Part shown: positions 1 to 64,000 of the stretch, one piece after another
How the letters are laid out: each line of letters starts with the position of its first letter
Numbering within the stretch: position 1 is the stretch's first letter
Assembly: GCA_916048095.2 (NCBI GenBank)
Contig: OU696572.1
Span: 7,963,454-8,027,453 of the forward strand
Reading direction: 5' to 3'
DNA length: 64,000 bases
From: Sacculina carcini
Taxonomy: Eukaryota; Arthropoda; Thecostraca; Sacculinidae
Translations under genes and position numbers: made by a program
Notes under the pieces: generated by a model
The model's input: the letters and a program-made list of their open reading frames with translations, nothing else
Told to the model about the DNA's origin: nothing
Databases searched by the model: none

Positions 1-77
1 TAGTTGGCTGAAGTAAGAGAGTGGAGTGTGGAGTATGGAATGATTGTCGCTGTAATTTGTTGTATTAGGAGATAGTT

Positions 78-235
78 TGTAGTGTGATGCTGCCCCGCCC
101 AGAGGGCGCGGGCGCGGCTAGCGTGGATGACGCTACCCGCTACGAGTCAGTGTGTGTCCAGCAGTGGTTGTGTGCAGGTCGTGACGTTGTTACCCTATTG
201 TTCGTGTGGTATTGTGATCGTAAATATATCATACA
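78..235 (+). repeat. 5' LTR of element A
   Basis: A 158-bp repeat beginning TGTAGTGTGATG and ending CATACA. The first base of the gag start codon (235-237) is the last base of this LTR. The downstream bases TGGCGCAGCCGACTG act as the primer site; the first 11 fit a serine tRNA 3' end, which is a tentative match. Confidence 0.92.
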
Positions 236-1740
236 TGGCGCAGCCGACTGAGACTCAGCAGGCTCTTCTGGAAGGTCAGCAACGACAGCTGGACCAGTTG
301 ACATCGCTGGTAAGCATGCTCGCCCGGCAGCAGCTGGAACCGGCAGCCCCCGCCGGTGCACCTGCTGTGGCTCCCCGGGTGAATGCCCCGCCGCCAGCCC
401 GCCTGTCCTACGACACGACTGCAGCTGGGTTCACAGCGTGGAAGGAACGAGTGCTGGCTCATGGCACGTTATCTGGCAGCGAAAAACTCAGCCCAGCCCA
501 GCAACAAGCGCTGCTCACCACGCTGCTGGACGATGAGTGGTGCCGCATCATCCGACACTCTGTGGCTCTGCCGGCGGACGCTGATCTGCCAGCCTGCATT
601 GAGCTGCTGGAAAACCACCAGCGGTCACGTCAACAGGTGTTAGTGCAGCGCCGGCATTTTTTCTCCCGCCGCCAGCACGACGGGGAGAAGGTGGGTGACT
701 TCGTGCTCTCCCTGCGTGAGATTGCGGCCTGCTGCGATTTCTGCAGCAGTTGCCGCGATGAGCGCATTCGCGACCAGATCATCATGGGGACCGCTGACTC
801 CACAGCCCTGCACCAGCTGCTGCAGGTTGCCCACAACGAATTGTCGCTGGAGAGGGCAGTCAAAATTTGCGAGTCAGCGGAGTGCGTCCGCCATGATGTT
901 GTGGCCATGCAGCGAGCCACGCCCGATGTGGCTAGTTCGGCCACCATCCGTACAGAGGTCGCCGCCGTGCGCCGTCAACCACTGCGCATGCGCGAGCAGT
1001 TCGGCCGGCAGCCACTGCGCATGCGCGACCAGCATGACCGTCAACCACTGCGCATGCGCGACCAACCGAACCTGCAGTCAGCTGATGGTGGCAGCGGCTC
1101 TGCATGCGATCGCTGCGGCCAAAGACACCAGACGGCGCCATGCCGCGCTGCTGACTGCGTCTGTCGCCGATGCGGAAAGCGCGGCCACTACGCGCGTGCA
1201 TGCCGTGCGTCCCAGTCCGGCGCGGGCCGCCGCCGAAACAACTTCGTCGAATATGTTGGCTGTGATGCAAACGATGGTGTTGTGAACGACGAAAATACAC
1301 AAGACACATTGTATATCTGTGATATTTTTGATCGTGCTGAACGCACCCGTTTGACCACCGTGGGCCTAACCGTTTCCGTGGGGGTGCACCAACCGCGCAA
1401 AATCACATGGCGCTGTGATTCTGGGGCCGATGTCTCCGTAGTAGATGCTGTAGTCGCGCAGCAGCTCGGGGTAGCCGCCAAGAGCTTATGTCCACCGCCG
1501 TCGCGCCTGCGGGTCGCCAACGGCCAGCCACTGCGGTGTTTGGGTACATTCGAGGCGCTGCTGCGACTTGGCGACGCTTCTTGCTGCTGCGACTTGGCGA
1601 CGCTTCTTGCCGCTCCACAGTGTACGTGGTGCCGTCAGTGCGGCGCCCTCTGCTCTGTTGGCGGGACGCAGTGGAACTGCGCCTGCTGCACCGCGCATTT
1701 CCGCGCCAGATGTCACGCGAGCAGTATCTACAGCAGGTGA
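235..1740 (+). CDS. gag: Element A Gag with protease domain
   Basis: The start is the ATG at the LTR border, giving MAQPTETQQ. The middle is a retrotransposon Gag (capsid-like) domain. Near 1100-1210 lie a Cys-rich knuckle (CDRCGQRH) and a canonical CCHC knuckle (CRRCGKRGHYARAC) that would bind RNA. An aspartic protease signature, DSGADVS, lies near 1418. Before the knuckles an 11-residue unit RQPLRMRxQxx is repeated three times. It belongs to the same element as the downstream pol. Confidence 0.85.
   Translation: MAQPTETQQALLEGQQRQLDQLTSLVSMLARQQLEPAAPAGAPAVAPRVNAPPPARLSYDTTAAGFTAWKERVLAHGTLSGSEKLSPAQQQALLTTLLDDEWCRIIRHSVALPADADLPACIELLENHQRSRQQVLVQRRHFFSRRQHDGEKVGDFVLSLREIAACCDFCSSCRDERIRDQIIMGTADSTALHQLLQVAHNELSLERAVKICESAECVRHDVVAMQRATPDVASSATIRTEVAAVRRQPLRMREQFGRQPLRMRDQHDRQPLRMRDQPNLQSADGGSGSACDRCGQRHQTAPCRAADCVCRRCGKRGHYARACRASQSGAGRRRNNFVEYVGCDANDGVVNDENTQDTLYICDIFDRAERTRLTTVGLTVSVGVHQPRKITWRCDSGADVSVVDAVVAQQLGVAAKSLCPPPSRLRVANGQPLRCLGTFEALLRLGDASCCCDLATLLAAPQCTWCRQCGALCSVGGTQWNCACCTAHFRARCHASSIYSR
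973..1071 (+). repeat. Three 33-bp coding repeats containing NRF-1-like palindromes
   Basis: Three tandem 33-bp units inside element A gag, each encoding RQPLRMR(E/D)Q plus two residues. Each unit contains TGCGCATGCGCG (983-994, 1016-1027, 1049-1060), which fits the NRF-1 consensus YGCGCAYGCGCR. The spacing is exactly three helical turns. Confidence 0.85.
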
Positions 1741-1760
1741 CCGCATGACCGTCAGTCCCG

Positions 1761-4700
1761 ATGCCGCGACATTGCCCTCGCTGGACCAGCGCGGCGCAGC
1801 CTACCGCTGCAGAGCGACGGGCACACAGCGAGCAATTGTTGGCGGCCTTCACTCGCGTGTTCTCTACGGACGGTCCCCTCCGCGAGATGACTGGCGGTGC
1901 AATGCGGATTGACCTCCGAGATGATGCCGTGCCCAACAATGTGACCGCCCCTCGTTCTGTGCCATTCTGCCACCGCGCCCAGGCACAACAGCAGCTGGAG
2001 CAGCTGCAGCAGCAGGGCGTCATTGAGCCGGTGTCCCACCCGACTGACTGGTGCTCGCCCATTGTCGTGGTCGGCAAACGAAATGCGGACGGCACGCCCA
2101 ACGGTTGCCGCCTCACGGTGGACTTTACCCGTCTCAATCGTTTCGTCCGCCGACCGACTCATCCGGTTCGCTCGCCTGTCGAGGCCGTAGCCAGCATGGG
2201 CCTCGGCAACCGGTGGTTCATCCAGGTGGACGCCCTACAGGGCTACTTTCAGGTGCCCCTGCGCCGCGAGGACCGAGACCTCACCACTTTAATCACGCCG
2301 TGGGGTCGGTTCAGGTTCTGCCGGGCGCCAATGGGCCTGGTGTCAAGCGGCGACGAGTTCAACCGGCGCGGCGACGTCGCCTTGGCTGGCTTAGCGGACT
2401 CGTGCAAGATTGTTGACGACGTGCTGGTCCACACTGCCAGCTACGACGACCATCTGCAGCGAGTCTGGCAACTACTGCAGCGCTGTGACGACGCCGGCGT
2501 CACTTTGAACCGGAAAAAGTTTGTCTTTGCGGCCACTGCCGCCAATTTCTGTGGCTTCCACATCACGTCCTCCGGATTTACCATCGACGAGAAGAAAATT
2601 CGGGCCCTGGCTGACTTCCCTACACCGACGGACCTGACCTCACTGCGGTCGTTCTTGGGCTTGGCGAATCAGTTTGGCGACTTCTCTGACGCCATCGCTT
2701 CTGCTGCCGAGCCCCTGCGTCAGCTGCTCCGCAAAGGCGTCGAGTGGCAGTGGTCGTCACAACACGACGCTGCTTTCACGGCCGTAAAACGCGCGTTGGC
2801 CAGCCCGCCCGTGCTTGGCCACTTCGACCCGACAAGGCCCACCATGTTGGAGACGGACGCGGCAAGACAGAAAGGCCTCGGGTTTGTCCTCCGCCAGCGG
2901 GACGACCAGGGCCGCTGGCAGCTCATCCAGTGTGGGTCGCGATTCGTCTCCGACACGGAGAGCCGTTATGCCGTCTGCGAGCTGGAGATGTTGGCCGTGG
3001 TGTGGGCCTGGCAGAAATGCCACCAATATCTGGCTGGCCTGCCCACCTTCAATGTGGTCACCGACCACAAGCCGCTGGTGCCCATCCTGAACGAAAAGGC
3101 GCTCGGAGACATCTGCAATCCTCGTCTGCAGCGCATGCGTCAGCGTCTACTGCACCTGACCTTTGTCGCCAGCTGGAGGCCAGGAGCACAGCACAACATC
3201 GCCGACGCCCTGTCACGCGCACCCTCCCAGCCGGCCGGTGCTGACGCGGACGTGGACGACTCTTCGTCTGGATTTTTCATACAGACGCTAGACGCCTTCT
3301 CAGATGAGGACGATGAAGGCCGCCGCACATCGCCAGTCGACACCACTCTGGAGGCGGTGCGAGCTGCGTCTCTCGCGGACGACGAGTGCCGTCAGCTGAT
3401 GCCGTACGTGCTAGACGGCTTTCCTCAGCATAAGCATCTCCTACCGTCCAGCCTTCACCAGTACTGGGGTGTGCGCGACCAGCTCACTGCGGACCATGGC
3501 CTGATTTTGGTCGGCTGCCGTCTGCTTGTGCCCAAGCGCCTGCGAAAAGATACCCTCCGCCGCCTCCACGAAAGCCATCAGGGGCAGGTCAGGACGGTTC
3601 AACGCGCCCGCCAGACTGTATTCTGGCCTGGCCTTAATAACGACATCGCCATGGCCGTTTCGTCATGCCATGAGTGTCTCGAATACAAGGACTCTCAGCA
3701 GAAAGAGCCATACATGGCGGAACCGCGCCCGACACGGCCCTTCGAATCGGTGTCGGCAGATTTCTTCTACCATGCGGGGAAAACGTTCCTCGTATACGCC
3801 GACCGATTCTCCAACTGGCCGCTGGTGTTTGAATGTGGCCTTGACGCGTCTGCTCATCAGCTGGTGAAGCTGTTTCGGCGCGTGTTTGTCGCCACGGGCG
3901 TACCGTCCATATTGTCGTCGGACGGCGGCCCGCAGTTCACTGCGCGTCTCACTGCCGAGTTCCTGCGACATTGGCGTGTCCGTCACCGACTCTCCAGTCC
4001 ACGCTTCCCGTCCTCTAATGGGCACGCCGAGTCCGCTGTCAAGCAGGTGAAGCGACTCATCCAGACGTCGGCCCACGACGGGGACCTCAACACGGACGCG
4101 TTCGTTGCCGGCCTGCTGGAGATGTGTAACGCGCCTGGTGCCGACGGCCGCTCGCCCGCGCAGCTGCTGTACGGTCGCCCCGTGTCGTCTGCCGTCCCCG
4201 CGCATCCTCGCGCGTTCCTGCCTGAATGGCAGCCGTCCACCGCTGAGTGTGATCTCCGAGCAGCGGCCGCGCACGACAGGCAGATCACCAACTACAATCG
4301 GTCAGCCAGACCACTGCCGCCGTTATCGCCCGGCACTACAGTGGCTCTCCAGGACCCGACGACAGGCCGCTGGGACCGGACTGGCGTGGTCGCTGTCACT
4401 GGTCGTCGCCGCCAGTACGCGGTACGCTTACCGCATGGCGGTCTCTACTGGCGTAACCGCCGCCACCTGCGGCCAGCAGTCAGCGCACCCGCCTCCGAAG
4501 TGACGCCGCCACCATTCGTCAGCGCAGCGCGGCCAGAGGCCATGTGCCTGCCTTGCCCACAGCTGTCGCCGCCGCAACCGCCGCGAAAGACCAGCAGCAG
4601 CAGCGGACCCGCGCCGCCGCCGGGGGAGGATGTGAGCGGAACATCAGAGGCTCCACATACACCAAACCCTCGCCGAAGCGACCGAACCCGCAGACCGCCG

Positions 4701-4769
4701 CCGCACCTGAGCGACTACGTCTGCAGGACCAGCAGCGCCCCCCTTCCGCCGCTTGGAGGGGAGATGTAG
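1761..4769 (+). CDS. pol: Element A Pol: reverse transcriptase, RNase H, integrase
   Basis: About 1000 residues. The RT has the catalytic motif VDDVLVH (near 2410) after the QVDALQGYFQ palm region. RNase H follows with ETDAARQKGLG (near 2850) and TDHKPL. The integrase has an HHCC zinc domain (HESHQGQ to CHEC near 3570-3690) and a core with SADFFYH, SSDGGPQFT and NGHAESAVKQVK. The order RT-RH-IN is Ty3/gypsy type. The tail is proline- and serine-rich. Confidence 0.88.
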   Translation: MPRHCPRWTSAAQPTAAERRAHSEQLLAAFTRVFSTDGPLREMTGGAMRIDLRDDAVPNNVTAPRSVPFCHRAQAQQQLEQLQQQGVIEPVSHPTDWCSPIVVVGKRNADGTPNGCRLTVDFTRLNRFVRRPTHPVRSPVEAVASMGLGNRWFIQVDALQGYFQVPLRREDRDLTTLITPWGRFRFCRAPMGLVSSGDEFNRRGDVALAGLADSCKIVDDVLVHTASYDDHLQRVWQLLQRCDDAGVTLNRKKFVFAATAANFCGFHITSSGFTIDEKKIRALADFPTPTDLTSLRSFLGLANQFGDFSDAIASAAEPLRQLLRKGVEWQWSSQHDAAFTAVKRALASPPVLGHFDPTRPTMLETDAARQKGLGFVLRQRDDQGRWQLIQCGSRFVSDTESRYAVCELEMLAVVWAWQKCHQYLAGLPTFNVVTDHKPLVPILNEKALGDICNPRLQRMRQRLLHLTFVASWRPGAQHNIADALSRAPSQPAGADADVDDSSSGFFIQTLDAFSDEDDEGRRTSPVDTTLEAVRAASLADDECRQLMPYVLDGFPQHKHLLPSSLHQYWGVRDQLTADHGLILVGCRLLVPKRLRKDTLRRLHESHQGQVRTVQRARQTVFWPGLNNDIAMAVSSCHECLEYKDSQQKEPYMAEPRPTRPFESVSADFFYHAGKTFLVYADRFSNWPLVFECGLDASAHQLVKLFRRVFVATGVPSILSSDGGPQFTARLTAEFLRHWRVRHRLSSPRFPSSNGHAESAVKQVKRLIQTSAHDGDLNTDAFVAGLLEMCNAPGADGRSPAQLLYGRPVSSAVPAHPRAFLPEWQPSTAECDLRAAAAHDRQITNYNRSARPLPPLSPGTTVALQDPTTGRWDRTGVVAVTGRRRQYAVRLPHGGLYWRNRRHLRPAVSAPASEVTPPPFVSAARPEAMCLPCPQLSPPQPPRKTSSSSGPAPPPGEDVSGTSEAPHTPNPRRSDRTRRPPPHLSDYVCRTSSAPLPPLGGEM

Positions 4770-4922
4770 TGTGATGCTGCCCCGCCCAGAGGGCGCGGGC
4801 GCGGCTAGCGTGGATGACGCTACCCGCTACGAGTCAGTGTGTGTCCAGCAGTGGTTGTGTGCAGGTCGTGACGTTGTTACCCTATTGTTCGTGTGGTATT
4901 GTGATCGTAAATATATCATACA
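4765..4922 (+). repeat. 3' LTR of element A
   Basis: A 158-bp repeat that appears identical to 78-235. It follows a purine-rich tract (TTGGAGGGGAGA) just after the pol stop. The ATAGTT target duplication follows at 4923-4928. Confidence 0.92.
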
Positions 4923-5001
4923 ATAGTTGTCGTTATTCATTGTGTATTTTTATATTAAATATAGCGAAAACTGAACAAAAGGATTTTAAGCTATTCGCGT
5001 A

Positions 5002-6815
5002 TTGGGGTTAGCGCTGAAAAATAACGATAAAGGAGAGCTTTGGTTCGGTAGAGGCAACAAGCTTACTCAAGTTGCTGATGTGAATGACTATTTGAGTCGA
5101 CGGGAGTTATTTGCGATTTGTGGGAAGATTGTTGGCCACTATCCTGTGTGTGGGTGGGCCAGAGTGGCTTGCAGTTTTATTAAGAGAGCATGTGAGGGTT
5201 GCAGATGGGATGATGAAATTGGAAGTACGGCTGTGAACATGTTGAAAGAATTGCTTAATAGGATTGAAACAGACGATCCAGTGAAGGGAAAATTTTGCGT
5301 TTCGTCCACCAGTGAAGGTCGTGCATGGTGCGATGCGAGCAGCTTGGCTGTGGGTGTTGTGTTAGACATCGGAGACTACAGAGTGGAAGATGCGGCATGG
5401 CTCCGAAAGGGTGACGATTGTCAACATATTAACTTAGCTGAACTGGATGCGGTACTAAAGGGTTTAAATCTTGCTTTGAAGTGGAACCTCAAGAAGATTG
5501 AAATTATGACTGATTCTGTGACTGTTATGAGGTGGGTGAAGTCAACGCTGGAGGGCGATCAAAGAATAAAGGTGACTGGAATGTCGGAAATCTTAGTGAA
5601 AAGAAGACTCTCCGTTTTGAAAGATTTAGTCGCGGAATTGAATTTGGTGGTTACTGTCTCTTTTGTTCCTTCTAGTTTGAACAAGGCCGATGCGATGACC
5701 AGAGTCGGAAAAAGGTGGTTAACGAGTAAAAGTAGAGTAACGAAAACGGAACCTGGAAAGTTAAATAGTGGATTATGTGCTGTATCTGTTGATATTATTC
5801 ATCAAGATCACCATTTCGGTGTCAATAGGACCTTACAGCTAGCAAGATTAGTGAGGAATGATGTGACTAAAGATGATGTCGAGCGATGTGTGAGAAATTG
5901 CGCCCAATGTCGTATGGTAGATCCTGCGCCCGCACGACACGAGACTGGAAATCTGAATGTTGACAAGAATTGGTTGCGATTGTCAGTGGATACCACTCAT
6001 TATCAGGGTCGATGCTACTTAACTGTGGTTGACTGTGGTCCTAGTCGCTTCGCAATCTGGAGACAAGTCGGCTCAGAGAACTCGAGAGACGTTGTAGACA
6101 ACCTGGAGCAGATATTCACAGAACGAGGGCCTCCGTCAGAAATTTTGATCGAGACTGCAGGACTTTCAGATCCAGTCAACTCGAGAACTTATTTCGAAAA
6201 TGGAATGTTCGACGAAGATTTCGTGCCGCTTATCGACCGTCGGGGAACGGCATTGTTGAACGGAACCACCGGACGATTAAGCGTGCTGCAGCAAGAACGG
6301 GAGGATCACCATTAGATGCGGTGTTTTACTATAATTTAGCCGTGCATGACACTGGAAACCTGAGTATTTCACCGAGTTCATCTATTTACAATTATCAATG
6401 GAGGCATCCCCGATCTGAGCCGAAACTACTGGAGACTGACACCGCGAGTAGATATAGGGTTGGACAAAAAGTACTAGTCAAGCCTCCCAATGCTAGATGT
6501 ACGTCTAAATGGATGAAAGGAAGAATCACAGGTATAATATCCGCAAACAATGTAGAAGTCGACGGGATGCCACGACATGTTCTAGATGTGCGTGCTGATG
6601 GCGAAAGTGATGCCACCTGTCGCGACACAATTGACAGAGATGCGCAGGCAGCGAGGAATACAGAAGTAAGATGGCACAGACTTTTAGATGATAGTGACTT
6701 GGATGATGCTTCTGTTGATGAGAGCGATGTTTCTGAAGTTCGCGTAGATGTCAATCCACGCAGATCGGCCAGAACAAGGAGACCGCCAAGATGGTTACAG
6801 GAATATGCATATTGA
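5002..6815 (+). pseudogene. Element B pol remnant: RNase H and integrase
   Basis: The translated region carries an RNase H-like fold with the acidic landmarks WCDASS, NLAELDAV and MTDSV. It is followed by an HHCC integrase zinc region (HHFGVNRT, CAQCRMVDPAP) and an integrase core (SVDTTHYQG, VDCGPSRFAIW). The C-terminal part has a GPY/F-like segment and an acidic tail. It resembles the pol of H and fragment I. It is a broken fossil and not expected to be active. Confidence 0.8.
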
Positions 6816-6834
6816 TTTTAAGATCAGGAGGGCG

Positions 6835-7124
6835 TGTATTTACTATTTCTTGTATTGTTAACTGTTCAATTAATCGCTTCCAATTGTTTGTGCGTTCATA
6901 TTTGTTTCATTGTATGTATGGATTTGCTGCGTGTATGATGGTTGCCATAGCAGCCAGCAATCAACAATGTCGCGAGATGAGCGAGTTTAGTTGGCTGAAG
7001 TCAGAGAGTGGAGTGTGGAGTATGGAATGATTGTCGCTGTAATTTGTTGTATTAGGAGATAGTTGTCGTTATTCATTGTGTATTTTTATATTAAATATAG
7101 CGAAAACTGAACAAAAGGATTTCA
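6835..7124 (+). repeat. 3' LTR of element B
   Basis: A roughly 290-bp terminal repeat beginning TGTATTTAC after the purine tract AGGAGGGCG. Its second half matches 1-77 plus 4923-4988 almost exactly, apart from the insertion of element A. It also supplies the undisturbed version of A's insertion site, which shows that A duplicated the six bases ATAGTT. Confidence 0.8.
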
Positions 7125-7339
7125 ATGCAAGATACCTCAAGGGTGGCACCGTTCAAAATCACCTGCACGTCCAATGCACCGCCAAACTTCACGCGGCGAC
7201 CATCAACAGCTGTCACAGAACTACTCCCTCGCGATCTGCCCACCAAACATTCGGCCACAATTGATTTAGTGCAACCAGTGTCGATCACTGCCGACACCAG
7301 CACACCATTCACTCTCGCCTCAACGCGTGGTAGCGCCTC

Positions 7340-8150
7340 TATTGGTCGTTGGTGGCTGGGAGAACTGCTGGCGCACCAGTCCTCCCGTGGTCGTTTCCCG
7401 ATCTCCTGTACATTTGTCCAGCTGCTGGGCAGTTTCTGAGAAGATGCGCACCTCCGCATCTGCACTGAACTCGACGCTGGCTATACTGACCGGTTTCCAT
7501 TGACCTGCTGCAGTTCCTGGCTAAATGGGGCCCTCCAAAGTTGAAGCAGCCTCCACGAACTTGTGATAGAGAGCCTCGATTCACGTGAATGTCTCGAGAA
7601 GGCACAGTTCTTGACACCATGGCGGCATTGTCAGTGCACAACTCAGAGAGCAGTACACGCGCCCGCTCAACCAACAGCGGAAGACCCACTGTGTCCACCC
7701 CTGCCACGGCCCTTAGCTCACGTGACACTTCTCTTGGGAGCCCAACCACGAACGCCTTCCTCAAAACGGCCTCGCTTTCAATACCGGCCAGTTTAGCTAG
7801 TCTCTTCAATTTCGACATAAATACGTCGGCTGGTTCATCTTGCCACTTTTGCGTCATGAACATTTCGTAGGCGGAAAAACTATTCATAGCAAATGCGTTC
7901 AGTAGAGATCTTGTAATTTCATCATACCGATTCTTCTTGTTGTCGTCCATCTCACTGTATATCGCATATGCAGTCCCCTCGAGAAAAAGCGGCACGACAC
8001 ATTCCAAATTTGAAATACCTTTCAATTTGGCCACCATTTCCACCTTATCAAGCCACTGCACCACATCCTGGCTGCCGTCGAACGGACGGATCATATCGCT
8101 CAACTTGATATTCACTGCTGAACCAGTACTCGTAGCGTCGCCTGTCGCCA
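7340..8150 (-). pseudogene. Element N Gag-like region
   Basis: Starting at MATGDATSTGSAVNIK, the region encodes a capsid-like Gag with IRPFDGSQDVVQWLDKVEMVAKLKG and MTQKWQDEPADVFMSKLKRLAKL, followed by a Cys/His-rich segment. One knuckle is degenerate (CFNFGGPHLARNC). It is closely related in layout to the Gags of H and J. Broken fossil. Confidence 0.75.
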
Positions 8151-8156
8151 TTTTCA

Positions 8157-8168
8157 GCCGAAATAGCT
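8157..8168 (-). other. tRNA-Phe 5'-end complement next to the LTR (element N)
   Basis: On the minus strand the 12 bases immediately after the LTR are AGCTATTTCGGC, the exact complement of GCCGAAATAGCT, the first 12 nucleotides of animal tRNA-Phe. The same 12-mer sits at the same place in H and J, although their LTRs are otherwise unrelated. Confidence 0.8.
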
Positions 8169-8495
8169 TGTAACACGCAGCTTGCAATGGATGAACTCGA
8201 TTATATTTCAATACAACCGGTAACACTCACAAGAACACACCAAACACTTCCACTCGCACAGCACACATATCTCGACTCCCCGTCACTTCATGATACAGTA
8301 CGCGAAACCACATCAGGTGTCATCTTGCACGCACACACTCAACAACTCTCATACTCATACACACACGCTCTGCATATCACTGACATCTCGCACCGACAGT
8401 GTAACACGAGCTGCATCAGCATTCCAGGACCCGTTGCAAAAGCACTGCTTCAGTCTTGCACACACGCACATACATACATACACACATACATGCAT

Positions 8496-8526
<31 letters not shown>

Positions 8527-8540
8527 CACAGCATATAACA
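8169..8540 (-). repeat. 5' LTR of element N
   Basis: Read on the minus strand it begins TGTTATATGCTGTG and ends GCGTGTTACA, directly before the conserved 12-mer. It contains long TA, CATA and CACA simple repeats. Its partner LTR is not in the window. Confidence 0.6.
8447..8530. repeat. CACA/CATA/TA microsatellite
   Basis: A compound simple repeat inside the 5' LTR of N: CACATACATACAT-type units followed by about 13 TA dinucleotides. Reading frames across it (runs of His-Thr or Tyr-Ile) are artefacts. Confidence 0.9.
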
Positions 8541-8548
8541 AGTTATAA

Positions 8549-8743
8549 AGTTAACTCAACGAGACCAACACCTAGACTGCCTGTACTCTATAGCCTGACC
8601 CCGATTGTACCTTGCTGTCATACCTACCTTCCTCTGATTGGTCCATTTCACAATCGTACGATACACGTCACAACATCGCGATACACGTCGCGCCATCTTT
8701 ACAATCGCAATACAGTAAACCGCACATGATACAAGACACTACA
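8549..8743 (-). repeat. 3' LTR (part) of element F
   Basis: Nearly identical to 9729-9923. On the minus strand it follows a purine tract. The outer end is lost where element N was inserted. Confidence 0.8.
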
Positions 8744-9658
8744 TTCCCCCTCACTTAAAATAATACACACCATCAGAAAGATAAGCGGGGTTTCGTCGAT
8801 AGTAACATGTTCTTTGGCAGCGACGCCGCCAGTCTTCACCGATGCCGGGATCACAGCCGCAGTAGCACTGAGCTGTCTGATGTCGACCGTCGGTGCCGTC
8901 GCACATGGTGGTGATGAATCGTCGAAGTCGATATCTACAGCAGCTACATCGCCTGGTTCGCGAACGGCAAATTATCGGAATATCTCCGGAACGTCGGAAG
9001 CCGGAGCCCACCGGCTTGCAGACCGCGCCTAGCCGACTTGGCCGCTGCAGACCTGCAGAAATGCCGATGTTGCGCACAGTGGATCTGACCGGATCACAGC
9101 CTGACACTGCTGTGTCCTCGTCACAGTCGCTGTCGTGTCGCTGTCGTGCCGTCACTGTAGCTGTCGTGACTTCTCTCTGCTCCCCTTCTCAGCCAAAACA
9201 GCGACTGTTGTATGCTGTCGTGCGTTTGCGGAGAATGGCAGTTGACGCAGAGGATGCGCTGTCGGTGCGTCGTTTTGCTTCAATCTGGTTTTATGGCAAT
9301 ACCTTTCGTTTGGTAGTAAAGCTGCGACTTCTTTTGGTTCGGTTACTATTTTCAACACCTGTCCTTTTCCGGGTTGAATCGTAACTCCAAGTTTCGCCAG
9401 CGTGGAGAAGCCCAATATACCTTCTGAATATCTGGTATCGATAATGAAAAAATCAGCCATAGTCGTGCTATCACCCACAGTGACTGATACAGGTAGCGTT
9501 CCGACGACTTTCAGCGGGTGTCGGCCAATGCCGAAAAGCTGAGTGTCAGACGCTGTTACCGCTGAGCCTCTGAAAAGTGGGAGGTCCTGCGACACCATCC
9601 ATACTGATATTTGTAAATAGACAAATTATCAATACTGAAACTGACCTCGTCACCAAAT

Positions 9659-9923
9659 TGTAGTGTCGGAGCGATGGCGAGCGAATCTGAGAAGTGGCTT
9701 GACTCACAAGTATATTAAAACACAGACAAGTTAACTCAACGAGACCTACACCTAGACTGCCTGTACTCTATAGCCTGACCCCGATTGTACCTTGCTGTCA
9801 TACGTGCCTTCCTCTGATTGGTCCATTTCACAATCGTACGATACACGTCACAACATCGCGATACACGTCGCGCCATCTTTACAATCGCAATACAGTAAAC
9901 CGCACATGATACAAGACACTACA
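9659..9923 (-). repeat. 5' LTR of element F
   Basis: A 265-bp terminal repeat on the minus strand, starting TGTAGTGTCTTG and ending GACACTACA. The primer-site-like TGGTGACGAGGTCAG follows. It matches 8549-8743. Confidence 0.8.
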
Positions 9924-10028
9924 AATATTTAATCAGCATGTCGGTATCGTTTTCAGATGAAATTACTGAACTTGAAATAAATATTTTTGTTTTTCATACT
10001 ATTATCGAATTATCTTTGAAATAAGACA
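9924..10028 (-). mobile_element. hAT-like copy 3, left fragment
   Basis: About 54 bases ending in TTTGAAATAAGACA match the inner part of the hAT-like element at 53635-53690. The matching continuation (GACACTTAAAGATGTAC) is found at 61152. Both pieces share GACA (10025-10028 and 61152-61155), as expected if a large insertion split one copy. Non-coding. Confidence 0.6.
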
Positions 10029-10869
10029 ACAAACAACAACAACAACAACAAAAACAACATATATTGAATATAGCGCACATATTTATACACATGCGCGAAA
10101 AAGACAACCGACAGGAATATCACAGCGAGCAGGGAGTAGGCACAAATAGAAGAATGAAAACATGTTTGCAAACTGGAACATGCTAGATTGCCGTTGGCTA
10201 TCTGAATTTTATTCAACAATTCAACGGGCAAATGTGGATCACAAAAATATTTCACATACATAAATCAGGATTTTATGCATACGAAAAATAAAAAATACAT
10301 GCATTAAAATAAACACACAAACATATATTTACTATAGCGCCTGTAAAAACACGGGCGCGCATAACTTCAAGACGAACAACAAAGCGTAAATACATATATA
10401 CATATACATACATACACAAACATGCACTTATACATACGCATATACACATGAGTTTTGAGTACAATAAGGAGGAATAGAAAATAGATAGCTGAATGGAATC
10501 ATAGTTTGGCGAAAGGAGTGAGAGTGTGAGAAGCAGGATCAAACGAGATGTCAAAAAGGTGATTTTGAAGTCGGGAAGCTAACATGCGGTAGGAAAAAGC
10601 TGAAGTAATATGAGAAGAAAGAGAATTATAGATGCGCGGACCGAAGAAATTAAAAGATTTAGAGGACCACGAAGATTCATTAGTGGCCCGAGGACAGATG
10701 AGGGGAACAGGTCTACGAGAAGAAGCATTATCAGAACAAGTTAAAACACTGACTAGGTAGGGCGGTTGACTAGGATCATGAAGGAGTTTGAAGATTAGAC
10801 AGCAAAGGCGGAAGTGAATGCGAGAGACAATTGGAAGCCAACGAAACCTAAATAGAAAACTGGAGGTAT
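10029..10869 (-). mobile_element. CR1/L2-like LINE, 3'-terminal segment
   Basis: Minus strand. From about 10869 to 10505 it encodes the C-terminal end of a LINE reverse transcriptase, including FRWLPIVSRIHF, RRPVPLICPRATNESS and SFNFFGPRIYNSLSSHI, and ends near AKL-stop. The 3' UTR carries the motif ACTATAGCGCC and a (TTG)n tail (plus-strand AAC repeats at 10028-10062). I read it as the 3' end of the LINE whose other pieces lie at 16301-16840, 21634-22709 and 37517-38894. Confidence 0.75.
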
Positions 10870-11173
10870 TGTAGGCGCCATATCACACCTTTTTGCTATT
10901 ATATTATTGTGAACTTGATTGTGTCGATTGTTTATTATTTAATCATAATGTGACTTTAATATTAACCATATTGCTTCGCGTGTTAATTCGTGTGATTGAC
11001 ACATGTGATATGTGTCGTGTATCGTCGTGTTAGATTGCATGTGTGTGTGCTGCATTGGTCGTATTGATAGTGTGTGTTTTCATTGTAATTGTATATGGTC
11101 GCTGTCGCACATTATGTGTATGAGCGTTGTGTATATGAGCGTATTGTATTGTGTATATGAGCGTTGTGTATAT

Positions 11174-11347
11174 TGTCACATATGTATGTAGATATATGTG
11201 TGTGTGTGTGTGTGTGTGTTATGAACGGTGCGTGACGTCACGCGTCACGCCACTATCGTGGGAGTGGCTTGACGGTGCGCACGCGGGGGCTCGGGAGTGT
11301 GGCACAGGGCAGTGTGCAATACATGGTCGTATGATCAACATGTTACA
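11174..11347 (+). repeat. 5' LTR of element C
   Basis: Begins TGTCACATATG and ends ATGTTACA. It contains a (TG)n run and the palindrome TGACGTCA at 11233-11240 (a CRE/ATF-type site), followed by CGCGTCACG. Confidence 0.88.
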
Positions 11348-11359
11348 TGGTGTCAGAAG
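11348..11359 (+). other. tRNA-Leu-type primer binding site of element C
   Basis: TGGTGTCAGAAG directly after the LTR is complementary to the 3' end (CTTCTGACACCA) of leucine tRNA, including the CCA tail. Confidence 0.75.
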
Positions 11360-11441
11360 GGCCCAGTAGATTTGTGAGTTATTTGTGAGTGTGTGTGAGT
11401 GGTGTCGTTTCTCTGTGAGTTTTGTTGTGCGGGTTTCAAGG

Positions 11442-12713
11442 ATGGCAGCTAGACAGCCTCCGGAGCTGGAGTTGACCTCACCTGTGTTAGCGTCGGAGTG
11501 GAATGCATGGAGGAGAGACTGGACATACTTTGCTGCGGCAAAAGAATTGTGCACAAAGCCGGTGGCCGTGCAAGTGGGCACATTTTTCAATTGTGCAGGG
11601 CGGCAGGCTCAAGAAGTGGCGTCTCATTTCAGTTGGACGGAAACGGATGGCTTGGACGCGCTAGTTCAAGAATTTGAGAGGTACTGTGCGCCGCGCAAGA
11701 ACGAGGTGCTCGAGCGGTACCGCTTCTACCAGCGGGTACAGCAGTCGGGAGAAACGGTGAGCGCGTACGTGTCGGCATTGAGAAAACAAGGAGCCCCATG
11801 TAATTTCAAAGATCTAGACAGCATGCTGAGGGACCGGCTAGTGATGGGTATAGCAGATAAGGCGGCCCATCAAGCGCTGTTGCGTGGGACCGAGCTCACT
11901 CTGGAGTCTGCACTGAAAATTGCCCTGTCGGAAGAAGCGGCCAAGCGGGACCAGCAGGTCATCAGCGGCGATGTGGTGGTATCGGCGACTCAGGCCAGCG
12001 TCTGTGAGATCAGTGACATGGCGGAGGTGGAGGCGCGCCAGTGTCGTTTTTGCCGGCGTCGCCACGCGATGCGGCGTGAGCTGTGTCAGGCCTGGGGGCG
12101 TCGCTGCAATGCGTGCGGTCGGATGCATCATTTTGCTCGTAGCGAGGCGTGCACCATGGGTGCGGGTGCATCTGATGGGCAGCAGCAACAACAACAACAG
12201 CAGCAGCAGCGGCCGCAGCCGACAGGAAGAGCGTCCAGCCGGTATGGTCCGAGTCGATTTCACAGTAGAAGAGATGTGAACGTCAATGAAGCGACTGCGG
12301 GGGATTGTCAGGATGTCTTATCCATTGCTGAGGGACATAACTGTAATGACAGTAAAGTATTCAAGACCTTGTTTACAGTTTGTGGTAAACCATTAAGATT
12401 GCTCATTGATTCAGGGTCGGAGACGAATGTTTTGTCTCGCAGTGACTATGTTAAAATTTCAGGTGATGTTGAGTGTACTGATCTGAGACCATGTAAGATG
12501 ATGTTACGCATGTACAATGGTCAGCTTGTGTCGACTGTGGGGAAGGTTACGATTGTCTTAATTAATCGTACGTGTAATTTGCGTCACTCATTGTTATTTC
12601 ACGTGTTGGATCTTGATGTGAAGCCTATTTTGAGCTTGCGGTCGTCGGTGCACATGAACCGCAAGCTTTTTGAGCTTGCGGTCGTCGGTGCACATGAACC
12701 TCATTGCTGTTAA
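11442..12713 (+). CDS. gag: Element C Gag with protease-like end
   Basis: The start is MAARQPPELEL, shortly after the LTR. A gypsy capsid-like domain (EWNAWRRDWTYF, ERYRFYQRVQQSGETVSAYV) is followed by Cys/His-rich sequence (CRFCRRRHAMRREL, CNACGRMHHF) and a CAG/CAA-rich glutamine run near 12180-12210. A retropepsin signature LLIDSGSETNV lies near 12400. It is followed by pol. Confidence 0.8.
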   Translation: MAARQPPELELTSPVLASEWNAWRRDWTYFAAAKELCTKPVAVQVGTFFNCAGRQAQEVASHFSWTETDGLDALVQEFERYCAPRKNEVLERYRFYQRVQQSGETVSAYVSALRKQGAPCNFKDLDSMLRDRLVMGIADKAAHQALLRGTELTLESALKIALSEEAAKRDQQVISGDVVVSATQASVCEISDMAEVEARQCRFCRRRHAMRRELCQAWGRRCNACGRMHHFARSEACTMGAGASDGQQQQQQQQQQRPQPTGRASSRYGPSRFHSRRDVNVNEATAGDCQDVLSIAEGHNCNDSKVFKTLFTVCGKPLRLLIDSGSETNVLSRSDYVKISGDVECTDLRPCKMMLRMYNGQLVSTVGKVTIVLINRTCNLRHSLLFHVLDLDVKPILSLRSSVHMNRKLFELAVVGAHEPHCC

Positions 12714-15537
12714 TGATTGTGACCCCCTTGAGTATGTGCCAAAAGTGCAGGCTGTGACTCAGTCTGACGCAATGTTTGCTAATATGAGGGTTAACGACAA
12801 TGCTCGCGATTACATCGTTTCTCAATATCCAAGTGTTTTTACTAAAGAAGGGGTGGGTCTGGTAGCCTCTGATGTTAATATTGAAACTGATCCGAAGGTG
12901 AATCCCGTTGTAGAAATCGTTTACAGAGTTCGTATTCACCTGCGTGAAAAATTGCGTGTCAAGTTGAGTCAACTGGAGGAGCAGGGTATTCTAGTACGCG
13001 TAACTCAGCCAACGGATTGGGTGTCAAATTTGGTGATTGTACCGAAACCCGATGGCGATATCCGAGTGTGTATCGACCCGAGAACCCTTAATAAAGCAAT
13101 AAAGCGCGAGCACTATCCTACGCCAACTTTTGATGAAGTGAGTTATCGTCTATCAGGCGCAAAAGTATTCACCATGCTGGATGCTCGATCGGCTTTTCAT
13201 CACGTTGGTCTGTCAGAAAAATCATCGTTGCTGTGTTGTTTTCATACCCCATTTGGTAGATACAGATGGACTCGTTTGCCATATGGAGTGTCGTGTGCGC
13301 CAGAAATTTGGCAACGCTTGATACATGAGATGGTAGCGGATCTAGAGGGTGTAGAGGTAATAGCCGATGATTTTATAGTATATGGAAAAGGTGAGACCCG
13401 CGCAGAGGCAATTGCCGATCATGATGCAAAATTGCGAGCATTTCTTGACAAGGCTCAGAAATGTAATTTACGACTAAATCAGGACAAATTACGTTATCGT
13501 GTTCAGGAAGTTTCGTGGTTGGGTCATGTGGTAAGCGAAGCAGGAATTAAAGTGAGTCCTTCTAAAGTGGAGGCTGTAGTTAAATTTCCGGCGCCAAGCA
13601 ACAAAATCGAGCTGAAGCGTTTCATGGGTATTGCATCCTATCTCTCGCGATTTATTCCCGAATTTTCAACGGTAACAGCTCCGATGCGTCATTTGCTCAG
13701 TCAAAAATACGATTGGTTCTGGAGTGACTCGTGTCAGACTGCGTTTGAGCGAATCAAGCGATTACTAACAGAGGCTCCTCTGCTGGCGTTTTATGATAAG
13801 GATGCCCCGGCGACTGTTCAGTGTGATGCGTCTTCATCCGGTCTGGGTGCTGTGCTGCTGCAGAAGGGGCGTCCAGTGGTGTACTGTTCCAGAGCGCTGA
13901 CCGAGTCGGAGAAAGCTTACTCGCAAATAGAGAAAGAGTTGCTAGCGGTTACATTTGCAATGAAAAGGTTAGACCAGTTTGTATACGCTCGGCACGTAAC
14001 AATTCAGACGGATCATTAGCCGCTGGTTGCCATTCGTGAAAAGCCTCTTGTGGAAGCACCGCTTCGCTTACAGAGAATGTTGATGACCTTGCAACGATAT
14101 CAATTTGAATTAAAATACACACCTGGATCGGAAGTTCCTGTGGCTGATGCTCTGAGCCGTGCACCGATGTCGAACACTCTTGAGAGAGCGACGTGGGCGG
14201 TGGAAATGAATGAACTCAGTCTGTCTGATGAGTTAGCGGTAACGGATGCGCGCTTGGAAAAATACAGAGAAGCGACGTTGGCAGATCCAGGCTTACAAAA
14301 AGTGCGTGAGTACGTAATAAGTGGGTGGCCGGAACAACGAAGCAGTGTCGATCAGGTAGCGGCCCCTTACTGGTCAGTGAAACATTAGTTGTCTGTTCAG
14401 AACGGTCTGGTTTACAAGTCAAACAGGCTGGTCATTCCATCGTCAATGAGACTTGAATTGTTAAATAGGTTTCACAGAAGTCACATTGGAGTGGCTTCAA
14501 TACTCAGGCTGGCCCGGGATAATGCCTTTTGGCCCGGAATGACGGCAATGGTGAGGGACAAGATATTACGATGTGAAACATGCATTTCATACCGTCCCCA
14601 ACAGCCTCCAGAGCCATTAACGCCGCACGAGGTGCCAAGTCGGCAGTGGCAAAAAGTTGGCACGGATATATTCGAATTTCGCGGTGCTAATTATCTCGTT
14701 TTAGTCGATTACTTCAGTGGATATATTGAAGTTGAACGACTGTCGCATGTAACAACGACGGCTGTGACAAATATTCTCTCCCACCAATTTGCTCGTTATG
14801 GTGTGCCGGAAGTACTTGTGTCTGATAACGGGCCACAATTTGCCAGTCTTGAATTCAAAGAGTTTGCGTCATTTGTGGATATGTTGCATATAACGTCAAG
14901 TCCGAGGTATCCGCAGTCGAATGGTCGTGCAGAAAACGCTGTCAAGCTAATCAAGGGGATCTTCCGAAAAGCGCACGATACTCGGCAGAATCCCATGTGG
15001 GCGCTCATGCTTTGGCGAAATACACCAAGTCAATATACAGCCTTCTCGCCGGCGCACGTTATGTTCGGACGTCGGTGTCGCACTCTGATGCCCACAACCC
15101 GACGTTCATTAGAGCCGGATCCTCCCAAAGGGGTTCGGGACAATTTGCTGAATAGCAAAGCCGATCAAAAACATTATTATGATCATCAGGGAGTGCGGTC
15201 ATTGCCGCCGATCCGTCCAGGGACAGCAGTTCGGGTAAAACGGCCGGATCAAAACTCGTGGTCACGGGGAGAATGTGTAAGGAAGCTACCCTATAAGTCG
15301 TATTTGGTAAAAGTGGGTGGCACACTGTATCGACGAAATCGCCGTCATATTTTGATGGCAGGGGAAGATAATCCCGTGCAGTCGACCCGTAGCTACCAGA
15401 TGATCCAAGGGCTTCCCAGCCCTGAGGTCCTCTCGTCCAACAGGTCAAACACAACAGGCAATGAGGATCGTGTGTTACCGCGGCGGTCTATGCGTATTCG
15501 TCGACCGCCGGCGTATTTGAATGATTATGTGCCGTGA
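12670..15537 (+). pseudogene. Element C Pol region: RT, RNase H, integrase
   Basis: RT landmarks are WVSNLVIVPKPDGDIRVC, MLDARSAFH and ADDFIVY. RNase H shows QCDASSSGLGAVLL and the IQTDH end. The integrase has RSHIGVASIL to CETC zinc ligands and a core with GTDIFEF, SDNGPQFAS and NGRAENAVK. The order is Ty3/gypsy. Broken fossil with a small number of breaks. Confidence 0.82.
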
Positions 15538-15672
15538 ACGCGTGTTATGCAATGCCATTTCATGTGGTATGTATGTTGTGACTAACTTGGAGGGGGAGGT
15601 ATAACGTGTGTATGTATGTGTGTGTATTTTATTTCATGTTTTATATAGGTTGTGATTGACTTGGAGGGGGGG

Positions 15673-15838
15673 TGTCACATATGTATGTAGATATATGTGC
15701 GTGTGTGTTATGAACGGTGCGTGACGTCACGCGTCACGCCACTATCGTGGGAGTGGCTTGACGTGGTGCGCACGCGGGGGCTCGGGAGTGTGGCACAGGG
15801 CAGTGTTCAATACATGGTCGTATGATCAACATGTTACA
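15673..15838 (+). repeat. 3' LTR of element C
   Basis: Follows the purine tract TTGGAGGGGGGG. It matches 11174-11347 except for a shorter TG run and a few bases. TGACGTCA is at 15722-15729. Confidence 0.88.
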
Positions 15839-16300
15839 TATATGTGTATTATGTGTATATGAGCGTTGTCTAGTGCTGCATGTTCTCGACAAAAGCACAT
15901 TTTGCGCAACGCTCAAGTAGACCCACTCAGCGCGGATTTATGACAGTATCGGACAACTTCCGGTGAGCGCGCTTATTGTCCGATACTCAGATAAATCCAA
16001 AACACACTTAAGCACGCGCATTGCGCTGTTGGGCACCGTGCATCGCCCATCGCGCCTCGTATTCCGACTTGTTTTCGCTCGCCTGATTTGTGACTTTTGT
16101 TCGCTCGAATCGATTGTTCTGCCTCGTCATTACTGTGCTACTGCTTACTGTGTTGCGTGTCCGTGCGAATATAGCGACCGATAAAACTATTCGCGTCGTT
16201 TTGCACGACATAATTAAGCGTCCTTTTAAGGACGGACTGTAAAGCGAATTCCACGCACCGTTGCCTTTTTAAAGGCAAATTGTATTGGCGTAGCCATGGC

Positions 16301-16840
16301 TACCAACAGTATGACGGCAAGGAGTAGGGTGAAGAACAAATCGGCAAGATTGGTTAAGAACACGTTGTAGTATTTTTAGGGAAGAACGAGGTAAGCTAAA
16401 GTATAGTGAGTTGCAATAGTCTAATCTAGAGAGTATAAGAGAATTAACAAGTTTAATAGATGAAGATTGATCGAGACAGGGACGAATGGGATAGAGTGAA
16501 CGGAGGATCAAACGACAAGTGCGTGCGACGGAGCGAATGTTATCTACAAGGGAGAGCGAAGAATAAAAAATAATACCAAGATTTCGAACGGTAACGGCTA
16601 GGGGAACTGGGAGCAGCGGAGGACTAATGCGAGGAGGATGAAGAGGGAGAAACTCAGACTTTGAAGTGTTGATGAGAAGATTGCGAGCTGCAGCCCAAGA
16701 AGAAATATCAGAAAGCACGTCAGATAGCAGGGAAGGAGAATGAAAAGGAAGCGGGATGTAAAACTGAATATCGTCAGCATAGATATGAAAACTTATAGAG
16801 TGTTTACGAAGAATAGGACAAAGAGAAGACATGTACATAT
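16301..16840 (-). mobile_element. CR1/L2-like LINE, RT catalytic segment
   Basis: The minus strand encodes FHIYADDIQFYIPL, the YADD catalytic motif of a non-LTR reverse transcriptase, then KSEFLPLHP, NLGIIFYSSLSL and LILSRLDYCNSLYFSLP. The segment ends abruptly at 16840, where element G begins. The upstream coding continues exactly at 21634 (GPLLFN joins MYMSSL), and ATAT is duplicated on both sides of G. Confidence 0.85.
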
Positions 16841-17196
16841 TGTGGCGCCTGTGCAAATGTAGGCCAAAAACATTTGCCCATACACCACAAACACACACTC
16901 TACCAGCGCTTCAGCGGTACGCGTCCCGGAGGTGTATGTCCCCTGCACACAGACATACACCACATACACACACATTCTCAACCACACACGCCAGCGACGT
17001 ATAAAACACCGTCACACACACTCTTCCACAACCAGTCCACAGAACTCACCCTGCTGCTGGCTCGCTCTGTTGTTAACCATTGCTTGTGTTTTGTTTCGCC
17101 ACCGTAAGTAACCGCCTCTGAACTGTGATCTCTTGTGAATATATATTGTGTTGTCGTCCCCCATTGTGTCGTTCGCCAGACCCGGGGGTTGCAACA
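16841..17196 (+). repeat. 5' LTR of element G
   Basis: Starts TGTGGCGCCTGTGC and ends GGTTGCAACA. TATAAAA is at about 16998. It is nearly identical to 21266-21633, which carries a small duplication of GGGACCC near its end. Confidence 0.88.
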
Positions 17197-17199
17197 AAG

Positions 17200-17218
17200 T
17201 GGTGACCCCGACGTGATC
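17200..17218 (+). other. tRNA-Trp primer binding site of element G
   Basis: TGGTGACCCCGACGTGATC complements the 3' end of animal tRNA-Trp over about 18 of 19 bases. tRNA-Trp priming is known for the CsRn1 group. Confidence 0.85.
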
Positions 17219-17280
17219 ACTTCATTGAGTTTATCGGTTATAGCTCTGATTGTGGTTGTTTTGCCATTACGCCGCACACT

Positions 17281-18117
17281 ATGTCTTTTGACAAGCCCGC
17301 CGTGGGAGGCCCGCCCCCGCCATTCGTTGAAGACAGCCCACACATCTGGGTAATTCAGCTCGAGCTTCACTTCAAGCGCACAAAAATCAGCGATGAAGAA
17401 ACGCGGTTCCAGACGGCAGTTTCTATGCTGCCAGCGCAACACGTCATGGAATTCATCGACCTCATTCGGCAGCCTCCTGACGACTGCTACACACAGCTGT
17501 GCGCCGCGCTGCAGTCTCGACTCGGCAAATCGGCGGAGGAAAAACTCAGGTCAGTGTTAAGCGCTCAAGAGCTAGGTGACCGCAAGCCCACACAGTTTCT
17601 GCGTCATTTGCAGGAATTAACTTCGCCGTATTTGAAAGACGGCGAGTCTGAACTGGTACGGCAGATCTTCATGAAGGCGATGCCTGAAGCAGCAGCTCCG
17701 TTTCTCCAATTCCTGCCGGCAGACACAACTCTAGAAACACTTGCAGGTACAGCCGACCGAGTGATATCATCACTGCCGAAAGCGACGGCTCTCATAAGCG
17801 CCGTAAGTGGCCGCACACGCAGAACAGAGCGCCCGTGCGAAACTACAGGCGGGAGCTGCACACAATGTACGGCGAACGCAAGTGAACTAGCGGCCGTCAA
17901 ACGTCAGCTGGACGAAATTCAGCGCCATCTGCAGCGACTATCCGTGGAACCACGTCGCCCTCCTCTTCTACCAAGCGCGTACAGAGGCGTTCACAGTCTC
18001 GAGGTCGCTTGGCGGAGCTCGACGACAACGACTCAAACTCAGGTCAAGTGTGCTGGTATCACAAACATTTCGGCGCTAGAGCCAAAGCCTGCGTCAAACC
18101 GTGCACGTTTGATTTAA
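17281..18117 (+). CDS. gag: Element G Gag
   Basis: Starts MSFDKPAVGGPPPPF. Its middle has the landmarks of CsRn1-type Gags: WVIQLELHFKRTKI, LGDRKPTQFLRHLQEL and RQIFMKAMPEAAAPFLQFLP. The CHCC zinc motif is encoded near the 3' end of the region. Pol follows within a few bases. Confidence 0.75.
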   Translation: MSFDKPAVGGPPPPFVEDSPHIWVIQLELHFKRTKISDEETRFQTAVSMLPAQHVMEFIDLIRQPPDDCYTQLCAALQSRLGKSAEEKLRSVLSAQELGDRKPTQFLRHLQELTSPYLKDGESELVRQIFMKAMPEAAAPFLQFLPADTTLETLAGTADRVISSLPKATALISAVSGRTRRTERPCETTGGSCTQCTANASELAAVKRQLDEIQRHLQRLSVEPRRPPLLPSAYRGVHSLEVAWRSSTTTTQTQVKCAGITNISALEPKPASNRARLI

Positions 18118-18124
18118 ACTTGCA

Positions 18125-21100
18125 ATGAGGAGCGATAAGCCAGGTTCGCCCCTCATCATCGCATCTACTGGCCAGAATAACACACCGTTTTTCATCCAGG
18201 ATTCAGCCACCGGTATCAAGTTTTTGATCGACACTGGTGCACAGTACAGCATACTGTCGTACCAATCAACTGATCAGCCATCTCCGCTAGTCCTACAAGC
18301 AGTCAAAAATAGCCGTATCAACACGTTCGGCACTAAAGACGTGACTGTGTCTCTAGGCTTGCGCCGCAACTTCCTGTGGTCGTTTCTTCTGGCCGACATA
18401 GATTTTTCAATCATCGGGTGTGATTTCCTGGCGCATCACAACATCAGCGTCAACCCACGGCTGCGACAACTCATCGACAACGAGACAAAACTCACGGTAA
18501 GCGGCAACAAGACACGCGCATCTCCGCAAATAGCGTTATGCCTCACCAACTCAAACTGTAAATTTCAGCAACTTCTCGCGAAGTACCCTCACGTCGTCAC
18601 CGATCGTCGGCGGAGAACAACAGCACGGTGTGTATCATCGCATCGAAACAACTGGTCAGCCCGTATACTGCCGGCCACGGCGACTCGACACCGCCAGACT
18701 TCAGCTCGCCAAACGTGAGTTTCAAAACATGCTGACACAAGACATTGTTCGCCCCAGCAAGAGCCAATACGCTAGCGCTCTGCATATGGTGCCTAAATCC
18801 ACGCCTGGCGAGTGGCGCCCGTGCGGCGACTATCGCGCTCTAAACAGAATTACGGTCGCAGACAGATACAGCTTACCTTATCTGCAGGACTTTACTGTCT
18901 CATTGCATGGCGCCAAAATATTCTCAACGATAGATCTCGCCAAAGCGTATTTTCAAATACCAGTACATCCTGATGATGTTCACAAAACCGCCATCACTAC
19001 ACCGTTTGGTCTCTTCGAGATGACCAGAATGCCATTTGGCCTGCGCAACAGTGCGCAAACAATGCAACGGTTGATGGATACGGTGCTACGAGGGTTGTCT
19101 TTTACGTTTGTGTACATAGATGATATTTTGATTGCCAGCAAATCTCACGAAGAGCACCTTGAACACATCGAAACTGTTTTCAAACGCCTCGACAAATTCG
19201 GAATTCGAGTGAACCCAGGAAAATGTGTATTCGCTGTAAATACTCTCACATTTCTCGGTCACACAATTACCGAACATGGTATCACGCCTACGAATGACAA
19301 GATCGCCGCTGTCAAGGACTTCCCAAAGCCTCAAACACAACAACAACTGAGAAGGTTCCTAGGAATGATAAACTTTTATCACAGATTTTTCCCCCATGCA
19401 GCTGAAACTCTTGGTCCGCTCCATCGTCTGGTCGACCACAAGAAGCGACGATCCAAGGCGCCTATCGAGTGGACGCAGGCAGCCGACGAGGCATTCACTG
19501 CAGCCAAGGAAAATATATGCGACGCCACTGTACTCAGCCACCAGGATCCAGACGCAAAGCTCGGCGTATTCACGGATGCCAGCAATTTCGGCATAGGATG
19601 TGTTCTGCAACAGCTGCAACAAGGTATGTGGAAGCCACTTGCATTCTGGTCACAAAAACTGTCGCCCGCACAGCAAAAGTACAGCGCGTTTGGGCGAGAA
19701 TTGTTGGCATCATACATGGCCATCCGCCATTTCAGGCCGTTCGTCGAAGGTCGCCAATTTGTTCTCGTCACTGACCACAAACCGTTGGTACACGCGATCA
19801 GGTCATCGACAACAATCCATTCACCGCAAGAACAGCGACACCTTGACTACATTGTGCAATTCACGACGAATGTAGAGCACATCAGCGGCGCAGATAACGT
19901 CGTCTCCGACGCATTGTCAAGGATAGCCAGTGTCCACAGCATCATCGATCTGTTGCAGCTATCACAAGAACAGGCGCACGACAACGACATAAACACTCTA
20001 AAAAAGGTAATGACACTAACTTAAAAATTACAATCAAGCCGTTACCTACGCACGCAAACGCCTCAATCATCTGCGATGATTCCACAGGCACATCTCGGCC
20101 CATCGTGCCGAAGTCCATGCGAAAGCAAGTTTTTTGTGTTCTCCATAATTTGTCACACCCCGGCCGAAAAGCCACACTGAAACTTATCTCTGACAGATTT
20201 GTGTGGCCATCTATGCGGCATGATGTGATGCAATGGACTACACAGTGCACACATTGCCAAACGTGCAAAGTCTCTCGTCACAATCGTTCGACACCTGCTC
20301 AGTTTTGTCTACCGTCAGGTCGCTTTCATAATATCCACATTGATATTGTGGGGCCTTACTGTAAAGGCCAGCAGTACATATTGACGATGATCGACAGGTT
20401 TACCAGGTGGCCTGAAGTCTGCCCAATGCCTGATATATCCGCAGACACAGTTGCCCGCTGTTTCATCAGCACTTGGATATCCAGGTATGGCGTACCACAC
20501 ACCATTGTGTCTGACCGAGGCTCACAGTTCACCTCTCGCCTGTGGCAACAAATCACGGCACGTCTCGGGGCTGAATCACTGCACACCACTGCCTACAACC
20601 CCAGCGCCAACGGCCTCGTCGAACGCCTTCACCGACAACTCAAATGTGCGCTACGCGACTGTCCAAACTGGATCGACCGCCTTCCAATCGTGATGCTGGG
20701 AATACGCGCCTCTGTCAAAGAATCGGTACAGTGTTCATCAGCACAGCTGGTTTTAGGCACACCTTTACGACTACCAGGTGAAATGTTTGCCAACATGAGT
20801 GATATTTCGCCCCAACAGGTCGCACGAGAACTGTCACAGCACTTCGCAAGGATCCGCCCAGTACAGAGCAGGCCGACGACCACAGCTGACACATTTACTC
20901 TGCCTGCGCTCAACACTGCAAAATACGTGTTTGTGCGTAACGACGGCCACCGTCGTCCCTTGCAGCCTGTCTACACTGGTCCGTACCGCGTGCTCAAGCG
21001 CACACCAAAAACATTTACGATTGAACGAAACGGCGAGGACACAATCTGCGTGGACCGACTACGACCGGCTTTCTTGGAAAACGCTTCCATCAGCTTTCCA

Positions 21101-21255
21101 CAAGAGACCGCTGTATCCATCTTCCAGCCGCAATCTGCCTCCAGCAAAACTCCTGCGCGAAACTGCTCCGGATCAAGAATCCCGGTTCTGCGTACGCGTA
21201 TCACTCGTTCCGGTCGTGTTGTCCGCCCCCAGTCCGTTTTTCTCCTTGAACTGGA
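18125..21255 (+). pseudogene. Element G Pol region: protease, RT, RNase H, integrase
   Basis: The protease has LIDTGAQYSIL. RT landmarks are [29 protein letters not shown] and [11 protein letters not shown]. RNase H has GVFTDASNFGIG. The integrase has HNLSHPG to CTHCQTC and a core with IDIVGPYCKGQ, SDRGSQFTS and [12 protein letters not shown], then a GPYRV-type C-terminal motif. Closest relatives in the window are K and M. Fossil with few breaks. Confidence 0.85.
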
Positions 21256-21265
21256 GGGGGGCTCC

Positions 21266-21633
21266 TGTGGCGCCTGTGCAAATGTAGGCCAAAAACATTT
21301 GCCCATACACCACAAACACACACTCTACCAGCGCTTCAGCGGTACGCGTCCCGGAGGTGTATGTCCCCTGCACACAGACATACACCACATACACACACAT
21401 TCTCAACCACACACGCCAGCGACGTATAAAACACCGTCACACACACTCTTCCACTCAACCAGTCCACAGAACTCACCCTGTTGCTGGCTCGCTCTGTTGT
21501 TAACCATTGCTTGTGTTTTGTTTCGCCACCGTAAGTAACCGCCTCTGAACTGTGATCTCTTGTGAATATATATTGTGTTGTCGTCCCCCATTGTGTCGTT
21601 CGCCAGACCCGGGACCCGGGACCCGTTGCAGCA
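21266..21633 (+). repeat. 3' LTR of element G
   Basis: Follows the purine tract CTGGAGGGGGGCTCC. It matches 16841-17196 and ends CGTTGCAGCA before the ATAT duplication. Confidence 0.88.
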
Positions 21634-22709
21634 ATATTAAATAACAAAGGACCAAGAATGGAGCCCTGTGGAACACCATGACGTAGAGCAACCCAAGAAG
21701 AGACACAGGAATTAAATTTCACAGCATAAGTCCGATCACTGAGATAAGATTTGAGAAGGGAGAGAGCACTAGAGCAGATACCAAGATGAGAGAGATCACG
21801 AAGAAGAATAGAGTGATTAACCAAATCAAAGGCAGAAGACATATCAAGGAGATCAAGCAAGGCAGACCGACGGTAAGAGGAGTGGGATAAAACGCCATTG
21901 GTTACAGAGATAAGAACAGACTGAGTGGAATATGAAGGACGGAAGTCAGATTGGTAAGGATCAAGAAATTGGTTAATGAAGGGAGAAAGTTGAGAAGAGA
22001 TGGCAGATTCAAGAAGTTTGGAAGGGAAGCTGAGAAGAGAAATAGGCCGATAATTTTTAATAACAGTTGGATCTAACGTGGGTTTTTTAAGGATAGGGTA
22101 GATTGTAGCATGTTTATCAGCGAGAAAAGTGCCTTGGAGGAAATAAATATTAATCAAATGAAGAAAATAGGGCAAAGGGGAAGGAATCAATTCAGAAATT
22201 GCCTTAAAATTTATAGGATCAGAAGGCGAGAACGACAATTTAGTTGATGAGATAAGGGCAGTTAAGTCAGTCACACTGAGATGATTAAAAGATGAAAAAT
22301 GATCAGGTGAGGAAATGTGTCTGAGAGGTGATAATGAAGGAGGAATAACGGAAAGCAACGACTTTATCCTCAAAGAAGGTAGAAAATTGTGACGCTGTTA
22401 TGGTGGAAGAAATAGAACGCGAACGAAGACGACAGAGAGAATTCAAAGTAGTCCATGAAGATTTGGGAGACCGAGAAAGAGAAGAAAGACGAGTTTTATA
22501 GAAGTTACACTTGGCGAGAGAGAGAGAGCAGAAATGTAAGATGATCGAGCCGAGCAAAACGATAGCCAATCAGATGAAGAACGAGAGCGTCGCCAGCAAC
22601 GTTCGAGACGGCGCTGAGAACATTTAAGGCTACGGAGATTAGAATTGAACCAAGAAGGAAGGCGAGGAGAGAGAGAAGCGCATGTCCGAAGGGTAAAAAT
22701 TCAATCATT
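21634..22709 (-). mobile_element. CR1/L2-like LINE, RT N-terminal segment
   Basis: The minus strand encodes FNSNLRSLKCSQRRLERC-like sequence, SWTTLNSLCR and SQFSTFFEDKVV, then RT motifs NYRPISLLSFPSKLLE, LLDLLDMSSAFDLVNHS (motif A) and GVPQGSILGPLLFN (motif B). It stops at 21634 where element G is inserted and at 22709 where element D is inserted. The coding has small frame changes, so it is a dead copy. Confidence 0.85.
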
Positions 22710-22820
22710 TGTAGTGTCTGGTAACTCTGCGCGACAAAGTGTGCGCGGATGGGTGAATTGTGAGTGACACATGGGTTATGAATATGAAGTGTTTATGAGT
22801 TATGTTTTTTCAATACATTG
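22710..22820 (+). repeat. 5' LTR of element D
   Basis: Matches 36470-36528 followed by about 37465-37516 with around three differences. The right end adjoins the LTR of fragment I. Confidence 0.8.
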
Positions 22821-23059
22821 TGATCAAACTCCAAGCAGTACGAACAATAAGAATATATTATATGCGAAACAATATTACAAGAACAATAACGGTTAAAAGT
22901 CTACGATTATTCTTTCTCTGACTTCCTATCACTTCCTCTCTCTCTTTCCCACTGCTTTTCAAATTCCTAACGGTCCATCAGTCTCCAATCACTTTGGCAT
23001 AAAATCTACAACACACGTGACAAGTATTACAACGCACTACACATAACAATTATACAACA
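22821..23059 (-). repeat. 3' LTR of fragment I
   Basis: Minus strand, starting TGTTGTATAATTG after the purine tract and ending about GGAGTTTGATCA. No partner LTR is visible. Confidence 0.55.
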
Positions 23060-24880
23060 CGCCCTCCTGATGTCCACATCATCTTTCGTAGTCACTAAGC
23101 CACGCCGGTGATCGTCGTACCCGTGAAGATCTGCTTGACAGCAATAGTCCTGTTTCTGTTGCATCGCTGTTTCCACCATCATCCGTATCCGCATGCAGAA
23201 TTTCAGAAGTCTGCTCACGATCCCCTGGTGCATCGTCTGTCTCCTCGTCATCGTCACTTTCATCCGTTGTATCCAATAAACGGCGCACATCAAGTATATG
23301 ACGAGACACACCGTCAACCTCAATGTTATTTCCTGAAATAACGCCAGTTACTCTGCCTTGCTGCCAACGCGACGTACACTTGCCGTCTGCCGGTTTCACC
23401 AGAACAGTTTCACCCTCACGAATTCTGGTACTAGTGGTGTCATCCAATGTCGTTGGTTCTGCGCGAGGATGCCGCCATTGATATGAATGAATCATAGCAC
23501 TTGGTGAATTAACGCGACCCTCGTTGCCAGTCGCGGCCAGGTTGTAAAAAAACACAGCCTCCAATGGTGATTTTCCGGTGCGAGCTGCCATACGCTTAAT
23601 TGTTCGGTGGTTTCTCTCAACCACACCGTTCCCTGCTGGTCTATATGCAGCTCGGTACCTCAAATTCACCCACCACTTACGACACAACTGAGACACTTGG
23701 TAGGAACGGAAAGTTGCACTGTTGTCAAGCAGAATCTCGGACGGCGGACCTCGTTCCCTAAAAACTTCCTCTAAAATTCTGACAACATCTCTCGAGTTTT
23801 CAGACTCTATCCGACGCCACAGAGCAAAACGGCTTGGACCACAATCAACAATTGTTAGGAAACATTTGCCGTTCCAGTGAGTTGTGTCAACAGACAACCT
23901 CAACCAGTTTTCACTCACAGTCAGCACACCCGGCTCATGCTGTACTGGAGCTGGGTCGATACTGCGACATTGAGTGCAATGCTTCACACAATAATCCGCC
24001 TCTTTCCTTGTCACATCCGGGTTGACGAGCTTGGCCAGCTGCAGGGTTCTCTCCACACCGAAGTGGTGATCATTGTGCAGAGTGCTTACACTCACATTGC
24101 ACACCGGTGTTGGACTATTGCTGACACGTTTCTTGTTCAACCATCGTTTGTCTACCCTAGTCAGGGCATCTGCCAGGTTCTTACGTGATTCCACTAACGT
24201 CACATTAACTTTGAGTCCAAACTGCTCAACAACTTCTTGAAATAGGCCTAATCGTCGTCTCACTAACATTTCCGACATGCCCGCAACCTTAACTCTCTGT
24301 TCACCTCGCAAAGCCGACTTCAACCAGCTGGAAACCGTTGCCGAATCAGTCACAACATCCAAATTCTTTATCTGCCATTTTAGAGCCAGATTAATACCAC
24401 GTATAGCTGCGTCAAGCTCAGCGATGTTGATGCGACTCAAATCAGACGGTTTTCTTAGCCAAGCGCCATCTTCCACTATTTTTCCCTCAATCTCAATGGC
24501 AACTCCAGTGGCCAGATTACTAGCATCACTCCACACTTTTCCAGAAACCACATCAAACGGCACCGACCATGGTCCTCTCACTGGATCACACATTCGGACT
24601 TTCCTCAACACATCCCGCAACATTCCGTGCGCCTCCCCACCAATATCATCATCCCACGACTTTCCTTCACACACTCTTTTCACGTAGCTGCACGCCACAC
24701 GGAGCCACCCGCACACAGGGTAGTGCCCAATGAGACGACCACACACAGAAAACAACGTCCGCCGACTCATTCTTGTCTCTTCGATATCTGGCAATTCATT
24801 TCCACGCTTGAACTCCAGTCGACCATTACTTCCTCGTTCCAACTTCAATATTGCGTGTATCAGACGACGGGTAGAATCAC
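22821..24880 (-). mobile_element. Fragment I: RNase H-integrase-3' LTR of a B-type gypsy element
   Basis: On the minus strand about 24870-23079 encodes RNase H (VWSDASNLATG, NIAELDAAIRG, VTDSATV) and integrase (HHFGVERT, CTQCRSIDPAP, SVDTTHWNG, DNSATFRS, NGVVERNHRTIK). A purine tract ATCAGGAGGGCG then precedes an LTR at 22821-23059. The layout is the same truncated set of parts as element B. Gag, protease and most of RT are absent. Fossil. Confidence 0.8.
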
Positions 24881-25507
24881 TGCACCTTATCATGTGAATA
24901 TTTCAGTTAATAGTGAAATGAGAGAATTCATCATTGACACTGGATCACCTATTACTATTGTTTCAAAAACATTATTCGAAGGAGGTGTTTTGGACCTGAA
25001 ACCAGCTGAATGTGAGTTTTCCTCGTACACGGGGCACAAAATTCCAGTTGTGGGTGTGGCAAAGGTGGAAGTGCAGCACAATGGATGTAAAATGAGTTTG
25101 GATGCACGTGTAGTCAACGAGAAAGGTCCGTGTTTAATGGGAAGGAATTGGCTGGAACAGCTACGCATAGATTGGAATGCTGTAGTGTGTGTGGCGAATG
25201 AGAAACTGGAGCTGAAAGGAATATTGAGGGACCATGAAGATCTGTTTGCTGACGAACTGGGTAACTTTAAGGGAGTAAAAGCAACGTTGTGTGTAAACGC
25301 CGAAGCTGTGCCTGTTTTTAAAGCACCCGGAACGTTCCATATGGTTTGAGAAATGCTGTTAATGCCGAATTAGATGAATGGGAGCGGAAAGGTATTATAG
25401 CAAAAATCGAGAATGATGAAGAGACTCCGAAATGGGCTACACCTTTAGTGGTAGTTACAAAATCGGACGGGTCAGTGCGGTTATGTGGAGATTTTAAGTG
25501 TACAGTG

Positions 25508-27859
25508 AGGTATTTTATGTGAGGTGGCAAGTGGTACGGCCTCACACCATCTGGTGTATCTGTCGACAATCGTCAAAATATACTCGTTCCCGTTCGATGG
25601 CGGTAATGGTCCGACCAAATCGATGTGCAGCACTTCGAAACGGCAATTTGGAAGAGAAAAACGACCAGGCGGAGTACGCGTATGCCGCTGGACCTTGGCC
25701 TTCTGACATCCTACACAAGCTTGAGCCCACTGACGGATGTCTTGGCGCATATTTGGCCACACGAAACGATCGGCGACCAGACGTTGGGTGGCATGTACTC
25801 CAGGGTGCGATAAGTTGTGCACCAGGTTGAAATAGTTACGTCGAAAAGCCGACGGTAGGAGCGGACGACACTGTCCTGTCGAATAGTCGCAGCACAATTT
25901 TCGACCACAGGACAACGGAACATGGCGAAGCTGCAGCGAGTGTTCACTGGAGGCGATGAACTTGCCCAGATCATCATCCTCATGTTGGGCGTCTGCCAAG
26001 GCTGAAAAATCGTCAAGCCTGGGAGTCGGAATAGACAGCATAGAAACAGTCCGTGAAAGCGCGTCGGCAACAGTGTTTGACGACCCAGGAACATGACGGA
26101 TGTCAGTGGTAAATTGAACAACATAGTCCAATTGACGAACTTCTCGCGGAGAGTGACGGTCTGATGAAGAGTTCAGTGCACCAATCAGCGGCTTATGGTC
26201 GGTATATACAATGAAATTCCGGCCTTCCACTGCGTACCGAAAATGTCTAATCGCAGAATACACCGCCAGAAGCTCCCGACCAAAAGCGCTGTACCGCCGC
26301 TCAGTTGGCGATAGCTGACGGGAGAAATACGCCAATGGTTGCCAGGCACCTTCCACATACTGTTGGAGAACTGCTCCGATACATGTGGCCGATGCATCGA
26401 CTTGGAGCGAGAGTGGCGCGTCTGCGGCAGGAAACGACAGCTGAGTGGCCGCCGCCAAGCTGGTTTTGGCGCGTTGGAACGCTGCCGTAGTTTCCGCTGT
26501 CCATGTGACTGGCCGACTAGACTTGCGGCTGCGCGCGGTTATCAATGCATGGAGCGGAGCAAGTATGGCAGCAGCATGCGGTATCAGCCGATGATAGTAC
26601 GATATCATGCCAACAAACCGCCGGAGTTCCGCTTCCGTTCGAGGCAAAGGGTACGAGTTCACAGCTTCTACCTTCGATTGCAGTGTTGAAATACCGCTTG
26701 CTGAGATCATGTGACCTAAAAAGGAAAGTCTGTCGACAGCAAAAACGCATTTGTCGGGATTCACCACTAACCCATGCCGATGCAGCTTTTGAAACACAGC
26801 TTCGATGTGATGCATGTGTTCCGCGTACGACTCACTGGCAATTAGCACATCGTCGATATAAACAGAACAGAATGGCATGTCAGTGAAAATTGTGTCCATT
26901 AAACGCTGGTAGGTCTGCGCAGCGTTGCGAAAACCAAAACCAAGGCGTGTGAACTCAAAAAGCCCAAATGGTGTGATGATGGCTGATTTAGGGATGTCAT
27001 CGGCATTAATAGGAATATGATTATAGGCACGAATAATGTCGAGACGGGAAAAATATTTGCAATTGTGAACATGATTGAAGGAGTCATGCACCAACGGAAT
27101 GGGATACTTATCGGGAATAGTGATAACATTGAGTGCCCGATAATCTCCGCAGACCCTCCAGGACCCGTCCTTCTTAGGAACCATATGCAGTGGACTCGAC
27201 CACGGACTCTTTGATCTACGACAAATGCCCATCTGTTCTAGTCGCTGAAATTCAGCTTTGGCAGCTGCGAGACGATCTGGCGCCAGCCGTCGAGCCTTGG
27301 CATGTACTGGCGGGCCAGTGGTCGATATGTGGTGGACGACATTGTGCTTTACGGGCAGTTGAAAATTCGGCGGTCGCGTCACTGATGGGTATTTAACAAT
27401 AATAGCTTCAACATCGGCATTACGTGGAGCCAAACCAACCGCTGCTAATAAGTTTGAGGAGCTGTCCAACGGGGAGCTCAGGATCTGAATGTTATTACTA
27501 AGCCGGCGGTTATTGAGATCCACAGTGAGACCATGGTGTTGCAGGAAATCCGCACCGAGGATAGGTGCTGGAACGTCAGCTAGAATAAACCGCCACTGAT
27601 AAGGCCTAGTGGAGTCTCCAATGTCTAAAGGAATTAGAGCTGAGCCGGTAGTAGAGATACAGCGACCATCAGCTGTTTGCAGACTGGGAGATCGACTGGC
27701 AGACGAACAGATCTGAGAATTGTCAGGCAGATTAGAATTTGGCCACACACTTACTTGAGCACCAGTGTCTACCAGTAATCGATGCCCGGATAACTTGTCT
27801 AAGACATGAAACAGTGGCGTTGAAGAAGCAGCTGAGACAGGTGCCAAGTGACTCAGCAC
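25508..27859 (-). CDS. pol: Element E Pol, C-terminally incomplete
   Basis: The protease has [13 protein letters not shown] and the layout ADVPAPILGADFL. RT has KKDGSWRVCGDYRALN, RLDIIRAYNHIP and SVYIDDVLIAS. RNase H has LQVDASATCIGAVL and YTDHKPL. The integrase start has HNLSHPGVHAT to CVGCQKAK and [18 protein letters not shown]; the rest of the core is lost with the element's 3' end. Confidence 0.85.
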
Positions 27860-28743
27860 TGGGAGTTTAAATGCTCGAAGTCACATGGAGGGACACATCT
27901 CGAGGCATTGTTGCCCCAGCGGCGATGGTACCAGCACAGGCGATTTTCTTGACCGCTAGCTGAGCGTTCCGTGTCATCAGGAACGGCCGGAGAACGAGAC
28001 TGGGAGCGAGCACGACTTCTTCCGCGACGATAACCAGAGTTGAAATACATAGTTTGTTGTTCTGACATCTTCGTTACAGCAGTTGTCAGCTTCGTAACGG
28101 CAGCAGTTAGCTCCTGCATTGGGTCCGCTTGTGGAGACCGAGTCACAGCGCAAACAGGAGCTGGAAGAGCAGAAGCGAGTGGAAGATCTCCTTTAGTAGC
28201 CTCCATAAAACGATCAGCAGCCTGAGCTATCTCCTCCAATGTGGTTGTCTCTGGTAACAAAGAAATGGCGGCCCGAACATGTGATGGAAGACGCTGAAAA
28301 AACAATGTTCGAAGCAACCCAGTGTCTGTATGAGTGTCACCAGCAGCAGTCAGCTCATGTTTCATCCTCCGAAGTAGCTGGGAAGGCAGCTGATCACCGA
28401 GGTGCTGGTTCCTGAGTAAAGCACTCAACCGCTCCTCTCTGGAATGAGCCAGTCTGCTGCGAAGACCAACACATAAGGCCTCAAAGTTGGGAGGACCCAT
28501 AATAAGGTCTCTCAATTGGCTAGCAACTGGAATTGGCAATCCAGCCACTAAAAATTGGAATTTCGTCACATCCGAAGTAATGCCGGCTACTGCAAAAGCG
28601 CAATTCACCTGAGCCAGCCACAACTCAGGCTCTTCAGGCGCGAAAGGCGGCAACTTAAATGACGCAGTTGGACGAACGTCCGGACATGAAGCATTTGGTG
28701 CTGAATTTGAGATTTGCACAGAATCATCACCGTCATTACCCAT
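27853..28743 (-). CDS. gag: Element E Gag (CHCC type)
   Basis: 297 residues from MGNDGDDSVQI. Landmarks are TASFKLPPFAPEEPELWLAQ, LGDQLPSQLLRRMKHELT and LLRTLFFQRLPSHVRAAI, followed by an Arg/Ser-rich stretch and the CHCC zinc motif at the C-terminus. It overlaps the start of pol by a few bases, in the usual gag-pol arrangement. Confidence 0.85.
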   Translation of the reverse strand: MGNDGDDSVQISNSAPNASCPDVRPTASFKLPPFAPEEPELWLAQVNCAFAVAGITSDVTKFQFLVAGLPIPVASQLRDLIMGPPNFEALCVGLRSRLAHSREERLSALLRNQHLGDQLPSQLLRRMKHELTAAGDTHTDTGLLRTLFFQRLPSHVRAAISLLPETTTLEEIAQAADRFMEATKGDLPLASALPAPVCAVTRSPQADPMQELTAAVTKLTTAVTKMSEQQTMYFNSGYRRGRSRARSQSRSPAVPDDTERSASGQENRLCWYHRRWGNNASRCVPPCDFEHLNSQC

Positions 28744-28748
28744 GATTA

Positions 28749-28767
28749 GATCACGTCGGGGTCACCA
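28749..28767 (-). other. tRNA-Trp primer binding site of element E
   Basis: On the minus strand this reads TGGTGACCCCGACGTGATC, the same 19 bases as in element G, three bases inside the LTR end. Confidence 0.88.
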
Positions 28768-28770
28768 ATT

Positions 28771-29222
28771 TGTTGTGTTTGTTGGGTAGACGGTAAATAC
28801 TTTGAACAACCCAGAAATACCGGGAAAAGAAACAAGCTCGTTGGAAAACTCAAATATATATATATATATATATAATTCAACTCCAAGATACGACAAAAAT
28901 ATCCAAATACAGCCCAACGGTCAGCATGAACCAAAGTATATATAAAACCAGAAGAAGCGTGACACGAGACTGTCTGCTTCATTTGCGTCACGATTGTACA
29001 ACACCGAAACATACGGATATACGCCATGACATACAAAAAGAAATCAAAATTCGAATTTAAAACAATTTAATTAATGTTTGCGGGATTTATACGCTTATAC
29101 AAAAACAAACATGGTGTTGACAACCAAAAAGAATGAGTCAAGCGTAGACAAAAATAACGCTTCCCTAACCAAATAAACACATGCAAAACACATCAGAAGT
29201 TTAAGAGTAAGTACACGCTACA
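28771..29222 (-). repeat. 5' LTR of element E
   Basis: 452 bp; minus strand, from TGTAGCGTGTAC to CAAACACAACA. It contains a (TA)n run at 28857-28873 and is A/T-rich. There is no second copy in the window. Confidence 0.7.
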
Positions 29223-31808
29223 AAACCCACATTTGATGATCCCGCAACACACAATACCTTCAGTTGACGATATGCTACGATGGGAAATGCACAATATATG
29301 TCAGTTGTGGATTTATCGCAGGCATATTTACAGATGCAATTGTGTGAAGATAGTCAGAAGTTCTGTACGCTGAATACACCTAAGGGATTGTATAAAACGT
29401 TGAGATTGCCGTATGGTATTGCGTCAAGTCCAAGTATATTTCAGAGAGAATTGGATCGTTTGTTGTGTAATGCACCAGGAGTGAAATGCCTCATGGACGA
29501 TATTCTCATAATTGGGCGCTCCAAGCAGGAAGCTTTGGCAAATTTGAAGTCAGTGTTGTCAACATTGAAAAGTCATGGACTTCGTGTGAAGAGAGATAAG
29601 TGCAAATTTATGGTTAAGGAGGTGACATACCTTGGTTTGAGACTTACAAACATGGGACTAAAGCCAGATGAAGAGAAAATTAAGCCTGTCATAGAGGCTA
29701 AGACTCCGCGAAATCAGCGGGAAGTAAGAGAATTCCTCGGCATGGTGAATTTTTATGCTCGTTTCCTGAAAAATTTATCAGCAGTGGCACTACGAATACA
29801 TGCATTACTGAGAAAGAATACAGCCTTCAATTGGTCAAAAGGGTGTGAGAGAAGTTTTGATGAACTTAAGAAGATGATTTCTTCAGCACCCATATTGCAG
29901 CATTTTGATGTAAATAGTCAAACCAAAGTGATAACGGATGCGAGTCCTAGTGGATTGGGAGCTGTGCTGGTTCAAGGAAGGGAAGAAAAACCTGTTGTTT
30001 TTGTTTCAAGAGCTTTGTCTGTACATGAACAAAACTACTCGCAGATAGAAAGAGAGGGATTAGGTGTTGTATGGGCTCTACAAAGGTTGCGTCAATATTT
30101 GTATGGGCGGAAATTTCGAGTGATAACAGACAACAAACCATTGGCTCATGCTATCGGTCCATATGCGCAACTACCAGCGTTGGCGGTATCAAGAATTCAG
30201 CGATGGGCATTGAAATTGGCGGAATTCCAATTTGATATTGAAGTGAGAAGATCAGAACAGATACCCGTGGCTGATTGGTTGTCGCGTTTGCCAGGGCGGA
30301 ATTCAGAATCAACAACAGTGGAAGATTTTAGGGTTTGTCTTCTAGGACAACTGAATTCATTGTATCCGGTGACGGTGAAAGATATCAGACGAGAGACACG
30401 TAATTGTCCGCTCTTGTCCCGTGTTCTTCATATGGTTCAGAATGGTTTTCCGGAGCGTGTGAGTGAGGAAATGAAGCCATTCAAGGAGAGACTAACTAAA
30501 ATCACAATCGAGGATGGATGTTTACTATGGGGATTTCGAGCCATTATTCCGAAACGGTTACAATACAGTGTTATGTGAGCTGCACAGTGGACACATAGGC
30601 ATAGTCAAAATGAAACAACTCAGTCGAATGCACGTATGGTGGCCAAAGATCAATGATGATATCGAAAAGGAAGTTCGTGAATGCAGAGGTTGTGTCCAGA
30701 AAAGATCTGAGCCAAGCGCTTCGAATTTGCATCCGTGGGAGTATGCCAGTAGGCCATGGCAAAGAATACATATAGATTTTGCTGGACCGATCAAAGGTGT
30801 GTTTTATCTAGTTGTAATTGATAGCTATACCAAATGGGTGGAGTTTGTTGAGATGAAATCTATCACAACATCTCGAACTGTTCATCATCTTCTGGAAATA
30901 TTTGCGAGATTCGGTATTCCAGATATTCTTGTGTCAGATATTGGTCCACAATTGACGAGTGTTGAATTCAAGTCGTTTCTGGCCAGAAACGGAATACGAC
31001 ACATTTGTTCCGCGCCGTTCAAACCTTCGACAAATGGAGCTGCAGAGAGAGCAGTTAGACAGCTGAAAGAGTACCTGAAAGCAGAGCCAGCCCGACCGAA
31101 TATTCCTGGTCTCCTTATGGCTTACAGGAACACACAGCAGGAGACGACCAAGCGTACACCGATGGAGATGATGTTTGGGAGGACGGCCAAGACTAGACTG
31201 GATCTCCTAAAACCATCGTTGCAAGAAAATGTACGACAAGGACAAAATAAACAAGTGGAACATCACAAAGGAAAATATCGATCGTTCCAGGAGGGAGACT
31301 CGGTGCTGGTCAGAGACTACAGAGTTACGAGTGGCCGGAGGTGGATGCCAGCGGAGGTGGTCGAACGGAGAGGGGATAAACACTACACTGTCCGAACGGC
31401 AGAGGGTTTGCTGTGGCACAGGCACGTGGATCAGTTGCTCCACCATCATGCTTCGCGACGTGAACCAGAAGAAGCAGGTGTGGCAGATGCTTCAGGGCAG
31501 AGACCGACATTCTCAGAAGAGACATCAATAGGCGAGGGTGGCAACCAAACATGCACGGAGGATAATTCGGTCGAAGAGGCAGCAGTGCCGGTGGACGTTC
31601 CTGTGCGAGATCAGCTATGGGATCATGACGAGGAAGTCGACCAGCCAGTTTTTGTCGGAAATGGGTCAATGACAACGTCTGCATCGGCTGCTGATCATCA
31701 GTCTGGACAATTTCATCGAACAGAGGGCGATACTCAGCTACTGCCAAGACGTAGCAGTCGGCAGCGGCGCCCACCGCGTCATATGTGTTATTTTGTTTTT
31801 TACAATAG

Positions 31809-31967
31809 TGTGCGTTAGTATATTAGAGTGCTGCATATCTAGCCAGAGCGGTGTGAGTGAGTGTCGTATTCGCGTGCATATGTATGTCTGTGTGCGAGTG
31901 TGTGCATGTTTGCAGCGTCAGCTTGCTGACTCGGCTCGACTTGCATTTGAGCGTTGTGGCAGGTGGT

Positions 31968-32009
<42 letters not shown>

Positions 32010-32135
32010 AGTGTGTGCATTTACATGTGAGTTGAATGTGTGCGTTGTCTGTGGAAGGATGGTGTTTGATTGCTGAGCGCTGGTGCATGAAAATACAGGT
32101 GAAACGTGGTGCTGCTGTCATCTGACTCTACTACA
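31809..32135 (+). repeat. 5' LTR of element H
   Basis: Starts TGTGCGTTAGTATA and ends CTCTACTACA. It contains a (GT)n run at about 31970-32003. Confidence 0.88.
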
Positions 32136-32147
32136 AGCTATTTCGGC
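32136..32147 (+). other. tRNA-Phe 5'-end complement next to the LTR (element H)
   Basis: AGCTATTTCGGC lies directly after the LTR end and is the exact complement of tRNA-Phe nucleotides 1-12. Bases beyond it differ between N, H and J, so only these 12 are conserved. Confidence 0.85.
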
Positions 32148-32164
32148 TTTTTACTGATTCAATC

Positions 32165-32971
32165 ATGAGTAATCCTGATCAATCGAGTGGATCGCAGTCA
32201 AATTTTGATCTCAAGCTCATCCCCGAGTTTGACGGCTCCGGGAAACAAGATGTTTCGGAATGGCTGGAAAAAGTAGAGCTCGTATGTCAGCTCAAAAATG
32301 TGGACGGTGTCGCAACTGTCATTGCGCTACGCGTGACAGGAGGGGCGTTTGCGGTGTTTCAGCAGATGAACCCCCTCGATCGGGTTAATTGCGACAAACT
32401 AAAGGCTGAGTTGAAAGCTGCATTTGGCGCGGACCGGTTTACCGCCTATGAACAGTTCACGCGCCGCAAACTGTACTCTGGCGAGTCACCGGACATATAT
32501 CTGGCGGATTTGAGACGTTTGGCTGCGCTATTCGGTGGCGTACCAGAGACAGCGATCACGTGCGCGTTTGTTGCAGGGCTGCCTTCCAATGTGCGTCAGC
32601 TTTTGAGGGCGGGCTCACGCGTGGAAGTCCTGGACACTTATCAAGTTCTGGCTCGTGCTCGCATTCTGTTGCAGGAGGACCCTCAGGCGTCATTTGTGCA
32701 ATCAGGACTTGGTGCTCGAACAGCGACCGTGCCAATCAACAGGAATACTCAGCTACGTTGTTTTGCTTGTGGCGGAACAGGACATTTTGCCAGATATTGT
32801 CGGGATGGAGCTGTGAGCTCTAGAGGAAGAACAATGAGGAGAGGCGCTGTGGCCCGTGGCAGTGTGGTGCGGTGTCATCGCTGCAATGAAGTCGGACATT
32901 TCTCTCGAGAGTGTTCGGGAAACGACCAAGGGGAGAGGCCGTTTGCGCAAGCGTCTTCTCCCGCTCTCTAA
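32165..32971 (+). CDS. gag: Element H Gag
   Basis: 268 residues from MSNPDQSSGSQSNFD. A capsid-like domain (IPEFDGSGKQDVSEWLEKVEL, FTRRKLYSGESPDIYLADLRRL) is followed by two CCHC knuckles, CFACGGTGHFARYC and CHRCNEVGHFSREC, near 32758-32925. It overlaps pol by about 60 bases in another frame. Confidence 0.9.
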   Translation: MSNPDQSSGSQSNFDLKLIPEFDGSGKQDVSEWLEKVELVCQLKNVDGVATVIALRVTGGAFAVFQQMNPLDRVNCDKLKAELKAAFGADRFTAYEQFTRRKLYSGESPDIYLADLRRLAALFGGVPETAITCAFVAGLPSNVRQLLRAGSRVEVLDTYQVLARARILLQEDPQASFVQSGLGARTATVPINRNTQLRCFACGGTGHFARYCRDGAVSSRGRTMRRGAVARGSVVRCHRCNEVGHFSRECSGNDQGERPFAQASSPAL

Positions 32972-35900
32972 ATTCTGCGCTTCCTACTGTTTCAATGTGT
33001 GTTAACGGCGAGCGGACGACAGCATTGGTGGACACTGGATGTTCTATTTGTGTAGCTCATGTGTCTATCTGCAGTGAATTCAGACCCACAGAAACAAGAA
33101 TTGTGACAATGTCAGGGCAGCGGCAAAGGTGCAAAGGGATTGGAAATGTGAGAGTATGTATTGATGGAGTGAATGGGGTGCGACTGTTGAAAGTGTTGGT
33201 GGTGGCCATTCGACCTTTAGGTTTCGAGTTTATCATGGGGATGAACGGTGTTGAAATGTTGGGAGGTGTGACGGTCAGCTCCTCGCGTGTTGTTCGGTTC
33301 GGAGCCCAAGGTCTTGAGGTAGTGAGTCGTCCTACGCTAGGGGTGTGTCTCGGTGCTAGAGATAAGGTTCCAGATGAATGTGACGGTGATTTGAGCCGTG
33401 CAGTTCATGAGCACTGCGCTGAAAAACGGGATGGCAAGTCGAACAGAACGGACTGTGCTCCAGTCTCGCATGCAAAAATTGTTCGGATTGAAGAGAAATA
33501 TTTTGTTGTGGTGTTTGACCCTGTCAAACGCACGTGGACGGCTGAGTGGAAGTGGTCAGATGCTGGAGAGCCCGGAGTGTTGTACAATCGTGTCGGGCAG
33601 TATTCTATGTCGCACGATGTCCGGTCTGCATTTGAGGAGGAACTGGAAGAGTGGATACGTGAGGAGTGGCTGATTCCATATGATGAGCGGAAGCATGGTC
33701 CTGCAAAAGGTCTTGTCCCGCTGATGGCGGTGCCACAAAGAAACAAAGTGAGACCAGTGATGGATTTAAGGCAAGTGAACGAGCACATTGACGTACACAC
33801 TAGAGACGCTGATGTGTGCGCAGATCGAGTGCGTGAATGGAGACGACAGGGCAGGAACGTGTCAACGCTTGATTTGAAAAAAGCATACTTGCAGATTCGG
33901 GTGTCTGATAAGATGTGGCCATATCAAACGGTGATTGTGAAGGGTCAAAGATATTGCCTAACGCGTCTGGCGTTTGGATTGAACGTCTCACCGTTAGTCA
34001 TGAGAGTTGTGCTGCACTTTGTGTTGTCAGCCGACCCCGAAGTTGAGAGAGGCACTTCGGCTTACGTCGACGATATCTTGGTGAATGAGGATGTTGTCAA
34101 AGTGGAGCGAGTTGAGAGTCACTTGAACCGATATGGACTCGTTTGCAAGGCAAGTGTGAAGGTGACGGATGGTGCGCGACTCTTGGGAATGAGAGTCTGG
34201 GGAGAGGGTGGTGCGCTGTCGTGGAGGAGAGACGGGGAGGTTTGTGAAATGCCCGAAATGATAACAAGAAGATCTGTGTTTTCGTTTTGTGGGAAATTTG
34301 TCGGTCACTACCCCGTGTGTGGATGGCTGAGGGTGGCAGTAGCTTTTATCAAGCGGCTCACGAATGCGCACACGAAGGGCTGGGACGATCCAGTTGTGAA
34401 CGATCACGTAAAGACTTGTTTAAAGGAGGTGCTGAGAGTTGTAAAGGATAATGATCCAGTTTGTGGCAGATGGAATGTGGAAGGACACGAGGCGAAGGTG
34501 TGGGTTGACGCGAGCTCGCTCGCCATGGGTGTTCGTCTTGACGTTGACGGTAACATAATTGAGGATGCAAGTTGGCTGAGATCTGACAGTGCGACGCACA
34601 TCAACATGGCGGAATTAGACGTACTGATAAAAGGACTGAATATGGCCTTGGTGTGGAAGATGCGGAAAATCGAAATTGTTACCGATTCTTTGACTGTTCA
34701 TCGATGGGTCACTGATTGTTTGTCAGGTAAGAGACGACTGCGAACGAAGGCTGCAGGAGAACTGCTGGTGAGAAGGAGACTTGACATTGTGGCCGCGTTG
34801 GTGGAAGAATACAACCTGGATCTTTCAGTTACGTTAGTGGCTTCGGCACTAAACAGAGCGGACGGCATGACGCGCGTGCCTCAACGGTGGCTGAAGCTAT
34901 CAACTGACTGCTTCAGTGACTCAAAAACGTCGTTCGTCGGGTGCGGAATTGCTGAGTGTGAAGACGATGGGTGCTCGTCAGCAGAGGTGATTCGTGATGT
35001 TCATCATCTGATGGGACATCCTGGAGCTCGGAGGACGTTACAGTGTGTCAGACGGACGCGACGGAATGTGAGCTCGCGAGAGGTACGGGAGGCTCTAAAG
35101 CGGTGCCAAATATGTCAATCGGTAGATCCAGCGCCGGCAAAATGGAGATCTGGTCATCTGGAGGTGGAGCGCGTGTGGCAACGCGTTGCTATCGATATTA
35201 CCCACTGGAAAGGATTGTCGTGCTTGACCATGGTGGATTGTGGACCGTCACGGTTTGCAATATGGCGGCCGTTGCGCATGCAAAACGCCGCGTGTGTCAT
35301 CGAGCAACTTGAGAGTGTTTTCTGCGAGCGTGGACCTCCGGAAGAGCTTTTCGGCGATAACGATACGGCTTTCAGAAGTAAGCTCTTCGCGGCTTTTGCT
35401 GAAAGATGGGGAGTCAGACTGAGGTTCAGGTGTGCGTATGTACCAAGTGGTAACGGGGTGGTGGAGCGTAACCATCGCACCGTGAAGGTTATAGCGGCTA
35501 GAAAAGGGTGTTCTCTGGCAGAGGCAGTATACTTGTATAACGTGACGCCGCGTGGTAGCGGATCAGACAGTTGTCCAGCCGCTGAACTGTACAAATACGC
35601 AGTCAGAGTGCGAGGCATTGATAAGGTTTCAACGCTGACGGGCGAATCAGAAGATTGTGTGTACAAGAAGGGAGACTTGGTGTGGGGGAAACCACCAAAC
35701 GTGCGATGTGATCAGAGATACGGTAAGGGTGTGGTCACTGGTGTGGTTTCGCATCAATCTGTGGAGGTGGATAACGTTCCGCGCCACGTGCGCGATCTGC
35801 GACCTCGTGATCAGTCTCATAACGAGGCTGAACAACCAGAAGTTCCAGATGACAACGCGGATGATGAAATGTTCATCACTCTGCCTCATCGACGGAGTCG

Positions 35901-35982
35901 CGAGGAATGTGACGCTTTATCGGGTTTTCAGCCCCGCAGATCAGCGAGGCTGATTGAGAAGCGGCAGCGCGCCGTCCGATGA
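32911..35982 (+). CDS. pol: Element H Pol: protease, RT, RNase H, integrase
   Basis: About 1020 residues. The protease has LVDTGCSICVA. RT has RPVMDLRQVNEHI, TLDLKKAYLQI and AYVDDILVN. RNase H shows VWVDASSLAMG, NMAELDVLI and VTDSLTV. The integrase zinc region is HHLMGHPGARRT to CQICQSVDPAP, with a core of AIDITHWKG, GDNDTAFRS and NGVVERNHRTVK. B, I and J share the unusual MVDCGPSRFAIWR-type integrase strand. Confidence 0.9.
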   Translation: MFGKRPRGEAVCASVFSRSLNSALPTVSMCVNGERTTALVDTGCSICVAHVSICSEFRPTETRIVTMSGQRQRCKGIGNVRVCIDGVNGVRLLKVLVVAIRPLGFEFIMGMNGVEMLGGVTVSSSRVVRFGAQGLEVVSRPTLGVCLGARDKVPDECDGDLSRAVHEHCAEKRDGKSNRTDCAPVSHAKIVRIEEKYFVVVFDPVKRTWTAEWKWSDAGEPGVLYNRVGQYSMSHDVRSAFEEELEEWIREEWLIPYDERKHGPAKGLVPLMAVPQRNKVRPVMDLRQVNEHIDVHTRDADVCADRVREWRRQGRNVSTLDLKKAYLQIRVSDKMWPYQTVIVKGQRYCLTRLAFGLNVSPLVMRVVLHFVLSADPEVERGTSAYVDDILVNEDVVKVERVESHLNRYGLVCKASVKVTDGARLLGMRVWGEGGALSWRRDGEVCEMPEMITRRSVFSFCGKFVGHYPVCGWLRVAVAFIKRLTNAHTKGWDDPVVNDHVKTCLKEVLRVVKDNDPVCGRWNVEGHEAKVWVDASSLAMGVRLDVDGNIIEDASWLRSDSATHINMAELDVLIKGLNMALVWKMRKIEIVTDSLTVHRWVTDCLSGKRRLRTKAAGELLVRRRLDIVAALVEEYNLDLSVTLVASALNRADGMTRVPQRWLKLSTDCFSDSKTSFVGCGIAECEDDGCSSAEVIRDVHHLMGHPGARRTLQCVRRTRRNVSSREVREALKRCQICQSVDPAPAKWRSGHLEVERVWQRVAIDITHWKGLSCLTMVDCGPSRFAIWRPLRMQNAACVIEQLESVFCERGPPEELFGDNDTAFRSKLFAAFAERWGVRLRFRCAYVPSGNGVVERNHRTVKVIAARKGCSLAEAVYLYNVTPRGSGSDSCPAAELYKYAVRVRGIDKVSTLTGESEDCVYKKGDLVWGKPPNVRCDQRYGKGVVTGVVSHQSVEVDNVPRHVRDLRPRDQSHNEAEQPEVPDDNADDEMFITLPHRRSREECDALSGFQPRRSARLIEKRQRAVR

Positions 35983-36122
35983 TTGTTGTCATGACTATTT
36001 GACACGAATGTTCGGTTTTGTGGTTTGTTCTTTTGATGTTCATGTTGTGCTTCTTTTCTTCTTACCCCTATTGTAATGTGTTAACTTGCGTTTTTTGTGA
36101 TTTGTATATAATCAGGGGAGAG

Positions 36123-36281
36123 TGTGCGTTAGTATATTAGAGTGCTGCATATCTAGCCAGAGCGGTGTGAGTGAGTGTCGTATTCGCGTACATATGTATG
36201 TCTGTGTGCGAGTGTGTGCATGTTTGCAGCGTCAGCTTGCTGACTCGGCTCGACTTGCATTTGAGCGTTGTGGCAGGTGGT

Positions 36282-36318
<37 letters not shown>

Positions 36319-36443
36319 GTGTGTGCATTTACATGTGAGTTGAATGTGTGCGTTGTCTGTGGAAGGATGGTGTTTGATTGCTGAGCGCTGGTGCATGAAA
36401 ATACAGGTGAAACGTGGTGCTGCTGTCATCTGACTCTACTACA
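36123..36443 (+). repeat. 3' LTR of element H
   Basis: Follows the purine tract AATCAGGGGAGAG and matches 31809-32135 almost base for base, with a shorter GT run. Confidence 0.88.
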
Positions 36444-36528
36444 AATAGTTTTATATAACTGGGGGGAAGTGTAGTGTCTGGTAACTCAGCGCGACAAAGT
36501 GTGCGCGGATGGGGGAATTGTGAGTGAC

Positions 36529-37464
36529 TTTTATTATTATTATTAATTACAGGCAAATCCAGTAGCATGGGAAGAGTGCAAGCACTATTACCACCCTAAG
36601 GTGGCCCCATGTACCGGAAGCGCCCAAAAGATTCAGAGAGAAAAAGAGTTCGAAGAGAATAAAGTCTAGAAAGAGAGTTGGAAAGAAAATAATATATAAA
36701 TAACAATAAATAATAAGCCATCATCCGATAACAATCCATAATGTCACTCCGCCCACGTTCCTCAATAAATAATATAATAATAACAATAAATATGTGATTC
36801 ATTAAAAAACAGCCATCAATAAATAAGAATAAATATTAATAAATAAGTAATAAATAACAATCAAGAACAATACATATGATTCAAAAAAGAAACATCCAAC
36901 AATAAATATAAATATGATTCAATAAGTAACAACAACACAAATAAATATGATTCAATAAACAATAACACCAATAAATATGATTCAATAAACAACAACAACA
37001 ATAAATATGATTCAATAAACAGCAACAACAATAAATATGATTCAATAAACAACAACAACAATAAATATTATTCAATAAACAGCAACAACAATAAATATGA
37101 TTCAATAAACAACAACAACAATAAATATGACTCAATAAACAGCAACAACAATAAATATGATTCAATAAACAACAACAGCCAACACTGAGTAAAAGTATAA
37201 TTTAATAAATAACAACAACCAATAATAAATAGTAATAAATAGAGAGTAAAATAGGAATAAATATAAATAAATAGAAAATAAATAACAATAAGCATGAATA
37301 AATAACAATAAACATGAATAAATATACAATTAATAAGACTCAACAGTCAATTCCGCTCTTTCAGTAGCATTTCATTTACTTTGGCCTTGAATTTGTTCAA
37401 ATTGTTCTGCGAGAAAGCCTCCTCCTTCAGCGTGTTCCAAGTAGACACAGTGGCCGGAAGAAAG
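36529..37464 (-). mobile_element. 3' end of a second LINE, inserted in element D's LTR
   Basis: The minus strand first encodes FLPATVSTWNTLKEEAFSQ and NKFKAKVNEMLLKERN-stop, the standard C-terminal end of a CR1/Jockey-type LINE. A long A/T-rich 3' UTR follows, then GGTACATGGGGCCACC, and it ends in (TAA)n against the LTR at 36529. It is 5' truncated, as LINEs usually are. Confidence 0.75.
36905..37165. repeat. ~30-bp minisatellite in a LINE 3' UTR
   Basis: About eight to nine tandem copies of AATAAATATGATTCAATAAA followed by CAACAACAAC-like bases. Reading frames through it (Cys-Cys-Leu-Leu repeats) are not genes. Confidence 0.88.
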
Positions 37465-37516
37465 CACATGGGTTATGAACATGAAGTGTTTATGAGTTAT
37501 GTTTTTTCAATACATT

Positions 37517-38894
37517 ACACATAAATAGACGTAAGAGCAGCAGACAAACACGGAAATAATTCGGCAGGAGAAAGTGAGTACAGAAAATAGATAGGAAGAA
37601 AATAATCCAGGAGTGATAGGAACGAGGATGGGTCAAATTTCTTATAGTTACGATAAGTGAAAGAAGAATTAATGGGAGGAGGAGAAAACGGAATTGAGGT
37701 TAAAAGGAGACTGTGATCGGAGATTGACGGATCTGGAGGAATGGTGAGAACATCCGGAGGATGGCGATCAGAAGAGATGAAAGGCGACGGAGACAGAATT
37801 AAGTCAAGGGTATGGCCAGAGGTATGAGTAGGAGAAGAGTTGCAAAGAAACAAACCATGATATTCAAGCATAGAGAGAAAGCCTAAGCAGTAGGGGTTAC
37901 GGGAGGGAGAATCAGTCCAAAAATTGAAGTCACCTAGAATCAAGAAATTGCTAGAAAAGGACGTAGTGACAGCCTCAAGGAGAAGGGAAAATTCATCAAG
38001 GAACAACGGAGAAGTGCCGGTATGATTGTGTCGATATAATATAAGTAAGCAGAATGCAGAGTGGTTAGGAACATGAAAAGAAAGGGCTAGAAATTAAAAT
38101 GAAGAAGGAGGGGGAATCAAACTAGAGATAGGGGAAATGGAGAGAGAGTTTGAGAAAATGCAACCAACGCCGCCACCAGACGATTTACAATTAGAGCGAG
38201 CTTTGTGAAGAAAATCAAATGGTGATACGTTGGAGTAAAACAGCGATACATCTGACTCAAGTAACCAAGTTTCAGTGAGACAGAGAATGGAAAGGCCATG
38301 AGAAGAGCAGAAATTTAAGATCGGTTTTATGTCGGCACGATCTAATATTTACAAAACCAATGGAGACGCGATACATACGCTCTGATCCAGGAGAGGGAAG
38401 AATAAGATTGACCGGAGATGAACACATAGGTTGTGAAGATGATGACTGAGGTGATGAAGAGATAGATTGAGAAGGGTGAGATAATGAGGAAAAAGAGGAT
38501 AGTCAATGATTCGATTGCGGGGATTGATCCAACGAAATTAGATCAGAATCAGAGGTGGCGGTGCGGCGTCGGATGGAATCCCGGACGGCAGTGAAGGAAG
38601 GGCACGAAGTGTCAAACGAAGAGTGAGAATGGGAATGGTTCCGTCCCGAGCGCCCACAGTTACAACATTTGGAAGGAGCTGAGCGCGGACAATCAGATGA
38701 AGAATGATCACCAGAGCAGTGACCACACATTACACGGCTAGAACATCGTGTTGATTTGTGCCCTAGGCCGGCACATCGTGAGCAGCGAGCGACCCAATAT
38801 CTGTCTAACACTGGGCAGGAATGGAGACCAGCAAACAAGCGGTCGCCAATCGAGCGGATCAGAGAACGAACAGATGGAGAGAGGGACAAGACAG
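37517..38894 (-). mobile_element. CR1/L2-like LINE, ORF1 end and endonuclease segment
   Basis: On the minus strand 38894-38503 encodes the end of an ORF1 protein with three Cys/His knuckles (CSRCAGLGHKSTRC, CGHCSGDHSSSDC, CCNCGRSGRNH). Next, about 38350-37517 encodes an apurinic-type endonuclease with an ETW-like start, LILGDFNFW, LDLILSPSP and SDHSLLL. Several frame breaks show that it is dead. Element M adjoins at 38895 and element D at 37516. Confidence 0.85.
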
Positions 38895-39655
38895 TGTAGA
38901 ATTTGGATTTGGGTCCAATTCTATTGGGCTAAATGTGGCCTGTGTTCACCGACACGCGACCCGGCAATTTCCCTTCTTGAAGCAGGGCAACCCACGCCTC
39001 TGCTAGCCTGTTTAGGCCTGGGCTCAATCAGGACCGGTGTGCTCCGGGATCGTACTGCACCCGGAGCGAGCACTCTCACCTCCAGTGGGTGAGAGGCCTG
39101 AGCCAAGGGGAGAGAGGCAAGGAAGAAGGAAGAGACGGGTCCGTGGAATGCAATACTGGTAATACCGGAGCTACCAGCGTAAACTACCACCTATTACCCA
39201 ACGAAAGGAGAGGGATAGCACAACACTTTCACTGTATCACGTATCACTGTATTCACTTCACAAAGTTGGACTGGCTGCCTTGACGAAGCAAGGCATCGAA
39301 ATTTACCCCATAATGGTGCTTAACTTGAAACGGTCTCATGCAAGGCATAATGTTCACATAGTAAATGCACAAGTTTACACACATATAAATATTACACGTA
39401 GCACAGCGACCAGGATTTGAAGCGTACATATATAGCAATGTAAAATAGTACAACGTGTGGCAATCAATTGTATAATTAATATAAAATCATGAAAAACATT
39501 TGCTGTATATCGTGCTATCAGACGTACTTATGCTACGCTATCGCACAGTCACAGTCCATAAGGTCGAAAATCGCGCATACAAACAGTGAATATGTACACA
39601 TGGCGCCATCTAGCGGTAGTAGTACGGCGCAACAGTTATGGACTGGGTCGCTACA
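38895..39655 (-). repeat. 3' LTR of element M
   Basis: 761 bp, minus strand from TGTAGCGACCCAGTCC (after the purine tract GACGGGGGGTAG) to CAAATTCTACA. Its inner 100 bases match 57641-57741 with about one difference. Confidence 0.82.
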
Positions 39656-40147
39656 CTACCCCCCGTCAGAGTTGACTAGGAAGGAGACTCGATACCGTTT
39701 GGGAGTTCGCACAATTCGTTCTACACGAGTCCGCAAAATGGATGGTGGTAGTATGGATTCAGTTGGTGGTGATAACTGTCGTTTATGTGTTTGCCTGTTT
39801 CGTTGTTGTGAAGGTTGTGTTTGTTGTTGATCTTGTGGTCGTTTAGATTGTGGTGACACTTGTGATGATCTGATGATTTGTGGCCGTGTTGTCGTTGCAC
39901 TACTGGCCGGTTGTGTCCCGCGCATCTTCAGCACAGGATCTGGTCCCGTGCATGGCTGTGACAGGAACAGTTTAGTTGCTGATTTCGGATCACTGGTGTG
40001 TGACGTGCATGGTTCGACGTTTTCAACAACGGCCGGGATGACTCGATCGATGGAGACTGTGTCTGTTTTCGAACGGCGCTGAATTGTAATAGTCTTATCC
40101 GTCCGGCTGACGACTCGAAAAGGACCGTCGTAGGGGCAATCAAGCGG
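39656..40147 (-). pseudogene. Element M Pol, C-terminal piece
   Basis: The minus strand encodes CPYDGPFRVVSRTDKTITIQ, the GPY/F-type end of integrase, then a Ser/Gln-rich tail ending near RTPKRYRVSFLV. This mirrors the tail of K. It lies between the 3' LTR and hAT copy 2. Confidence 0.82.
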
Positions 40148-42511
40148 AGTATGACTAGAGATGCGACCCCAAAAAAAACCGAGGTTTTTTTTAAAAAAAA
40201 CCACGACCAAAAAAAACACGTTTTTTTTTAGAGTCATGCAAATAATTCAAATTATTAAAAATAATTCAATAATAAATTATCAAATTCAATATATTTAGGA
40301 TGTTAAATGAATTATTTTTATCAACACATGGTTTAATCATGCTATTAGTGACCCTATCAAATCGAATTATCATTAAATATGCACAATATAATTGTTATAA
40401 TATGTCTGAAAGCCCTAATATTATTGTTTGCACGGTACTGTGCGGCACTTCTATGTACAGTACAGTTTTACATTCAATTATTGAGTTAATCATTGTGTAA
40501 AAAAGCAGGGTTTGAGAACCGTTTTTATGCTAAAATCTGAAACTGTTAAAAAAAAACAACAGGTGGCATAATTTTTTATTATTTTTTACACATTAACTTT
40601 TTCCTGCCAGAAATCAACTACGTTGGTTATAATAAGTTTCATCATTTCATTCAGCAGATCAATTATTTGCAAATATTAGAGTACAAACACTGCAAATATT
40701 TACACAAATACTACGAATATGCAAACAAACTTAGTGTCCCTAATGAGTCTACGAATAAAAGCGGGTCGCAGTGGCAACGGACCAGAAAAACGGACCAGAA
40801 AAACGGACAATATTTTCGTGTAGGAAAAAAACCACTGAGGAAATATATTTGATGTTCAAAAAGGTATTTTAACTCAAATAACTACATCAAATAAACCATC
40901 ATCCATAAAACCAGTTCTAAAAACAGGTTACTAATAAAAAAACAGTTAATTTGGTTCAACGTTCCTTGATCTGCCGCCAATTTTTTTCGCAATCTCTACA
41001 TCTACGAAAACAGTTTTTCAAAAAAATATATTTTGAAAAAAACCGTGGTTTAAAAGAACAGTTTAAATTCGTTTAAATGTTCGTTTTGTTCAATAATAAT
41101 AATAATAAAGTGGTTTAACCAGCCGCTTATACGTACCAGCAGGCTACTTGCTATACAAAAGGTATTTGAACGTACATCAATCAAATCTATCTTACATAGA
41201 TACTGTTTTAGAAAACATTGTTTCATTAAAAAGCGTTAGTTTAAATGAACGTTTGTCAAAAAAAACACTTGACCAACCAATTAGCTTGTCTTTTTCTGCT
41301 GCCAACATTTTCTGGACCTGTACATTAATAAAACGAATTTAAAACCAGTTTGAAAAACATCATTGCATTTTTTCATAAAAAACATTGTCGCTGATGGGCA
41401 TGATGCCGCTAGCGATCAGTCCCAGTGGCTGTGGCAGCAGGTGTGCCGTGAACCAGTGGCGTAGTGTACGAGTGACGGAGGGTGTGAGACCCAGTCACTC
41501 ACTAACGCCAACTGCAGCGCACTGAAACGACAGGGTGTGCCCTGTCTGTCGACCCTAAATCGACTACCCGACAGCGCGACGCTCGGTATAAAAACCTTCC
41601 GTCTTGCTAAGAGACGTCCGAGCTGGGAGTGCACCGCTAAGTGACACTAGCCAGACTCGACGGTTTAAAGCGAACGTCTGATGCCTCAGAATCAAATGTG
41701 CTCAAGCCCACCGCTATGGGTGTCTGTCTCGGAGGAATAACCGGCTACGGTATTCAGTCCAAGGCAGGCGGCAGAGCACAATCTATCCTTGGCAAAACGC
41801 TGTGAGGGCGATGTGGTCTTTAAAAAGACCGAAATGTATATTGCGTAGGTTAACTCGCTAATTTTACAGGGAGCGGGAGCGGTACCGTGGAGACCAATAA
41901 AACTCAGAGCCGACGACGTGAACGAGACCTTTATTGCCGAAAGTGCACGCTTTATATACCGCACGTTGTAACCGTACGGTGTGGTGTTACACGTGACGTC
42001 ACTGCTACCGTGTGCAACATGATGAATGTGTTTGTTTATGTGTGTGTATTTATGTTTATGTTTATGTTATGTGTTTGTAGGCGTGTGTTTGTGTATGTGT
42101 GTGTGTGTGTTTGTCTGACGCGCATGCGCGTCTAGTGATGCAAAAAAAACGTTTTTTTGGTTGCGGTTTTTTTTGCAAAAAAACATGTTTTTTTAGGGTT
42201 TTTTTTGTTTTTTTTGTTTTTTTTTAGAATTAGCCCCAATTGTCATCGGATGTTAGATTGTAGTACATAGAAATGAGTTCAATTGATGTTTTGTACATCT
42301 TTACGTGTCTTATTTCAAAGAAAATTTGATAATAGTATAAAAAACAAGAATATTTATCAATAAATACCTAAGGAGACTGTTTGAAAGTGCATCCGGGTCC
42401 GGTGGTTAAGTTTTTTTCATTGAGAAAACCCATGTTTTTAAAGATGGTTTTAATTATGTGGAAATTTGAAATAATTTGTCAGCATAACAAAACAAATTCA
42501 TTGAATAATCA

Positions 42512-42768
42512 TGATAGAGTTGATTAAAGAGTCAGCAAGCTACTGTGGTAAAGAGCGCGTGTGCATCGCTGTGCGATACCGCGTTTCAAGTAACGGCGTC
42601 CCCATGAGACAACGTTAGGTGCGATGTCCTTGTCAAGGCCAAAGGCGAGCAGTGTTTGTTCGGTGATCGGCGGTGATCGTGCGTGCGCTGTCTGTGCGTT
42701 GTGATTTGTGTGACATAGTCTGTGTGTGTTACTATTTGTGTGTGTTTATATATACAGTCTGTCTTACA
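42512..42768 (+). repeat. 5' LTR of element J
   Basis: 257 bp from TGATAGAGTTGATT to GTCTGTCTTACA. Confidence 0.9.
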
Positions 42769-42780
42769 AGCTATTTCGGC
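42769..42780 (+). other. tRNA-Phe 5'-end complement next to the LTR (element J)
   Basis: AGCTATTTCGGC starts at the first base after the LTR, as in H and N. The flanking LTR ends (CTTACA here, CTACTACA in H, GTTACA in N) share little beyond the ACA end. Confidence 0.85.
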
Positions 42781-42788
42781 CCATTACG

Positions 42789-43505
42789 ATGGATGAGCTG
42801 AAGTTGACAGATTTTGTTGAGAGATACGACGGTAGTGGAGATCTCGACACGTGGGTGGAGAAACTCAGGTACGCTTGTTCACTGAAGGGCATACATGACG
42901 TGGCTAAAGTCATCCCGATATTTTTGTACGGTCGGGCGTTCAATGTGTATAGACAGTTATCTGAGAGTGACAAAAAGAAAGAGTTGATCGTTATTGCCTC
43001 CCTGCGTCAGTCTTTTGGGTTGACTCCATGTGTCGCTTTCTCAATGTTCAAAGAGCGTCAGTGGAAGATTGCTGAGGAGACCTTGGACGAATATATGTCT
43101 GATTTGCGTTCGTTGGCTAAATGTGTGGTGGGTGAGAACAGCGAAAGCTCCCGCTGGGTTGCTTGTCAATTTCTTTGCGGTTTGCCAACTACAACGGAGA
43201 AAACGGTGAGAGCCATGCACGGAGCTTCACTTGAGCTTGACAATTTACTGAGTTGTGCTAAGCAGGTGGTTGCTGGCAAAGCAGGTGAGACAGATGTTAC
43301 ACACAATGTACATGCCTATTCCGCCTCCAGTTCAAGGAGATTGATATGCTTTGAGTGCCAACAAGAGGGTCACATTGCCAGAAATTGCCCAATTCGTAGA
43401 AAACGACAGCAAGTGTGCTTCAACTGTGGCGCGTCCGGTCACACTGCAAAAAACTGTCGCAAGTCGGAAAACTTGCGAGGGGGGCCGGCTCAATCTTCAG
43501 CGTAA
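42789..43505 (+). CDS. gag: Element J Gag
   Basis: 238 residues from MDELKLTDFVERYDGSGD, the ATG just past the primer motif. The capsid-like domain includes LDTWVEKLRYACSLKGI and FKERQWKIAEETLDEYMSDLRSL. Two CCHC knuckles follow, CFECQQEGHIARNC and CFNCGASGHTAKNC. It overlaps pol by about 90 bases. Confidence 0.9.
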   Translation: MDELKLTDFVERYDGSGDLDTWVEKLRYACSLKGIHDVAKVIPIFLYGRAFNVYRQLSESDKKKELIVIASLRQSFGLTPCVAFSMFKERQWKIAEETLDEYMSDLRSLAKCVVGENSESSRWVACQFLCGLPTTTEKTVRAMHGASLELDNLLSCAKQVVAGKAGETDVTHNVHAYSASSSRRLICFECQQEGHIARNCPIRRKRQQVCFNCGASGHTAKNCRKSENLRGGPAQSSA

Positions 43506-46500
43506 GAACCTGTCGACCCCCCGATAATTCCAGGTTGTTGATAAAGGTGTGGTGTGATGATGTGAAACGACCTATGTCCGTTCTCGTCGACACTGGCAGT
43601 ACGAACTCCATTGTCATGACGAAATCAATCTTACGTATGGTACCAGAGCAAAAATGTGCATTGAACCTGCAGTTGTTGAGTGGTGTAAGCGTTACCGCCA
43701 GTAAGAGCTTTATTCTAAAAAATGTTCGATTTTCTTCTGATGGTTGTGTTAAAATCAAATCGCTGCGCGTTTGGTTGTGCGATTCTAACTATCGTCCACC
43801 GTTTGACATTATTTTCGGTATGGATGCAATATTGGCAGCCGGTGGAATGAATGTTTCGCCAGATGGCAAAGTGTCGTTTGGTGTGTCAAGTACGGGTGCA
43901 CCGTGGGGATCTTGTCTGCAAAAGATTCCTTCACTTGATGCTGCAAAGCCTCAAGCTGCTGTGCTGCAGTCGACGCCAAGTCACACAGGGACCTCCACAT
44001 TGGAGATAGTGGATTGTGATTTCAAGGCATTCTTTGACGGGAGGAAGTGGATTGTGAACTGGTTCTGGGAGAATGAAGTACCCAATAGAAAAATCAATTG
44101 TGCGAACTATGCTATTAAGCCGACAGAAAAAGCTGCTTTTGAAGCCGAGGTTAATTCGTGGATCGAGGAAGGTGTACTCATTCCCTACGACGAGAAAATA
44201 CACGGTGTCATTGGAGAAAAATTGCCCTTGTATGCAGTCAAACAGGAGAAGAAGGACAAAATCAGACCCGTGCTGGATTATAGGCGATTGAACTGTTATA
44301 TTCGGAGTGCTCCTGGTATGGATTCGGCAGTGTGTGATGAAAAGCTCCGTAAGTGGAGGCGCATGGGCAGTGATGTGTCGATAATCGATTTGAAAAAAGC
44401 CTATCTCCAGATACATATGGCAACCGAACTACAAAGATATCAAGTGGTGGAATTTATGGGGAAGCAGTATACCATGACCAGGCTGGGTTTTGGACTATCA
44501 ATCGGGCCCAAAGTCATGACGGAAATACTGAAGAAAGTTTTTCTCAAAGCCGATTTTGACACCAGTGGAGTTGACTTTTACATCGACGATGTGATAGTGG
44601 ATAAATCTCGTGTAAGAACAGAACAAGTTGTTCAGCATCTGCAAAAATATGGTTTGATCACAAAAAGTCCTTGCGATCTGAACGGTGCCAGAGTACTCGG
44701 ACTCAAAGTGGAAACCAAGCCATCTGGAGTACAGTGGCAACGAGATGGTGATGTTCCCGTTGTGCCAGATGTTTTGACAAAAAGGTCTCTGTTTTCATTG
44801 TGCGGCAAGTGGATCGGCCACTTTCCTATAGCCGGTTGGCTTCGAGTCGTATGTGGACTAATCAAGCGGCGCGCGTCTGAAGGCTTAGAAAACAAGTCGA
44901 ATGCGCATTGGGATGCAGAAGTAGATGAACATACTGCAGTAATTATTAAATCAATTGCCGACGAAGTGAAACATCGAGATCCGGTACGTGGTTTTTGGTG
45001 TGTTGAGGATCGCCGACCCAGGATATGGGTCGATGCCAGTAACATCGCCACTGGCGTTGTTCTTACAGTGGATGGAAAACCAGTGGAAGATGGTTGCTGG
45101 CTGAGGAAGCCGAACGACTCTTCGCATATTAACGTGGCTGAGTTAGACGCGGCGGTTAAAGGAATAAATTTGTGCTTGAAGTGGGGATTCCGAAAAGCTG
45201 AGTTGATAACCGATTCGTCTGTCGTTCATGGTTGGCTGACCAGCGCGGTTCATAATACACATCGGATTCGAACACACGGCATGTCCGAAATGCTGATCCG
45301 CAGACGACTGGATGTAATCCGTGAATTGCTGGCATCGTTTTCACTGGAACTGCATGTGAGACAAGTAGACAGCAAAGAAAACATCGCCGACGCCATGACA
45401 CGTCCACCCCGTTTCCTGCCGTTACTGTCTTCTGGTTCAACAAGTGGATGTTACGCTCTAACCAGAGATGAGCGCGAGGTCATACAAGGCATCCACGATA
45501 GCACATGGGTGTACAGCGTACAAAGGAACTCGTTTCAAATGTGTTTCCATCTGTGAGTTCTATTGAGGTGGACGAGGCGATACGTCATTGCGAATCATGT
45601 CGTCGGATAGATCCGGTAAATCGCACAAAGAATCATCATGGCTCACTCAGTGTTCCCGCCGTATGGAGAAGACTTGCAATAGATATTACGTACTACAACC
45701 ATGCCACGTACTTGTCCATCATCGACTGCTGTTCTAGGTTTACTATCTGGAGAAAATTGAGCAATGAAAATGCTGCGTCGGTGGTTGCCGCTCTGGAGAG
45801 TGTATTCGTTGATTTTGGTCCACCCTGTAGCGTTTTATCCGATAATGCGCCGGTATTTCTCAGTACTGAGTTCTCCAGCCTTGTGCACGAGTGGGAGGTT
45901 TATCATGAAAAGTCGTGTGCATATCGTCATCAAGGAAATGGCATATGTGAACGTGTACATCGCACTATCAAACGAATGGCGTCCAGAACAGGATGCACAA
46001 TCGGTAAAGCGGTTTTTTACTACAATGCGACGACAAGTCAATCTACCAGTGAGACGCCATTTGCAAGTGTTTTCAGAGCCGCACCGCAACTACCGAGAAT
46101 ACGTCGAAGTCGTGTTCTGACATCTACCAAGTTACGTCAAACTTGGACGAATTCGTGCCGTCGTGATAGAGTTTCATGCATGTACAAACCTGGTGACATG
46201 GTATTTCTACGCCCACCGGATGGTCGCTGCACTACAAAATGGACAGGACCGCATCGAGTGGAAAGTGCGAATAGATGGACAGTAAATATTGGTGATGGTG
46301 TCAACAGGCATGTGTCGCATGTTCGTCCAGTGGGACGTTCGTCAGCCGCACGGATCAGCCGCACGATCGTGTCTTCGGTTCCCGTACAACATTCCTATGG
46401 ATCCAGTGCTGACAGCGAAGATACGGCACGGAATGTAGTTTCACTACAGGACTCAAACGTTCGTGATGAAGTCCCTGCTACTGGGCGGTACAATTTTCGT

Positions 46501-46542
46501 GAGCGGGCCAACTTGAGGCGACCTGCTCGTTATCGGTCGTAG
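43415..46542 (+). pseudogene. Element J Pol region: protease, RT, RNase H, integrase
   Basis: The protease has LVDTGSTNSIVM. RT has IRPVLDYRRLN, IIDLKKAYLQIH and FYIDDVIVD. RNase H has IWVDASNIATG, NVAELDAAVKG and ITDSSVV. The integrase has CESCRRIDPVN, AIDITYYN, SDNAPVFLS and NGICERVHRTIKRMASRTG. A C-terminal TKWTGPHRV motif and Arg-rich end follow. Broken fossil, nearly complete. Confidence 0.85.
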
Positions 46543-46676
46543 TGTACGATTATATTCCTGCGTGTATTGTTCATTTGATCATTTGTTCAGTTGATGTTTA
46601 TGTTACAACGTGTTTTTGGGAGGTTTTCCAAGTTTGTGGTGATATTCCTTTGCTGACTCGGGGGAGTGTTAGAGTT

Positions 46677-46947
46677 GATTAAAGAGTCAGCCAGCTACTG
46701 TGGTAAAGAGCGCGTGTGCATCGCTGTGCGATACCGCGGTTCAAGTAACGGCGTCCACATGAGACAACGTTAGGTGCGATGTCCTTGTCAAGGCCAAAGG
46801 CGAGCAGTGTTTGTTCGGTGATCGGCGGTGATCGTGCGTGCGCTGTCTGTGCGTTGTGATTTGTGTGACATAGTCTGTGTGTGTTACTATTTGTGTGTGT
46901 TTATATATACACATATATATATATATATATGTACAGTCTGTCTTACA
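46677..46947 (+). repeat. 3' LTR of element J
   Basis: 271 bp from TGTTAGAGTTGATT, after the purine tract CTCGGGGGAG, to GTCTGTCTTACA. It is longer than the 5' copy because of a (TA)n expansion at about 46910-46930. Confidence 0.9.
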
Positions 46948-48381
46948 AATCATGTTTTTAAAAGAAACCATGTTTTCTATGAAAAAATGCAATGATGTTT
47001 TTCAAACTGGTTTTAAATTCGTTTTATTAATGTACAGGTCCAGAAAATGTTGGCAGCAGAACAAGACAAGCTAATTGGTTGTTCAAGTGTTTTCTTTGAC
47101 AAACGTTCATTTAAACTAACGCTTTTTTAATGAAACAATGTTTTCTAAAACAGTATCTATGTAAGATAGATTTGATTGATGTACGTTCAAATAACTTTTG
47201 TATAGCAAGTAGCCTGCTGGTACGTATAAGCGGCTGGTTAAACCACTTAATTTAAACTGTTATTTTAAACCATGGTTTTTTTCAAAACATATTTTTTGAA
47301 AAAACTGTTTTCGTAGATGTAGAGAATGCGAAAAAAATTGGCGGCAGATCAAGGAAAGTGTAACCAAATTAACTGTTTTTTTATTAGTAACCTGTTTTTA
47401 GAACTGGTTTTATGGATGATGGTTTCTTTGATGTAGTTATTTGTGTTCAAATACTTTTTTGTACATCAAATATATTTCCTCAGTTGTTTTTTTCCTACAC
47501 GAAAATATTGTCCTTTTTTCTGGTCCGTTGCCACTGCGACCCGCTTTTATCCGTAGTCTCATTAGGGACACTAAGTTTGTGTGCATATTCGTAGTATTTG
47601 TGTAAATATTTGCAGTGTTTGTACTCTTATATTTGCAAATAATTGATCTGCTGAATGAAATGATGAAACTTATTATAACCAACGTAGTTAATTTCTGGCA
47701 GTAAAAAGTTAATGTGTAAAAAATAAAAATAAATTATGCCACCTGTTGTTTTTTTAAAACAGTTTCAGATTTTAGCATAAAAACGGTTCTCAAACCCTGC
47801 TTTCTTACACAATGATTAACTCAATAATTGAATGCAAAACTGTAATGTACATAGAAGTGCCGCACAGTACCGTGCAAACAATGATATTAGGCCTTTCAGA
47901 CACATTATAACAATTATATTGTGCATATTTAATGATAATTCAATTTGATAGGGACACTAATAGCATGAATAACCCATGTTTTGATAAAAATAGTTCATTT
48001 AACATCCCAAATATATCATTTCCATAATTTGAATTCTTTGCATGACTCTTCAAAAAAAACAAAAAGAACGTGTTTTTTTTGGTCGCGGTTTTTTTTGGCA
48101 AAAAAAGGTCTTGGCAAAAAAAGGCAAAAAAAGGCTTTTTTGGCAAAAAAAGGTTTGAGGTCGCATCTCTATGCGCGTCTAACATTTTGCGATAAATAAA
48201 ACAGCAATAACAATCAAAAGCATATACAAACACCGTGCACACATAATTGTTATATAACGGAATTAATACGTAATGACACTCGCGGTAATACAGTGACAGT
48301 GATATAATTGGCAAATGCAAATACAATAAAACAGTGTACACATTTGACATACATGGAACAGAATTTATGTGTGTGGCTACA

Positions 48382-51300
48382 CTACCCCCTCCCTAGACTT
48401 TCGAGTGCAAAGGCGACATGTCGATATCTCTGTGGGGCACGTACAATGCGTCCACTGCGTGTTCTGATGCACGACTTACTTGTAACCACCGGTGGGTGTG
48501 TGTGCTGTGAAGTTCTGTGCGTGCTGCTGTCTGTGCACTCAGATGTCCGGTGAACAGGCGCGTCGGTTCTGACAAACAACTCGGTAGTGTCAGGTTCTGT
48601 TGACGTGGAGTCGTTTATGATCGGCGATGAAGCAACACGTTCTTCAGCTATTTCGACAAATGTCGGTTTGCAGCGATCAATGGAGATGACGTCGTCTTTG
48701 CTGCGTCGCATGATGGTAATGGTCTTGCCAGTCCTGGCCTTCACCAAGAAGGGACCGTCGTACCGACTCTCCAGGGGATAGCGATGACCATCTTTGCGCA
48801 CGAAAACGTGAGTGCACGTTGACAGGGCACTGGGAACGTATGAACGCTGCTGAACCGGACGTGGCAGAGTTGGCCTAAGTTTCGCCATATGTCGTCGCAG
48901 TCTGTTCACGTACGAAGACGGGTCAGAAGCCGGTGCTGAAGAGTGAAAGAACTCTCCGGGTAATCTCACCGTAGAGCCGTACACGAGCTCCGCTGCTGTG
49001 GCACCGATGTCCGGTTTGTGCGTGGCTCGGATGCCTAGCAGAACTAGAGGCAGAGCGTCTGTCCAGGAGGTGAGATCGTGAGCCCTCAGGCCCGTTTTCA
49101 GCTGCCGGTGCAGCCGTTCCACCATGCCGTTGCAGGCCGGATGGAAGCTGGTTGTGCGCTTTCGTTGACAACCAAGCATGCGCTGCATGTCACTCCACAA
49201 CGCCGACTCGAATTGAGCACCGCGGTCACTTGTGATGGTGGTTGGCACGCCGTACCTCGCGATCCAGCTGCTGATGAACGCACGTGCGACTGTCTCGGTG
49301 CGTGAATCCCGAATGGGGATGGCTTCCGGCCATCGAGTGAAACGGTCGACACAAGTGAGGATGTAAGAACAACCACGAGACGGGGGCAGAGGACCCACGA
49401 GGTCAACACGGATGTGGTCGAAGCGTTCTTTTGGTGCGTCAAATGTTCCGATTGGTGATTTGGTGTGGCGAGTCACTTTGTTTTTCTGGCACTGGATGCA
49501 AGCTCTAGCAATGTGCCTCATTTCTCTATCCATATTGGGCCATGCGAAACGCTTGCTCACCAACTTCACAGTGGCGTCGACACCCGGGTGAGAAATGTCG
49601 TGGAGAAACTTCGTGTAAGGTTGCCTCAATGCCACCGGTAATACTGGACGCGAAGATCCGGTCGATTTGTCACACAGCAGTGTAGTGTCGTCTGTCAATT
49701 TGACGTCCTTGAGCTTCAGTGAGCCAGGTGAACGACGGATTTCCTCTATGGACGGATCCTCCACTTGAGCGTGCGCGAGTGCGGTGAAATCGTCAATGGG
49801 TACGCTTGGTTGTGTCAGCATAGTCACAGTACGCGATAGAGCGTCAGCAGCTGCGTTGTCCTTGCCAGGAATATGCCGAATGTCTCCGATGAATTGGCTG
49901 ATGAAGTCAAGATGTCTCAGCTCACGGGGAGAATGACGATCGGATGCGGCACCGAGTGCACTCACGAGCGGTTTGTGGTCGGTGAATACACAGGGATGCT
50001 GCCCTTCGATTATATGTCGGAAGTGTTTCACTGCCAGGTACACACCGAGAAGCTCACGTCCAAAGGTGCTGTACTTGCGCTGCGTTTTGTCGAGTGACTT
50101 TGAGAAATATGACAGCGGTTGCCACTGATGGTTGACTTCTTGCTGCAACACTGCTCCTACGCCAGTGTCTGATGCGTCCACTAGGATGCTGAGCGGAGCA
50201 CCAGGCCGTTGATGGGCGAGCTGAGTTGCTTGTGACAACGTGTGTTTGATCGATTCGAACGCATCTTGTGTTGACACAGTCCAGGCGACGGCAGCTCTGG
50301 AGCGTTTGGCGCGGTGTGTGATTAGCGCATGGAGGGGCTGAAGCATATGGGCGGCGTTCGGAATGAATCTGTGGTAGTACGCTACCATACCCAAGAAGCG
50401 TCGTAGCCCGGACTGGCTGGATGGCAATGGGTAGTGACGTATGGCGTCCACTCTCTCAGGAAGTGGGTGGACACCGCCAGAGTCTACCATGTGTCCCAGG
50501 AACTTGACGCGTTTGGCACCGACTACGCACTTGTCCTTGTTTACGACGATGCCGTACTGTTGAAGTCGAGTGAAAACGGTTCGCAGGAGGTTCTCATGAT
50601 GTGTTTCGGACGGGCTGGCCAGTAAAATATCATCCAGGTATGCAAAACAATGAGGAACTCCGCGCAACACCTCGTCGATGAACCGTTGAAAAGTTTGTCC
50701 CGCGTTGCGAAGGCCAAATGGCATACGCACCATTTCGTAAAGCCCAAACGGCGTTGTTATTGCGGTTTTTGGAATGTCCGCCGGTTCGACAGGAATCTGA
50801 TTATAAGCGCGTACCAAATCCAGCGTAGAAAATAACGTGCAGCCGTGCAGGTGCGTTGAAAAATCTCTGAGGTACGGCAGCGGGTACCTGTCAGGCACTG
50901 TGCGTGCGTTCAACCCACGGTAATCGCCGCATGGGCGCCACTCACCTGGTGTTTTCTTCGGCACGAGATGCAGTGGTGATGCCCAGTTGCTGGACGATGG
51001 GCGTATGATGCCGAGTTTCAACATCTTGTCGAATTCGCGTCTGGCAATGACATCGCGACCCTGTGGCAGACGTCTGGGCCTGAAGAACACTGGCTGGCCG
51101 GTGGTCACGATGTGGTGTGTGACTGAATGCTTCACCTGTGACGGTGCAGTGGGAGGAGCTGTCAGGTCCGTAAACTCGTCCAGGACGTGTTGGTAGGCGG
51201 TGAGCGGCATTGCAATCACCTGAATGCCGGGTGCTGTCAGCTGTAGAATCGAGCCCGTATTCAGGACGACGCCATCTCGTAGTAGCCGTTGTTGGTTGAT

Positions 51301-51672
51301 GTCCACGACCAATCTGTGTACTCGCAGAAAATCCGCGCCGATAATAGGCATATTTACGTCAGCGACCAGAAATGTCCACGGACACGTTGCGCCGTTGCCG
51401 AAGGTAACGGTGTGGTGTCTAGTGCCGTACATCTCAATGGCAGACCCGTTGGCGGCTCGTAGTCGTGTCTGATTTGCAATGCGTGAAAAGCAATGTTTGT
51501 TGCTTTTGTATGGCAAGACACTCACTTGTGCACCAGTGTCTATGAGATATTTTTCATGTGTTGCCCTATCACTCACGAACAATAATGGCACTAACCCTGC
51601 ATTGCCTCCCAAACACTGCGCCACGTGCTGGGGGCTCATCAGTTTAACGCCCATGAGCACGGAGGTGAGCAT
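48382..51672 (-). CDS. pol: Element K Pol: protease, RT, RNase H, integrase
   Basis: 1096 residues, full length for the family. The protease has [12 protein letters not shown] and [13 protein letters not shown] has [27 protein letters not shown] and [11 protein letters not shown]. RNase H has [13 protein letters not shown] and TDHKPL. The integrase has [11 protein letters not shown] to CIQCQKNK and a core with [20 protein letters not shown] and [12 protein letters not shown], then DGPFLV (GPY/F type). The tail ends near [10 protein letters not shown]. Confidence 0.9.
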
Positions 51673-52589
51673 TTACGAGCATCGGCACCGAAGCGCGCGT
51701 GGTAATGGCAGATCCGCCGCCGCTGTGAATGTGCTGGCTGTTGTGGTGAGCGTGATGCACTGTGGTGCGTCTCACCTCTACTGAAGGATTGACGATGCCG
51801 TGTAGGTCGTGGTGACGGTGATCGCCGGCGATTGTTGTACGCGACGGACTGCTGCCGATCACGTGACGTCGGGCGGTCATGCAGCGCTGTGCGTAGCTCC
51901 TTGTTGGACGTCTCCAGTCGTTGCACTGCTTCCACGAGTGTAGAAAGCACTTGCTCCAAAGCAGGTGGGTGCTGCTGCTGGATGGCCGTGACGTGCTGAG
52001 CTGCTGTGGGTCGAGATGAAAGACCGCTGGCCTCCAGGTATCGATCGGCGGCGCCGGCGAGCTCGTCCAGTGTGCTAGAAGCTGGCAGTAATGCCAGAGC
52101 AGCACGTGCTTCCTGTGGTAAGCGCTGAAGAAACAGTGTGCGGAGAAGGCCTGTGTCTGCAGGAACATCGCCAGCTGAACGTAGCTCATGCCGCATAGAG
52201 CGCAGTAGGGCGGTGGGCTTCTGGTCGCCCAGTTGTTGGTTGGACAGTAACGCATCCAGTCGACTGGCGTTTGACTGCGCGAGCCGTTCCTGCAGGGCGG
52301 TGCTCAAAGCAGCGAACGATTTGGGTCCACGTAGCACGTCCTTCAATTGCGTGGCGATGTGTGGCGGCAGGTTTGCCACAACAAGTTTGAAGCGCGTCTC
52401 GTCGCTCTCGATGCAGGCCACATCAAACGCACACTCCACTTGTACCAACCAGACTTCAGGATCCTCCGGTAGGAACACTGGCAGTCGGAATGTGGCGCTG
52501 GGTCTGGGTACCGCTTGCTCGGAGCCATGAGGCTGAGCGCCATGCGCTGCCGTGCTCTGCACGGGGTCGCCAGTGTCGCTGATGGGCAT
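51639..52589 (-). CDS. gag: Element K Gag (CHCC type)
   Basis: About 316 residues from [12 protein letters not shown]; this ATG lies 16 bases inside the LTR, so the frame reads through the primer site. Landmarks are [38 protein letters not shown] and [19 protein letters not shown], then an Arg-rich region and [18 protein letters not shown], the CHCC zinc motif. Confidence 0.85.
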
Positions 52590-53459
52590 GATGCCGCTAG
52601 CGATCAGTCCCAGTGGCTGTGGCAGCAGGTGTGCCGTGAACCAGTGGCGTAGTGTACGAGTGACGGAGGGTGTGAGACCCAGTCACTCACTAACGCCAAC
52701 TGCAGCGCACTGAAACGACAGGGTGTGCCCTGTCTGTCGACCCTAAATCGACTACCCGACAGCGCGACGTTCGGTATAAAAACCTTCCGTCTTGCTAAGA
52801 GACGTCCGAGCTGGGAGTGCACCGCTAAGTGACACTAGCCAGACTCGACGGTTTAAAGCGAACGTCTGATGCCTCAGAATCAAATGTGCTCAAGCCCACC
52901 GCTATGGGTGTCTGTCTCGGAGGAATAACCGGCTACGGTATTCAGTCCAAGGCAGGCGGCAGAGCACAATCTATCCTTGGCAAAACGCTGTGAGGGCGAT
53001 GTGGTCTTTAAAAAGACCGAAATGTATATTGCGTAGGTTAACTCGCTAATTTTACAGGGAGCGGGAACGGTACCGTGGAGACCAATAAAACTCAGAGCCG
53101 ACGACGTGAACGAGACCTTTATTGCCGAAAGTGCACGCTTTATATACCGCACGTTGTAACCGTACGGTGTGGTGTTACACGTGACGTCACTGCTACCGTG
53201 TGCAACATGATGAATGTGTATGTGTGTGTGTGTGTTTGTCTGACGCACATGCGCGTCTAACATTTTGCGATAAATAAAACAGCAATAACAATCAAAAGCA
53301 TATACAAACACCGTGCACACATAATTGTTATATAACGGAATTAATACGTAATGACACTCGCGGTAATACAGTGACAGTGATATAATTGGCAAATGCAAAT
53401 ACAATAAAACAGTGTACACATTTGACATACATGGAACAGAATTGATGTGTGTGGCTACA
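52574..53459 (-). repeat. 5' LTR of element K
   Basis: 886 bp, minus strand from TGTAGCCACACAT to CATCAGCGACA. The primer site TGGCGACCCCGTGC lies one base beyond. It aligns with 41396-48381 minus the hAT insertion (about 940 bp); the difference is largely a GTTTATGTTT-type simple repeat. Confidence 0.9.
53139..53189 (-). promoter_or_regulatory. LTR promoter elements of K: CRE and TATA box
   Basis: On the minus strand TGACGTCA (53182-53189) lies about 36 bases upstream of TATATAAA (53139-53146), a plausible U3 promoter. The same pair is present in the other LTR (CRE at 41993-42000). TGACGTCA also occurs in the unrelated LTRs of element C. Confidence 0.65.
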
Positions 53460-53850
53460 ACATGGTTTCTTTTGAAAAAACATGATTATTCAATGAATTT
53501 GTTTTGTTATGCTGACAAATTATTTCTAATATCCACATAATTAGAACCATCTTTAAAAACATGGGTTTTCTCAATGAAAAAAAAACTTAACCACCGGACC
53601 CGGATGCACTTTCAAACAGTCTCCTGAGGTATTTATTGATAAATATTCTTGTTTTTTATACTATTATCAAATTTTCTTTGAAATAAGACACGTAAAGATG
53701 TACAAAACATCAATTGAACTCATTTCTATGTACTAAAATCTAACATCCGATGACAATTGAGGCTAATTCTAAAAAAACAAAAAAACAAAGAAAAACTAAA
53801 AAAACATGTTTTTTTGCAAAAAAACGTTTTTTTGCATCACTAAGCATGAC

Positions 53851-56620
53851 GCGCTTCATGGCGGACAAATACGTGGCTGCACGATACAAGGGCGGATGGC
53901 ACGTGAGATCTGGCAGACGTGTGACGCGGTGGCGTTGGTCTGATATGGGCCATGGATCGCCTCAATGTGTCTGCATACGCGAGCGATGTTTGCGGCTGTT
54001 GGGCGCGTCCTGTACGAGACACAAGCATTTCGCATGGAATGCGTAACGGCGTGCCATATACCAGTTCGGCGGATGACACTTGCAGGTCTGCTTTGACGGC
54101 CGTTCGTAAACCAAGAAGAACAATTGACAGAGTGTCCGTCCAATTGACTGACATGTGCGCTCGCAGTGATGCCTTAAGTTGGCGATGCAGACGCTCAATA
54201 AGGCCATTGCTTGCCGGATGGTAGCTGCATGTAGTTTTGTGTTTGAAGCCCATGACTTCACACAGTTGCTGCCAGCGAGTGCCGGTGAATTGCGTACCTC
54301 TGTCTGTTGTCACAATTTCAGGGACACCAAATCGCGCTAACCAGCCAAGAAAAAATGCACGACATACTGTTTCGGCTCGCATGTCAGCAATGGGTAACAC
54401 TTCTGCCCACCTTGTGAAGCGACAGATGCATGTGAGTACGTACGTCATTCCGTTGGATGCAGGCAGCGGACCAGCCAAGTCGACGTGCACATGTCGGAAT
54501 CGGTCGCTGGGCACGTCAAAGGTGCCGATTTGAGCTCGTGTGTGTATGTGGACCTTGGCGCGTTGACATGATACGCATGAGCGTGTCCACTGTTGAATTT
54601 CACGCTTCATATTTGGCCAAACACAGCGAGATGTGATCAGTTTTTGTGTGGCGTGAGCACCCGGATGCGACATATTGTGCCACAGAGAAAAGTAATGTCT
54701 ACGGAAGCTTGTCGGTATGATTGGACGAGGGCGGCCTGTCGATTCATCACATAGCACGAGTGCACCGCTTGCGAGTTTGATTCTGCGTAGCCGTAGCGAA
54801 TGTTCTGTGTCTTCTAACCACTGCAAGGCGACATCGGCTTGCTGTGCGGCTGCTAACGCATCAAAATCGTGAAGTGGTGGTTTTGGATGACACAGAACGC
54901 TGATTGTGCGCGATAAAGCATCAGCTACAACGTTGTCGGAGCCCGCCACGTGTCTGATATCCGTCGTGAACTGGGTTATGAACTCCAGATGACGAATTTC
55001 TCGTGGAGAATAGCGGTCCGAATGAGAGTTCACAGCGGTGACGAGTGGGCGATGGTCTGTGAAAATAATCAATGGTCGGCCCTCCACTGCGTGCCTGAAT
55101 CTTCGGATGGCCAAGTAGATTGCCAAGAGCTCACGACCAAACGTGCTGTAGCGGCACTCGGTTGGACGCAACGCTTTTGAAAAGAATGTCAGTGGCTTCC
55201 AGTCGTCGTGTGCATATTGCTGCAGGACTGCTCCGATAGCTTTGTCGGACGCATCCACCTATAGGCTGATTGGAGCGTCACGAACTGGGTGCGTCAGCAT
55301 GACGGCAGCAGCCAGTTTCTCTTTGATGTTTTGGAAAGCGTCTTGTGCATCGCCAGTCCAATTTACGGGTCGGCGAGAACGCTTACCGGCTGGCACCAGT
55401 AGTTTGTGCAGCGGCTGCAGTTGCTCTGCTGCAGCGGGCAAGAAGCGGTTGTAGAACGCTGTCATTCCGAGAAATCGACGAAGCTGAGCCTGTGTTTCTG
55501 GCCTGGGAAATGACATGATGACGTCTATTTTGTCTGGCAACGGGGAGATACCATTGGCGGTGAGACGATGACCCAGGAACGATACTTCGGCTTGCCCATA
55601 CACGCACTTACTTGGGTTGATGATAACTCCATATTTTTGTAGGCGGCGTAAGACTGCGCGTACGTGAACTTCATGTTCTGCCATGGTGGAACTGGCGATG
55701 AGAATATCATCTATGTACGCGTACACATTGTTGAGCCCTGCCAGTATTTGATCAACGAAGCGTTGCATTGTTTGGGCCGCGTTGCGGAGACCAAACGGCA
55801 TTCGCGTAGCCTCGAAGAGCCCGAACGGTGTAGTAATTGCAGTTTTGTGGACGTCGTTCGGCTCTACTGGGATCTGATTGTACGCCCTCACAAGATCCAA
55901 GGTGGTGAATACACGACAACCCGCCAGATTCGTCACGAAGTCTTGAATGTGCGGGATCGGATATTTGTCCGGTACGGTACACGCGCTCAGGGCGCGGTAG
56001 TCCCCACACGGACGCCACTCACCAGGCTGTTTCTTGCGCACCATATGCAGTGGTGCAGCCCAGCTGCTGCTCGATGGCCTCATGATTCCGAGCCTTTGCA
56101 TATCGGAAAATGATTGCTTTGCCACATTCAGTCGGTCGGGAGGCAAGCGGCGTGGTCTAGCGAAATTCGGCGGACCGTGTGTTTGGATATGGTGCGTTAC
56201 CGAATGACGCAGCGGAAATGGCTGATCGGGCGGACGCACCACACCTGGAAATTCGGCGAGTAACGACTGAAACGCCGATGAAATTTCTACAAGGCACTGT
56301 AGCCGAGGAGATGTCAGGGTATTCACAGTACCTCGGGCGCGGACACGTCCCGAAATATCGCTTAACATCATGCGATGCACATCGACAATGAGACGGTAAT
56401 GTGCAAGCAAATCAGCGCCGATTATGTGAAGTGTCGTGTCAGCGACTACAAATTTCCAGCGCAACGGATGGCCACGAGTGAGTGTCAATGTAAGCTCATG
56501 AGTGCCATAGACATTTACGAGCGAACCGTTTGCCGCTAACAGCTTGGAAGACTGTTGCGGCGGAGGTTCTGGCAAGCTTGACACAGGCAGAACACTCACC
56601 TGGGCACCGGTGTCCACTTA
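53851..56620 (-). pseudogene. Element M Pol region, N-terminal to integrase core
   Basis: The protease has [12 protein letters not shown] and [12 protein letters not shown] has [27 protein letters not shown] and [11 protein letters not shown]. RNase H has MDASDKAIGAVL and FTDHRPL. The integrase has HNMSHPGAHAT to CVSCQRAK, VDLAGPLPAS, TDRGTQFTG and [12 protein letters not shown]. The C-terminal part of the frame lies beyond hAT copy 2, at about 40147-39656 (DGPFRVVSR and a Gln/Arg-rich tail). Fossil. Confidence 0.82.
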
Positions 56621-56913
56621 GAAGCGTCGTCTATTTATGCTGTCTTGTACAAGGAAGAGAGGCACCGGTTTGTGAATTTCGCCCGTCGACGCTGGTGCGC
56701 TGCGCCGCAGGCTCATCAGTTTTCCGAGTTGGCTGTAGCAGTCCAAGTACACGGAAGCTCGCATCTGTAAGCTGATGAGCCAAATCTGCGGTTGAAGCGA
56801 CAAACACGATTTTCGTCACTGCCCGCCTGGTTTTGGCTCGGTCTGGAGTTTCGACGAGACAACGAGCGGTTCCGCTGTGGTGGGCGAGAGCTACTTTCGG
56901 CTGCGTGACTCCT

Positions 56914-57660
56914 TTAGAGCTGCAGTTCGCTGATGAGCTCCGTCATTTTCGCCATCAGCTGAGAAAATTCCGTGTGGGACACGGCTGGTGCTCTAGGAGC
57001 TGATGCAGCGTGCTCTACTTGCCGAATCGCTTCCACTTCTGGCCAGACTGTAGCCGATTGATTGGCAGTTGCTTGAGCAAAGCGATCAGCGGCGGTAGCC
57101 AACACGTCCAAGTCACTGTTCTCTGGAAGGAGAGACAGTGCGGTGCGTATTGTTTGTGGCAATCGCTGGAGAAATAGCGTTCGCGGAAGTCCGGTGTCTC
57201 CAGGATCTCCTGCCGCTGTCACTTCGTTGCGCATGTTGCGCAACAGTTGCGATGGTCGCTGATCACCTAACTGTTGATGGCGCAGCAGTGCTTCAAGTTT
57301 TGGTGCGCGAGAGGTAGCCAGTCGTGAACGGAGTGCTTCGCAGAGTTCGGTGAATGTCGCAGTCTGTCGGCTGATGATGTCCTTTACTTGGACCGCGACC
57401 GGCATCGGAAGGTTCGCCGCGAGCATTTTGAGACGGCTGCGGCCATCGTCGATACCGGATACGTCGAACGCGAACTCCACTTGTGTGAGGCACAATTCGG
57501 GCTCGTCAGCGCAGAACGGTGGTAGGCGGAATGTCGTCAACGGCTTGGCTGTGGTTGTGAGATCCATATTACCGTCCGGCGACTGTGCCTGTGGTGTCGT
57601 GCCTCCGGGTTCTAGCATGCCGGTTGTCGGGGTCACCAGTGTAGAATTTGGATTTGGGTC
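56914..57660 (-). pseudogene. Element M Gag region
   Basis: Encodes LTTFRLPPFCADEPELCLTQ, LGDQRPSQLLRNMRNEVT and [20 protein letters not shown], the same landmarks as K and E. The reading frame reaches back into the LTR, as in K. The CHCC end was not seen in this frame. Fossil. Confidence 0.75.
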
Positions 57661-57741
57661 CAATTCTATTGGGCCAAATGTGGCCTGTGTTCACCGACAC
57701 GCGACCCGGCAATTTCCCTTCTTGAAGCAGGGCAACCCACG
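57641..57741 (-). repeat. 5' LTR (inner part) of element M
   Basis: About 100 bases match 38895-38995. The match stops at CAACCCACG. The primer site TGGTGACCCCGACA follows on the minus strand (57626-57639). Confidence 0.8.
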
Positions 57742-57915
57742 TACTACACGTACGTACTGTTGTACTTCAAAAAATTCATCCAAATACCAATAACTGCATA
57801 AGAATAAATCATAATATAAGGGTAAACAAATGCATATGAATAAATTACCCATAACACTACAAGTATACGGATATTTGTTGACAAAACAAATATATCTTTA
57901 ACTATATACTTAACA
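57742..57915. other. Unassigned A/T-rich spacer
   Basis: Between the truncated LTR of M and the next LINE tail. No coding potential, inverted repeat or known repeat was recognised. The ORF1 start of the main LINE would be expected here but was not found. Confidence 0.5.
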
Positions 57916-58571
57916 ACAACAACGACAACAACGTGTATTTGCTATAGCGCCGGTAAAACACAAGCGCGAAAAACGGAAAACATCAATTGAGATAAAACGA
58001 CAATTGTAAAGAATATGGGAGAAATGAGCAAGTAAAAGAAAGAGAAGTCGCAAAACAACCAAAATTGGTAAATAGCAAGCACAAGCACAAAGGGCACAGT
58101 TCTAGAAAATCAAGTGGTATGTTCGAACAATAAAATCGACAGAGAATTATTACAGAGAACATTCACAATAGAATAAATAAAGCAGCAAGGAAGGAAAGGA
58201 AGCAGTAACTGTGCTCAAGACAGGGAAAAATAAGACAACGAGGAGAATTGAAACAATCATGAAACGGAGAAATAGTTCAAACAATATCACAGAGATGCGA
58301 AAGGAGAGAGAGAGTGAGAGACGGGATCAAATGAAATGTCAAAAAGGTACAGGCGAAGCCGACGGCGGAATGACCAAAATGTAGAGGCGCGGGTGATATG
58401 AGAGGGAAGAGAATTATACAAGCGAGGGGCGTAAAAAAAGAACGATTTAGAGGACCAGGAAGATTCATTAGATGCACGAGGACAAGCGAGAGGAAGAGGG
58501 CGACGAGAGGAGTGTGAGTCAGTGGGAGACAAAAGATTAGCAGGATAAGAAGGTTGGTGAGGATCATGCAG
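57916..58571 (-). mobile_element. CR1/L2-like LINE, 5'-truncated 3' end (second copy)
   Basis: The minus strand encodes SYPANLLSPTDSHSSRRPLP, ACPRASNESSWSSKSFFF and PRLYNSLPSHITRAS, ending near PFASL, closely matching the segment at 10505-10869. The 3' UTR has GCTATAGCGCC and an AAC-type (minus-strand TTG) tail at about 57916-57940. It starts abruptly at 58571, a typical 5' truncation. Confidence 0.8.
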
Positions 58572-58834
58572 AACTAACTAACTTAACTATAAATTTGCAT
58601 GTAAAGTTCAAATTTCCTCTCTTTTGCGAGCTAACTCCATGTTGAATGATATATGAAAGGGAACAAAGTAAGAATATGCAAGTTGAAATTATAAGTTGAA
58701 AATATTAGTCACTGCATTCAAGACTTTGCAGTTGCAACTCTGACTAATACTGCTATTGTTTTCTGTAAATCATTACTAGAGACAAATTAAGATACATTTT
58801 TTCATATATTCAAACAAACACAACAAACTTCAGT
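58572..58834. other. Unassigned A/T-rich stretch
   Basis: No gene or repeat recognised. It may contain the left end of the IS630-type transposon, but no terminal inverted repeat was found. Confidence 0.4.
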
Positions 58835-60149
58835 CTATCTATGTACATGGTGACATTGAAACAACACATTTCGCATCTCCAGTGCAGACGAGATATGTTG
58901 TTGAACGTGTGCAATACAGCGGGCGCTATTCTGTGCGCTCAAATTTCCTGAGCTCTCCGAAATTATCGCCTCCAATGCCGATAATCTTTGTTCTGCTTGC
59001 GAAATGGCATCATTTCTGCTAGTCAAAATTGTTGGCAGCTGGTCGGCTAGTTTTCTTTTCACCTCGCTCTTCGATTGGGACCACACCATCTCGATGGCAT
59101 TTGTGGCGGTTGGCTCGCCACGAAGCTACACAAACACACAGGACGACTGTTCTGGACCGACTGTTTATAGCGACACATGACAATTACACATACTCACGGT
59201 TGCACAGCGCTTGCAATGCAGAGGACGAGTGCTCCTCCTCCAATGACACACAATGTCGCCAGGGCAGAGGACACTGCGCGTATGCTTCTGGCGGGTTCCC
59301 CGAATTGGTCCGTAACGCTGTTGCACGTGGCGCACCACACATTCATCATCGGGCTGTATGGAGCCAGACGTAGCAAATGATGAGGTTTGTACTCGTTCTC
59401 GGCGAACACTAGCTCAATTTGATTGTGACTTGGTGCATTATCAACCACAAGCACCACGGGCCCACCAAAAGTTTTTTTTGCCGCCTGGAGACATTGGCGC
59501 ACAAACTCGTTCACATCGTTGATTTTGTGCGATCCTCGGCGGATTTGATGATGTAGAAGCCCTTGATTGGTTATGCAGCCAATAACATGTACGTTTGCTT
59601 CACGACTACCAGATGCGACGGTCATGCATCGTGACCCGGTTCTTGATCGACCATAATTGCGCGAAATAAACATATTGAAGTTGGTTTCGTCCATATATAT
59701 GACGGGGAGCATGTTGAATTGCAGTTCTAACAATCTCCTTGCATATTCTGCTTGTTTTGTATTGAGTTTGCCCTTTCAGGATCAAACCGTATTTGCTTGA
59801 TTGTGACAAGCATCTTTTCAAGCTGACGGCGAATACACTCCTTAGAAACTTGTACGTTGAATTGCTGGCGAATATTCTCCGTTATTTCTTTTAGCGTAAT
59901 ACGCGGGTTTTCCTCCACACAATCTTCCATACACTTTATGTGGTCCTCATGTATTTTCCTATGCCTTGAGTCTCCACGAGAGTCTTCATGGTCTTCATTA
60001 GATATCCAGCGATAAGCAGTTGATTTGGCGACTCCCAACTTTCTAGCCAGCTGCCTCCAGTCAACACCCGCCCAATGTGCAGCCACTATTTGAATTATTT
60101 TGTCTTTGGAGTGGGATTTTTTTATATTATTCACGGTACGCCCGCTCAT
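58835..60149 (-). pseudogene. Broken IS630/Tc1-type DDE transposase
   Basis: The start is most likely ATG at 60149 (MSGRTVNNIKK). Residues about 15-50 form a helix-turn-helix (AAHWAGVDWRQLARKLGVAKSTAYRW), followed by a second HTH (NPRITLKEITENIRQQ). The catalytic domain has YMDETNFN (first Asp, near 59700), VVDNAPSHN (second Asp, near 59450) and YSPMMN near 59341; the third acid is in NAIEMVWSQ near 59095. The spacing is about DD35E. The frame shifts between the HTH and catalytic parts near 59730-59770, and a 238-bp insertion splits YSPMMN from AIE. A dead DNA transposon remnant. Confidence 0.82.
59103..59340. other. 238-bp insertion in the transposase catalytic domain
   Basis: Removing this stretch would join the MMN codons directly to AIEMVWS, the standard order of this family; ATT is repeated at both edges (59100-59102, 59341-59343). 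It could be a small mobile element. An intron is possible on the minus strand (GTGTGG start, an internal GTGTAG acceptor), but that would leave about eight extra residues. Confidence 0.55.
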
Positions 60150-60439
60150 TATAATTGGCTCAAAAACAACTGTGATATCAAAACACGCAATGCAAATATG
60201 TGATGCGGGAAACGAAAACACAGCGTCAGCCTTCAATCTTCGAGCCTATAACCGGCCTGAAGCAGAAACTCAAGAACTTTTCACAAATACATCACTTATT
60301 AGACAAATTTATTAAAAATAATCAAGTGTAGGGTGATTTATTCGGTGATATTATTTCGTGAAAAAACATTAAAATCATAATACATTATTCGAGAATATCT
60401 TCAGCATATTATTTTCAGTTCAACGCAATGTTTCAGTCT

Positions 60440-61055
60440 CATTTTGAAGTTGATTAGTCCCATTTTGTAGTTGATTATCCCATTATGAAGTTGATTGTTC
60501 TCATTTTGAAGTTGACTATTCTCATTTTGAAGTTGACTTATCATATCTTGAAATTTCATAATACGATTTATGATTCAGATAATAATTAAGCTTGATATTA
60601 ATATTTTATACTGTAAAACAGTGTTATGAGTATTCAAATGCAGTTTTAAAGTTATTATCATGTTCGTATATACGTATCTCTGAAACTGAGGAGAATGATT
60701 GTCATAAATTTGTCAATTTTTTCATACTATTTCAACAAAAATTCATTCACAATAAATGTGCTTTTTCTCAAGCATATGCAGTCAATATTTAAATACGAAC
60801 AATTGTTTACTGGGACACAATTATATATAACATTTCATTGTTGTATTTGTACCACACTTACGTGATTCATTTATATTTCGATCTATTTATTTATTTATAT
60901 TTTTGTGTTCGTATTATACTGTGGTTTGCTTAGCTAATGTCATGAAAATAATTTCAGTAATAATTCACTGGATATCTTGCGATAAACATCTTGGTCCCAT
61001 TTTTAAGTTGACTATTCTCATTTTGAAGTTGATTATTCTCATTTTGAAGTTGAAA
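60440..61055 (-). repeat. 21-bp repeats encoding heptads (S/N)QLQNEN
   Basis: Two clusters (about 60447-60545, five units; about 60995-61052, three units) of a 21-bp unit, plus strand TCTCATTTTGAAGTTGATTA. On the minus strand it encodes SQLQNEN/NQLQNEN heptads, a leucine-zipper-like coiled coil. A short frame at 61178-60957 contains FQLQNENNQLQNENSQLKNG. No start, domain or splice evidence proves a gene. It may be a decayed exon pair or a transposon part. Confidence 0.5.
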
Positions 61056-61151
61056 TGGTATAGCATGATAGCTCATCCGCCCTTGAAACAGGTTTTGTTT
61101 TTTTCCTGTCGGGTGTCTAGCCACTCTCCTCACTGCAGAACAGTGGGAGGT

Positions 61152-61317
61152 GACACTTAAAGATGTACAAAACATCAATTAAACTCATTTATATATACTA
61201 AAATCCAACATCCGATGACAATTGGGGCTGATTCTAAAAAACATATATAAATACTAAAACAAAGATGTTTTTTTGCAAAAAAACGCAACAAAAATATAAG
61301 TTTTTTTTGCATCACTA
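61152..61317 (-). mobile_element. hAT-like copy 3, right end
   Basis: Matches 53687-53842 of copy 2 (GTACAAAACATCAATT, CAACATCCGATGACAATTG, T-rich tract, GCATCACTA end). It starts exactly at GACAC, where the left fragment at 9924-10028 stops. Confidence 0.8.
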
Positions 61318-61654
61318 CATGTGAGTGCATCTCACAGTGGCGTATTTACTGACTGCAAGTTAAGCGAGTGACCATATTGGCCAATCTTTACTCAGTTGTA
61401 TGTAGATCAGTGGTTTTCAAACTTTTGAACGATTAAACGTAACATTCTAAGACGTATTGGCCTTATCGTGTATTTTCATTGGCAAATTTCGCACGGTTTT
61501 TCATTATTTCCTAACGTAACCTAACCGAACCTAACGATTTGTTTAAGCGTTCATAGGTTTGAAAACCACTGAACTACATACAGCTGAGGAAAAGTAGTCA
61601 CTCGCTCAACTTTTAATCACTAGATACGCCACTGTCAGATGCACTCACGACATG
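61318..61654. mobile_element. 337-bp palindromic MITE
   Basis: The left arm (CATGTGAGTGCATCTCACAG, TGGCGTATTTACTG, CAGTGGTTTTCAAACTTTTGAACG) is repeated inverted at the right (CGTTCATAGGTTTGAAAACC, CACTAGATACGCCACTGTCA, GATGCACTCACGACATG). The arms are about 100-130 bases and mostly paired, with a short loop near CCTAACGTAACCTAACC. Non-coding. The CAGTGGCGTA core resembles hAT-type termini, but the class is not settled. Confidence 0.75.
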
Positions 61655-62007
61655 CACCATTTTAGCCAATGTCGATATACATTTACTCCACCACCATAAT
61701 TGGACAACAACCATCGACAATCCTGAATCGAGTGGAATAACACGTTGAACACTAAACGACGGAGCGTATAATAAAACGCCAACTGAGCAATTTACAAGTG
61801 AAACAATTCAATAAATATCCAATGTTGTATTGTGAAAAACAGCCAAGTGTTTGATGCCCATTGAATGCACACAAAAGCACACGGATGGTGACAAAACTCA
61901 ACGATGAAAAACAAAACAATGCAATACATCCCACAGAAAACACACACATCGAGTCAAACAAGTATAAACATCACAATATGGACTACCCATGAGGATTTGT
62001 GTGGACA
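61655..62007. other. Calreticulin 3' flank
   Basis: A/T-rich sequence downstream of the calreticulin stop, probably including its 3' UTR. No canonical AATAAA on the minus strand was found; AATACA near 61830 is a possible variant. No other gene was recognised. Confidence 0.4.
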
Positions 62008-63195
62008 TTACAGCTCTTCATGCTCGACCGTATCATCTTCGTCCTCGTCTTCATCATCGCCAGCATCATCTGCATCACCAGCCTTCTCAGCTTCCTCCTC
62101 CATTTTCTTCTTCTCTTCCTCGTCCTCGGCGTCCTTCATCTTTTTCTCGCCATCAACACGCTTGAGCGCCTCTGTGGCTTTTTCTTTTGCAATAGCTGGA
62201 TCGTCTGTGAGCAAAAAGTCGTTGAATATTGTGCCAGACTTCACCTGCCACAAGTCCAGACCAACAACGCCGAGATCCTCGTGCAAATACAATGTGTCGT
62301 CGGATTCGTACTCGGGATTGTCGATCATCGGGTGGACCCACTTGCCCTTGTAGTCTGGGTTGTCAATCTGGCGCGGCTTCCATTCGCCCTTGAAGTCAGG
62401 GTTATCGATCATCGGAGGTTCCCATTCGCCATCCATCTCTTCATTCCAATCTTCGGGCTTGGTGGCATCAGGATCGGGGATGTGCTCTGGTTGTTCCCAA
62501 TCTTCAGGCTTGGTGTCCTCCGCATCGTCAATTTTCTCTCGCTCATCCCAATCATCAGGCTTCTTCGCCTCAGGATCTTTGATCTTCTTGGGAGGCAAGA
62601 AATCCCAGTTATCTTCCAGATTACCGGACTCAACGACTTCATTGTCAATGAGAACCTCAAACGTGTTGTCCGGACTGAGGATCAATGTATAAACGTGAGT
62701 GAAAACATCGTCCTTGCATCGAATGTCCTTATTGATCAATAAGTTTTTGTCGTTGTAGCGGAAAATCACATGCACCTTCTTCGTACCGGGACCGCAAATA
62801 TCGGGACCAAACATGATAGCATACTCCGACTCACCGTGCATATCACTTTGATCGAGAGAACTGGGGAAAATTTTCACGTAGCCACCACCACAGTCGATAT
62901 TTTGTTCATGTTTCACAGAAAACTGCACGACTAGCTTCTTATCCCGGTTCGAAAATGAATCGACCTTGCGAGACATAGCATAAAACTTCGCATCCTGGGA
63001 GGTTTGCAAGCCTTTATCTTTATCTTCATCAGTGTAATATTTTCCAGCTGACAACTTGAATTTTCCATAGTCCTTCTGATGCGCTGAATTCACCCACCTA
63101 CTTTCAAAGTCCTTATCAGAGAAGTCCTCATGGAGATATACTTCGGCAGTTACTGCTGAAACGCACAGAAACAAGGCTACTAGAACGCACCTCAT
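62008..63195 (-). CDS. CALR: Calreticulin, intronless
   Basis: ER-lumenal calcium-binding lectin chaperone that assists glycoprotein folding with ERp57-type partners. It has 395 residues, close to the animal norm (about 400). Residues 1-17 are a signal peptide (MRCVLVALFLCVSAVTA). The globular lectin domain (18-200) has KHEQNIDCGGGYVK and Cys102/Cys134 for the conserved disulfide (GPDICG). The P-domain (205-297) has three DP-x-A-x-KP-x-DW repeats and three GxWxPxxIDNPxY repeats. The C-domain is Glu/Asp/Lys-rich and ends HEEL, a KDEL-type retrieval signal less common than HDEL or KDEL. The frame is unbroken with no introns, unlike many animal calreticulins. An ER-stress-type promoter lies upstream. 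Confidence 0.97.
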   Translation of the reverse strand: MRCVLVALFLCVSAVTAEVYLHEDFSDKDFESRWVNSAHQKDYGKFKLSAGKYYTDEDKDKGLQTSQDAKFYAMSRKVDSFSNRDKKLVVQFSVKHEQNIDCGGGYVKIFPSSLDQSDMHGESEYAIMFGPDICGPGTKKVHVIFRYNDKNLLINKDIRCKDDVFTHVYTLILSPDNTFEVLIDNEVVESGNLEDNWDFLPPKKIKDPEAKKPDDWDEREKIDDAEDTKPEDWEQPEHIPDPDATKPEDWNEEMDGEWEPPMIDNPDFKGEWKPRQIDNPDYKGKWVHPMIDNPEYESDDTLYLHEDLGVVGLDLWQVKSGTIFNDFLLTDDPAIAKEKATEALKRVDGEKKMKDAEDEEEKKKMEEEAEKAGDADDAGDDEDEDEDDTVEHEEL

Positions 63196-63286
63196 CCTAT
63201 CCTACTAGACAGACACACAACGTCAAAATGACAACGTAGACGACTCCGTACCACTGTCCTGCATAGCTCATCATTTGCCGGCTGAA

Positions 63287-63305
63287 CGTGGTTGGCTCCG
63301 ATTGG
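63287..63305 (-). promoter_or_regulatory. ER stress response element (ERSE) upstream of calreticulin
   Basis: On the minus strand this reads CCAATCGGAGCCAACCACG, an exact CCAAT-N9-CCACG. ERSEs bind NF-Y plus ATF6/XBP1 and drive chaperone genes in the unfolded protein response. It lies 92-110 bases before the start codon. Confidence 0.9.
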
Positions 63306-63314
63306 TCGATTCCA

Positions 63315-63333
63315 CATGGACTGATATCATTGG
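63315..63333 (-). promoter_or_regulatory. Second ERSE-like element
   Basis: On the minus strand this reads CCAATGATATCAGTCCATG: CCAAT-N9-CCATG, one base off the ERSE consensus, in the same orientation and 28 bases from the first. Multiple ERSEs are usual in ER chaperone promoters. Confidence 0.7.
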
Positions 63334-63399
63334 TGGAAAGATATTTACACCAATGATTGAACACAATACATTTTATCCCGATTTTAGCCATAAAAGTAA

Positions 63400-64000
63400 T
63401 ATTCTTTGTTTGAAATTTCATCAACTAGCAAATTAGATTCGTAGCTCAGCTCGAAATAAAAAACGACGTTACTTAAAAAAATAGGTACTCCGCAATTCGA
63501 TGGCTCAATTATGTATCTTTGTTATTTCAGCGCTCAAATTCGTGAAGATTGACACAAATTTTCCGTGTTACATGAAACAATACTTCCTGATGTTGTATAC
63601 CGTCGCCAATGAAAACGCCCCACGAGTGGAATGTAGAAGCCGAAATATACGCGAATGTGACTAGAAAATTCTTGTTTTGTTTTTGGTTGTTTCTTGGTTG
63701 TTGTTTTGCTCTCAGGTATCTTGTGGTGTTGTTTTGTATGCCTTATTATGTTCATTTAGCTTATGAGTTTGTTGTTGTCTTTGGTTACACTGCTTATGAG
63801 TTTAAATTAGCAAATAGCAATATGTCAAACATTAATGCATGAACTTGTGCTATAAACACACTGAATATATATTGCACTGAATGTATATCGAATTTTGTTA
63901 ATGTTATTCGTTCTTGTTTTCTGCTTGCAGTTGTCGGCTCGTGGCTTTGCTGATTCTGGAGTACGAATATATTGCTTTCATAAATGGCGGACCTAGGTCA
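63400..64000. other. Upstream region without recognised gene
   Basis: A/T-rich sequence beyond the calreticulin promoter. Short reading frames have no family resemblance. Nothing further was recognised. Confidence 0.4.

Follow-up and report, generated by a model that had tools for sequence, protein, structure and literature searches.

What starts reverse transcription in a group of LTR retrotransposons that carry an invariant 12-mer, AGCTATTTCGGC, directly after the LTR? The question is raised by elements N, H and J in a 64 000-nucleotide stretch of the Sacculina carcini genome (contig OU696572.1, positions 7 963 454 to 8 027 453), referred to here as the window. The elements of the window, the distribution of the 12-mer in the host genome and the candidate RNAs for pairing with it are treated below.

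Elements carrying the 12-mer in the window

The sequence-only reading had placed an exact copy of the 12-mer right after the LTR in N, H and J, and this was borne out by base reading at all three sites (Table 1). In H and J the LTR ends in ...TACA and the next base starts the 12-mer, with 5 bp target duplications of AATAG and AATCA, respectively; the junction of N is the same, GTGTTACA running directly into the 12-mer. Allowing up to two mismatches, 12 matches to the 12-mer were observed in the window versus 3.93 expected. These elements have no TGG-type site, as had been stated, the post-LTR bases being the 12-mer instead. At the junctions read in two other Gypsy-like elements of the window (11192–15839 and 16841–21613) the sites are of the TGG type.

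Table 1. Features of the 12-mer elements in the window.
Element	Feature	Positions	Strand	Evidence
H	5' LTR (TG...TACA); target duplication AATAG before it at 31804–31808	31809–32135	+	Direct repeat families D6/D10, LTR script, base reading
H	12-mer AGCTATTTCGGC, proposed primer-binding site	32136–32147	+	Motif scan, base reading
H	gag ORF, stop to stop, containing a CCHC zinc knuckle	32126–32971	+	Pfam zf-CCHC, 2.7e-9
H	pol ORF: RVT_1, DUF7047, RVT_3 RNase H, H2C2, rve integrase	32890–35982	+	Pfam (RVT_3 20.8 bits, slightly below the cut-off of 21.6)
H	3' LTR, then AATAG	36123–36443	+	Direct repeats, LTR script, base reading
J	5' LTR, preceded by AATCA at 42507–42511	42512–42768	+	Direct repeat family D4, base reading
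J	12-mer, proposed primer-binding site	42769–42780	+	Motif scan, base reading
J	gag ORF with CCHC knuckles (stop to stop)	42714–43505	+	Pfam
J	pol ORF part 1: RVT_1, DUF7047, RVT_3	43400–45556	+	Pfam (RVT_1 27.1 bits, slightly below the cut-off of 29.6)
J	pol ORF part 2: integrase core	45502–46542	+	Pfam
J	3' LTR, then AATCA	46667–46947	+	Direct repeats, base reading
N	12-mer following ...GTGTTACA, proposed primer-binding site	8157–8168	-	Motif scan, base reading
N	gag-like ORF, no Pfam match	7339–8226	-	ORF, Pfam search
B (outer)	AGCTATTCGCG, degenerate primer-binding site following LTR end ...GGATTTTA	4989–4999	+	Base reading
B (outer)	Truncated pol: DUF7047, RVT_3/RNase H	4990–6315	+	Pfam; H RT residues 188–391 matched at 5044–5637
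Fifth copy of same clade	RT/RNase H part	24222–24833	-	Match to H RT

A seven-base remnant (AGCTATT, 4989–4995) had been noted in element B. A degenerate copy of the 12-mer does stand there, and it is slightly longer than described; a genomic site with an LTR end similar to that of B (L138) carries the exact 12-mer. N ends near 7125 at the LTR of B, and a second LTR of N was looked for and not found. The fifth copy looks 5'-truncated, since H RT residues before 189 are unmatched there, and no primer site was seen in it.

The motif-bearing elements apparently form a large, recently active clade of Gypsy-like LTR retrotransposons. H, J and several others are about 4.3–4.7 kb in length, and several copies are near-identical and young. 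Pfam gave the domain order RT, RNase H, integrase, in one ORF in H and in two in J. Both have a TG...CA LTR pair with a target duplication in the range 4–6 bp; a script for LTR pairing paired 17 of 25 genomic sites, 11 of the 17 with TG and a matching 4–5 bp target duplication, and at the other eight no paired LTR was found within the stretch examined around each. Membership of Copia/GalEa, suggested by the size and the TACA ends, was rejected because RVT_1, DUF7047 and rve stand in Gypsy order and because metazoan GalEa has TGGTAGCAGAGC. Troyka was rejected on the CG...CG ends and 3 bp duplications given for it in the available part of its description.

The same domain set occurs in DUF7047 Gypsy-like pol proteins of Trichuris, Trichinella, Macrobrachium, Petrolisthes and Amphibalanus, a comparison made on protein records alone, with identities of up to 65% over the RT–RNase H region among the 120 matches listed. 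Matches to RTs of solved structure were weak (best 7ksf_A, E = 0.0019; 7kse_A, 0.047; murine-leukaemia-type RTs, 0.2 or more). In collections of viral contigs and genome contigs no relatives were confirmed by tblastn (6 and 24 pattern stretches, respectively). 33 viral-contig stretches with the 15-mer, inspected by eye over about 45 bases before it and 63 after, were unlike these elements and were taken for chance matches.

Distribution and constraint of the 12-mer in the host genome

The pattern is real and far larger than the window shows. The 12-mer occurs exactly 2021 times in the host genome (1005 and 1016 by strand), versus five times (2 and 3) for the reversed control motif; ACA directly precedes it at 1844 of these sites and precedes the control at none. 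Its first base directly follows the 5' LTR: an LTR match was found at 16 of the 25 sites examined, with the LTR end at most one base from the motif in 13. A scan of LTR ends of related elements had been proposed as a check, and its outcome favours the motif. Among 20 loci picked by their reverse transcriptase and not by the motif, the 12-mer is exact in 17 and has one mismatch in two; the last (L091), in which the RT has two stops, has none within the 901 bases fetched.

43 motif sites were grouped into 14 clusters with unrelated flanks. The information content drops at both edges of the 12-mer and is low beyond +12, and no other strongly conserved block was found up to +32 after the LTR. The RT proteins of motif-bearing families are 38–56% identical to those of H or J (L028 was omitted because its RT lies on the opposite strand). 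The earlier claim that the motif is under constraint is upheld by these unrelated flanks and divergent RTs; one site, at one position, is in use across divergent families. The young copies would suit a shared recent ancestry in which the 12-mer has merely not diverged so far. This explanation is scarcely credible, given RTs that differ from those of H and J by 44–62% and LTRs and leaders that cannot be aligned between clusters despite an identical 12-mer.

Constraint by itself is no proof of priming, and the 12-mer might be another cis signal (for RNA packaging, dimerization, translation or integrase, or an LTR-end signal), with priming by something else. TGG does occur somewhere in +13 to +24 at 22 of 51 sites, as such a reading would allow. 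However, the 22 TGGs are spread over seven positions between +14 and +22, most of them (20) within ATGG, so that no tRNA 3'-end site is found at a fixed place, as had been claimed. The 12-mer also stands exactly at the place of a primer-binding site, and the lack of a further conserved block speaks against the cis-signal reading as well. In the paired elements whose downstream bases were read the motif is absent after the 3' LTR, and it is therefore no LTR-end signal. We consider a cis signal of another kind quite unlikely.

Candidate primers

Nucleotides 1–12 of Drosophila and human tRNA-Phe are exactly complementary to the 12-mer; Northern probes used in the fly and a PCR primer used in human give GCCGAAATAGCTCAGTTGGGAG as the 5' end of this tRNA. 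The right edge of the 12-mer falls exactly on nucleotide 1. The proposed complementarity to the 5' end of animal tRNA-Phe is thus correct for fly and human. A 12/12 match ending at nucleotide 1 of a conserved animal tRNA is very unlikely to arise by chance, at a rough estimate a few in a million (about 45 tRNA 5' ends in 4^12). Matching the front end of a tRNA and not the usual back end, the 12-mer points to an undescribed start of reverse transcription. It is probably the primer-binding site of this large Gypsy-like clade, the primer being the 5' end of host tRNA-Phe cut after nucleotide 12.

The pairing partner, judged by complementarity, would be tRNA-Phe, and the primer would be GCCGAAAUAGCU (nucleotides 1–12), its 3' OH, at nucleotide 12, lying beside the A that ends the LTR. 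From there the minus strand would be started by copying the end of U5. The plus strand copying the primer would run off at tRNA nucleotide 1, which would explain why conservation ends after exactly 12 bases. The cut after nucleotide 12 would either precede annealing, giving a 5' tRNA fragment, or be made on the duplex itself by the RNase H of the element. To our knowledge, half-tRNA and full-tRNA primers are all longer than 12 nucleotides, which counts against priming by a tRNA-Phe fragment. It also counts against it that additional pairing of tRNA-Phe nucleotides 13–31 with the leader or LTR was looked for and none was found above shuffles.

A further point against tRNA-Phe is that neither six exact patterns (for one of them, about 100 of 122 places listed) nor a 73-nucleotide DNA query located its gene in the host assembly, although initiator tRNA-Met was readable there at 15 sites. 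In favour of tRNA-Phe, none of 19 tRNA strings read from the host matches at 12/12, the best reaching 9/12. The missing gene would fit a primer that is some other host small RNA containing GCCGAAAUAGCU, the match to tRNA-Phe being coincidental, and all remaining features fit that case equally well. The exact match ending at tRNA nucleotide 1 argues against such a coincidence, and the GCCGAAATAGCT...TGAA places look like LTR ends by eye (about 100 of 122 listed). Another small RNA is accordingly rather unlikely as the primer.

In Tf1-type elements, too, the LTR is followed by a site that is not for a tRNA, according to the available part of PMC4600332, and here the element transcript might fold its own 5' end back onto the 12-mer. 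When G–U pairs are allowed, a match of 11/12 is found in 4 of 25 upstream regions; such matches of at least 11 are reached by 18.6% of shuffles, and their places differ. No exact complement lies in the 450 nucleotides upstream of any of the 25 sites, where the best ungapped Watson–Crick match is 6–9/12 and the longest run from the primer 3' end is 6. Over 300 nucleotides upstream of 51 sites the longest complementary run has a mean of 5.33, versus 5.36 in shuffles, and sense-strand GCCGAAATAGCT is present in none of the 17 LTR-paired elements. No self-primer is evident. Self-priming, which had been called less likely for lack of the complement in the LTRs of H and J, was rejected on these grounds and is given very little probability. 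A Conserved Hairpin Site, by definition a palindromic 9-mer with an inverted copy close by, was also rejected: complementary runs downstream have a mean of 4.39, versus 4.75 in shuffles (51 sites), the one exception being a 9-nucleotide inverted copy after the motif at L002 (shuffles reach 8).

How tRNA-Phe would be cut can be specified further, tentatively and at less than even confidence. On the 12-mer the RT may recruit full-length tRNA-Phe by unwinding the acceptor and D stems of the molecule; the primer may then be made in place through a nick that the RNase H of the RT itself introduces between nucleotides 12 and 13. This would be a Tf1-like reaction in trans on a host tRNA and a fourth priming class of LTR retroelements, on which the whole Gypsy-like clade, with its protein relatives in crustaceans, Trichuris and Trichinella, would depend. 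In the RNase H region of 12 aligned proteins two residues, E326 and D350, do not vary and a third, D291, hardly does; these are presumably the catalytic residues.

If priming by tRNA-Phe is correct, a site shared by a whole clade and directed at the 5' terminus of a tRNA is an additional primer type. The apparent absence of a primer site that standard annotation would report for such elements would then be explained. The 5' tRNA-Phe fragments would gain a concrete molecular role. The long-standing question of how a retroelement makes a primer 3' OH inside a tRNA becomes testable in an abundant family.

Comparison with known priming systems

In the available parts of the sources, three primer types are on record: a complete tRNA, a half tRNA produced by cleavage in the anticodon region, and a self-primer (PMC6317226, PMC5371799). 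No report of a primer site for the 5' terminus of a tRNA was found in the portions of open-licence literature searched. A complete tRNA would require a TGG-type site 0–5 nucleotides after the LTR, where the first 12 nucleotides are the 12-mer. Half-tRNA primers, with cleavage and pairing in the anticodon region, are reported in Copia in the parts of the sources seen (PMC6317226, PMC10886601, PMC5371799). The system proposed here resembles those of Drosophila copia, Ty5, plant Osser, Bryco and Bianca, and fungal Copia/Helenus in that a 5' part of a tRNA would be the primer, its 3' OH would arise by internal cleavage and the site follows the LTR. Unlike the Copia-superfamily primers, it would pair through tRNA nucleotides 1–12 and not the anticodon arm, and the elements are Gypsy-like.

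With Tf1 and Sushi these elements share a short non-TGG site to which an RNA would pair by its 5' end, and a need to cut that RNA at the end of the duplex. The self-primer site of Tf1 is 11 nucleotides long. The RNA would here be a host tRNA acting in trans, whereas a complement in the LTR is not above chance. In fungal GalEa the Conserved Hairpin Site, as given in the available part of PMC5445492, is likewise a short conserved block at the primer-site place with no match to a tRNA 3' end. The 12-mer differs from it in being palindromic no further than AGCT and in having a clear tRNA match.

Junctions and element family in the window

A motif search placed the 12-mer AGCTATTTCGGC in elements H, J and N, as the sequence-only reading had reported; H and J are Gypsy-like elements with both LTRs, and N and B are incomplete copies. 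In B a degenerate motif does follow the LTR as proposed, but its extent is 4989-4999 and not seven bases; genomic site L138, with a similar LTR end, has the exact motif.

Features of the window, with junctions of H and J from base reading
Feature	Position	Strand	Sequence or remark
Nested insertions	1-8226		Gypsy-like element 78-4922 interrupts 5' LTR of B; 3' LTR of B adjoins cut end of N
B, degenerate motif	4989-4999	+	AGCTATTCGCG
N, 12-mer	8157-8168	-	LTR/12-mer junction as in H and J; element ends near 7125
H, 5' LTR	31809-32135	+	AATAG, then TGTGCG...CTACTACA; AATAG again after 3' LTR
H, 12-mer	32136-32147	+	AGCTATTTCGGC
Tandem repeat	36853-37237		nine copies, 30-base period, just downstream of H
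J, 5' LTR	42512-42768	+	AATCA, then TGATAG...GTCTTACA; AATCA again after 3' LTR
J, 12-mer	42769-42780	+	AGCTATTTCGGC
21-base repeat	60457-61076		two clusters, in register across 475 intervening bases
Calreticulin gene	62008-63201	-	PF00262, 1.6e-78

H and J encode a gag with CCHC knuckles (Pfam) and a pol with reverse transcriptase (RT), DUF7047, RVT_3-type RNase H and integrase, some of the Pfam matches lying just below the curated cut-off. Other Gypsy-like elements of the window match the common RNase H models PF17919/PF17917, and the two whose junction was read have TGG-type sites (...GTTACATGGTGTCAGAAGGG and ...AAAGTGGTGACCCCGACGTG), whereas the DUF7047 elements carry the 12-mer; within the window the 12-mer thus tracks the DUF7047 clade. 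Five copies were assigned to this clade, N by its junction only, its RT being absent. All four with a 5' end carry the motif (exact in H, J and N, degenerate in B); the fifth is apparently 5'-truncated. Named protein relatives, among 120 listed of 492 proteins, come from Trichuris, Trichinella, Macrobrachium, Petrolisthes and Amphibalanus. The record of one clade pol protein (P0071) belongs to a Pseudomonadota metagenome bin, which probably reflects animal contamination.

The window calreticulin is close to barnacle proteins (77% over 87% in Amphibalanus, 74% over 96% in Pollicipes) and to several unnamed metagenome proteins (75-77%); its highest-scoring relative is a Phthorimaea record (67% over 57%). 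The barnacle matches make a crustacean host probable.

Constraint on the 12-mer in the host genome

The 12-mer has 1005 + 1016 exact copies in the host assembly (43 contigs, 264.4 Mb), and its reversed control has 2 + 3. ACA plus motif occurs 924 + 920 times (control 0 + 0), so that 1,844 of 2,021 sites are preceded by the LTR-like ACA. LTRs were examined at 25 sites from 20 genomic loci (all on contig C1) plus the window. A first comparison gave an LTR match at 16 of them, ending at most one base from the motif in 13. Using a stricter script, a second LTR was found downstream at 17 sites, and none within the stretch examined at the other eight. In 14/17 paired elements the script set the end of the 3' LTR at ACA, and in 11/17 it found TG with a matching target duplication, which measured 5 bp in ten cases and 4 bp in one; the duplication of J, missed by the script, was read by eye.

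Five short elements (L012, L013, L018, L025 and L028) have only ~680-715 nt between their LTRs, with the 12-mer directly after the LTR; too small for gag-pol, they are probably mobilised in trans. The leaders of L029, L031, L034, L036 and L038 resemble theirs by eye.

With the motif masked, flank comparison sorted 43 distinct motif sites into 14 clusters mutually without similarity at E < 0.001, the biggest of 21 sites. For information content each cluster was represented by a single site (n = 14). The LTR's ACA (-3 to -1) scored 1.47, 1.85 and 1.47 bits; after the motif the value was 0.43 bits at +13 and 0.29 at +16, and no other position to +32 exceeded 0.12. Since the motif was the selection criterion, its 12 bases are fixed by construction; the informative outcome is the drop at the motif edges.

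To remove this bias, loci were chosen by searching the genome with the RT domain of H, independently of the motif. Among the scored part of 3,932 first-look candidates 106 matched (56-100% identical, mostly stop-free), and 20, spread over identity bands, were taken with 901 bases of 5' region each. The 12-mer was exact in 17 and had one mismatch in two (AGTTATTTCGGC, GGCTATTTCGGC); the 901 bases of L091, whose RT has two stops, held no motif. As all 106 matches are at least 56% like H, the sample represents the H side of the clade; more distant families, with RT 43-45% identical to H (L011, L015, L021, L022, L023; J 44%), are represented by loci selected for the motif or by the window. The 14 dissimilar clusters and the 17 exact loci bear out the claim that a constrained 12-mer lies between unrelated LTRs and flanks.

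Priming mode

The motif exactly complements nt 1-12 of fly and human tRNA-Phe, as had been claimed for animals: fly Northern probes give the 5' end as GCCGAAATAGCTCAGTTGGGAGAGC (PMC7038984, PMC6542536), and the first 22 bases are identical in a human PCR primer (PMC10505166; human cells taken from the study's subject). The primer 3' OH would lie at nt 12, adjoining the last A of the LTR. Beyond this point the tRNA sequence (CAG from nt 13) is unable to pair with the LTR's ACA, so the tRNA would have to end or be cut at nt 12. The other motif edge coincides exactly with tRNA nt 1, as might result from primer copying in plus-strand synthesis.

Tf1-type self-priming, already judged less likely in the sequence-only reading, is contradicted by the lack of a complement. 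No exact complement was present in the 450 nt upstream of 25 sites (best Watson-Crick match 6-9/12); with G-U pairs an 11/12 match occurred at four of the 25, equalled by 18.6% of shuffles. Complementary runs upstream of 51 sites were in no excess over shuffles, and the motif complement occurred in sense in 0/17 LTR-paired elements. A GalEa-like hairpin site is opposed by downstream runs at shuffle level at the 51 sites, L002 excepted. There (1501-1530) the motif is directly followed by CAAATAGCTT, a 9-nt inverted copy of the site including the last LTR base; this is a single case. TGG lies within +13 to +24 at 22/51 sites, scattered over seven positions and in 20/22 within ATGG, which opposes a hidden tRNA 3'-end site and agrees with the reported absence of a TGG-type site.

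No tRNA-Phe gene was detected in the host assembly by any of six exact patterns or by a DNA query. One pattern gave a single place (L082), not a tRNA by ARAGORN; another gave three, fetched and found not to be tRNAs; another gave seven, against seven for the reversed control, judged from the letters only; and about 100 listed places of another's 122 look like LTR ends by eye. From an Rfam tRNA search (63 of 15,013 candidates scored, 51 matches) 30 loci were cut out, and their 19 tRNA strings included no Phe, the closest to the 5' motif reaching 9/12. An initiator tRNA-Met piece has 15 copies, and genes for tRNA-Met, Lys, Cys, Thr, Ala and Arg are readable in the assembly, in contrast to tRNA-Phe. 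The locus of one tRNA-Met gene (L125) has a run of exactly 500 N at 851-1350, which may be an assembly gap or a stretch removed from the sequence.

tRNA-Phe is indispensable in every eukaryote, so the host gene is probably unassembled, missing from the sequence analysed, or unusual in its bases; this last case, if true, would weaken the tRNA-Phe reading. We consider it reasonably likely that the 12-mer is a primer-binding site for a 5'-terminal tRNA-Phe fragment, and because the host gene was not found we rate this no higher.

Comparison with known primer sites

No description of a tRNA 5' terminus as primer site was found in the passages of the open-licence literature consulted. The primer sites described there are full-tRNA, anticodon-region half-tRNA, self-primed or unexplained (PMC6317226, PMC5371799, PMC10886601, PMC5445492, PMC5006619, PMC4600332, PMC6934838). 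The 12-mer system would be a variant of tRNA-derived priming; cutting of the tRNA in place by RNase H, if true, would merit a separate priming class.
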